This document shows, piece after piece, positions 1-35,959 of a DNA stretch of 35,959 nucleotides. Positions within the stretch are counted from its first letter, which is position 1; every line of letters starts with the position of its first letter. Under the pieces are notes generated by a model. That model was not told where the DNA came from. It did not search any database and saw nothing but the letters and a program-made list of their open reading frames with translations. The position numbers and the translations under genes are program-made. Source of the stretch: Clostridium sp. (GTDB lineage Bacteria > Bacteroidota > Bacteroidia > Bacteroidales > Bacteroidaceae); the NCBI GenBank assembly GCA_023663705.1, contig JAMPGY010000024.1:1-35959 (forward strand). Reading direction: 5' to 3'.

Positions 1-30
1 TTATTCCGACTGGCTAAACTATTTGCTTTC

Positions 31-54
31 CCCCACTGATTTTCTACTGAGCCC
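31..54 (-). repeat. 24-bp element, left copy (possible IS terminal inverted repeat)
   Basis: This 24-bp stretch matches the reverse complement of 35905-35928 at 22 of 24 positions; the shared core is TTTTCTACTGAGCCC. The two copies lie at opposite ends of the window and both read outward. This would fit the terminal repeats of two insertion sequences whose bodies lie outside the window, but no transposase is visible and I do not recognise the IS family. Confidence 0.4.
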
Positions 55-84
55 TCATGAGCCCCATTCTGTGCCAAAATTACT

Positions 85-180
85 CTTATTTTGTGAGTTC
101 TGCAGACAGATGTCGCCCGCGGTGATGTCGCCGTGGGGGTAGCGCCCGTCTGCACGGTAATAAAGACTCACCAAAATAAG
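85..180. repeat. Imperfect nested inverted repeat upstream of the recombinase gene
   Basis: The arm CTTATTTTGTGAGT (85-98) pairs with ACTCACCAAAATAAG (166-180) apart from one bulged base. Inside it TGCAGAC (101-107) pairs with GTCTGCA (148-154). The right arm ends four bases before the recombinase start codon at 185. It could be a cruciform or recombinase-binding site, an RNA structure over the translation start, or a small invertible segment. The sequence does not decide between these. I see no gene in bases 55-184. Confidence 0.45.
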
Positions 181-184
181 AATT

Positions 185-1408
185 ATGACCACCGTAAAAC
201 TTACATTCCGTCCTCCGGCTGTAGCCGGACAAAAGGGAACACTCTGTTATCAACTCACCGGCCTCGGCCGGTCTGTCACCGTTGCCACTGCCCACCGCAT
301 CTACGCCGGCGAATGGGATGGGCGGCATTCCTGCCTGCGCGCGGATGCGTCGGTCGGTGAACGCGGCGAAGCCCTGCAGCTCATCCGTTCGTGTGTGGAA
401 TGGGAACTGCCCCGCCTGCGTCGCCTTCTGGCAGAAGGGCAGCCGGATGGCGGCATGTGGACGGCCGCCTCGCTGAGGGAGGCGCTACGCTTGCTGCCGC
501 CCTACATCAGCGTGTTTGCCTACGTGAGTGCACAGATCGAGTGCAAGCGGCGGATGCAGTGCCTCGGCACGGCCCGTAGTTACGCCAACGTGCTGCGCAG
601 CTTCTCCCGTTTCCGTTGCGGGCGCGACCTGGGCTTCAACGAACTCACGGCCGCCCTCGTTCAGGAATACGAGGCTTGGATGCTTCATGCCGGGCTGAGG
701 CGCAACTCCGTCGCCTGTTATCTGCGCACGCTGCGTACCCTTGTCCGCCGTGCGGTGGACGAAGGGGTAGCCGCAGACACAGACGCTTTCCGTCGCGTCC
801 GCGTCTCCATCGGCCGCACCGCGAAGCGCGCCGTCCCCATTCCTGTCATCCGTGCCATCCGCAGTCTCGACCTCACGGAGCGCCCCTCTCTCCGCTTTGC
901 CCGCGACGTGTTCATGTTCAGCTTCTACACGCGCGGCATGTCGTTTGTAGACATCGCCCACCTGCGGCGCAGCAACCTCCGCGCGGGCTTCCTCACCTAT
1001 AGCCGCTGCAAGACCTTCCAGTGCCTCACCATACGCTGGGAACCACCCATGCAGCAGATTGTGGACCGCTATGCGCCGGAAGTCGCAGGGGCGGCCTATC
1101 TGTTTCCGATACTGTGCGAAGGTGCGCCCGACAACCGACGGCGCTACGAGCAGACGCTGCAGCGCGTCAACCGCAGTCTGAAGAAGATAGGCGACATGCT
1201 GGGGCTCGACATTCCTCTCACTACCTACGTGGCCCGCCACTCTTGGGCCAGCATTGCCCGTCGCATGGATGTGCCCCTTTCCGTCATTAGCGAGGGACTG
1301 GGGCACGATTCGGACAGGACAACGCAGATATACCTCGCCTCGCTCGATACCTCCATGGTGAACCGTGCCAACCGAAAAATCATCAGCAAGATAACGGATG
1401 CGTTGTAG
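185..1408 (+). CDS. Tyrosine recombinase, probable local promoter invertase
   Basis: A 407-aa tyrosine recombinase (phage-integrase family). The N-terminal two fifths should hold an arm-type region and a SAM-like core-binding domain (about residues 105-195); the catalytic domain follows. Visible catalytic residues are R250 (in FYTRGMSF), a likely K276, R351 (in YVARHSWAS, where Tyr occupies the first His of the usual HxxR), H374 (in GLGHDS) and the nucleophile Y383 (in TTQIYLAS). Bacteroides CPS loci often carry such a gene just upstream of upxY, where it inverts the adjacent promoter. Here 51-bp inverted repeats begin 44 bp past its stop, so local inversion is the best-supported role. It is GC-rich like the chromosomal flank. 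An integrase role in CPS-cassette mobility cannot be excluded. Confidence 0.9.
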   Translation: MTTVKLTFRPPAVAGQKGTLCYQLTGLGRSVTVATAHRIYAGEWDGRHSCLRADASVGERGEALQLIRSCVEWELPRLRRLLAEGQPDGGMWTAASLREALRLLPPYISVFAYVSAQIECKRRMQCLGTARSYANVLRSFSRFRCGRDLGFNELTAALVQEYEAWMLHAGLRRNSVACYLRTLRTLVRRAVDEGVAADTDAFRRVRVSIGRTAKRAVPIPVIRAIRSLDLTERPSLRFARDVFMFSFYTRGMSFVDIAHLRRSNLRAGFLTYSRCKTFQCLTIRWEPPMQQIVDRYAPEVAGAAYLFPILCEGAPDNRRRYEQTLQRVNRSLKKIGDMLGLDIPLTTYVARHSWASIARRMDVPLSVISEGLGHDSDRTTQIYLASLDTSMVNRANRKIISKITDAL

Positions 1409-1452
1409 GCGTGTGAGGCGGAAGGATAAAAAAACGGGAGCCAGACCTAACA

Positions 1453-1503
1453 CCGGGCACAGTGTGCTCGTTTCCGTATAATAAAACAGGCATTTGTTTG
1501 CAA
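1453..1503 (+). repeat. Left inverted repeat of the promoter switch
   Basis: A 51-bp arm. Its inner 36 bases are identical to the right arm in inverted orientation; the outer end holds an imperfect palindrome (GCAC-AGT-GTGC, core near 1457-1467). The inner edge supplies the TTTG part of the -7 box. Confidence 0.9.
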
Positions 1504-1508
1504 AGGTA
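1501..1508 (-). promoter_or_regulatory. Predicted -7 box TACCTTTG, facing left in this orientation
   Basis: On the minus strand these bases read TACCTTTG, a perfect match to the Bacteroides -7 consensus TAnnTTTG. No clean TTTG lies at the usual 19-21 base spacing, so the -33 element is weak. Transcription would start inside the inverted repeat and run antisense into the recombinase gene. After inversion the same box would drive upxY. Confidence 0.65.
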
Positions 1509-1643
1509 CAATTTTTTCGTGAACTCCACTCGTTTGGCAAATCTTTTTTCTTGTAGTGTAGATAGATCGCAATGTCGGAAACGGGGATGTTTTTCAAATA
1601 GGAACCGAGAGTCCATCCATCTTCTTTGCTGACAGTGAGTGTG

Positions 1644-1694
1644 TTGCAAACAAATGCCTGTTTTATTATACGGAAACGAGCACGTTGTGCTCGG
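1644..1694 (-). repeat. Right inverted repeat of the promoter switch
   Basis: A 51-bp arm, the inverted partner of 1453-1503. Its outer end is a clean palindrome, CGAGCAC-GTT-GTGCTCG (1677-1693). In the ON orientation this would sit in the 5' leader RNA and form a GC-rich hairpin. Confidence 0.9.
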
Positions 1695-1857
1695 TCTACG
1701 TGTTAAGAATCAGGGAAATAAAGAAGGACATGAACGAGGAGAAAACTTTAAGATCCGAAGCACTGTCCTCCATGTGCGGGCAGACTTCAACGTACATAAC
1801 ATAAGCGGGAAATAATGACGCTGGACAGCTCAGTTTGCCACTTATAGCCGTAGCGGC
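1695..1857 (+). promoter_or_regulatory. 5' leader of the capsule operon, with a 24-codon upstream ORF
   Basis: These 163 bases lie between the switch and upxY. UpxY proteins are known to act on the 5' leader of their own operon to prevent premature termination, so the target is expected here. The leader holds a small ORF, 1730-1804 (24 codons starting MNEEKTLRSE), in a different frame from upxY. I cannot tell whether it is a leader peptide or chance. I do not recognise an ops-like sequence. Confidence 0.45.
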
Positions 1858-2535
1858 ATGCCTTTGACAAAAGTAATGATGAACGAAACGCTTACCACAG
1901 GACTGCGTATTCCTAAAGGCATCAACATTGCTGAGTCGACAAAAACTGTCGGCCCAGAGATAAAGAAATGTGCCTTTGCAAACGCAGTCGGGCTGGTCGA
2001 ACACACAGATCCACAGTCCACTTGGAGCTACCTCTTTGTCCACAATCGGCGGGTGGACATCTTTGCCCGCCAGTTGGAGGCGATAGGTCAGCCCTACTTT
2101 GTTCACCGCACGGTGGTCTATCGCCGTCGCAAGGAATCGCGCGGCATACAGGCCATAGACAAGCCCACGGTCAGCGGTCTCATCTTCCTGCAGGGCAGTC
2201 CGCGTGCGTTGCAATCCATGCTCAACGTCCATTTTTCGCCCTACCACCTGGTGAACAACTGTTCCACAGGCCGCCCGGCTGTCATCCCCGATGCCCAGAT
2301 GCAGCCTTTCATGCGTCTGATCGAAACGGATCCCGGCCGCATACGTTTCTTGCTTCATCCCTTCAAATACTATGCGGATGGTAACACGAAGCTTCGCATC
2401 ACCTCCGGCTTTTTGGCCGGCTTGGAAGGCTATGTCATCCGCATCGACCGCGACCGTCGCCTCGTTATGGACGTAGGCGGCATGGGCGTGGCAATCTCCG
2501 GCATCCACTGCGAGACGTTCGAGGTGGTGGAATAG
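1858..2535 (+). CDS. upxY: UpxY-family transcription antiterminator
   Basis: A 225-aa NusG/RfaH-like protein of the UpxY family, which in Bacteroides allows full transcription of its own capsule operon. The NusG N-terminal domain runs from about residue 55 (WSYLFVHNRRVDIF) through PTVSGLIFLQG. A linker follows, then a C-terminal KOW domain (GLEGYVIRIDRDRRLVMDVGG). The roughly 55 residues before the NGN domain are longer than usual. Translation could start at 1858, or at the ATG pair at 1876/1879. It is the first gene rightward of the invertible promoter. No UpxZ-like gene, the usual partner encoded next to upxY, is recognisable. Its last 237 bp are duplicated at 4826-5062. Confidence 0.92.
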   Translation: MPLTKVMMNETLTTGLRIPKGINIAESTKTVGPEIKKCAFANAVGLVEHTDPQSTWSYLFVHNRRVDIFARQLEAIGQPYFVHRTVVYRRRKESRGIQAIDKPTVSGLIFLQGSPRALQSMLNVHFSPYHLVNNCSTGRPAVIPDAQMQPFMRLIETDPGRIRFLLHPFKYYADGNTKLRITSGFLAGLEGYVIRIDRDRRLVMDVGGMGVAISGIHCETFEVVE

Positions 2536-2585
2536 ATTAGAGGAGAGTCGGCTGATAGAAATAAATCCATCTTCATAGCAGACAT

Positions 2586-2617
2586 TTTAGAGAAAATATG
2601 CTAACTTAGTATCATTG
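2586..2617 (+). promoter_or_regulatory. Possible promoter for the 704-aa helical protein
   Basis: TTTA at 2586-2589, then 20 bases, then TATCATTG at 2610-2617. Each box has one mismatch to TTTG and TAnnTTTG, and the spacing is right. Transcription would start a few bases before the ATG at 2633. The gene may therefore be expressed independently of the invertible promoter. Confidence 0.35.
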
Positions 2618-2632
2618 GTTGAATATTCTGAA

Positions 2633-4747
2633 ATGACGGAGCGTATGGAACCTAAAGCTGTTGAACAAATACATTTGTGTCTGAACGAGTTGCAGATGAT
2701 AAAGCAACTTGTTGATTTGAAAGTTGCCGATGATTTCTGTTCCCGTCTTTTGGCAATTTATGCCATGTTGAGAGTGGATGATATCACAAAGATATGGAGC
2801 CATAATATTCCCCGGGATATGATGGAGCGTTGTATGGCGGATGATGTGAAAAAGCAATACAATGCCGGATTGAGGACGGTAAGAGACAAGTTGGGCGCCC
2901 ATTATCAGGCTTCACGGGATGCAAACATACTGTTCGACAGTGTGAATTTGTTCAAGTCTATCGACTATGCCAATACCGTTTGTTTGATAGATGCGCTCGT
3001 CAGCGTGCAAACTCAAATAGAGAAGAGAGAAATCGTTCCACAGGGCTTTTGCGAGACAGCAGACCTGAGTATGGCAAAAAATGTACTGCAGAACCTTTAT
3101 TCCGACGATCGGGCCTGCATAACGACCGGTGCTTTGGATTTGTTCGGTATAAACAAAGGGGGACTTATCTCCTGCTCAAAAGAACAGGCAAAAGCTCAGG
3201 TTCTCCGCAGTATAGAAGTTATGACGGAGGTCGCCTGTGCGCTTTATAGTCAGCCTTATGTTGCTGCGGAGGTAAAACGCATGTTCAAGCGGCTGTATGT
3301 GACGATGGTCTATAACTACCACGACAATCTGATTACGAGAACAGATATAAAAGACAAGGCGGTTCAGTATGAGGAAGGTTTTGACATTCTGTTCAAGAAC
3401 TTGATAACAAAACAGGATGACAAGGCTATGCTTGAAAGTGCCTTCGACGAATTTGAGGCAATATATCAAGTTGGGGCGTTAATAAACAAATACCGTGACG
3501 TGCGCAACAAGTCATGTGCCCACTTTGACGAAAACAGCACCGCGGAGGAAATCAACGGTAAACTTGACGCCTTGGACGCGGAAAAATTGGACGATGCATA
3601 CCGGAATATGCTCAATATGTTCAATTATATCTGCAACAACGTCTTCTGTCTTCAGATGATGGCTATATCTGCAAGAACTCCGATTTACGGCGCACGGATG
3701 GAGACTATACGCGACAACGAGGACTTCTACGGTGAGAAACCTGATGCGGAAATGCCTCGGGAAATGTCGCTGACCGACATCATGCGCTCTCTCAGACGAC
3801 AGGATGAAAAGTATGACGAGGCTTGTTATGCCTTGCGTTTCAGACTTATGTCGAATGATGAACAAGTATATAAAAAGACCGTTTCAGAGATAATCAGCCG
3901 TTTAAGAGAACCGGCATTGTCCGGTACGGAGCAGTCCGCCATAATCAATGCTTTCAGTCAGGCGAAAAGAGGTTACCCGAAACGTTTGCAGTGCACATTG
4001 CTCGGCATGATGTGTGATACGAGCCTGAAAAAATACGGAATACATTTCCTGTGGCTGCTGTCCTCTCTGTGCGTAGAGGACAGCGAAATAGATATACCTG
4101 CTTTTCTACGTCGTATAATCAGCCAAGAGAAATTTATCCCTGCGGCATTGTCTTTGCTGGCCATGCTTCACCTTACTGTTCACCGACAGCATTCGTGCAT
4201 CGTCAGCGAGAACAAGCCACATGCGGTGTCCGAGGAAATCAAATCTCTCTGTGAATCAATAGCGAAGCCCACAGAACGATGCGCATTGATGTTGGTGTTG
4301 TGTCAGCATTGGTTTTATGGAGATGAGTTCAGTGCATACAGAGTATACGAAAGACAATATTCTGATTATTTAGAGCTACAGATGCCTTGTGTTTTGGAAG
4401 GATATTTTACATACATCAAACAGAAGAATACAGAACTATACAGGAAATGTCTGCAATATTTAGCGACACGACATTATTTACTTTTGTTGTATTATCTTGT
4501 ATGCATTGAAAGCGAACGCAACCAACATCCTAATATATTTTTGGATATGTGGAGGTGTAATTGTTTTATCTTGGTTAAATCCGATTTATATGAAGCCTTG
4601 GCTGTTGCTCTGATAACAGAGCATGAAGGCGATATAATCCGTGCAAAAGAAATCATGGAGACGCTCGTAAAGGAAAATCCTATAAATAGAGATGCAATCA
4701 ACACATTAGAGGATTTTTATAAGCGTAATCTGGATATAAGAAGTTGA
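2633..4747 (+). CDS. Uncharacterised large helical protein with two HEPN-like motifs
   Basis: A 704-aa soluble protein that I cannot assign to a named family. It looks helical throughout, with no signal peptide or membrane segment. Two segments match the R-x4-6-H signature of HEPN ribonuclease domains: RDKLGAHY (residues 84-91) and RNKSCAHF (291-298). Each is preceded by helical sequence and they are about 200 residues apart, so two HEPN-like domains are possible. HEPN domains are common in toxins, abortive-infection proteins and other defence proteins; this assignment is inference. The C-terminal 350 residues could be helical repeats. An in-frame TTG lies upstream at 2615, but the ATG at 2633 fits better. 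The gene sits between two upxY 3' ends, where upxZ would be expected, which suggests insertion. Confidence 0.75.
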   Translation: MTERMEPKAVEQIHLCLNELQMIKQLVDLKVADDFCSRLLAIYAMLRVDDITKIWSHNIPRDMMERCMADDVKKQYNAGLRTVRDKLGAHYQASRDANILFDSVNLFKSIDYANTVCLIDALVSVQTQIEKREIVPQGFCETADLSMAKNVLQNLYSDDRACITTGALDLFGINKGGLISCSKEQAKAQVLRSIEVMTEVACALYSQPYVAAEVKRMFKRLYVTMVYNYHDNLITRTDIKDKAVQYEEGFDILFKNLITKQDDKAMLESAFDEFEAIYQVGALINKYRDVRNKSCAHFDENSTAEEINGKLDALDAEKLDDAYRNMLNMFNYICNNVFCLQMMAISARTPIYGARMETIRDNEDFYGEKPDAEMPREMSLTDIMRSLRRQDEKYDEACYALRFRLMSNDEQVYKKTVSEIISRLREPALSGTEQSAIINAFSQAKRGYPKRLQCTLLGMMCDTSLKKYGIHFLWLLSSLCVEDSEIDIPAFLRRIISQEKFIPAALSLLAMLHLTVHRQHSCIVSENKPHAVSEEIKSLCESIAKPTERCALMLVLCQHWFYGDEFSAYRVYERQYSDYLELQMPCVLEGYFTYIKQKNTELYRKCLQYLATRHYLLLLYYLVCIESERNQHPNIFLDMWRCNCFILVKSDLYEALAVALITEHEGDIIRAKEIMETLVKENPINRDAINTLEDFYKRNLDIRS

Positions 4748-4825
4748 TTTATTGCCGTTTTTTCTTACCGTATTGTTTTTAGATATAGCTAACATACAGA
4801 CCGTTTTGTCGTCATTCCTTAGAGT

Positions 4826-5065
4826 CAGATGCTGCCTTTCATGTGTCTGATCGAAACGGATCCCGGTAGCATATGTTTCCTGCTTCATCCCTTCAGATAC
4901 TATACGGATGGTAACACGAAGCTTCGCATCACCACCGGTTTCCTGGCCGGTCTGGAGGGCTACGTCATCCGCATCGACCGCGACCGTCGTCTTGTCATGA
5001 ATGTAGGCGGCATGGGTGTGGTCATTTCCGGCATCCACTGCGAGACGTTCGAGGTGGTGGAAAAA
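4826..5065 (+). pseudogene. Truncated second upxY (KOW end only)
   Basis: Bases 4826-5062 repeat 2296-2532 (the 3' end of upxY) with 25 mismatches in 237 bp, about 89% identity. Only the last 80 or so codons survive: the end of the linker and the KOW domain (GLEGYVIRIDRDRRLVMNVGG). The NusG domain is missing, and the frame runs past the old stop into the next gene's start. It sits where an intact upxY would normally precede the biosynthetic genes, so it is probably the relic of the cassette's own upxY. Confidence 0.88.
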
Positions 5066-5099
5066 CAGGGGCGGGACACTAAGTCGAAATATTATAATT

Positions 5100-6146
5100 A
5101 TGAATAATTTTAATAATTTAACATCGGGGGGGGTAAAAAGTACTCCGTCCCGCAGAATCGAATACATTGATGCCATGCGTGGATTCACGATGCTGCTGGT
5201 TGTGCTGGCGCACGTGGCCACTTTTGGCTTGGATATTTTTGGAGGAGAAAGTGTCACATCCTATCACATGTTCCTGCGACAGTTCCGTATGCCGCTGTTT
5301 TTCTTTGTCAGTGGTTTTGTCCTCTTCAAATCGGGGGCTGTTTGGAATCTGTCATCCGCTTGCAAATTCCTGAGAAAGAAAGTTAGCGTGCAGATACTCT
5401 CTCCGTTGTTGTTCCTCTCCGCATCAATCCTCACACGGCATATAGCTTTCCCGGACGCTCTGTTCGAATATTATATGTTCTATATTGTGCTTCACGCTCT
5501 GGCAGATGTTTGCCGCATGAAAAGCTGTTTCAAGGATGCTTTCCTGTTGCTGGTGTCCTTAGGGCTGTATGTATTCACTGTGCCCACCATGATAGGTCGA
5601 TGGCCTGTGACTCAGGAAATAAGCAGTCTGGTGGGGATTCCTGTGTGGAGCTACTTTTTCTTCTTCATGCTGGGGACGCGTGTGCGCAAGCATTTTTCCA
5701 CATTTGAGAAAGCGCTGGACGAAACACCTTTGTTGATGTGGTGCATAGTCATATATTTCGGATTCAACCTTTGCGGCGCATGGGTGAAGCAGCTGAGCCA
5801 CACCGGATTCAATCTGCTTGTCAGTCTGTCCGGGCTGATTATCGTGATAGCCCTGTTCCGTCGGAACAGGCAAACATTCTCATCCGAACGGCGCGTCGGC
5901 CGCATATTCCAATACGTTGGTCGTAGGACGCTCGACATATACCTGATACACTATTTCTTCGTGTTCAGCAACATGCAGGCTGTTCTGCCCGATTTCGGAA
6001 AGCTCAACTCCCCGTTCCTAGAGTTCGCCATCTCGCTAATCATAGCGATAGGCGTGATTGCCGCCAGTCTGACCGTGTCCCACGTGCTCCGTCTGAGTCC
6101 CGTGCTGGCTCATTATCTGTTCGGTCAGAAGAGGATGAAGGCTTGA
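5100..6146 (+). CDS. Acyltransferase family 3 membrane protein (O-acylation of polysaccharide), G8 tract near the start
   Basis: A 348-aa integral membrane acyltransferase (Acyl_transf_3/OafA-like), expected to move an acetyl or other acyl group onto a glycan at the inner membrane. The first membrane helix carries the usual R-x10-H arrangement (R27 to H38, in DAMRGFTMLLVVLAHV); RMPLFFFVSGFVLF follows, then about eight more hydrophobic helices. The ATG at 5100 lies 35 bp past the upxY relic. Codons 9-13 (S-G-G-V-K) are encoded by a G8 tract followed by TAAAA; loss of one G gives TAA directly after the tract. This is one of six such genes in the locus. Confidence 0.9.
   Translation: MNNFNNLTSGGVKSTPSRRIEYIDAMRGFTMLLVVLAHVATFGLDIFGGESVTSYHMFLRQFRMPLFFFVSGFVLFKSGAVWNLSSACKFLRKKVSVQILSPLLFLSASILTRHIAFPDALFEYYMFYIVLHALADVCRMKSCFKDAFLLLVSLGLYVFTVPTMIGRWPVTQEISSLVGIPVWSYFFFFMLGTRVRKHFSTFEKALDETPLLMWCIVIYFGFNLCGAWVKQLSHTGFNLLVSLSGLIIVIALFRRNRQTFSSERRVGRIFQYVGRRTLDIYLIHYFFVFSNMQAVLPDFGKLNSPFLEFAISLIIAIGVIAASLTVSHVLRLSPVLAHYLFGQKRMKA
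5126..5133 (+). repeat. G8 tract, predicted slippage switch 1
   Basis: G8 followed by TAAAAAG, read as TCG GGG GGG GTA AAA (codons 9-13). One G fewer gives an immediate TAA. One G more gives TGA about a dozen codons later. Both off-frames stop before the first membrane helix. Confidence 0.75.
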
Positions 6147-6235
6147 AGGTAAAGGATTGTGCTAATGCTCAATGCTCAAATGACGTGTTGTTTGAATTTG
6201 CAAAAAAGTGTTGAATAAACCTTAAGTATATTTCA

Positions 6236-7777
6236 ATGGCGGATAGAACACAAAAAAGTTTGAAGAATGCACAGGTATCCATGTTCTATTACTTTGTGCA
6301 ACTTATTCTTGGATTTTGGTCACGTAAGATATTTTTTCAATATCTCGGTAGTGAGATCTTAGGCTTGGATACAACTGCGGAGAATCTGTTGGGATTTCTT
6401 AATTTGGCGGAATTGGGCGTAGGAGTTTCTGTTGCTTACTTTCTTTATAAACCTTTATACGACCGGGATACCACGACAATCAATGAGATTGTAGCTATAC
6501 AGGGTTGGATTTATCGCCGGATTGCATTTGTCATTATGGGAGCGGCAGCAATATTGATGTGTTTTTTCCCATTAATATTTGCCAAATCTACCTTACCCCT
6601 GTGGTGTCCATACGCGACATTTTCGGTTATGCTTTTTGGCTCAATGCTGAGTTATTTTATCAACTACAAGCAGATAGTGCTTTCGGCAGACCAGAAGGGA
6701 TATAAAGTGACTGTTGCCACCCAAGGAGCCAGTGTGTTCTTTAAGGTCTTGCTTATCCTGTTGCTTCCGGTTGTGCCGCATCCATTCCTGTTCTATCTGT
6801 CTACAACCTTTGCAGGCAAGCTTTTTGGCTGTTTTTGGTTGCAATATGTATTGAGGAAGGAGTACCCTTGGCTTCAGGTGCCGGTAAAGAAGGGAAGAGA
6901 GTTGCTGAAACAATACCCGGGTGTACTGCAAAAGACAAAGCAGGTGTTCATTCACCGTATGGCCGGAGTTGTTTTACTGCAGGTGTCCCCGCTCATAATG
7001 TACGCTTTCACATCTCTGACTGTGATAGCATTCTATGGGAATTATGTCATACTGAATGGAAAGATAACCCAGCTGTTGGGTACTGTTTTCAGCAGTACTG
7101 GAGCCGGTATAGGCAATCTTATTGCCGGCAAGAATAAAGAGCGTATACATAATGTGTTTTGGGAACTGTTCGATTCACGGCTTTTTATGTCATGGACAAT
7201 GTTGTTCTGCCTGTATTTCCTTACGGAACCTTTCATCACGGTATGGTTGGGCAAAGAGTATCTGCTTAGCCACAGTTTGCTGGTGCTGGTTATCATTTCC
7301 TCTTCCATCGCTATCAATCGTATGACTGTAGATGCTTTCATTTCCGGGTATGGGTTATTCCAGGATATATGGGCGCCCGTTGTAGAGGCAATTATCAATT
7401 TGAGTGCGTCATTTGCCTTCGGATATTTTTTCGGTATAGAGGGAGTCCTTATGGGAACGATACTTAGCCAGTCCCTCATTATCGGTTTATGGAAGCCTTA
7501 TTTCCTGTTTTCAAAAGGAATGGGAGAGTCTCCGATGCCATATTTTATGATGTTGCTGGGCAGAATCATGCTATTGGCTGTGTGTTGGCTGATACTCAAT
7601 TACACAATATCGTTCTTACCCTTAGAGGCCATAAGCAATTACTTTGATTTTGCCTACTACGCTATCATCGTTTCGGCTGAGTCTCTGATATTGCTTTTTA
7701 TCTCGTTCTATGTATTCACAGCAGGAATGAAAAATTTTACGAGACGCATGTCAAGTATTGTTTTTAAGAAAGCCTGA
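6236..7777 (+). CDS. Polysaccharide flippase (Wzx-like)
   Basis: A 513-aa polytopic membrane protein of the polysaccharide transporter (MOP/Wzx) superfamily, expected to flip lipid-linked repeat units across the inner membrane. The N-terminus is basic and short, and helices alternate with small loops over the whole length, with about 12-14 membrane segments. The segment DTTAENLLGFLNLAELGVGVS is like that of other Bacteroidetes flippases. Length is normal for the family. It follows the first acyltransferase by 89 bp. The next gene begins 10 bp after its stop. It carries no G tract, in contrast to the acyltransferases around it. The family is clear; the substrate is unknown. Confidence 0.9.
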   Translation: MADRTQKSLKNAQVSMFYYFVQLILGFWSRKIFFQYLGSEILGLDTTAENLLGFLNLAELGVGVSVAYFLYKPLYDRDTTTINEIVAIQGWIYRRIAFVIMGAAAILMCFFPLIFAKSTLPLWCPYATFSVMLFGSMLSYFINYKQIVLSADQKGYKVTVATQGASVFFKVLLILLLPVVPHPFLFYLSTTFAGKLFGCFWLQYVLRKEYPWLQVPVKKGRELLKQYPGVLQKTKQVFIHRMAGVVLLQVSPLIMYAFTSLTVIAFYGNYVILNGKITQLLGTVFSSTGAGIGNLIAGKNKERIHNVFWELFDSRLFMSWTMLFCLYFLTEPFITVWLGKEYLLSHSLLVLVIISSSIAINRMTVDAFISGYGLFQDIWAPVVEAIINLSASFAFGYFFGIEGVLMGTILSQSLIIGLWKPYFLFSKGMGESPMPYFMMLLGRIMLLAVCWLILNYTISFLPLEAISNYFDFAYYAIIVSAESLILLFISFYVFTAGMKNFTRRMSSIVFKKA

Positions 7778-7787
7778 AAGAAATAAT

Positions 7788-8774
7788 ATGATGCGGATAA
7801 AACGATATGATTTCATCGACTGTGTCGGAGGATTATTGATCCTTCACATGATATTCTTCCACATTTTTCAGGCCGGACGACCTGGATTGTCGGCAGATAT
7901 AATGCGGCCGCTTTCCTTTTTCATGTTTTGGTTCTTTTATAAGTCAGGCATGTTTTTTAAACCAGAGTCATTTCGTGATTCACTTCACAAAGGATTACGT
8001 AAGCTGATAATACCGTATATTATATTTTCTTTCCTTGGATATACTGTATGGAGTATAAGGCAAATAGTGACAAGCGGTTTTAATTGGCATTCGCTTTTGG
8101 CAGAACCTATCCATGAATTGCTTTTTACAGGTACAATTACAGGAAATGTTGCTTTGTGGTTTCTTCCGTCTTTGCTTGTTACGCAGTTGTTATTCAGTTG
8201 TTTGTGTGAATCGGGGGGGGTAAAACGGGAACTCGTATTGATTATATGTATCAGTATGACTTTTGTATTTCATCTAACAGAAGTCGAACTCCCTTATTAT
8301 TGTTTAAACATTCCATTAGGATTGTCCGCTTACTCTTTTGGGAACATCATGAAAGACAAACAATATAACAGAATTATATTGTGGCTTTCAATAGGTCTTT
8401 ACTTAGGAATAGTGATAATCTATCCATCGGTTATAAGTTTCCGTGAGAATCAAATGATAGGTGAAGGTTCGTATCTACTTGCTATTGTATTTTCTTTTGC
8501 CGGCTGTATAGTCATAAATAATATATTCAAATATTGGGGGACAAAAAATCTTGGTTTTCTGCAATGGGTTGGTCGTAGAAGCATGGATTTCTATGCTCCC
8601 CATATGATAATTCTAACTTTATGTCTTTTTTGTCCCAAAATCTGTGTTCCTTGGTTAAAGGAGATACAATGTGCCGCATGCATAATATTACTTCCTTTGT
8701 TAAGTTGGCTTGCGGATTCTTATGGCTTTAGTTGGATTTTTGGGAGAAACGGTAATAAGAAACGCTATGTATAA
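7788..8774 (+). CDS. Acyltransferase family 3 membrane protein, internal G8 tract
   Basis: A 328-aa polytopic acyltransferase of the Acyl_transf_3/WecH-like class. The first helix carries paired histidines (LILHMIFFH, H20 and H25), and IIPYIIFSFLGY is typical of the third helix. The ATG at 7788 is preferred over an upstream in-frame codon that would lie inside the flippase gene; a second ATG follows directly at 7791. Codons 142-146 (S-G-G-V-K), in a loop between two membrane helices, are encoded by G8 followed by TAAAA. Loss of one G gives an immediate TAA and would remove the C-terminal half. It overlaps the next gene by 8 bp. Confidence 0.87.
   Translation: MMRIKRYDFIDCVGGLLILHMIFFHIFQAGRPGLSADIMRPLSFFMFWFFYKSGMFFKPESFRDSLHKGLRKLIIPYIIFSFLGYTVWSIRQIVTSGFNWHSLLAEPIHELLFTGTITGNVALWFLPSLLVTQLLFSCLCESGGVKRELVLIICISMTFVFHLTEVELPYYCLNIPLGLSAYSFGNIMKDKQYNRIILWLSIGLYLGIVIIYPSVISFRENQMIGEGSYLLAIVFSFAGCIVINNIFKYWGTKNLGFLQWVGRRSMDFYAPHMIILTLCLFCPKICVPWLKEIQCAACIILLPLLSWLADSYGFSWIFGRNGNKKRYV
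8213..8220 (+). repeat. G8 tract, predicted slippage switch 2
   Basis: G8 followed by TAAAAC, read as TCG GGG GGG GTA AAA at codons 142-146. One G fewer gives an immediate TAA. The peptide S-G-G-V-K is identical to that at switch 1, although the two genes otherwise differ there. Confidence 0.75.
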
Positions 8775-9840
8775 CATAAATTATATGAATTTAACGCAAT
8801 ATGATGTAGAATTTGTTATTCTATTTCTGGTATTAACTCTATTGTTTATAACCTCCTTAAGGATTATAACACAAGGAAATAGGGGGGGTAAAAGTCTGTT
8901 CTGTATTGACCTGAACACAACGCAGGCCTTGAAAGGAATAGCGTGTGTGCTTATACTTATGGGACATTGGTGCACGATGAGAATTCAACCGGATTTTTCT
9001 TTTATATCAAGAAATGTATGGCTATTTGCAGCTAATATCGCTTTAACTTGGTTCATGTTTTTCTCAGGATACGGAATGTCACTGAAAAGGGTTGATAAAG
9101 GAAAACATAAAAAGAAATGGAAAAAAAGTGTAGCAAAGATATATCTTCCATGTCTGCTGGTAAGCAGCATAGCATTCTTATTGTATGTCATACTTCCTGA
9201 GAATTTTTCTCAAGAAGAGTGCAACGCCCTGCATTTAAATTTCAATATATTTCTATTGCATCATATCACTCCGCATAACATCTCCGGTATATTTTGGTCA
9301 TTCCTTTTTGGAAATGGAAGTTGGTATGTGATGTGCATTCTGATATTTTACACACTGTTTTATTTGTCTTCATATATAGCAGGGAAAGGACAATGGAACT
9401 TTACATGGGTCTTAGCCGTTTTATTCTCCATTTATTTTGTATGTGCATATTTATATTTCGGACCTCTTCAAGCACATTATTATAGATATTGTTGGACTTT
9501 CATGTTTGGCCATGCCGTGGCAACCCGGACAAAAGCAAGCTGGGTAGCTGCCACTATGTTTCTAATCACATTAGGAACGGAAAACTGGGTGTTGCACATG
9601 TCGTATATAATGGCCGTCATCGGCTTGTGTATCATATCTGTGGTCAATACAAAATATAGCATAGATGGTAAATTAATTCTGTGGCTGGGCAGCGTTTCCT
9701 ATCTGTTTTATCTTTCTCACGAGGCTATCAGTTATGTTTTGCTTACCTATTTGAATATTGATAGTGTGATTGTTTGGTTCTTGTTCTCTCTATCGGTTGC
9801 CTCTGCACTTTATGTTTTGAAAAGGCGAATTCGTATATAG
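8767..9840 (+). CDS. Acyltransferase family 3 membrane protein, G7 tract after first helix
   Basis: A 357-aa polytopic acyltransferase. An extra N-terminal helix (about residues 10-30) comes before the conserved LKGIACVLILMGHW helix that starts the Acyl_transf_3 core. FMFFSGYGMSLK follows, as in this family. The start at 8767 overlaps the previous gene by 8 bp; ATG 8785 is an alternative. Codons 39-42 (R-G-G-K) are encoded by A-G7-TAAAA. The reading frame differs from the other five tracts: here one extra G gives TAA directly after the tract, and one fewer gives TGA within ten codons. The role is probably O-acylation of the capsule. Confidence 0.87.
   Translation: MYNINYMNLTQYDVEFVILFLVLTLLFITSLRIITQGNRGGKSLFCIDLNTTQALKGIACVLILMGHWCTMRIQPDFSFISRNVWLFAANIALTWFMFFSGYGMSLKRVDKGKHKKKWKKSVAKIYLPCLLVSSIAFLLYVILPENFSQEECNALHLNFNIFLLHHITPHNISGIFWSFLFGNGSWYVMCILIFYTLFYLSSYIAGKGQWNFTWVLAVLFSIYFVCAYLYFGPLQAHYYRYCWTFMFGHAVATRTKASWVAATMFLITLGTENWVLHMSYIMAVIGLCIISVVNTKYSIDGKLILWLGSVSYLFYLSHEAISYVLLTYLNIDSVIVWFLFSLSVASALYVLKRRIRI
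8882..8888 (+). repeat. G7 tract, predicted slippage switch 3
   Basis: G7 followed by TAAAAG, read as AGG GGG GGT AAA at codons 39-42. Gain of one G gives an immediate TAA; loss of one gives a TGA shortly after. This is the only tract of the six in this frame. Confidence 0.72.
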
Positions 9841-9855
9841 TAATAATTAAAAAGT

Positions 9856-11109
9856 ATGAGGGTCTTATGGTTTTCTCTTACTCCGTCACGTTATACAGGC
9901 GCGAAGGGTCTGGGTTACAATGGTGGAGGATGGATAGCTTCGTTGGAAGCGGAAATAACAAAGCAGGCTGGAGTAGAACTGGGCGTAGCTTTTATTAAGG
10001 GACGGAAATACGTCAGGGAATGTGTTGATAATGTCGTCTATTATGTTATGCCTGTCCCTCAAAAGAGCATAAGTGATAAGATTCGTTATTTTACCAATTA
10101 TGATGTACAAAAAGAGATTGCAGGATATCTGTCTGTTTTCAAAAAGGTTGTAGATGATTTCAAACCGGATATTATTCAGGTATTCGGTTCTGAAAGCTAC
10201 CTCGGATTTGTACAGCAGGTGACAGATATTCCCTGTGTCCTTCATATTCAAGGAGTAATTAATCCATATTGGAATGCGTATTTCCCGCCTGGTTTTTCAA
10301 GGAATACATACATCTTCAGAAATAAATCGCCGAAGAAGGTTTTTTCTTCATATAAGGAACTTAAAACCTGGGAAAACAATTGTAGGTGTGAGCAAGAATT
10401 GTTAAAGCAGATAAACTACTATATAGGACGTACAGGATGGGATGAAACGATAACAAAGATATTTAATCCCGATGCCCGGTATTACTATTGTTCTGAAATA
10501 TTGAGAGAGTCTTTCTATTCTGCACCTCAACGCTGCCTTCCTGAAAAAATGACCGTTGTCTCTACCATGTCCGGTGTGATATATAAAGGGCTTGACCTTA
10601 TACTGAAAACAGCATTTGTTATGAAAAAAATGATGTGTGCCGATTTTAGATGGATTGTTTATGGCAGCATGAATAATATTTTGTTTTTTGAAAGGCAAAC
10701 TGGTATTAGGGGAGAAGATGTAAATGTTGAATTTCGTGGTGTTGCCACGGAAAGGGAAATTTGTCAGACGTTGTGTAATGCAACTGTTTTTGCACAGGTT
10801 TCGTATATAGACAATTCGCCCAATGCGGTATGTGAGGCACAGATTGTAGGTTGTCCTGTGGTTGCTACCAATGTGGGGGGAGTCTCATCGATTGTTGATA
10901 ACGGGAAAACTGGTATTCTTGTTCCTGCCAATGATCCTTATCAGATGGCTTGGCAATTGATAGTGCTTCATAAAGATAAAGAACAGAATCAAAGAATATC
11001 TTTTCATGGAATGAAGAGTGCGAGAGAACGCCATGACAAAAGGCATATAACAGAAAGTTTGCTTCAGATATATGATGCTATAATATCAGACAATAAAAGA
11101 TTTTCATAA
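9856..11109 (+). CDS. Glycosyltransferase family 4
   Basis: A 417-aa GT-B glycosyltransferase (GT4, Glycos_transf_1). The N-terminal acceptor domain opens with MRVLWFSLTPSRYTG and a glycine-rich loop (GYNGGGWIASLE). The C-terminal nucleotide-sugar domain has the family's E-x7-E region around NSPNAVCEAQIVGCPVVAT and the following GGVSSIVDNGKTGILV. It should add one sugar to the lipid-linked repeat unit in the cytoplasm. The gene is 15 bp after the preceding acyltransferase and 1 bp before the next gene. A G6 run inside the GG-V motif is ordinary family sequence and lacks the TAAAA flank. Confidence 0.9.
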   Translation: MRVLWFSLTPSRYTGAKGLGYNGGGWIASLEAEITKQAGVELGVAFIKGRKYVRECVDNVVYYVMPVPQKSISDKIRYFTNYDVQKEIAGYLSVFKKVVDDFKPDIIQVFGSESYLGFVQQVTDIPCVLHIQGVINPYWNAYFPPGFSRNTYIFRNKSPKKVFSSYKELKTWENNCRCEQELLKQINYYIGRTGWDETITKIFNPDARYYYCSEILRESFYSAPQRCLPEKMTVVSTMSGVIYKGLDLILKTAFVMKKMMCADFRWIVYGSMNNILFFERQTGIRGEDVNVEFRGVATEREICQTLCNATVFAQVSYIDNSPNAVCEAQIVGCPVVATNVGGVSSIVDNGKTGILVPANDPYQMAWQLIVLHKDKEQNQRISFHGMKSARERHDKRHITESLLQIYDAIISDNKRFS

Positions 11110-11110
11110 G

Positions 11111-11674
11111 ATGATAAAGTCAAAACAAGATCTGAACGAATATTTGCTTGCAGACGGGAAAAACTACCCTTGTCAATTGGGGGGGGTAGTAAAAGCGTTG
11201 ATTTACAGAAGGATAGATACACCTATAAGAGATCAGTGGTATATATGGAGATATGTAAAGGCGCTTCGTATGGTAGAGTATCATCTTAATAATGCAAGTT
11301 TATGGCATCGTGCAATGCATAAATATTGGTTGTTCAAGCTAAGACACTATTCTTATAAAACCGGTTTTCAGATCGAACCGAACACTTGTGGTAAAGGCTT
11401 ATGTATATATCATTATGGCTACATAATAGTAAATGGTCAGGCGCGCATAGGCGAAAACTGTATACTTACGCCTGGTGTTGTGGTTGGTCAGACCAATAAA
11501 GGTTGTGTTCCCACGATAGGCAATAATGTGACATTGTGTACGGGAGCTAAAATCGTCGGTAAAGTATATGTTGGGAATAACGCTATAGTTGCACCTAATA
11601 CGGTTGTTATAAAAGATGTGCCGGACAATGCAACGGTAAGTGGCGTACCGGCAAAAATTATCAGACAACGATAA
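11111..11674 (+). CDS. Serine-acetyltransferase-like hexapeptide acetyltransferase, G8 tract near the start
   Basis: A 187-aa left-handed beta-helix acetyltransferase resembling CysE-type enzymes of CPS loci, where they are likely sugar O-acetyltransferases. The N-terminal 90 residues are helical. Hexapeptide repeats run from about residue 95 (GKGLCIYHYG...ARIGENCILTPGVVVGQ) to the end (VSGVPAKIIRQR). Codons 23-28 (L-G-G-V-V-K) are encoded by G8 followed by TAGTAAAA; loss of one G gives TAG directly behind the tract. It begins 1 bp after the GT4 gene. This is one of two hexapeptide enzymes among the six tract-bearing genes. Confidence 0.88.
   Translation: MIKSKQDLNEYLLADGKNYPCQLGGVVKALIYRRIDTPIRDQWYIWRYVKALRMVEYHLNNASLWHRAMHKYWLFKLRHYSYKTGFQIEPNTCGKGLCIYHYGYIIVNGQARIGENCILTPGVVVGQTNKGCVPTIGNNVTLCTGAKIVGKVYVGNNAIVAPNTVVIKDVPDNATVSGVPAKIIRQR
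11179..11186 (+). repeat. G8 tract, predicted slippage switch 4
   Basis: G8 followed by TAGTAAAAG, read as TTG GGG GGG GTA GTA AAA at codons 23-28. Loss of one G gives an immediate TAG. The flank looks like the common TAAAA flank with three extra bases (TAG) before it. Confidence 0.72.
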
Positions 11675-11684
11675 AATCAGTCAA

Positions 11685-12716
11685 ATGATATCTGTAATTA
11701 TACCTATATATAATGTAGAAAAGTATCTCGATCGCTGTATCCAGTCTTTAATAAGACAGACATACCGCGATTTGGAAATAATTCTCGTAGATGATGGTTC
11801 ACCGGACCGTTGTCCGCAAATGTGTGATGAATATGAGAAGCTGGATAGTCGCATAAAGGTAATTCATAAGGAAAATGCGGGACAAGGACTGGCTCGTAAT
11901 GATGGCTTGGAATTGGCCAAAGGAGAATATGTTACGTTTGTAGACAGTGATGATTTCCTTGCATTAAATGCCATTGAATTAATGCTTGATGCAACGGAGC
12001 AGGGCAAGCATGATATTGTTTGTGCAGCTTTCTATAACAGCTGGACCCCTGAGAAAGGAGGTAATCTGGCTTATTCGTTAGACGAGGTGAAAAGCGGTTC
12101 TAATGAGGTTTCGGAAGCTTTGGCGGATTTAACGGCAGCCCCTTGGGACAGTCCGTTGCCGGCGATACGTTTTATGGGAGCATGTGGGACGCTTATACGA
12201 ACTCGCATAATTAAAGAGAATAACCTGAAATTTCGCTCGGAGCGACAAGTTATATCCGAAGATCTGCTTTTTTTATATGACTTGTATCCTTATGTCAGCA
12301 GCATCCGATACATTCCGGAGGGACTCTATTATTATTGCCTGAATACAGCTTCTACCAGTCGCACTTTTAAGTCTCAATATATTGAATGTATAGATATATT
12401 AATGCAGTATTTGCTTGACTCCCGCATGGCAAAGGAAAGTCTGGAAATTCAGGACCGAATCCTGAAACTGATTATTTATAAATGCGGAATATTGCAAAGT
12501 CAGATATTTCAATCGGATTTGTCTTTAAAGGAGAAATACAGATTAAGCCATCTTATTTATAAAAAAACGGTATGGCAAAATATTATAGAAAGATATCCAA
12601 CGGATAAATTGCCGCATTCTTATAGATATTACCTTTCTGTCTTTGTGCATAAACGTTTTTTTATGGCATACATGCGTTTGCGACTTTATGCTTTAAGGAA
12701 ACGGATAGGATTGTAG
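11685..12716 (+). CDS. Glycosyltransferase family 2
   Basis: A 343-aa GT-A glycosyltransferase (GT2). The N-terminus has the classic MISVIIPIYNVEKYLDRCI strand, ILVDDGSPD for nucleotide binding, and FVDSDDF (the DxD metal site). SEDLLFLYDLYPY is typical of CPS GT2 enzymes. The ATG at 11685 places the fold at residue 1; an earlier in-frame ATG would lie inside the preceding gene. It is 10 bp after the acetyltransferase. No membrane anchor is obvious, so it probably works at the inner face of the membrane. The sugar is unknown. Confidence 0.92.
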   Translation: MISVIIPIYNVEKYLDRCIQSLIRQTYRDLEIILVDDGSPDRCPQMCDEYEKLDSRIKVIHKENAGQGLARNDGLELAKGEYVTFVDSDDFLALNAIELMLDATEQGKHDIVCAAFYNSWTPEKGGNLAYSLDEVKSGSNEVSEALADLTAAPWDSPLPAIRFMGACGTLIRTRIIKENNLKFRSERQVISEDLLFLYDLYPYVSSIRYIPEGLYYYCLNTASTSRTFKSQYIECIDILMQYLLDSRMAKESLEIQDRILKLIIYKCGILQSQIFQSDLSLKEKYRLSHLIYKKTVWQNIIERYPTDKLPHSYRYYLSVFVHKRFFMAYMRLRLYALRKRIGL

Positions 12717-12772
12717 GAGCGGGAAATAATATAATTGAAATAATAACATGTAATGAAAAAACGGAGGTTCAA

Positions 12773-13498
12773 ATGAATTATGTATTGTTGACAGCTGCGG
12801 GAAGCGGAACGCGTATGGGACAGGATATTCCCAAACAATTCATGTCTATAGATGAGTGTCCCGTGATAGTATATACGATGCAGGCTTTTCAGTGTCATCC
12901 GTTGATTGATGCGATAGCTGTTGTTTGTTTAAAGGGATGGGAGGTGTTTCTAAAGGCCTATGCAAGCCAGTACGGAATAACAAAGTTGAAGTTTGTCTTT
13001 CCTGGTGGTGAAACAAACTTCCAGTCCATTCATAATGGATTGAAGGAACTCAAGAATCATGGAGCGACGGACGACGATATAATATTAATTCACGATGGTG
13101 TGCGTCCTTTGGTGTCAGATGAAATTATCACTAATAGTATAGAGACCTGTCGACAATATGGATATGCTGTAACGGGGCAATTCTGTAAGGAAGTCATAAT
13201 GGAATTTGATGATGCTGAAAATACCGTTGAATATATGCCAATCCCAAGAGAAAGATTAATAAGGACTCAAACACCTCATACGTATAAATTAGGTCTTATA
13301 CTTGAAGCTCAGGAAAAAGCTATAGCAGACGGACTTATGAATACGGCTGCTTCTTGTCAGCTTGTTGCACAGATAGGAGTAAATGATCAACACTTGGTGC
13401 TAGGCACGGAAAAAAATGGGTTGAAATTGACAAACGTTGAAGATATAGAACTGTTTAAGGCTTTGAAACATGTTTCAAAGTACCCTTGGATAAAATAA
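12773..13498 (+). CDS. IspD/TarI-like CDP-polyol cytidylyltransferase
   Basis: A 241-aa nucleotidyltransferase of the IspD family. The N-terminal loop AAGSGTRMGQDIPKQF binds CTP, HDGVRPLV is the family's internal motif, and RTQTPHTY lies in the substrate region. In capsule loci such proteins usually make CDP-ribitol or another CDP-polyol rather than the isoprenoid intermediate. That reading is supported by the next two genes, an SDR enzyme 6 bp downstream and a LicD protein. The pair recalls Haemophilus Bcs1/Acs1, where an IspD-like and an SDR domain are fused and make CDP-ribitol from ribulose 5-phosphate. A housekeeping IspD role is unlikely here. Confidence 0.85.
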   Translation: MNYVLLTAAGSGTRMGQDIPKQFMSIDECPVIVYTMQAFQCHPLIDAIAVVCLKGWEVFLKAYASQYGITKLKFVFPGGETNFQSIHNGLKELKNHGATDDDIILIHDGVRPLVSDEIITNSIETCRQYGYAVTGQFCKEVIMEFDDAENTVEYMPIPRERLIRTQTPHTYKLGLILEAQEKAIADGLMNTAASCQLVAQIGVNDQHLVLGTEKNGLKLTNVEDIELFKALKHVSKYPWIK

Positions 13499-13504
13499 GA
13501 ATAT

Positions 13505-14473
13505 ATGTATAATCTTTCGGATAAAAATATATTGGTAACAGGAGCTTGTGGCCTGATAGGCGGAGCGATTGTTGATGTTTTGTTGCATGAATGTAAGGAT
13601 TGTAATGTTTATGCTTTGGTACGTAACAAGCAAAAAGCAGATGAGCGCTTCAAAACGCATATAAATAACAGCCGTTTTCATATTGTCATCGGTGATGTTA
13701 ATATACCTTTGGTGGGAGACCGGCCATACCATTATATTATTAATGCTGCAAGTAACGCCAATCCTAATGCTTTTGCAACAGATCCGGTAGGGACGTTTTG
13801 GACAAACGTGAATGGTACGAAGAACTTATTGGATTACGGTGTAATGCATGGTTTGGAGCGTTTTCTTTATGTTTCTTCGGGGGAAGTTTATGGTGAAGGA
13901 GGAAAGTTGTGGACAGAATCGGATAGCGGTTATGTCGATACGATGTCAATGCGTTCTTGTTACCCCACATCCAAACGTGCGGCTGAAACACTTTGTACTG
14001 CATTTGCAAAGCAATATGGTAAAGATGTTGTCATAGCCCGTCCATGTCACATTTATGGCCCACGATTTTCAGAGAATGACAATCGTGCTTATGCACAGTT
14101 TATCCGCAATGCCGTATCCGGACATGATATTATAATGAAAAGTACAGGAGAGCAATATCGATCATGGCTTTATGTAGAGGATTGCGCTCATGCCATTCTT
14201 GCAATCCTGCAAAAGGGGGAAAATGGCGAGGCATACAATGTGGCGGATGAAAACAGTTGCATAACCATTCGGGAGTTGGCTGAAAATATTGCAGAGGTGG
14301 CCGGTGTGAAGGTTTTAGTTGATATTCCATGCGAATTGGAAAAAAGCGGTTATACTCCGATTCAAAAAGCTGTTTTCGATACGGCAAAAGTGAGGTCTTT
14401 GGGGTGGAAGCCTGAATTTAAGTTAAAGGAGGCTGTTGCTAAAACGATAGAACAAATAAAAAGCGAACTATAA
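13505..14473 (+). CDS. NAD-dependent epimerase/reductase (extended SDR)
   Basis: A 322-aa extended short-chain dehydrogenase/reductase. The dinucleotide-binding loop is TGACGLIGGA near residue 13. The active site has the usual Ser pair (FLYVSSGEVYG) and YPTSK as YxxxK. PCHIYGPR and the later SWLYVEDCAHAI are typical of sugar-nucleotide epimerases. Between the cytidylyltransferase (6 bp before) and licD (2 bp after), it probably makes or modifies the polyol or sugar precursor that becomes CDP-activated. It is not a TarJ-type alcohol dehydrogenase, so the exact reaction is uncertain. Confidence 0.87.
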   Translation: MYNLSDKNILVTGACGLIGGAIVDVLLHECKDCNVYALVRNKQKADERFKTHINNSRFHIVIGDVNIPLVGDRPYHYIINAASNANPNAFATDPVGTFWTNVNGTKNLLDYGVMHGLERFLYVSSGEVYGEGGKLWTESDSGYVDTMSMRSCYPTSKRAAETLCTAFAKQYGKDVVIARPCHIYGPRFSENDNRAYAQFIRNAVSGHDIIMKSTGEQYRSWLYVEDCAHAILAILQKGENGEAYNVADENSCITIRELAENIAEVAGVKVLVDIPCELEKSGYTPIQKAVFDTAKVRSLGWKPEFKLKEAVAKTIEQIKSEL

Positions 14474-14475
14474 TA

Positions 14476-15198
14476 ATGGAGAAAAAAACAATAACAGTCC
14501 AAGGCAAGCCATTTGTGTATAATGATGAGTCTATGGATATCAATTACGAAACCACAGGCGAGATTACAGAGGAAAGTGCAAAAAAGTTGATGGGTTTAAC
14601 CCAGACATTATTCCATAAAATAGGTGTAGATGTTTATTTGAATTTTGGCACGTTGTTGGGAGCTGTAAGAGAAGGAGGTTTGATAAAGGGGGATTCGGAT
14701 GTTGATGTCTATGTTGAAGACGAACAAACCATGTATGACAATTTGCAGTATCTGTCGGATAATGGTTTGAAATTATGCAGAATGTTCAAGCGTGAGTGTT
14801 ATTCTTTTAAAGCAGATGTGGGGACAACTGCTTATATTGATGTGTATATCAAGCGCCCTTGTGGAAAATTTTCCATTTGGGCATACAGGAATTGTATTCT
14901 GCATCGTAATGTGACACCGAAGAAGTTTTTTGAAAAAGGAAGTCGGGAAATAGAATTCTTAGGAATAAAATGCAAATGTGTGAAGGATCCGGAAGATTTA
15001 TTGGCTTTTTGGTATGGGGATACATGGCGTATTCCTGTTAAAAGTCATGAGGCATTTATATATGAGATTCCGGCAGCTCATTTTGTGCATACATTCCCAA
15101 AGCGTTTTGTAAAATTCATTATAGGTTATAAATACTGGAAACCATTTGCAAAACCGGATGGAAAACATTGGTGGTTTTCAAAAAAAAGTATTAAATAA
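14476..15198 (+). CDS. LicD-family phosphotransferase
   Basis: A 240-aa LicD-family protein. The diagnostic stretch is NFGTLLGAVREGG (residues 56-68) followed by KGDSDVDVY with D73, D75 and D77 as the likely metal-binding acids. LicD enzymes transfer phosphorylcholine, and their fukutin/FKRP relatives transfer ribitol phosphate from CDP-ribitol, onto glycans. Placed directly after a cytidylyltransferase and an SDR, it is best read as the transferase of the resulting CDP-linked alcohol phosphate onto the repeat unit. No choline kinase or choline uptake gene is present, which argues against phosphorylcholine. Confidence 0.9.
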   Translation: MEKKTITVQGKPFVYNDESMDINYETTGEITEESAKKLMGLTQTLFHKIGVDVYLNFGTLLGAVREGGLIKGDSDVDVYVEDEQTMYDNLQYLSDNGLKLCRMFKRECYSFKADVGTTAYIDVYIKRPCGKFSIWAYRNCILHRNVTPKKFFEKGSREIEFLGIKCKCVKDPEDLLAFWYGDTWRIPVKSHEAFIYEIPAAHFVHTFPKRFVKFIIGYKYWKPFAKPDGKHWWFSKKSIK

Positions 15199-15210
15199 AA
15201 ACTTGGACAA

Positions 15211-16230
15211 ATGAATATCGCAGTTATTGGGGGAAATGGAAAGTACTCCATGGAATCAAGCTTGTCCAATGCGTTGGTTGCAAAGGGACAGGTAAGTCGT
15301 GTATTTGATATTTACAATCACTGGTTCTATACATCTAAGTCAATAAAGAAATATACAGTTCCTACAGATCAGTTCGTTAGGAAAAGTATTGAGGCATACG
15401 ACAGAAAAAGCTGGTTGCATTTAGCCCATGAAGTGGAGAGAATGTCTCCTGATTTAGTGATATGTATCGATAGGCGCATCCATCCGGTTTTCGTGTCTGC
15501 TTTGAAAAAAACATACCGGAAGATTATACATATTAATCCGGATTCATTTTACACATTAGGTGCACAACAGGTTTTTGCAAGCGATTATGACGCATGGTTT
15601 GTTAAGGATGCCTACATGTTGCGTTTTATGAAGGACAATATGAAACTTAACGCATTTATGTATAATGAAGTTACCGATGTTCGTTTAAGTCCAAAGCCTC
15701 AAGAGCCTAAATATGTGGTTGAAGAAAAGATAGGTGTGGATGTGATGACTTATGGAACATTATATCCTTATCGCACACGGATACTGAAACTCATTGCTGA
15801 TGCCGGCATTTCCATAAAGTTGTATGGGACTGTTCCACATCGTTTTTTTGACAAGTCTTTGTCAGATGCATTTACAGGAGAGTTTATTTTAGGAGCAAGG
15901 AGAGCAGAGGTTATTTATGGCTCAAAAATAGCATTGAACACACTGCATTTTGCTGAAGTTGAAGCGGTGAATGCCCGTTTCTATCAAATAAACGGTAGCG
16001 GCGGATTTCAGTTGTGCGACTATAGACCTATGCTTAAGGATGTGCTGCCCGTCGACCCGGAACTGGTATCATATAAAACTACGGATGAGTGTATAGAGAA
16101 AATAAAATACTATCTTGCTCATCCACAGGAACGTTACGAAATCGCCGAGAAAATATATCAATACTCTGTTGAGCATTTTAGCTTTGAAAATCTTGCACAG
16201 TATATCTTAGGGGTAGTAGAGGAATTATAA
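15211..16230 (+). CDS. CgeB-like glycosyltransferase
   Basis: A 339-aa protein resembling CgeB/Glyco_trans_1_2-type GT-B transferases. The first half forms Rossmann-like sequence (MNIAVIGGNGKYSMES, DLVICIDRRIHPVF, KIIHINPDSF). The C-terminal part has GVDVMTYGTLYPYRTRIL, the family's conserved acceptor-sugar segment, and NARFYQINGSGGFQLCDY, which aligns with the 'R-x-FE-x-x-ACG-x-x-x-L' region of such enzymes. It is expected to be cytoplasmic and to add one sugar. It is 12 bp after licD and 11 bp before the fucosyltransferase. Substrate unknown. Confidence 0.8.
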   Translation: MNIAVIGGNGKYSMESSLSNALVAKGQVSRVFDIYNHWFYTSKSIKKYTVPTDQFVRKSIEAYDRKSWLHLAHEVERMSPDLVICIDRRIHPVFVSALKKTYRKIIHINPDSFYTLGAQQVFASDYDAWFVKDAYMLRFMKDNMKLNAFMYNEVTDVRLSPKPQEPKYVVEEKIGVDVMTYGTLYPYRTRILKLIADAGISIKLYGTVPHRFFDKSLSDAFTGEFILGARRAEVIYGSKIALNTLHFAEVEAVNARFYQINGSGGFQLCDYRPMLKDVLPVDPELVSYKTTDECIEKIKYYLAHPQERYEIAEKIYQYSVEHFSFENLAQYILGVVEEL

Positions 16231-16241
16231 GAAATAATTAT

Positions 16242-17306
16242 ATGAAGGTTATACACATAGAATCAGGACTTGGCAATCAGATGCTGTCGTATTGTGAATA
16301 TTTGGCCATAAAAAAAATGAATCCTGATGATGACGTTTATATTGAGAATATAATATTTGACATACCGGAGTGTAATTCCGTGGTAAATCAGTGGAACGGA
16401 TATGAGCTGCAAAGTGTTTTTGGAATAGAGGCTCCCAATATAAAACAATTGTTTACGGAAGAGCAATGGCAGAAAATATTGGCGGAGATACGTAATCGGG
16501 AGTTTTGGAATCGTAAATGGAATTACGGTGTACATTTTACAGAGGCTTTCCGGCATGCCGGTCTGGACTTGACGAATACTTGTCCGGATCACGAAGCTCC
16601 CGGCGTGCCGGAAATAATACCTCCGCAAAATCCCTCTTTAAAACAGAAAGCCATTACATTTGCATGGCATCACTTTTTGCCGCTAACCTATTTACATGAG
16701 TATATGGCACGTAAAAGAGGTTATCGTATTTTGAAAACTGCTAATTATGATTTCCTTTTCTGTCAGAGTCCTGAAGATATGTATATAGGACAAAGGCTTG
16801 ACTTTAAAAAGAAAAATGCAGGTATAGAACGTATTGAAAAAGAAATCAAACAAGCGTTTAAATTTCCCGCATTAACAGACCAACGGGATATTGACGCGGT
16901 AAAGCAAATAAGGAGTTGCAACGCTGTAGCTATTCATGCCCGTAGGGGAGATATGCTTGGCGAAAATTATGGTTTGTATGCTACAGGATATTTCAAACGT
17001 GCTGTAGGGTATATCCGTAAACGGACGGAAAATCCGGTTTTTTATATTTTCACTGACCCCAATAGTGTGGCATGGTGTAGGGATAATGCCCGAATACTTG
17101 GCCTGAACATCAAAAATGATAAGATATTCTTTGTAGACTGGAATAAGGGAAATTGTAGCTTTCGGGATATGCAACTGATGGCAGAATGCAAGCATCAGGT
17201 GATAACCAACAGTACATTTGGCTGGTGGGGTGCATATTTCAACACAAACCCCGACAAGATAACTTGCTCCCCATTTGCTTATATAAACACAACTCATACC
17301 TTTTAG
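16242..17306 (+). CDS. Alpha-1,2-fucosyltransferase-like (GT11)
   Basis: A 354-aa protein of glycosyltransferase family 11. The N-terminus VIHIESGLGNQMLSYCEY is the family's opening motif. HARRGD near residue 231 is the HxRRxD GDP-fucose site. IFTDPNSVAWC and NSTFGWWGAYFN are the conserved C-terminal motifs. GT11 enzymes usually add L-fucose from GDP-fucose in alpha-1,2 linkage, and fucosylated surface glycans are common in Bacteroides. No GDP-fucose synthesis gene is in the window, so the donor must come from elsewhere (for example Fkp salvage). It is followed after 5 bp by the polymerase gene. Confidence 0.92.
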   Translation: MKVIHIESGLGNQMLSYCEYLAIKKMNPDDDVYIENIIFDIPECNSVVNQWNGYELQSVFGIEAPNIKQLFTEEQWQKILAEIRNREFWNRKWNYGVHFTEAFRHAGLDLTNTCPDHEAPGVPEIIPPQNPSLKQKAITFAWHHFLPLTYLHEYMARKRGYRILKTANYDFLFCQSPEDMYIGQRLDFKKKNAGIERIEKEIKQAFKFPALTDQRDIDAVKQIRSCNAVAIHARRGDMLGENYGLYATGYFKRAVGYIRKRTENPVFYIFTDPNSVAWCRDNARILGLNIKNDKIFFVDWNKGNCSFRDMQLMAECKHQVITNSTFGWWGAYFNTNPDKITCSPFAYINTTHTF

Positions 17307-17311
17307 TCGAA

Positions 17312-18634
17312 ATGTTTTTTGGTTTTTTTGCATTGGCAATACTTCCAATATTTTCTTCACTGAAAAGAATATATGACCGTCAGGGCTTAAATATTTTTGA
17401 TGTCACCCTTGTCTTCTCGGCTCTTTACTTTTGGGCAATACCGGTAAAAGACTTCTTTGTAAATCATGTACGGCCGGAATATATTCAGCATACTCCGACT
17501 GCTTTTGCTGTATGCTTGTATATGTGTCTGTTAGGTGTATGTGCGGCTATATATTCACGTAAGAAGAAATCACCTTTATATGTCACGGAGCGTTTGGCGG
17601 AGATAAAGATAATGCAGATAAAAGATTCGTTTCAATGGCTTGCTTTGATATATATTGCTTATATGCTGTTTCAAATAACGAATTATGCTGCATTGGATGA
17701 TGAGAATATAGAAGGCAACAATAATTTCTTTTACGGGACAGATGCAAATATTATCATGAAGATGATATTGGTGCCGTTTCGCACATTTTTCCCTGTTGTT
17801 TTTATCGTCCTGTGGTCAAATATTCCTGCGAAGAGCTTTTATAAGCAATTGCGGAAAATAAACATTGTATTGATTGTAGTTGCGCTGTTGCTTGGAAACA
17901 AGGGGTTCATGATGTTTAACTGTACGTTTCTTGCCTTGTATCTATATTCCATCAAACGTAAACAAATATCAAGGAATCAGATTATTCTATATGTTTCTGC
18001 AGTTATTGTTGCGTTGTCATTTGTATTCCCTTTATCGCAATCTTTTCGCTATTATAAGCAAGATGTAGTGAAACACTCGTCGGTACATGATTTTACAACG
18101 GTCTTGTCCGGGTTTATTGAAAATGGTGTGAGTGATGACTTGAAGGAGCGTGTAGAAGCGTATGAGAAAGGGCGCTCGCTTAATTTATACGATGCGGTTG
18201 ATTTTGCAGCTTCCCGCACCGAATACCGTGGTTGGGGGCATTTGACATGGATTGTATTAAGTTATATTATCCCCCAACGGATGAGAAATGACGGTAACAT
18301 TATGGCGGTAATGATGCAAGGCGGAGGAGACGTTGGAGAAAGCATACTGGCATGGCATGTGCTTGATTGGGGGATTCTTATAGGTCCGTGCATGGCAGTT
18401 CTTCATTATTTGATATTGTATTTATTATATTATTATATCGGTATATATTTCAATCGTTGGATCAAATCGCCCGTATATCCTCTTGTCATATATTCATTTA
18501 TTTTAAGATTGGCTATAGGTTGTGAACATAATCCCAATGCGGATATAAAAGCGATTTATAACACATATTACTTGATTATTATATTCGCTGGGATTGTTTT
18601 ATATTATTATCGCAGAAAGAATGTAAGGGTGTAA
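17312..18634 (+). CDS. Wzy-like repeat-unit polymerase
   Basis: A 440-aa polytopic membrane protein with about 10-12 hydrophobic helices and a larger hydrophilic loop around residues 245-320 (from SQSFRYYKQDVV to the segment before WIVLSYIIPQRM). This is the layout of O-antigen/capsule polymerases, which have poor sequence conservation. It is the only such protein in the locus, so it is the natural partner of the flippase at 6236. The start ATG at 17312 lies just after the fucosyltransferase stop; longer in-frame starts would overlap that gene. The assignment rests on topology and context more than on motifs. Confidence 0.8.
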   Translation: MFFGFFALAILPIFSSLKRIYDRQGLNIFDVTLVFSALYFWAIPVKDFFVNHVRPEYIQHTPTAFAVCLYMCLLGVCAAIYSRKKKSPLYVTERLAEIKIMQIKDSFQWLALIYIAYMLFQITNYAALDDENIEGNNNFFYGTDANIIMKMILVPFRTFFPVVFIVLWSNIPAKSFYKQLRKINIVLIVVALLLGNKGFMMFNCTFLALYLYSIKRKQISRNQIILYVSAVIVALSFVFPLSQSFRYYKQDVVKHSSVHDFTTVLSGFIENGVSDDLKERVEAYEKGRSLNLYDAVDFAASRTEYRGWGHLTWIVLSYIIPQRMRNDGNIMAVMMQGGGDVGESILAWHVLDWGILIGPCMAVLHYLILYLLYYYIGIYFNRWIKSPVYPLVIYSFILRLAIGCEHNPNADIKAIYNTYYLIIIFAGIVLYYYRRKNVRV

Positions 18635-18653
18635 TATTAAATGATAACATAAC

Positions 18654-19619
18654 ATGATAGTTGAACTTTTTTTGAATTTTAATTTCTGGCTTGAATCAAG
18701 AACAGAGAGCAGACCCAAAGAACAAAGAACCCTTATTTCGAAGGTTGTGCTGAATGGACTGAAATTAGTATGTACCTATATGGTGTATGGGTATCTGTCT
18801 TTGCTGAAAAAGCTTGGGATGATACGGATAAAACCTTTGATTGATGACGGCAAGCTGCCCATTGTCTCACTGACGACATTTCCAGCACGTATTGATAATT
18901 TATGGATGGTCCTGTATTGCATTTTTCGGCAAAGCGTACGTCCGGCAAAAATAGTCGTAACCCTTATTGAAGAAGAAATGCCGGGAGGGAATGCTTCGCT
19001 TGCACCTGTTCTGCGCTATTTTGAGAGTTACGGTGTGGAATTCCTTTTTGAAAAGGAGAACCTTCGTCCACACAATAAGTATTTTTATTGCAGACAGAAA
19101 TATAACAATAGAGATGTTATAACAATAGATGACGATTTACTGTATTACAGTAAGACAATAGAGCGACTTTTAGAACTTCATAAGAGGTATCCCAATTGCG
19201 TTTGTACGAATAGAGGAACGTTGATTAAGACCGATGAATCAGGTTTCCTCTCATCGCGTTTCTGGCCCACGGTATTACATGACAAAGGACCTTCTTTGGA
19301 TATTATAGCCTTGGGGTATTCCGCTGTATTCTATCCCGCAACTTTTCAATCACCGCTACTTTATGATGTAAAACTGATAAAAGACTTGTCATTGGGGACA
19401 GATGACTTATGGTTAAGGGCTATAGAAACGGTTGAAGGTATTGGTGTTGTAAATGGCGGGTATTATGCACACCCCATGACTTTGCCAACGTCTCAGGCAA
19501 TAGCTTTGCAAAAACGCAATTGTGCAATAATGGATAATGGCAATGATATTAATTGGCATAAACTTAATTGTTATTTCGGTTTGTATGATTTATTGAAAAA
19601 TCATACTGATAAGTTGTGA
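18654..19619 (+). CDS. Probable GT-A glycosyltransferase
   Basis: A 321-aa protein. After about 65 N-terminal residues that may associate with the membrane comes a GT-A-like fold: PIVSLTTFPARIDNLWMV, then VRPAKIVVTLIEEEMP, then PHNKYFYC and the acidic motif VITIDDDLLY (residues about 160-170), which should bind the metal and sugar nucleotide. A GTDDLWLRAIE segment follows late. This pattern occurs in capsule-locus transferases distantly related to GT2. It overlaps the start region of the next GT2 gene. Function as a glycosyltransferase is likely; the sugar cannot be inferred. Confidence 0.75.
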   Translation: MIVELFLNFNFWLESRTESRPKEQRTLISKVVLNGLKLVCTYMVYGYLSLLKKLGMIRIKPLIDDGKLPIVSLTTFPARIDNLWMVLYCIFRQSVRPAKIVVTLIEEEMPGGNASLAPVLRYFESYGVEFLFEKENLRPHNKYFYCRQKYNNRDVITIDDDLLYYSKTIERLLELHKRYPNCVCTNRGTLIKTDESGFLSSRFWPTVLHDKGPSLDIIALGYSAVFYPATFQSPLLYDVKLIKDLSLGTDDLWLRAIETVEGIGVVNGGYYAHPMTLPTSQAIALQKRNCAIMDNGNDINWHKLNCYFGLYDLLKNHTDKL

Positions 19620-19621
19620 AG

Positions 19622-20455
19622 ATGCGGCTTTCTATAATTATACCTTTATATAATAAGGAAACGTTTATAGCGAATACTTTGGAGTCTGTTTTGTCTTCTT
19701 GTTTTGACGACTTTGAGGTTTTAGTAGTAAACGATGGATCGACAGACAGATCTCAATATATCGTCGAACAAATAAAAGACAGCAGATTACGTCTTATAAA
19801 CAAACCGAACGAGGGGGTCTCCGCAACTCGAAATAGAGGAATTAATGAGGCAAAAGGAGATTATATTTGTCTTATTGATGCGGATGACATATTATTGTCC
19901 GGTGCAATTGAAGAATTTTCAAGAATGGTAAATGATTCGGGGAAATGTAGTGTTTTGATTGCGAGTTATGTAGAGAAAAACAATGAAGGGAAGATTGTGA
20001 AATCCTGTGTTTGTAAAGACGGGATTATTACTGATGCAATGTATGCTTTGTGGCATAAGGACATCTATCCACGAATGGGCAATGTTTTTATTAAACGAAC
20101 TTTTATCCAAGAAGTTGGTATGATGCGAACAGATCTCACTCTTTATGAAGACAAAGAATGGATACTGCGTTTATTGCGTAATAGTTCTGTTTATGGTTCA
20201 AGTAAAGTCTTGCTTGAATACAGACGTTGTGCAGGAGGACTTAGCTTTAATATGCCTTCAATAAAGAATGATTTTGCCGGTATAGTTAGATTGGGAGATG
20301 TAAAAAATAAATATGAGAGATTGATCGTAGGAGATTTTCTTATGCGCAGATTGATACGTAGGATGTTAGCCAAGGATGTATTAGGTGTGTTAGATATCTT
20401 GAAATTAAATTGGAAGTATCTCCATATTATGATTTGGGCATTTATAAGTAAATAA
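19622..20455 (+). CDS. Glycosyltransferase family 2
   Basis: A 277-aa GT2 enzyme: [18 protein letters not shown] at the N-terminus, [12 protein letters not shown] for nucleotide binding, and LIDADDI as the metal-binding site. [14 protein letters not shown] is the usual acidic segment before the catalytic loop. The ATG at 19622 is preferred. An upstream in-frame GTG at 19616 overlaps the previous stop and would allow translational coupling. It is 5 bp before the next acetyltransferase. No membrane anchor, so it is likely a cytoplasmic-face enzyme adding one sugar. Confidence 0.9.
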
Positions 20456-20460
20456 AAGCT

Positions 20461-21063
20461 ATGATTCGTTATTTGAAGCGTCTGCGAGACCTTTGGCTGA
20501 AGGGGGTGGTGTGGCATAGATACAAGATTGGAAAGAATTTCCATTGCGGCCGCGGCACATTCCTTTGGGCGAGGAACAGACTGGAGATCGGTGATAATTT
20601 TTATTTTGGAAAGTATTCCAGCATTGAGACCAACTGCATTATAGGAAATAATGTCATCATTGCCAATCATGTGGGAATTGTAGGGCGGTATGATCACAAT
20701 TACCAGCAGGTTGGCGTTCCGGTTCGTTTAGCGATGCAAATGCACGATGCTGATTATGACTGGAAAGGAAAAGATGAGCTAACGGTAATCGGTGATGATG
20801 TGTGGATAGGCTATGGCGCTATTGTCATGAGTGGCGTACATATTGCTGACGGATGTATTATTGCGTCTGGGGCTGTAGTGACAAAGGACACTGAACCATA
20901 TACTATTTATGGTGGTGTGCCTGCAAAAAAAATATCTGATCGTTTTGAAAAAATGGAAGATAGAGAAAAACATATTAATTTGCTTTACGGAAAGTTAATG
21001 GATATGAAACAGGGGGGGGTAAAACTAAAGTTTTGTTATTCACCTAATAGGCTTATAGCTTAA
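20461..21063 (+). CDS. Hexapeptide O-acetyltransferase, G8 tract near the C-terminus
   Basis: A 200-aa left-handed beta-helix acetyltransferase (WcaF/CapG-like). Hexapeptide repeats run from about residue 28 ([19 protein letters not shown]) through [19 protein letters not shown] to GGVPAKKI near residue 160. Codons 184-188 (Q-G-G-V-K) are encoded by G8 followed by TAAAA. Loss of one G gives an immediate TAA and removes only the last 14 residues, well beyond the beta-helix, so the effect of slippage here is less clear than in the other genes. It is probably a sugar O-acetyltransferase. Confidence 0.88.
21012..21019 (+). repeat. G8 tract, predicted slippage switch 5
   Basis: G8 followed by TAAAAC, read as CAG GGG GGG GTA AAA at codons 184-188 of 200. 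Loss of one G gives an immediate TAA. It is the only tract near a C-terminus, so slippage would trim the protein rather than abolish it. Confidence 0.7.
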
Positions 21064-21091
21064 TGTCTGGTTATGTAAAGTTATAAGTCTT

Positions 21092-21739
21092 ATGGATTTA
21101 GGAAAATACTTAAAAAATTTCTTCTCTAAAAAGAAACTGAATAAAAGCATCTCGTGGTTTGCCTTTTGGGATTCTGAGTCTGAATTTCCTGATGATGTGT
21201 ATCTTGCTGCATTCTGCAGATTGATGAATTGCAAGGTTGGGCGATATACAAGGATAAAACCTGGATGTGTTTTCAAGAATGTCACAATCGGCAGGTTCTG
21301 TAGTTTTGCAAACGACGTTATGATCGGATTGGGGCAACATCCAACTTTTTTGCTTTCCACCAATTCTATATTTTATAAGAAAGGTATAAGCGACAAGTTT
21401 GCGCACGCCATTGATTATGACGAAGAGCCACGCACAACTATCGGCAACGATGTTTGGATTGGCAATGGGGCGGTGGTGATGGATGGTGTGACCATTGGTG
21501 ACGGGGCTATTGTAGCGTCAAGAGCGGTTGTGACAAAGGATGTTCCTCCTTATGCTGTGGTTGGAGGCGTGCCGGCAAAGATTCTGAAATACCGTTTCCC
21601 GCAGGATATAATAGAAATACTGGAAAAGTGGGAATGGTGGAATTGCTCCGATGATGAGTTGAAGAAGATTCTGCCCTTGTTTACGGAGAATGATATAACA
21701 TTAGACAAGTTAAAGGTATATATAAAAGATTTGTCATAA
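21092..21739 (+). CDS. CatB-type hexapeptide acetyltransferase, no G tract
   Basis: A 215-aa beta-helix acetyltransferase of the xenobiotic-acetyltransferase (CatB/Vat) type used in CPS loci for sugar O- or N-acetylation. Key segments are [21 protein letters not shown], the looped insertion around [31 protein letters not shown] and [14 protein letters not shown]. The last 45 residues are a helical tail. It lies 28 bp after the preceding acetyltransferase. It is the only one of the seven acyl/acetyltransferases in the locus without a G7-G8 tract, which makes it a useful internal control for that pattern. Confidence 0.9.
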
Positions 21740-21754
21740 AAAAGCTCAAATCAG

Positions 21755-22729
21755 ATGGGAAATGATAGAGTGAGACAGCGTGATGTCGGCATTGATATAC
21801 TGAAATGTATAGCTGCCATTTTGATTACAAATAGCCATATGGAACTGCTTTACGGTAAATATAGCGTATTGGCAACCGGTGGTGCCATTGGTGATGCTTT
21901 ATTCTTCTTTGTTTCAGGCTTTACACTCTTTTTAGGGGGGGTGAAATCATTTGATAATTATTATAAAAGAAGGATAAATCGGATATATCCCACCGTGTTT
22001 GCATGGGCTTTGGTCGGTAGTGTGGTTTTTAATATTCATAGGGATATTAAGGACGTATTATTGTCCGGAGGAGGGTGGTTTGTCAGTTGCATAATGATAT
22101 ATTATGTGATTCTGTGGTTTGTGCGCAGATATATGATCAACCGGCTGAGAGTTGTATTTGCGCTTAGTGCATGTGTTGTGGGCTTATGGTTTTGCATGAT
22201 ACCGGTGCCGGATGGTTTCAACATGTATGGAGCCACTTATTTCAAGTGGTGTTTCTTTTTCCTGTTCATGCTTCAGGGAGCTATGATGGGTAAATCTGTA
22301 CAGCAACATACGGGCAGTCTGTTTAAATACGGTCTGTCTTTACTGGTGTGTGTCATTGCTTACTACGGTTTGTGCGCATTGAGATTATGTCCGGATTATT
22401 CGCTATTTCAAATTTTCTCATTGTTGCCGTTGTTGGGTGTGACGTATTGTTTTTACCGGGTTTGCCATTCACCGTGGATGATAGAGATATATAGTCATAG
22501 ATTATGGGGCTGGCTGATACGTTTTATCGGTGGTCTTTGTTTGGAGATATATCTGGTGCAATCTTCTTTGTTTACGGACAGGATGAATGCTATATTCCCT
22601 TTCAATATCCCGATTATGTTCCTGATAATCTTGATAGCGGCATATCTGTTGCGCTGTCTGTCTCGTATCTGGAGCCAGACTTTTAAAGAACAGGATTACG
22701 AATGGAAGAGTGTCTTCGCGTTTTTGTAA
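21755..22729 (+). CDS. Acyltransferase family 3 membrane protein, internal G7 tract
   Basis: A 324-aa polytopic acyltransferase. The first helix is DILKCIAAILITNSHMELL, with the family's conserved His (NSH). ALFFFVSGFTLFL is the second helix, and YYKRRINRIYP is the conserved basic loop before helix three. Codons 60-64 (L-G-G-V-K), just after helix two, are encoded by G7 followed by TGAAA. Loss of one G gives an immediate TGA and would cut the protein after two helices. It is the last gene of the continuous operon: the next gene follows a 357-bp gap containing decayed sequence. Confidence 0.9.
   Translation: MGNDRVRQRDVGIDILKCIAAILITNSHMELLYGKYSVLATGGAIGDALFFFVSGFTLFLGGVKSFDNYYKRRINRIYPTVFAWALVGSVVFNIHRDIKDVLLSGGGWFVSCIMIYYVILWFVRRYMINRLRVVFALSACVVGLWFCMIPVPDGFNMYGATYFKWCFFFLFMLQGAMMGKSVQQHTGSLFKYGLSLLVCVIAYYGLCALRLCPDYSLFQIFSLLPLLGVTYCFYRVCHSPWMIEIYSHRLWGWLIRFIGGLCLEIYLVQSSLFTDRMNAIFPFNIPIMFLIILIAAYLLRCLSRIWSQTFKEQDYEWKSVFAFL
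21935..21941 (+). repeat. G7 tract, predicted slippage switch 6
   Basis: G7 followed by TGAAATC, read as TTA GGG GGG GTG AAA at codons 60-64. Loss of one G gives an immediate TGA, and gain of one gives TGA four codons past the tract. The flank differs from the others (TGAAA, not TAAAA), yet the stop-in-frame geometry is kept. Confidence 0.72.
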
Positions 22730-22739
22730 GTAGCGGGAG

Positions 22740-22904
22740 AAGCAATATCATTTCATAAAGAAGCCCGGGACGACGTTTGAAACGTGATTTTATGCTTGTG
22801 TCAAGTAAATCTATATATACACACTGAGGAAAACGTTCTCTAAGAACAGTGCTTTTGTCTGTCTGATGCGCACCGAACAAGAAGATACTATCTTTTTACT
22901 ATTT
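22740..22904 (-). pseudogene. Remnant of an AAA-ATPase/DUF4143-type protein (N-terminal part)
   Basis: On the minus strand this encodes DSIFLFGAHQTDKSTVLRE, then CVYIDLLDTSIKSRFKRRPG. It strongly recalls the start of the ATP-binding AAA_14/DUF4143 proteins, in which the P-loop reads G-x-R-Q-T-G-K-S/T-T. Here the P-loop is damaged (Asp for Gly before Lys), a stop lies just upstream of the fragment, and similarity ends after about 50 residues. Most of the gene (normally about 400 codons) is missing. A promoter-like sequence still points at it from 23045. Confidence 0.65.
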
Positions 22905-22918
22905 GTCTATCTTGTAAA

Positions 22919-22926
22919 TATGTTTG
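22919..22926 (+). promoter_or_regulatory. Possible -7 box TATGTTTG
   Basis: A perfect TAnnTTTG match in the gap before the 23087 glycosyltransferase. The -33 element is poor (a T-run about 22 bases upstream). It could give the glycosyltransferase its own transcript, with a leader of about 150 bases. Confidence 0.3.
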
Positions 22927-22954
22927 TGTATAATGTCTGTTTTTGATTGTTTGT

Positions 22955-23018
22955 ACTGCAAATTTTCAATGATTCTGTGCAGTGTTACTGAAAATTTTTA
23001 ATGATTTTATGCAACAAA
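22955..23018. repeat. Two imperfect 32-bp tandem repeats
   Basis: Units 22955-22986 and 22987-23018 both start ACTG and share AATTTT(C/T)AATGATT followed by (G/A)TGCA. They lie directly downstream of a minus-strand promoter-like sequence, so they could be operator sites of the decayed ATPase gene. Confidence 0.4.
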
Positions 23019-23045
23019 GGTACGGAAAAACAATGAATTTGTAAA
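23015..23045 (-). promoter_or_regulatory. Predicted minus-strand promoter TTTA-N19-TACCTTTG
   Basis: Read on the minus strand: TTTA (23045-23042), 19 bases, then TACCTTTG (23022-23015). The -7 box matches the consensus perfectly and the spacing is right. It faces the decayed AAA-ATPase fragment and would be antisense to nothing else. Confidence 0.5.
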
Positions 23046-23086
23046 GCAAAAAGCTATGTTTTTTTAAGATGTTAGCCCTGTAATTT

Positions 23087-24313
23087 ATGCTTTCTATTCT
23101 TATTAACGCATACGCTTGTTCTCCTGGTATGGGTCGCGAGCCGGACATGGCGTGGAACTGGTGTGTCAATCTGGCAAAATATTGTGAGTTGCATATTATC
23201 ACCGAGGGAGAGTTTCGCGAGCGGATTGAGGCGGTGATGCCCGATCTGCCGCAAGGCGGAAATATGCACTTTTATTACAATCTTGTGCCGGAGGAGGTGA
23301 GACGGATGTGCTGGAACCAGGGCGACTGGAGGTTTTACAAATATTACAGGCAGTGGCAATGGAAGACGTATGAGATGGCGCGGGATATTATTGCCACCAC
23401 ACACATCGATGTGATGCATCAGCTGAATATGATTGGGTTTCGCGAACCGGGATATCTGTGGAAGATAAAGGATGTGCCGCTGGTGTGGGGACCGGTGGAC
23501 GCAAAGGAGAAATTCCCTGTGGAATATCTTGAAGGAGCCGGTTGGAAGTCGAAACTGTTTATGCGTTTGAAAAATGAAATAACCTGTTGGCAACTCAAAT
23601 ACAGCAGGCGTGTTCGGAATATGGTGGAGCGTTCGTCTGTTGTGATTTCGGCTTCGTCAAATTCTCAGTATTCATTCCGTAAATACTTTCAGATAGATTC
23701 GCCTTTGATGAATGAGACGGGATGTTATGCTGCAGGTGAAATTTCGGATACAAGAAACTTTAATGATGACACATTCGACTTGCTTTGGGTGGGGAAAATG
23801 GATTTCCGCAAACAGTTTGTGTTGGCACTGCGTGCTTTCGCCACGGCTTTTCATCATGACATGCGGTTGCATGTCGTGGGTGCGGGCGATGTGAAAGACT
23901 ATCAGGCAGAAGCTGAAAAATTGGGCGTGATGGAACAATGTGTGTGGCATGGTGCTGTTTCACATGAGGAGGTGCAGAGGTTGATGAATGAGACCGACTT
24001 GTTCTTCTTTACCAGTGTGGCGGAGGGAACCCCGCATGTTGTGCTTGAGGCAATAGGTAATAAGCTTCCTGTGTTGTGTTTTGACACATGCGGGCATGGT
24101 GATACGATTGACAATCGCGTGGGCATCAAAATTCCTTTGTCCACCCCGGCGCAATCCGTGAAGGACTTTGCGGAGAGGATAGAATACCTATACGCTCATC
24201 GCGATGTGCTGAAGCGCATGTCAGACAGCTGTGTGGAGCGTAGCCGCGAGCTGTCGTGGGACAGTAAGGCACGGCGGATGGCCGGGCTTTACAAGGATAT
24301 TGCACGAAGATGA
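23087..24313 (+). CDS. Glycosyltransferase family 4
   Basis: A 408-aa GT-B enzyme (GT4). It opens with SILINAYACSPGMGREPDMAW, characteristic of a CPS-locus GT4 subgroup in Bacteroidetes. The C-terminal domain has LLWVGKMDFRKQF, LHVVGAGDV and the donor-site region SVAEGTPHVVLEAIGNKLPVLCF, which carries the E-x7-E pattern. Its base composition is more GC-rich than the preceding capsule genes, and it is separated from them by decayed sequence, so it may have been acquired separately. It is followed by a fragment of another glycosyltransferase. Confidence 0.9.
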   Translation: MLSILINAYACSPGMGREPDMAWNWCVNLAKYCELHIITEGEFRERIEAVMPDLPQGGNMHFYYNLVPEEVRRMCWNQGDWRFYKYYRQWQWKTYEMARDIIATTHIDVMHQLNMIGFREPGYLWKIKDVPLVWGPVDAKEKFPVEYLEGAGWKSKLFMRLKNEITCWQLKYSRRVRNMVERSSVVISASSNSQYSFRKYFQIDSPLMNETGCYAAGEISDTRNFNDDTFDLLWVGKMDFRKQFVLALRAFATAFHHDMRLHVVGAGDVKDYQAEAEKLGVMEQCVWHGAVSHEEVQRLMNETDLFFFTSVAEGTPHVVLEAIGNKLPVLCFDTCGHGDTIDNRVGIKIPLSTPAQSVKDFAERIEYLYAHRDVLKRMSDSCVERSRELSWDSKARRMAGLYKDIARR

Positions 24314-24364
24314 CTTGCCCCCTCACATCTTCCCGATACTTTCAGGCCGGACTAAGAAGAAGGA

Positions 24365-24649
24365 GGTACTGTCACGCCCAATGCCTGCGGCGGTGCTTTC
24401 TATAAAGACTTCATTGTGGTGCAGATGCTGAAGCAGCTGGGAGGTCGCGTTATGGTGCACTATCACAACAAGGGTGTGGTGTCACGACAGCGATTTGTTG
24501 AGCAGTTTACGCTTGATGTGTTTGAGAAAAATATGACTGTTTGGCTTGATGATATTATGAAAAACATAATATCTGACATGTTGTTTGCAGATAGGTTATT
24601 GTGCTGTAGCAATCACGTTCAATTGTCTCAAACGAAAAAAACTTTGTGA
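24365..24649 (+). pseudogene. Glycosyltransferase fragment
   Basis: An open frame reading TPNACGGAFYKDFIVVQML then GGRVMVHYHNKGVVSRQRFV and KNMTVWL. The 'F-x-KDF...K-x-x-G-x-x-V...HxHNKG' pattern is that of the N-terminal domain of CPS-locus GT4 enzymes, in which this region precedes a Rossmann core. There is no proper start, and similarity ends by about 24600, so only some 80 codons remain. It is probably the relic of a gene that once followed the 23087 glycosyltransferase. Confidence 0.65.
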
Positions 24650-24651
24650 TA

Positions 24652-24683
24652 TTTGGCTTTATCGGCAGAAAACATTATTTTTG
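24652..24683 (+). promoter_or_regulatory. Predicted promoter of the toxin-antitoxin pair
   Basis: TTTG (24652-24655), exactly 20 bases, then TATTTTTG (24676-24683): both boxes match the Bacteroides consensus perfectly. The antitoxin ATG lies 22 bp beyond the -7 box. Confidence 0.75.
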
Positions 24684-24705
24684 CGGCTAATAAAAATATA
24701 CGGAT

Positions 24706-24936
24706 ATGGCAGGTGCAGCAACATTATCTTCACAGCAACTGATAGTTACGGTTGAAGATGCTTCAGTAATAAACGACCTTAAACGCGCTATTAAAATGAT
24801 GCGCGGTGTAAGCAAAATTACTGTAAAGAAGCCAAAGAAAACCGAATTGGAACTTGCCCGCGAAGATGCAAGATCCGGACGAGTGACGAGATGGAACAGT
24901 GTGGATGAGATGTTTAAGGAAATACTTGGAGAATGA
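24706..24936 (+). CDS. Antitoxin of a type II toxin-antitoxin pair (RelB/DinJ-like)
   Basis: A 76-aa acidic/basic mixed protein. The N-terminal half (LIVTVEDASVINDLKRAIKMM) could form the DNA-binding/dimer region. The C-terminal half (KPKKTELELAREDARSGRV then WNSVDEMFKEILGE) is the toxin-wrapping tail typical of Bacteroidales partners of YafQ-type toxins. It overlaps the toxin gene by 4 bp (ATGA), which couples translation. A consensus promoter lies just upstream, and such antitoxins usually repress their own promoter. Confidence 0.85.
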   Translation: MAGAATLSSQQLIVTVEDASVINDLKRAIKMMRGVSKITVKKPKKTELELAREDARSGRVTRWNSVDEMFKEILGE

Positions 24937-25223
24937 AATATCAAGTATTGACAACAAAGCGATTTGACAAGGCTTTAAAACGTTGTGCAATGCGTGGCTA
25001 TCCGATAGAGAAATTGCGCACTGCAATAAAGGTTCTATCGGATAACGGTTCTCTTCCACCGGAATATCGTCCGCATCTGCTGCATGGTAATCATGCCGGG
25101 GAGTGGGAGGCGCATATATCTCCCGACTGGCTGTTGACGTGGGAGCAGAACGACAATGAACTGACGCTGCTCATGTTGTCTACCGGCACACATTCCGACT
25201 TGTTCGGGAAGACACGAAGATAA
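24933..25223 (+). CDS. YafQ-like mRNA interferase toxin
   Basis: A 96-aa member of the RelE/YafQ superfamily, expected to cleave mRNA on the ribosome. The sequence TTKRFDKALKRCAMRG starts the fold. RPHLLHGNHAGEWEAHISPDW carries the conserved histidines and the Asp, and the end has GTHSDLFGK with the last catalytic His. These residues match the His/His/Asp/His set of YafQ. The length is normal. It is encoded directly behind its antitoxin, in a plasticity zone at the end of the capsule genes, and may help retain the cassette. Confidence 0.9.
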   Translation: MKYQVLTTKRFDKALKRCAMRGYPIEKLRTAIKVLSDNGSLPPEYRPHLLHGNHAGEWEAHISPDWLLTWEQNDNELTLLMLSTGTHSDLFGKTRR

Positions 25224-25499
25224 TCTCTGTTAATGACAAAATAGGATATAAATATACTCTGTTTTGTGTCACACTCATAATGCTTTTATAAAGTTCCCGA
25301 TTTAGAAACATACCGAATCGGTACGTCTTTTCCTTATCTATTCCGGGAGTTTTATTTCGCCAATATTCTCCATGGACTAGAACACGTTTTTTTGAAACGT
25401 GAGTCTTCCAAAAGACACGTCGTCTTGCCCTGAGATAAAGAGTCGCCCCCGCGGTCTCCGCTCCGGCGGGGGAGGAGGGGAGACTGCGGGGGGCGTGGC
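25224..25499. other. Gene-free 276-bp gap between the toxin and the amidase
   Basis: No gene is visible here. It contains a 13-bp near-palindrome around ACCGAATCGGT (about 25310-25325) and a GC-rich hairpin near 25446-25472 that is listed separately. The element TTTGAAACGTGA near 25390 also occurs near 22777; its meaning is unknown. Confidence 0.5.
25446..25472 (-). terminator. Possible GC-rich terminator hairpin after the amidase gene
   Basis: CCCCCG (25446-25451) pairs with CGGGGG (25467-25472). It lies about 30 bp downstream of the amidase stop on the minus strand. There is no strong T-run after it, so the call is weak. Confidence 0.3.
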
Positions 25500-26015
25500 T
25501 CAGAGGCTGCCAAACTCGGCCCGGGCGTCTAGGCAGGGACAGGCTTTGGGCGTGGCGCCGGGCATATCGCGGTGGCCGCACACCACGGCATGGGGGAACA
25601 GGCGGTGAAGGTGGGCGAAGAGGCGGCGCAACGAGGCGGTCTGCTCTGCCGTGCGCGTGTCGGCCGGACGGCCCGAAGCGTCCAGACCGCCCTCGTAGCA
25701 GAGGCCGATGCTGCAACGGTTGTAGGGGCGGCAGTGGGCACCCACTTCCAGCAGGCGGCGGTGCTGCGTCACGGTGCCGTCGCGGCGCACGTAGAAGTGA
25801 TAGCCCACGGTGCGGAAGCCGCGAGCCTTGTGGTCGCGCAGGAGCCGTTCCACGGGGTAGTCGCGGTCGGCCCGCGTGGCGGTGCAGTGGAGGATGAGGT
25901 AGCGCACGCTGTCGGCCGAGGGCATCATCGGACCGCTCTCCACCCCCGTGAGGAGGTGGCGCTCGTCGGGCACATTGTCTCCGCCGACGGTCAGGGGGAA
26001 GGAATCGATTGTCAT
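25500..26015 (-). CDS. N-acetylmuramoyl-L-alanine amidase (amidase_2/PGRP fold)
   Basis: A 171-aa peptidoglycan amidase resembling phage T7 lysozyme. The predicted zinc ligands are H43 (LILHCTATR), H148 (CGHRDMPG) and C161 (KACPCLD), with Y72 and K157 in the places of the catalytic Tyr and Lys. Such small amidases recur beside HU-like, DUF4248 and VirE genes next to Bacteroides CPS loci. The start at 26015 overlaps the stop of the upstream smalltalk gene by 4 bp (ATGA), favouring coupled translation. The core begins at residue 38, so a shorter start at residues 30-31 is also possible. No signal peptide is seen, so how it reaches the cell wall is unclear. Confidence 0.9.
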   Translation of the reverse strand: MTIDSFPLTVGGDNVPDERHLLTGVESGPMMPSADSVRYLILHCTATRADRDYPVERLLRDHKARGFRTVGYHFYVRRDGTVTQHRRLLEVGAHCRPYNRCSIGLCYEGGLDASGRPADTRTAEQTASLRRLFAHLHRLFPHAVVCGHRDMPGATPKACPCLDARAEFGSL

Positions 26016-26128
26016 AAATTATGAATTAGGTTGCAGCTGCTCACTCCCAGCGCGGTGAGCGCGGCAATGGCGGCCTGTATGATGGCGTTGAGGACGGACA
26101 TCCAGTTGATTCGTTTCTCGTTGTTCAT
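26012..26128 (-). CDS. Smalltalk micro-protein
   Basis: A 38-aa peptide, MNNEKRINWMSVLNAIIQ then AAIAALTALGVSSCN and a short tail. It matches the Bacteroidales 'smalltalk' pattern: a basic start, one hydrophobic helix, and an LTALG-x-x-SC end. The function of the family is unknown. Its stop overlaps the amidase ATG, so the two are probably co-translated; the hydrophobic helix could serve the amidase, for example as a holin-like or membrane partner, but that is speculation. Confidence 0.8.
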   Translation of the reverse strand: MNNEKRINWMSVLNAIIQAAIAALTALGVSSCNLIHNL

Positions 26129-26217
26129 GATCTTGGTTTTTTAGGGGGTGAATGAAAAAACAGGTGTGTGTGCGTCCCCTGCCGCACCATAGGACGGCGG
26201 GGCGCACACGGGAGGGA

Positions 26218-26667
26218 TTACGGCTGGGTGGTGTCGGCCGCGTCGGTGCTGTTCTGGGCATCGTATTTCACGAGCGTTATCTTGTCCGGGATGAGGGAGT
26301 AGATGCGGCTCTTGTTGACGATGCTGTAGGACGGGTGGAACGCGGGGATGAGGCTGATCACCTGTGCGGCGGTGGCGTCTTTCTCCTCCTTCACGCCGGT
26401 CTTGGTGCGGAAGCGCAGGGTGAGGGTGCCGAATCCGAGCAGTTCGATGGAATAGCCCTTCTTGAGGTTTTCCACCACGTAGTAGGCGTAGCGGTCGAGC
26501 ACGTTTTTCACGTCGCCGGGGCTGGCGGTGCTCTCGGCGGCGATCTGGCGCGCCACGTCGTCGCTCGAGAGCACACCGTAGCTGACGGGGCTGACGTTGT
26601 AGATGATTTCGCCCTTGCGGGGGCCGACTCTCAGTTCGTGACGTTTCACTTTGTAGGCTTTTGGCAT
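26218..26667 (-). CDS. HU-like DNA-binding protein
   Basis: A 149-aa protein of the extended HU-family (HU-HIG type) common in Bacteroides. The core (residues about 30-110) has the pattern ARQIAAESTASPGDVKNVLD, then GYSIELLGFGTLTLRFRT, as in HU/IHF dimers. The last 20 residues are a polar tail. The start at 26667 (MPKAYKVKRHELRVG) is preferred because an earlier in-frame ATG would overlap the predicted promoter. Genes like this are typical of the block beside CPS loci; the role is probably nucleoid- or element-linked DNA binding. Confidence 0.87.
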   Translation of the reverse strand: MPKAYKVKRHELRVGPRKGEIIYNVSPVSYGVLSSDDVARQIAAESTASPGDVKNVLDRYAYYVVENLKKGYSIELLGFGTLTLRFRTKTGVKEEKDATAAQVISLIPAFHPSYSIVNKSRIYSLIPDKITLVKYDAQNSTDAADTTQP

Positions 26668-26733
26668 AACGGTAATGTGTTTAGTTGGGTTGATGAATTT
26701 GTTTGATTTGTTCGCTGTCTCATGAGAACAATG

Positions 26734-26741
26734 CAAAGATA
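26734..26741 (-). promoter_or_regulatory. Predicted -7 box TATCTTTG for the HU-like gene
   Basis: On the minus strand these bases read TATCTTTG, a perfect -7 box, 67 bp upstream of the HU-like start. No clear -33 TTTG is visible. Confidence 0.5.
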
Positions 26742-26919
26742 CGGAACCCGCCGTTCGGCCTACGTGCATTAGCGCGCTTTAGCGTGCTTTGCGGTGTGGG
26801 GATCTGACAAATTTGTTTTGTTGCCGGTGGGAAGGCCGCATGCGCGTGATCCGGCTCGTCCGGCCACCTCCGCCATGTGGGCCGGACACATGCGGCGGAG
26901 GCGGAGTGGCAGACATGAC

Positions 26920-27034
26920 GGAGGAGCCTCGGCAGACGTATTGAAGGAGCTTCGGTACATGTAATGAAGGAGCTTCGGTACATGTAATGAAGGTGCTTCG
27001 GTAAATGTACTGAAGGTGCTCCGGCAGACGTGCC
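26920..27034. repeat. Five 23-bp tandem repeats (iteron-like)
   Basis: Five contiguous units of 23 bp starting at 26920, 26943, 26966, 26989 and 27012. Units two and three are identical; the shared core is GAAGG(A/T)GCTTCGGTA. Units one and five diverge at their right ends in the same way (CGGCAGACGT). The unit length is not a multiple of three, so this is not a coding repeat, although it keeps several spurious frames open. It lies between the HU-like and DUF4248 genes, near the VirE primase. Confidence 0.85.
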
Positions 27035-27094
27035 GGACGTCCTTCGCCGCGTCTGCGGGGAGAGGGCTGCGCCTGCGGGCACGAAGGGCGGAGG

Positions 27095-27310
27095 CTATGG
27101 GTCGCCCAGGTATTCGAAGATGAGGTGCACCTCGCGGATGGTGAGGTTGCGGCGGCGGTCGAACTCGCGGCCGTCGCGCGTAAGTTGCTCGTGCAGAGGG
27201 CGGCACCGGTGGATCCATTCCGTGAGTCGGCGTACGGCCTGGCGTGCCGGACTTTTCGGGAAATACATGAGCGCAAGGGTGCGTCGGGTGTAGAAATCGG
27301 GAGTTTTCAT
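27095..27310 (-). CDS. DUF4248 protein
   Basis: A 71-aa protein with the DUF4248 pattern: an aromatic start (FYTRRTLALMYFP), ARQAVRRLTEWIHRC in the middle, and IREVHLIFEYLGDP at the end. The family is small, Bacteroidetes-specific and of unknown function; the sequence looks like a short helix-turn-helix-type helical domain. It is regularly encoded between VirE-primase and HU-like genes next to CPS loci, as here. Confidence 0.82.
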   Translation of the reverse strand: MKTPDFYTRRTLALMYFPKSPARQAVRRLTEWIHRCRPLHEQLTRDGREFDRRRNLTIREVHLIFEYLGDP

Positions 27311-27421
27311 GAATGTTCGTTGATTTTGCCGGAAAAACGCATGTCATAGTAAGTTGCTGACAATCAATTTGTATTGTATGTAGTATGACAGATGCAATGC
27401 CCGTTTGGTAAACATTTTAAA

Positions 27422-27478
27422 GTGAAAAAAGTAATTGGGCACCCCTTTTAAGGGTGGCGGACTTACTTTTTTTTTCGC
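27422..27478 (-). terminator. Strong hairpin terminator after the VirE primase gene
   Basis: AAAAAAGTAA (27425-27434) pairs with TTACTTTTTT (27463-27472), and an inner CACCC/GGGTG pair closes the stem. Read on the minus strand, the hairpin ends in TTACTTTTTTCAC. It lies about 65 bp beyond the primase stop. It is nearly symmetric and could work in both directions. Confidence 0.7.
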
Positions 27479-27543
27479 GAAAGTTATAAAAGATTGTGTC
27501 ATTAGGTGTCATATCTGTCAGACAATGCTTGTAATTTTGCAGT

Positions 27544-29751
27544 TCAGAAAGGCAGTTCGGGGTTCTCGTCGGCGGTGTGTCCGGCGGGATTGTCCTCCGG
27601 CAGCCGGGGCAGCGTGTGGGCGATCTCGTCCGCCGTTCTTTCCATTACGGCCCAAAATCTGCCGTAGGACGTTCTCTCCTGCCGGAATCCGAGTTCTTTC
27701 ATCGCCCGCCCCACTTGCACGGGGTTGAGCCTGATCTGTCCGCCGAAGCGGGCCACGATCTGCGAGGAGGTGATGTAGTGGGGGCGTTCCAGTTTGTTGG
27801 GGCGGCGGAAGTAGGCCAGGATCATCTCGCGGGCGGAGTTGGGCGCCTCGAACGTGCGGTTGCGGCGGTTGAGGACGATGATCTCCGCGTCGCTGAACCA
27901 GTAGCGGAACTTGCCCTGCAGCAGGGCGTAGGCCTGGGCGTAGATGGCGTCGTGGGGGATGGGCGTGGTCCACGGATTGTCTATCGATTCGACCTCGAAG
28001 GGCAGCCAGCGGCGGTTGCCGGTGTCGTCGGTGAGAAACTGCAGGTTGTTGCCCGTGGCGCACAGCGAGGCCACGTGGGGGCGCCTCACCTTGTTGCGCC
28101 CGTAGGCCGGCCGCTCCTTCACGTAGAGCGTGGTGGTCATGGCCTTGAGCTGGTTGAGCTCGCTGCGCTGCATGGAGTCGATCTCCTCGAAGTTGACAAT
28201 CAGGTTCTCGGTCAGCGTGAAAAGGTCGTCTTTGCTGAACCGTTGCGAGTTGGTCTTCGTGGTGTAGTAGCAGCGCAGCTGCGGGGGCAGCAGGTTCTCC
28301 ATGAACGAGCTTTTGAACGAGCCCTGCGGGCCGAGCAGGACGAGGATGACGTGGTTCACCACGTTGTCGTTGAGCGCCGAGGCCAGCATGCCCACGAGCC
28401 AGCGCCGGGCGTAGAAGTCGAACTCGGCGGGCGGGGTGTCGCGGCAGTGCACCATGGCGAAGAGGCGGCCGATGTGGTCTGTCGTGCCGTCCCATGCCGG
28501 CAGGTGATCCAGATAGTGGCGCAGGGGGTGGAAGTCGGGCGTGAAGTCGCTCTGGATGAGCGTGCGCATGGCGTTGAGGTCGGCGTTGAGTCCGGCGCGC
28601 TGCATGGAGCACCAGAGCGAGTTCTCCAGGGTGTCGTCGAGCGGCTGCCAGTCCTTCCGTCCCGCTCCGGCGGACGGTTGCCCGCCGCTGCCGTCGGTGT
28701 CGGCGGGGAGGAGCCGCACCTCGGTCTGGCTCGTGAGCATGTTGCGCCGCAGCATGCCCCACGAGGCGATGAACCGCTCCATCTGCTCCACGGTGGTGCG
28801 CGGCGTGCGTGCGGCCGTCTCCTGTGTCCGCTTCCGGTAGCGGCTCAGGTGGCAGGTGGCGTGTTCGGCGGTCAGTGCGTAGCAGCTCCTCACGGTGGCC
28901 TCCACGCTGTGTTCGGCCGCCTCGTAGTCGGCAAAGGCGGTGAGCGCCCATTCCAGGGCGTCGGTACGGCTCACACCGAAGCGGTTCATCCAGTAGAGGC
29001 AGCGGCACACGTAGGCGTTGTGGCTGCCGGCCACGTAGCGGATGCCTTCGTCCTCCACCAGCCGGCGCACCACGGGCGCGGCGCTTTTCGTGCTCACGGG
29101 CCGTCCCGTCCTCTTCTCCTGCCCGGGCCGGGGCGCCGTGTAGGCGAGCGGTGTGGCGTCGGGGCGGTAGAGCGCGTCGGGGTCGTGGCAGATGACGGAC
29201 ATGCGCGTGGCGTTCTTGCATTGCGTGTCGATGCGCACGCCCGTCAGTCGCGCGTAGTAGTCGTTGACGGCCTGCCATGCGGCGGCGAAGGTGTCGCGGG
29301 CGGGCAGCGGCTCCACGCGGGCCACCACCCGTATGCCGCGTCCCGACAGGGTGGTGTGGGCCAGCAGGGTGTGCGCGTCGGTGCGGACGGCGTGGAGCGC
29401 GGTGGCGAACTGTTCGTCGGTGAGGCCGTCGATGTCCACCATCACCAGGCCCGTGTAGGCCGTCACGTGGGCCGCTGTGCGTCCGCCCTGCAGCCGTGTG
29501 GCGCACACGAAGGCGGGCTGGGCGGCCTTGAGCGCGTGCTTGCGCTGCTTCAGCCGGTCGGCCGTCTCCTTGGGGGTGGCGGGGTCGGTGATGGCGGCGT
29601 CCAGCCGGGCGCAGGTGTCGCGGTAGATACGGGTGGATTCGACGTGGGCCGTGCCACGTATTTCGTCCACGATGTGTTGCCAGTCGGTTTCGGCGGGCAG
29701 GGTGTCGCGCAGCGAGTTGAAACGCTCCACCGGGGTGGTCTCTTTTTCCAT
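27544..29751 (-). CDS. VirE-type primase/helicase (BT4734-like)
   Basis: A 735-aa protein. The N-terminal region (about residues 20-230) is the BT4734-like/VirE N-terminal, primase-like domain with VMVDIDGL and SGRGIRVVARVEPL. The C-terminal half is the VirE helicase-like domain with a Walker A motif, GPQGSFKSS (residues 474-482), an acidic Walker B-like VNFEEID, and the conserved NNLQFLTDDTGNRRWLPFEV. These are typical of phage and integrative-element replication proteins, and also found fixed beside Bacteroides CPS loci. The start at 29751 (MEKETTPVERF) is preferred; an in-frame extension upstream to 29943 lacks family similarity. Confidence 0.9.
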   Translation of the reverse strand: MEKETTPVERFNSLRDTLPAETDWQHIVDEIRGTAHVESTRIYRDTCARLDAAITDPATPKETADRLKQRKHALKAAQPAFVCATRLQGGRTAAHVTAYTGLVMVDIDGLTDEQFATALHAVRTDAHTLLAHTTLSGRGIRVVARVEPLPARDTFAAAWQAVNDYYARLTGVRIDTQCKNATRMSVICHDPDALYRPDATPLAYTAPRPGQEKRTGRPVSTKSAAPVVRRLVEDEGIRYVAGSHNAYVCRCLYWMNRFGVSRTDALEWALTAFADYEAAEHSVEATVRSCYALTAEHATCHLSRYRKRTQETAARTPRTTVEQMERFIASWGMLRRNMLTSQTEVRLLPADTDGSGGQPSAGAGRKDWQPLDDTLENSLWCSMQRAGLNADLNAMRTLIQSDFTPDFHPLRHYLDHLPAWDGTTDHIGRLFAMVHCRDTPPAEFDFYARRWLVGMLASALNDNVVNHVILVLLGPQGSFKSSFMENLLPPQLRCYYTTKTNSQRFSKDDLFTLTENLIVNFEEIDSMQRSELNQLKAMTTTLYVKERPAYGRNKVRRPHVASLCATGNNLQFLTDDTGNRRWLPFEVESIDNPWTTPIPHDAIYAQAYALLQGKFRYWFSDAEIIVLNRRNRTFEAPNSAREMILAYFRRPNKLERPHYITSSQIVARFGGQIRLNPVQVGRAMKELGFRQERTSYGRFWAVMERTADEIAHTLPRLPEDNPAGHTADENPELPF

Positions 29752-29978
29752 ACGGGGAAAGTTTGATTTTTTGGGAATGATAACGTCGGATTTCCGAAGC
29801 CCTTCATCCGGGTGCAAGGCGGTGTATTGAAGCCTGTTCGCCTTGCCCCTGACGTGGGTCTGAATCCTACGTAAAAATACAAAATATTTCCGGATTACAG
29901 AAACGGACGTGAAGGAAATGTGCACGCTCCATGGAGGGTGCACAATGTTAAATGTGTTATTTAATATTTAGAAAAATT

Positions 29979-30131
29979 ATGAAAATATATCATGAGAAAA
30001 TTGCCGGAGTGATGGAAGCCGCCGTGCGCGAGGCCCATCGCCGCAACGAGGGTCTGCGGGTGTGGGACATGGCCTGCGAGGCCGGTTTGTGCAGTCGTTC
30101 GGGCTATCAGAAAGTTAAAAGGGGCTCGTGA
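29979..30131 (+). CDS. Small basic protein, 5' part of a possibly split gene
   Basis: A 50-aa protein: MKIYHEKIAGVMEAAVREAH, then GLRVWDMACEAGLCSRSGYQ and KVKRGS. It looks helix-turn-helix-like. It ends in GTGA, and the frame one base back continues at once with another 41 codons (30128-30253) that look like the rest of the same small protein. It is divergent from the VirE primase gene. The family is not known to me. Confidence 0.55.
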   Translation: MKIYHEKIAGVMEAAVREAHRRNEGLRVWDMACEAGLCSRSGYQKVKRGS

Positions 30132-30253
30132 AGTCACTCCGTCCCTATCTGTGTCTGCTCGGCGTGTGCTGCCGCCACCTGCCCGCCGACCGTCAGCGGT
30201 TTCATCAGGCGGAATTCACGCGGGCGATGATGGCCGAGGAGGGCGTGGAGTGA
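30128..30253 (+). CDS. Small protein, 3' part of a possibly split gene
   Basis: A 41-aa frame that starts with GTG inside the stop of the previous gene: KSLRPYLCLLGVCCRHLP, then HQAEFTRAMMAEEGVE. The pair reads like one protein of about 90 residues broken by a frameshift. Alternatively it is two coupled genes. I cannot decide from one sequence. Confidence 0.45.
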   Translation: MKSLRPYLCLLGVCCRHLPADRQRFHQAEFTRAMMAEEGVE

Positions 30254-30306
30254 TTCCTGTTCAAGACGTCCGTTACAGTTAAAAAAGACTAATAACTCTC
30301 TCCGGC

Positions 30307-30339
30307 TTCGATTCAACCGACTGATTCGTCGTATATTTG
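30307..30339 (+). promoter_or_regulatory. Predicted promoter of the ATPase/nuclease-like operon
   Basis: TTCG (one mismatch to TTTG), 21 bases, then TATATTTG (30332-30339), a perfect -7 box. Because the -7 box ends just before the ATG at 30341, the transcript should start after that ATG. This favours the ATG at 30365 as the true start. Confidence 0.6.
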
Positions 30340-30364
30340 AATGAATTATACTTTGAAATTAGCC

Positions 30365-31645
30365 ATGCAAGATATAAGACTGGTCATCAATGAATACGGC
30401 CCCATCAGGAATGCGGAACTGCAATTCGCTCCAATGATGGTGTTTACGGGTAATTCCAATCTGGGCAAGAGCTATGTGAACTATCTGTGGTATTACTTCA
30501 TGTCGGCTTTTACCCCAATGATTCTGACGGAGTTTGTGAACTCAAAGTTTGTGTTCGGCAACGAGGTGGAGGAGTTTACCCTCCGCACGGATGATTTCAG
30601 GCTGTGGATTAATGCACATGCGGAGTCATTCCTGCGTAAACTGCTGAATGATGATGCGCTTGTGTGTAATGTGAATTTCATATTCCGGCTCGGGAAGGAG
30701 AGCCTGAAAATCCGTCTGGAGCGAACCGTCCAGCAGGCCGAGGGGGAGGAAAACAGTTATGTGATGTATCGGGTGAACGTCGACGGGGACTACACGGCGG
30801 CATATCCCGAGTTTTTCGATCCGGACGGCTCTGTGGTATTTGCCTTGGGGGCTTACCTGCAGCGTGCGCTCTTCGGCCGGACGCTGAAGACGGTGATATT
30901 GCCTCCGGCGCGGGGCGCGCTGGTGGGCGAGAACTTCACGGTGAAGGACAAGGTGTCGCGCTCTTCCGGTCTGTATGCCAACTTCCTGCAGGACTATGAT
31001 TACGCCCTGCGCAGTCTGTGGGGCAAGAGCCGCGACGAGCAGTTTTTCAATGCAAGGATAAAGAAACTCATGGGCGGAGAGCTGGACACCAGGGAGGGAG
31101 TGCAGTATTTGCAGCTCCCCACGGGGCGGACGCTTCCGCTCAGTGCGGCGGCTTCGTCCATCCGCGAGCTGGGGCCACTGATGTTCTATCTGAAAAACCA
31201 TTACGGAACGAACGTCTCATTCTGTCTGGAAGAACCCGAGGCGCATCTCCATCCGCGGATGCAGGTGGATGTGGCCGATATGCTGGCCATTTGCCTCAAC
31301 CGGGGATACATGTTCCAGCTGACCACCCATAGCGATTACATGATGCAGCGGTTCAATCAGTTGATAAAGCTCGGCATGCTGAGGCAGGCGGATGGTGACC
31401 GCCTGGAGGCATACATGCGTGAAAATGCGCTCAACAAGGATACGTATCTGGACAAGGAACAGATAAAGGGTTACTACTTCCATTCGGACGAGGACGGAGA
31501 GGTGGTCGTCACCGGGTTGGAGATTACGGATGAAGGTTTGCCCATGGCTTCTTTTTTTGACATCGTGGCAGATCTGTCGAACCGGGAAAATGATATTGAT
31601 GCCCTGCTGGGTGCCGTCGCAAAAACGGGAGGAGAATCATGCTGA
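30365..31645 (+). CDS. ABC/SMC-type ATPase (AAA_15/OLD-like)
   Basis: A 426-aa soluble ATPase. VINEYGPIRNAELQF is the usual start of the AAA_15/AAA_21 and OLD-like families. Walker A is GNSNLGKS (residues 29-36). The signature and Walker B region reads LEEPEAHLHP (about residues 288-297), followed by QLTTHSDYMMQRF with the switch His. The middle (residues 70-230) is an inserted helical region. The start at 30365 is chosen because of the promoter position. It overlaps the next gene by 7 bp. ATPases of this type act in OLD, Gabija, PARIS and Septu defence systems with a nuclease partner, which makes this a candidate defence gene. The capsule role is unsupported. Confidence 0.85.
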   Translation: MQDIRLVINEYGPIRNAELQFAPMMVFTGNSNLGKSYVNYLWYYFMSAFTPMILTEFVNSKFVFGNEVEEFTLRTDDFRLWINAHAESFLRKLLNDDALVCNVNFIFRLGKESLKIRLERTVQQAEGEENSYVMYRVNVDGDYTAAYPEFFDPDGSVVFALGAYLQRALFGRTLKTVILPPARGALVGENFTVKDKVSRSSGLYANFLQDYDYALRSLWGKSRDEQFFNARIKKLMGGELDTREGVQYLQLPTGRTLPLSAAASSIRELGPLMFYLKNHYGTNVSFCLEEPEAHLHPRMQVDVADMLAICLNRGYMFQLTTHSDYMMQRFNQLIKLGMLRQADGDRLEAYMRENALNKDTYLDKEQIKGYYFHSDEDGEVVVTGLEITDEGLPMASFFDIVADLSNRENDIDALLGAVAKTGGESC

Positions 31646-32346
31646 GCGCTGCCGATCTGACGGAGCTGTATGACTGCAGCCAGATAGAGGAGGGGCATGG
31701 AAGCATAACGCTGACAGAGCATCAGCGGGACAACAAGGAAGCGCTGGAGACAGTGACGCTTTCGATGGCGGGTGACGTCGTAAAGATCGGTCCCTCGTTT
31801 TTTGACAAACAGAAAGACGTGTACCGCAAACATACGGAGCTGAGGAATTACAGGAAAATTTGTGATGGAGCTCTTTTATACCGCAACGGTGAAAAAGAAA
31901 ACTATCTGATCGTGGTGGAGATGAAGTCGGGCTTCAACGATGTGAAGAAGGCTTGTGCACAGATTTCATCCTCCTACGTGAAGCTGAAAACGCATCTGCT
32001 GAATTTTGTAGCGTATGACGCTGCCGCTTACAGGGAATTGGGGCTGGTGTTCAGTTATCCGCCCCATCCGGAGGATTACAACGACGCGGCCAACAACGGC
32101 ATGGTGATGGAGTATAAGCGGTATATGGTGAAGCAGAAACCGGCCGATCCGATGGAGGACTACCTGAACGGATGCAAGCGCGAACTGGAGCGCCGGGGCA
32201 AGACGCGTCTGGATGCCTCGCGGATGGGTGCGGATGGTCTGCCGCTTCGGGACGAATGCCTGTATGACTCGTTGCCTGTGCTTCATCAGCCGGTGGAGGG
32301 CAGGAGCGTGTCGCTGGATCTGGATGACATCTTGAGTCGTTTGTAG
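31639..32346 (+). CDS. PD-(D/E)xK-nuclease-like partner protein
   Basis: A 235-aa protein I cannot place in a named family. In its middle, E67-x8-D76 (CDGALLY), then a strand ending VVEMKSG with E94 and K96, then Q108 in KKACAQISSS, resemble the core of a PD-(D/E)xK nuclease fold. This is inference from the motif. It starts 7 bp inside the end of the ATPase gene, so the two are translationally coupled and probably form one system. The C-terminal part (residues 150-235) is polar and has no motif that I recognise. It ends 22 bp before the wecG-like gene, which may share the transcript. Confidence 0.65.
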   Translation: MLSAADLTELYDCSQIEEGHGSITLTEHQRDNKEALETVTLSMAGDVVKIGPSFFDKQKDVYRKHTELRNYRKICDGALLYRNGEKENYLIVVEMKSGFNDVKKACAQISSSYVKLKTHLLNFVAYDAAAYRELGLVFSYPPHPEDYNDAANNGMVMEYKRYMVKQKPADPMEDYLNGCKRELERRGKTRLDASRMGADGLPLRDECLYDSLPVLHQPVEGRSVSLDLDDILSRL

Positions 32347-32368
32347 CTTGAAATTAGAATAGATAGAT

Positions 32369-33088
32369 ATGTTGAGACTGAAAGAACTTGTGCTGATAGA
32401 AAGCCGTGAGGAACTGGCGCGTATACCGGAAGGCAAGGTGCTGATCAACACCATCAACGCCCACTCCTACAATACGGCGCAGCACGACGAACGGTTTGCC
32501 CGTGCCCTGCGGGAGGGCGACTATCTCATCCCCGACGGGGCGAGCATAGTGAAGGCCTGCGGATGGATCGGGGCAAAGTCGCGCCCACGGGAACGTGTGG
32601 CCGGATGGGACTTGTTTGAGTTTGAAATGGAGCGCCTGAACCGGCGGGGCGGGCGCTGCATGTTCATGGGATCGAGCGACCGCGTGCTGGCGCGCATACG
32701 CGAGCGTGCGGCCGAGGTGTATCCCCGGCTGGAGATCGTCACCTATTCGCCGCCCTACAAGCCGGAATTCACCGAGGCGGACAACAAGGCCATCGTGGAG
32801 GCCGTCAACGCGGCCGATCCGGACCTGCTGTGGATCGGCATGACGGCGCCCAAACAGGAAAAATGGACCTATGAGCACTGGGACGAACTGCACATCCGTT
32901 GCCATACGGGCACCGTGGGCGCCGTGTTCGACTTCTTTGCCGGCACCTACCGTCGTGCCCCGCAGTGGTGGCAGCGCCATTCGCTCGAGTGGCTCTACCG
33001 CCTGCTGAAGGAACCCCGCCGGATGTGGCGCCGCTACGTCGTCGGCAATCCGCTGTTTCTGCTGAATATACTGAAGGAACGGCTCTGA
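32369..33088 (+). CDS. WecG/TagA/CpsF-family glycosyltransferase (GT26)
   Basis: A 239-aa enzyme of the WecG/TagA/CpsF family (GT26), which transfers an N-acetylmannosamine-type sugar or similar to a lipid-linked precursor at the inner face of the membrane. Diagnostic stretches: INTINAHSYNTA, YLIPDGASIVKA (the catalytic Asp region), MFMGSSDRVL, LLWIGMTAPKQEKW, and the C-terminal GAVFDFFAGTYRRAP and LEWLYRLLKEPRRMWRRY. Length is normal. It is the last polysaccharide gene before the thi operon, and is separated from the main operon by some 8 kb of accessory genes. It may act with the capsule cluster. Confidence 0.93.
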   Translation: MLRLKELVLIESREELARIPEGKVLINTINAHSYNTAQHDERFARALREGDYLIPDGASIVKACGWIGAKSRPRERVAGWDLFEFEMERLNRRGGRCMFMGSSDRVLARIRERAAEVYPRLEIVTYSPPYKPEFTEADNKAIVEAVNAADPDLLWIGMTAPKQEKWTYEHWDELHIRCHTGTVGAVFDFFAGTYRRAPQWWQRHSLEWLYRLLKEPRRMWRRYVVGNPLFLLNILKERL

Positions 33089-33161
33089 GCACGGCCGCGG
33101 GCAGGTGGCCGGGCACCCATAGGGCGTTGTGGCCCACGCGGTCGTCGTCAGCGCGGACAGG

Positions 33162-34889
<1,728 letters not shown>

Positions 34890-34908
34890 TTATGTTGTGT
34901 GGTTAGGA

Positions 34909-35553
34909 TTATCTGTTTTCGTCGGGTGTCCGCTCTTCCAGCAGGCGCAGCAGGCGGCGGGTCTCCGCCACGGGGTCGTCGGCCTGCAGGATGGTGCCGC
35001 TCAGGGCTATGCCGTCCACGCCGGTGCCCAGCAGGACGGGGATGTCGGCGGCCGTGATGCCTCCGATGGCCACCAGGGGCAGGCGGATGCCTTCGGCCTG
35101 CATGCGTGCCGTGATGGTGCGGTAGCCCTCGAGACCCAGCACGGGCGACAGCCTCTGTTTGGTGGTGGTGAAACGGAAGGGGCCGCAGCCGATGTAGTCG
35201 GCACCGCGCCGGTGGTGCATCACCACGTCGTCAAACGTGTTGGCCGTTCCGCCGATGATGAAACGGGGCCCCAGCAGGCGGCGTGCCTCGTCCACAGGAC
35301 AGTCGTTCAGCCCCAGATGGACTCCGTCGGCACCGATCTCGGCTGCCAGCTCCACATGGTCGTCGATGATGAAGGTGGCTCCATGGTGCCGGCAAAGAGC
35401 CTGCACGCGCAAGGCTTCCTGCCGCAGTTCGTCCGTTGCGGCGTCTTTCATGCGTAGCTGTATCCAGCGGCATCCTCCCTCCAGCGCCATGCGGGCGGAG
35501 TCGTGATAGGTGTAACGCTCCGTGTGGTGTGTGATGAATTGCAGTCTGTGCAT
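34909..35553 (-). CDS. thiE: Thiamine-phosphate synthase ThiE
   Basis: A 214-aa TIM-barrel enzyme that joins the pyrimidine and thiazole moieties into thiamine phosphate. It shows the usual pattern: GCRWIQLRMKDA (substrate-binding), FIIDDHVELAAEIGADGVHLG, then YIGCGPFRFTTTK and VAIGGITAADIPVLLGTGVDG. It is the first gene of the operon, about 135 bp below the TPP riboswitch. The other thi genes usual in Bacteroides (thiS, thiG, thiH) are not in this window, so the pathway is only partly encoded here. Confidence 0.96.
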   Translation of the reverse strand: MHRLQFITHHTERYTYHDSARMALEGGCRWIQLRMKDAATDELRQEALRVQALCRHHGATFIIDDHVELAAEIGADGVHLGLNDCPVDEARRLLGPRFIIGGTANTFDDVVMHHRRGADYIGCGPFRFTTTKQRLSPVLGLEGYRTITARMQAEGIRLPLVAIGGITAADIPVLLGTGVDGIALSGTILQADDPVAETRRLLRLLEERTPDENR

Positions 35554-35689
35554 CGTCTCGTTGTTTTTTTAGTCGTGCAGAAAAACGAGGGGGACCGGTG
35601 TGTGCTGTGAGCGTCGTCGGCTCGTTCGGGAAAAAAGCCGGAAAAAGGAGAGACTGAAAGCTGTGAGCTTGTCCGGAAGATGCGGAAAC

Positions 35690-35768
35690 AATCCCTTCGG
35701 CGGCATTATCCGCATCAGGTTCACAGGGTATGATCTCAGCCGGCCTTTGCGTGCGGGCACCCCTTTGT
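35690..35768 (-). promoter_or_regulatory. TPP riboswitch (THI element)
   Basis: On the minus strand the sequence contains GGGGTGCC, then CTGAGATCATACCC and GTGAACCTGATGCGGATAATGC, then CGAAGGGA. These are the conserved core segments of the thiamine-pyrophosphate riboswitch in the right order. It lies in the leader of thiE-thiC and should turn both down when TPP is plentiful. The expression platform between it and thiE (35554-35689) is not obvious. Confidence 0.95.
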
Positions 35769-35779
35769 TTTCTGTGATG

Positions 35780-35787
35780 CGAAGATA
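35780..35787 (-). promoter_or_regulatory. Probable -7 box of the thi operon
   Basis: On the minus strand these bases read TATCTTCG, one mismatch from TAnnTTTG, about 12 bp upstream of the riboswitch. No clear -33 box is seen. Confidence 0.4.
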
Positions 35788-35904
35788 AGGAAAAAAAACG
35801 ATAGTCGGGTTTTTTACGGATGGAAAAAGTTGGGGAGCTAACGAATGCGTACGTCAGATTGCTTTGCACGCATGTATAGTGGCACTACGTATGCGTGTAT
35901 AGTT

Positions 35905-35928
35905 GGGCTCAGTAGAAAAATAGTGGGG
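35905..35928 (+). repeat. 24-bp element, right copy (possible IS terminal inverted repeat)
   Basis: This is the inverted partner of bases 31-54 (22 of 24 identical; shared core GGGCTCAGTAGAAAA). It reads outward to the right. Just before it are two imperfect copies of GC(A/G)TGTATAGT. I see no gene between 35788 and the window end. Confidence 0.4.
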
Positions 35929-35959
35929 AAAAATATAAAAGACTGCCGAAAATTTCCGT

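Follow-up and report, generated by a model that had tools for sequence, protein, structure and literature searches.

Frame-sensitive poly-G tracts in the acyltransferase genes of a Bacteroidales capsule locus as candidate switches of capsule acylation

Results

Organisation of the locus

The window, by which we mean the whole stretch of 35,959 nucleotides analysed here, carries a capsule-type locus headed by a tyrosine recombinase, a pair of inverted repeats and a UpxY-like gene. By eye, a TAnnTTTG-type box reading leftward can be placed at the inward-facing end of the left inverted repeat. The promoter at the head of the locus is a candidate for inversion. The features relevant to this study are as follows.

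185..1408, + strand: tyrosine recombinase adjoining the inverted repeats (PF13102 and PF00589)
1452..1695, no strand: candidate invertible promoter; 52-nt inverted repeats at 1452-1503 and 1644-1695, 94% complementary, 140 nt apart
1858..2535, + strand: UpxY-like antiterminator heading the capsule locus (NF033644, 68 bits, cut-off 100; no Pfam match)
5016..6146 (listed ORF), + strand: membrane acyltransferase (Pfam PF01757); homologues with tracts in L144, L386 and L394
5126..5133, + strand: G8 tract followed by TAAAA, within the N-terminal coding region of 5016-6146; loss of one G gives a stop at codon 40 (listed ORF of 376 codons)
7758..8774, + strand: membrane acyltransferase (Pfam PF01757)
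8213..8220, + strand: G8 tract followed by TAAAA, mid-gene, with a predicted membrane segment on either side; loss of one G gives a stop at codon 155 of 338
8710..9840, + strand: membrane acyltransferase (Pfam PF01757)
8882..8888, + strand: G7 tract followed by TAAAA, past the first predicted membrane segment and ahead of the acyltransferase domain; gain of one G gives a stop at codon 61, loss of one at codon 68 of 376
11111..11674, + strand: hexapeptide acetyltransferase (Pfam PF00132), resembling serine O-acetyltransferase/WcaB models with scores under their cut-offs
11179..11186, + strand: G8 tract followed by TAGTAAAA, close to the 5' end of the gene; loss of one G gives a stop at codon 26 of 187
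20461..21063, + strand: hexapeptide acetyltransferase (Pfam PF00132)
21012..21019, + strand: G8 tract followed by TAAAA, at the gene's 3' end (codon 184 of 200); slippage alters the tail only
21092..21739, + strand: third hexapeptide protein (Pfam), without a tract
21755..22729, + strand: membrane acyltransferase (Pfam PF01757); its homologue in L272 has G8 + TAAAA at the same place
21935..21941, + strand: G7 tract + TGAAA right after a predicted membrane segment; loss of one G gives a stop at codon 63 of 324

Six G-tracts lie in frame within acyltransferase genes

Scanning both strands of the window revealed exactly six runs of seven or more Gs, all of them on the coding strand and in frame. 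A preliminary description of this DNA had placed six G7-G8 tracts in six coding sequences, and their positions and lengths proved exact. The flanks it reported also match the sequence (TAAAA four times, TAGTAAAA once and TGAAA once), and in all six cases the tract is immediately followed by a stop triplet that lies out of the frame of the gene. The encoded peptide, which had been called nearly identical throughout, is generally G-G-V-K-like, but tract 11179 reads G-G-V-V-K. Pfam bore out the prediction that the six genes encode acyl- or acetyltransferases, four belonging to PF01757 and two to the PF00132 hexapeptide proteins. Because the third hexapeptide gene lacks a tract, the share among acyl-type genes is 6/7, against 0/12 for the other capsule genes (Fisher 2.6e-4; the probability of this placement by gene length alone is 1.0e-3).

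We evaluated whether composition alone could produce these runs. Across the whole window, 10 overlapping G7 matches were observed against a mean of 3.9 in dinucleotide shuffles, a count reached by 3 of 100 shuffles, probably because the ends of the window are GC-rich. Within the 19 capsule genes the homopolymers are longer than composition predicts: none of 2000 synonymous-codon redraws reached six tracts (maximum four, and maximum two with a stop triplet next, against six observed in both cases), and shuffling codon order yielded at most five.

All six genes are intact and ON, with short tracts of G7-G8. Changing one G truncates the protein at five of the six. After loss of one G, 154 of 338 residues remain at 8213 and less than one fifth of the protein at 5126, 8882, 11179 and 21935. 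For gene 5016 the true start is probably the ATG just upstream of the tract. Tract 21012 is hardly able to inactivate its gene. Since loss of a G there removes just the last 14 of 200 residues, at most five tracts are clear on/off switches, and the 64 combinations proposed earlier are too many.

Tract length and frame differ between relatives

The preliminary description had suggested comparing tract lengths in related isolates, and related genomes gave one difference of this kind. In one of them (G065) the orthologue of gene 5016 carries G9 and stays open for 355 codons, and in another (G188) it carries G8 with a stop after codon 307. The 3.0-kb block holding the orthologue is 94.8% identical between the two, with no mismatch in the 9 bases 5' of the tract or the 83 bases 3' of it. 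This tract occupies a different position within the gene from window tract 5126, and the upstream neighbouring gene, whose 5' part is PF01757-like, is cut at its G8 in both genomes. The G9/G8 pair is the one ON/OFF length difference that we saw between close relatives at the same site.

Among homologues of gene 21755, tracts at about the same place are G8 in frame (L279), G9 in frame (L282) and G10 with a broken frame (L280); the piece behind the L280 tract shows 39% identity to the matching part of L151, which is the same gene as L279. An acyltransferase in L157 is likewise broken mid-gene at G10, and an acyltransferase in L144 and a hexapeptide gene in L147 are apparently out of frame with the upstream ATG. 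The OFF cases in relatives range from G8 to G10. In L267 and L268, two of the seven tract-bearing homologues of gene 21755, the flank is TGG. Because the sequences come from draft assemblies, individual homopolymer lengths may contain errors. A contig search for a second assembly of the source species found none and returned four distant loci; near records were possibly left out of it.

The tract and its flank recur across the family

In 611 kb of related loci, chosen independently of the tract pattern, runs of G5, G6, G7, G8 and G9 or longer numbered 257, 37, 4, 11 and 8, with no simple decay with length. In the same loci, TAA stood directly after 12 of the 19 runs of G8 or more, against about 2% of G1-G6 runs. 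Within the family, 151 genomes gave 227 matches to GGGGGGGTAAAA and 58 to its reversal; this enrichment was absent from the 244 genomes examined in other Bacteroidota families, counted by hand (34 against 41 reversed). Long tracts with the common flank recur in several genera.

The earlier statement that tracts are confined to acyltransferases holds in the window and was rejected for the family, where tract and flank also occur in SusC-like receptors, type I specificity, methylase and hybrid two-component regulator genes, and occasionally in glycosyltransferases. A preference for acyltransferases over family-2 glycosyltransferases was supported in three comparisons. A sense tract of G7 or more was present in 7/18 homologues of acyltransferase 21755 and 0/29 of glycosyltransferase 19616 (Fisher 5.1e-4), and in 4/15 against 0/29 once co-located or close pairs were collapsed (p = 0.010). 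In the source genome, where gene classes outside the window were assigned by eye from translations, PF01757 genes exceeded family-2 glycosyltransferases by 4/12 to 2/28 when G7 without the flank was counted (p = 0.055) and by 4/12 to 0/28 when the flank was required (p = 0.005). Against this preference, the family's 30 PF01757 loci with the highest scores held no G7+ run, which confines the feature to a subset of the family. The 30 best-scoring PF00535 loci held one in six cases, one of them the window, and never within the matched glycosyltransferase gene; both sets of top-scoring loci are poor samples. Gene 8710 yielded too few homologues for such a count, a search of 251 genomes giving two weak matches in other genomes.

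Discussion

These data allow us to propose that the tracts serve phase variation of capsule acylation by strand slippage, subordinate to a candidate invertible promoter, a reading to which we assign a probability of roughly 0.8. Tract, frame, flank and gene class are direct observations, as are the length and frame differences between related genomes. Slippage of the replicating strand would add or remove one G and shift the frame, and the acyltransferase would be truncated, often at the stop triplet directly 3' of the tract, until a subsequent slip restored the reading frame. Each cell could in this way randomly toggle individual acyl decorations of one capsule, below the locus-wide on/off of the probably inverting promoter. 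Because a one-G difference in a related genome pair breaks the gene, the tracts probably switch capsule decoration on and off at random. The preliminary suggestion of contingency loci therefore gains support from the G9/G8 frame change and the G10 breaks in relatives, although the window tracts themselves are all ON. Switching rate, reversibility, acyl substrate and biological benefit are what we infer beyond this.

A different explanation is that G-tract plus TAAAA forms a DNA signal recognised by a protein or polymerase in promoters and genes alike (a regulator-binding, pausing or slippage-promoting site), with frame effects secondary. In the source genome, ten apparently intergenic tracts, identified by eye, have TAA or TAG directly after them, and stop codons cannot account for the flank there; that TAA follows tracts where a stop is meaningless also speaks against phase variation. 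Flank frequencies are similar at coding and non-coding tracts in a set partly selected by the pattern, and TAnnTTTG starts exactly 19 nt past 9 of 140 TA-flanked tracts, against 1 for the reverse-complement motif at that position. One could extend this to a dedicated element, G8-TAAAA, that is recognised in trans in this Bacteroidales family. It would sit near -33 in promoters, 19 nt ahead of TAnnTTTG, as well as within surface-glycan, SusC-like and restriction genes, and the tracts would make up one switch system spanning the genome instead of varying independently and at random; one factor could then govern transcription at promoter tracts and slippage or expression at genic ones. We regard the signal as unlikely, and the dedicated element equally so. 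We rejected a promoter role for the six window tracts because TAnnTTTG is missing from the 60 nt 3' of each. Open-frame tracts of G8 or more are mostly sense (104 against 33 antisense, in the same partly selected set), and several relatives' tracts are frame-broken, a break that a binding site would not need.

Chance, in the form of Gly-Gly-Val-Lys loops written in G-rich codons, is very improbable. In the four membrane proteins the tract-encoded peptides do adjoin predicted membrane segments or the N-terminus, where small residues may be tolerated, but a chance origin was rejected because redraw and shuffle fall short of six; moreover, TAA stands mainly after long runs, and homologues have tracts at different places, some of them frame-breaking. 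We give as little credence to decay, by which acyltransferases would become pseudogenes through replication slippage without selected switching. Broken acyltransferases are indeed present in relatives, the frame of the L275 homologue of gene 21755 is broken elsewhere than at its G8, and PMC3090145 describes a B. fragilis polysaccharide locus in which genes related to acetyltransferases are disrupted. Against decay, all six window genes are intact, and it would not maintain long tracts with a common flank in several genera.

If phase variation is the correct reading, random switching of single acyl groups would form a second layer that multiplies the surface forms available from one capsule locus, and more such forms would face phages, antibodies and lectins. 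This layer would escape inversion-seeking methods. Tract lengths can be read straight from deep reads, which makes the idea cheaply testable.

Known homopolymeric contingency tracts of Campylobacter, Neisseria and others lie largely in glycosyltransferase genes and occur in another phylum, and we know of none with a conserved TAAAA flank. The window tracts would share with them a coding poly-G that sets the frame of a surface-glycan enzyme gene, as described for C. jejuni cgtB (PMC6437147). Slippage-type phase variation of a surface-glycan acetyltransferase also has parallels in meningococcal pglI (PMC5445459) and the E. coli K1 O-acetyltransferase (as described in PMC3090145); single acetyltransferases are described there, whereas here 6/7 acyl-type genes of one capsule locus carry tracts. 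For Bacteroidales the closest earlier hint in the literature found, where coverage of subscription journals and bioRxiv is limited, is B. fragilis PSI/9, in which an added C shifts the frame of an acetyltransferase and the authors suggest slippage (PMC3090145). The run there is just 4 Cs long and concerns a single strain, and the passage on it mentions no tract set or flank. In the available portions of the sources, including PMC12632263, capsule variation of gut Bacteroidales is ascribed to DNA inversion, and invertible Bacteroides capsule promoters with UpxY/UpxZ are described there; the recombinase, inverted repeats and UpxY-like gene at the head of the present locus resemble these. Promoter inversion in Bacteroides toggles the whole locus, whereas the window tracts would toggle single decorations within it.

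Distribution of G-tracts among the capsule genes

Each of the six G7-G8 tracts in the preliminary description (5126, 8213, 8882, 11179, 21012 and 21935) was confirmed at its position, and these are the sole runs of seven or more G on either strand of the window. All six lie on the coding strand and in frame, in genes whose products match PF01757 (n = 4) or PF00132 (n = 2) in Pfam. Within the capsule genes of the window, the proposed confinement to acyl-type genes also held: six of seven acyl-type genes carry a tract, compared with none of the 12 others (Fisher 2.6e-4).

Capsule genes without a tract, by start coordinate in the window
9856, 11640, 15211, 16242, 19616, 23087: glycosyltransferases (Pfam)
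18654: glycosyltransferase-like (weak match, below cut-off)
12773: IspD-like cytidylyltransferase
13505: epimerase
14476: LicD
17186: repeat-unit polymerase-like (match below cut-off)
6236: putative flippase (without family match; assigned from membrane character and position)

To evaluate chance expectation, synonymous codons were redrawn in the 19 capsule genes. This gave 0-4 tracts in 2000 trials, with a stop triplet behind the tract at most twice, and shuffling codon order in these genes gave at most five tracts. Dinucleotide shuffling of the whole window reached the observed count in 3 of 100 trials; this is a weaker test, probably because of the GC-rich window ends.

The tracts had been proposed to act by slipped-strand mispairing, in which gain or loss of a G would shift the frame and switch the acyltransferase. 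Removal of one G creates an immediate stop at five of the tracts, and addition of one G does so at the sixth (8882). All six genes are in the open (ON) frame, and the tract at 21012 is located at the end of its gene. To judge from other bacteria, tracts of G7-G8 may slip slowly.

Length and frame differences in relatives

We compared draft assemblies, with one genome per species. Two genomes from one other genus, G065 and G188, each contain a related locus (aligned blocks 82-96% identical; 94.8% identity between the two across the 3.0-kb block of interest). Its acyltransferase is 36-38% identical to the product of window gene 5016 (membrane acyltransferase, 5016-6146), with a PF01757 match in the upstream part in both genomes. 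One genome has G9 and an open 355-codon frame; the other has G8 and a stop right behind the tract, giving 307 codons, with 9 bases 5' and 83 bases 3' of the tract identical. This tract is near the C-terminus, a different place from the N-terminal tract of 5016. The neighbouring upstream gene is cut at its own G8 in both genomes; its 5' part matches PF01757 below cut-off and its downstream part is without a Pfam match.

Among homologues of the acyltransferase gene 21755 (21755-22729), L272 has G8 and TAAAA at the site of the window's G7 and TGAAA. Near one site, L279 (G8) and L282 (G9) are in frame and L280 (G10) is broken; behind its tract, L280 shares 39% identity with the corresponding stretch of L151, the gene of L279. 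A further acyltransferase, L157 (G10), is broken mid-gene, and the 5' tracts of L144 and L147 are seemingly out of frame with the upstream ATG. The frame break of L275 is located away from its tract, and the tracts of L156 and others are in frame.

Genes carrying tracts across the family

A sense tract of G7 or longer was found in 7 of 18 homologues of 21755; the 29 homologues of glycosyltransferase 19616 have none (Fisher 5.1e-4; counting co-located or close pairs once, 4/15 versus 0/29, p 0.010). Two of the seven, L267 and L268, have the flank TGG. In 70 loci fetched by pattern, which cover part of the 227 family matches and over-represent the own genus, T(A/G)A-flanked tracts fell in eight PF01757 genes, one PF00535 gene and one PF00534 glycosyltransferase gene, the latter two close to the gene end. 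PF01757 has at least 589 matches in the 101 genomes searched and PF00535 at least 1983; against this background, 8 versus 1 gives a binomial p of 5e-5; merging orthologues (7 versus 1) gives 2e-4, and including a G065 glycosyltransferase (7 versus 2) gives 8e-4.

That G065 gene, a family-2 glycosyltransferase broken at G8, refutes a restriction to acyltransferases family-wide, as do the other bearers in pattern-fetched loci: SusC-like receptors (chiefly in genome G094), a type I specificity gene, methylases, a hybrid two-component regulator, an AraC-type gene, a PAS protein, a sulfatase-domain protein and a Penicillinase_R repressor. A G8 with the flank TATTG also lies in an MBOAT O-acyltransferase gene of the own genome. 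The best-scoring 30 PF01757 loci contained no tracts; the tracts therefore mark a subset of PF01757, probably its capsule-associated members.

Seven large SusC-like genes of G094 (L169, L171, L172, L173, L176, L177 and L178; two of the seven Pfam-scanned) carry G8-G9 and TAAAA close to the N-terminus. With respect to the longest frame upstream, three keep the frame and four do not; the genes are likely to encode phase-variable receptors. The type I restriction specificity gene carries G12 and G11 tracts (L180, minus strand, 14199 and 14740), making a phase-variable methylome possible. A G11 splits the two-component regulator (L165, minus strand, 9118) into 451 and 926 codons, of which the downstream part alone was Pfam-scanned. 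The AraC-type gene is preceded by G23 near a contig end (L149, minus strand, 58), and another contig of that genome has G14 with a similar flank, also near a contig end (L148, minus strand, 4911).

Tract population and flank

The own genome (2.74 Mb, 43 contigs) contains 71 runs of G7 or longer. The pattern GGGGGGGTAAAA has nine matches there, four inside the window, and none when reversed. The 151 family genomes gave 227 matches, from 82 genomes, and 58 reversed; 244 genomes from other families of the phylum gave 34 (29 genomes) and 41 reversed (sums by hand), and the enrichment is therefore not a phylum-wide trait. In 611 kb of loci chosen by gene homology irrespective of pattern, TAA directly follows 12 of 19 runs of G8 or longer, about 2% of G1-G6 runs and none of four G7 runs. 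Of 99 runs of G9 or longer in the genus (18 genomes, flank-unselected), 51 have T as the next base, 27 have A and 21 have C. Two longer runs occur in the own genome. A G14 (C5:21248-21261) lies antisense close to the start of an ORF of 870 codons, of outer-membrane type by eye; a G16 (C29:874-889) has TAAACC behind it.

In one frame TAAAA supplies a stop codon, in another a lysine, which explains the flank at coding tracts. It does not explain the flank at intergenic tracts, where TAAAA-type flanks are frequent in the own genome; in a set partly selected by pattern, TAA is the next triplet after 48 of 63 tracts of G8 or longer in non-coding DNA and after 58 of 104 in sense-coding positions. 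Nor does it explain nine G7-G10 tracts with TAAAA or TAATT and then, exactly 19 nt downstream, the start of a -7 box (TAnnTTTG), mostly ahead of genes with exported-protein-like starts.

Tracts followed by TAnnTTTG
Own genome: L084:17917 (plus strand); L084, 14573 (minus strand); L037, 3962 (minus strand); L046, 2418 (minus strand); L079:2273
Relatives: L136, L138, L141, L161

From this spacing, the poly-G tract could possibly take over from the -33 box as a promoter element. TAnnTTTG was absent within 60 nt downstream of all six window tracts. A single cause may lie behind the flanks of coding and intergenic tracts.

A candidate promoter switch at the locus head

Inverted repeats of 52 nt (window 1452-1695), 94% complementary and 140 nt apart, are flanked by a tyrosine recombinase gene on one side and a UpxY-like gene on the other. 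A TAnnTTTG-type box at the repeats, identified by eye, points away from the capsule locus in the assembly as read. A second, truncated UpxY 3' end (4790-5062; 82% identical, two stops) follows a 710-codon ORF (2615-4747), an arrangement that looks as if the ORF had inserted with duplication. In a two-layer model, a locus-wide promoter switch would stand above G-tract switches for each decoration. The layout resembles that of the invertible capsule promoters of Bacteroides, as described in PMC12632263, and 1452-1695 is a candidate invertible capsule promoter, its inversion being inferred.
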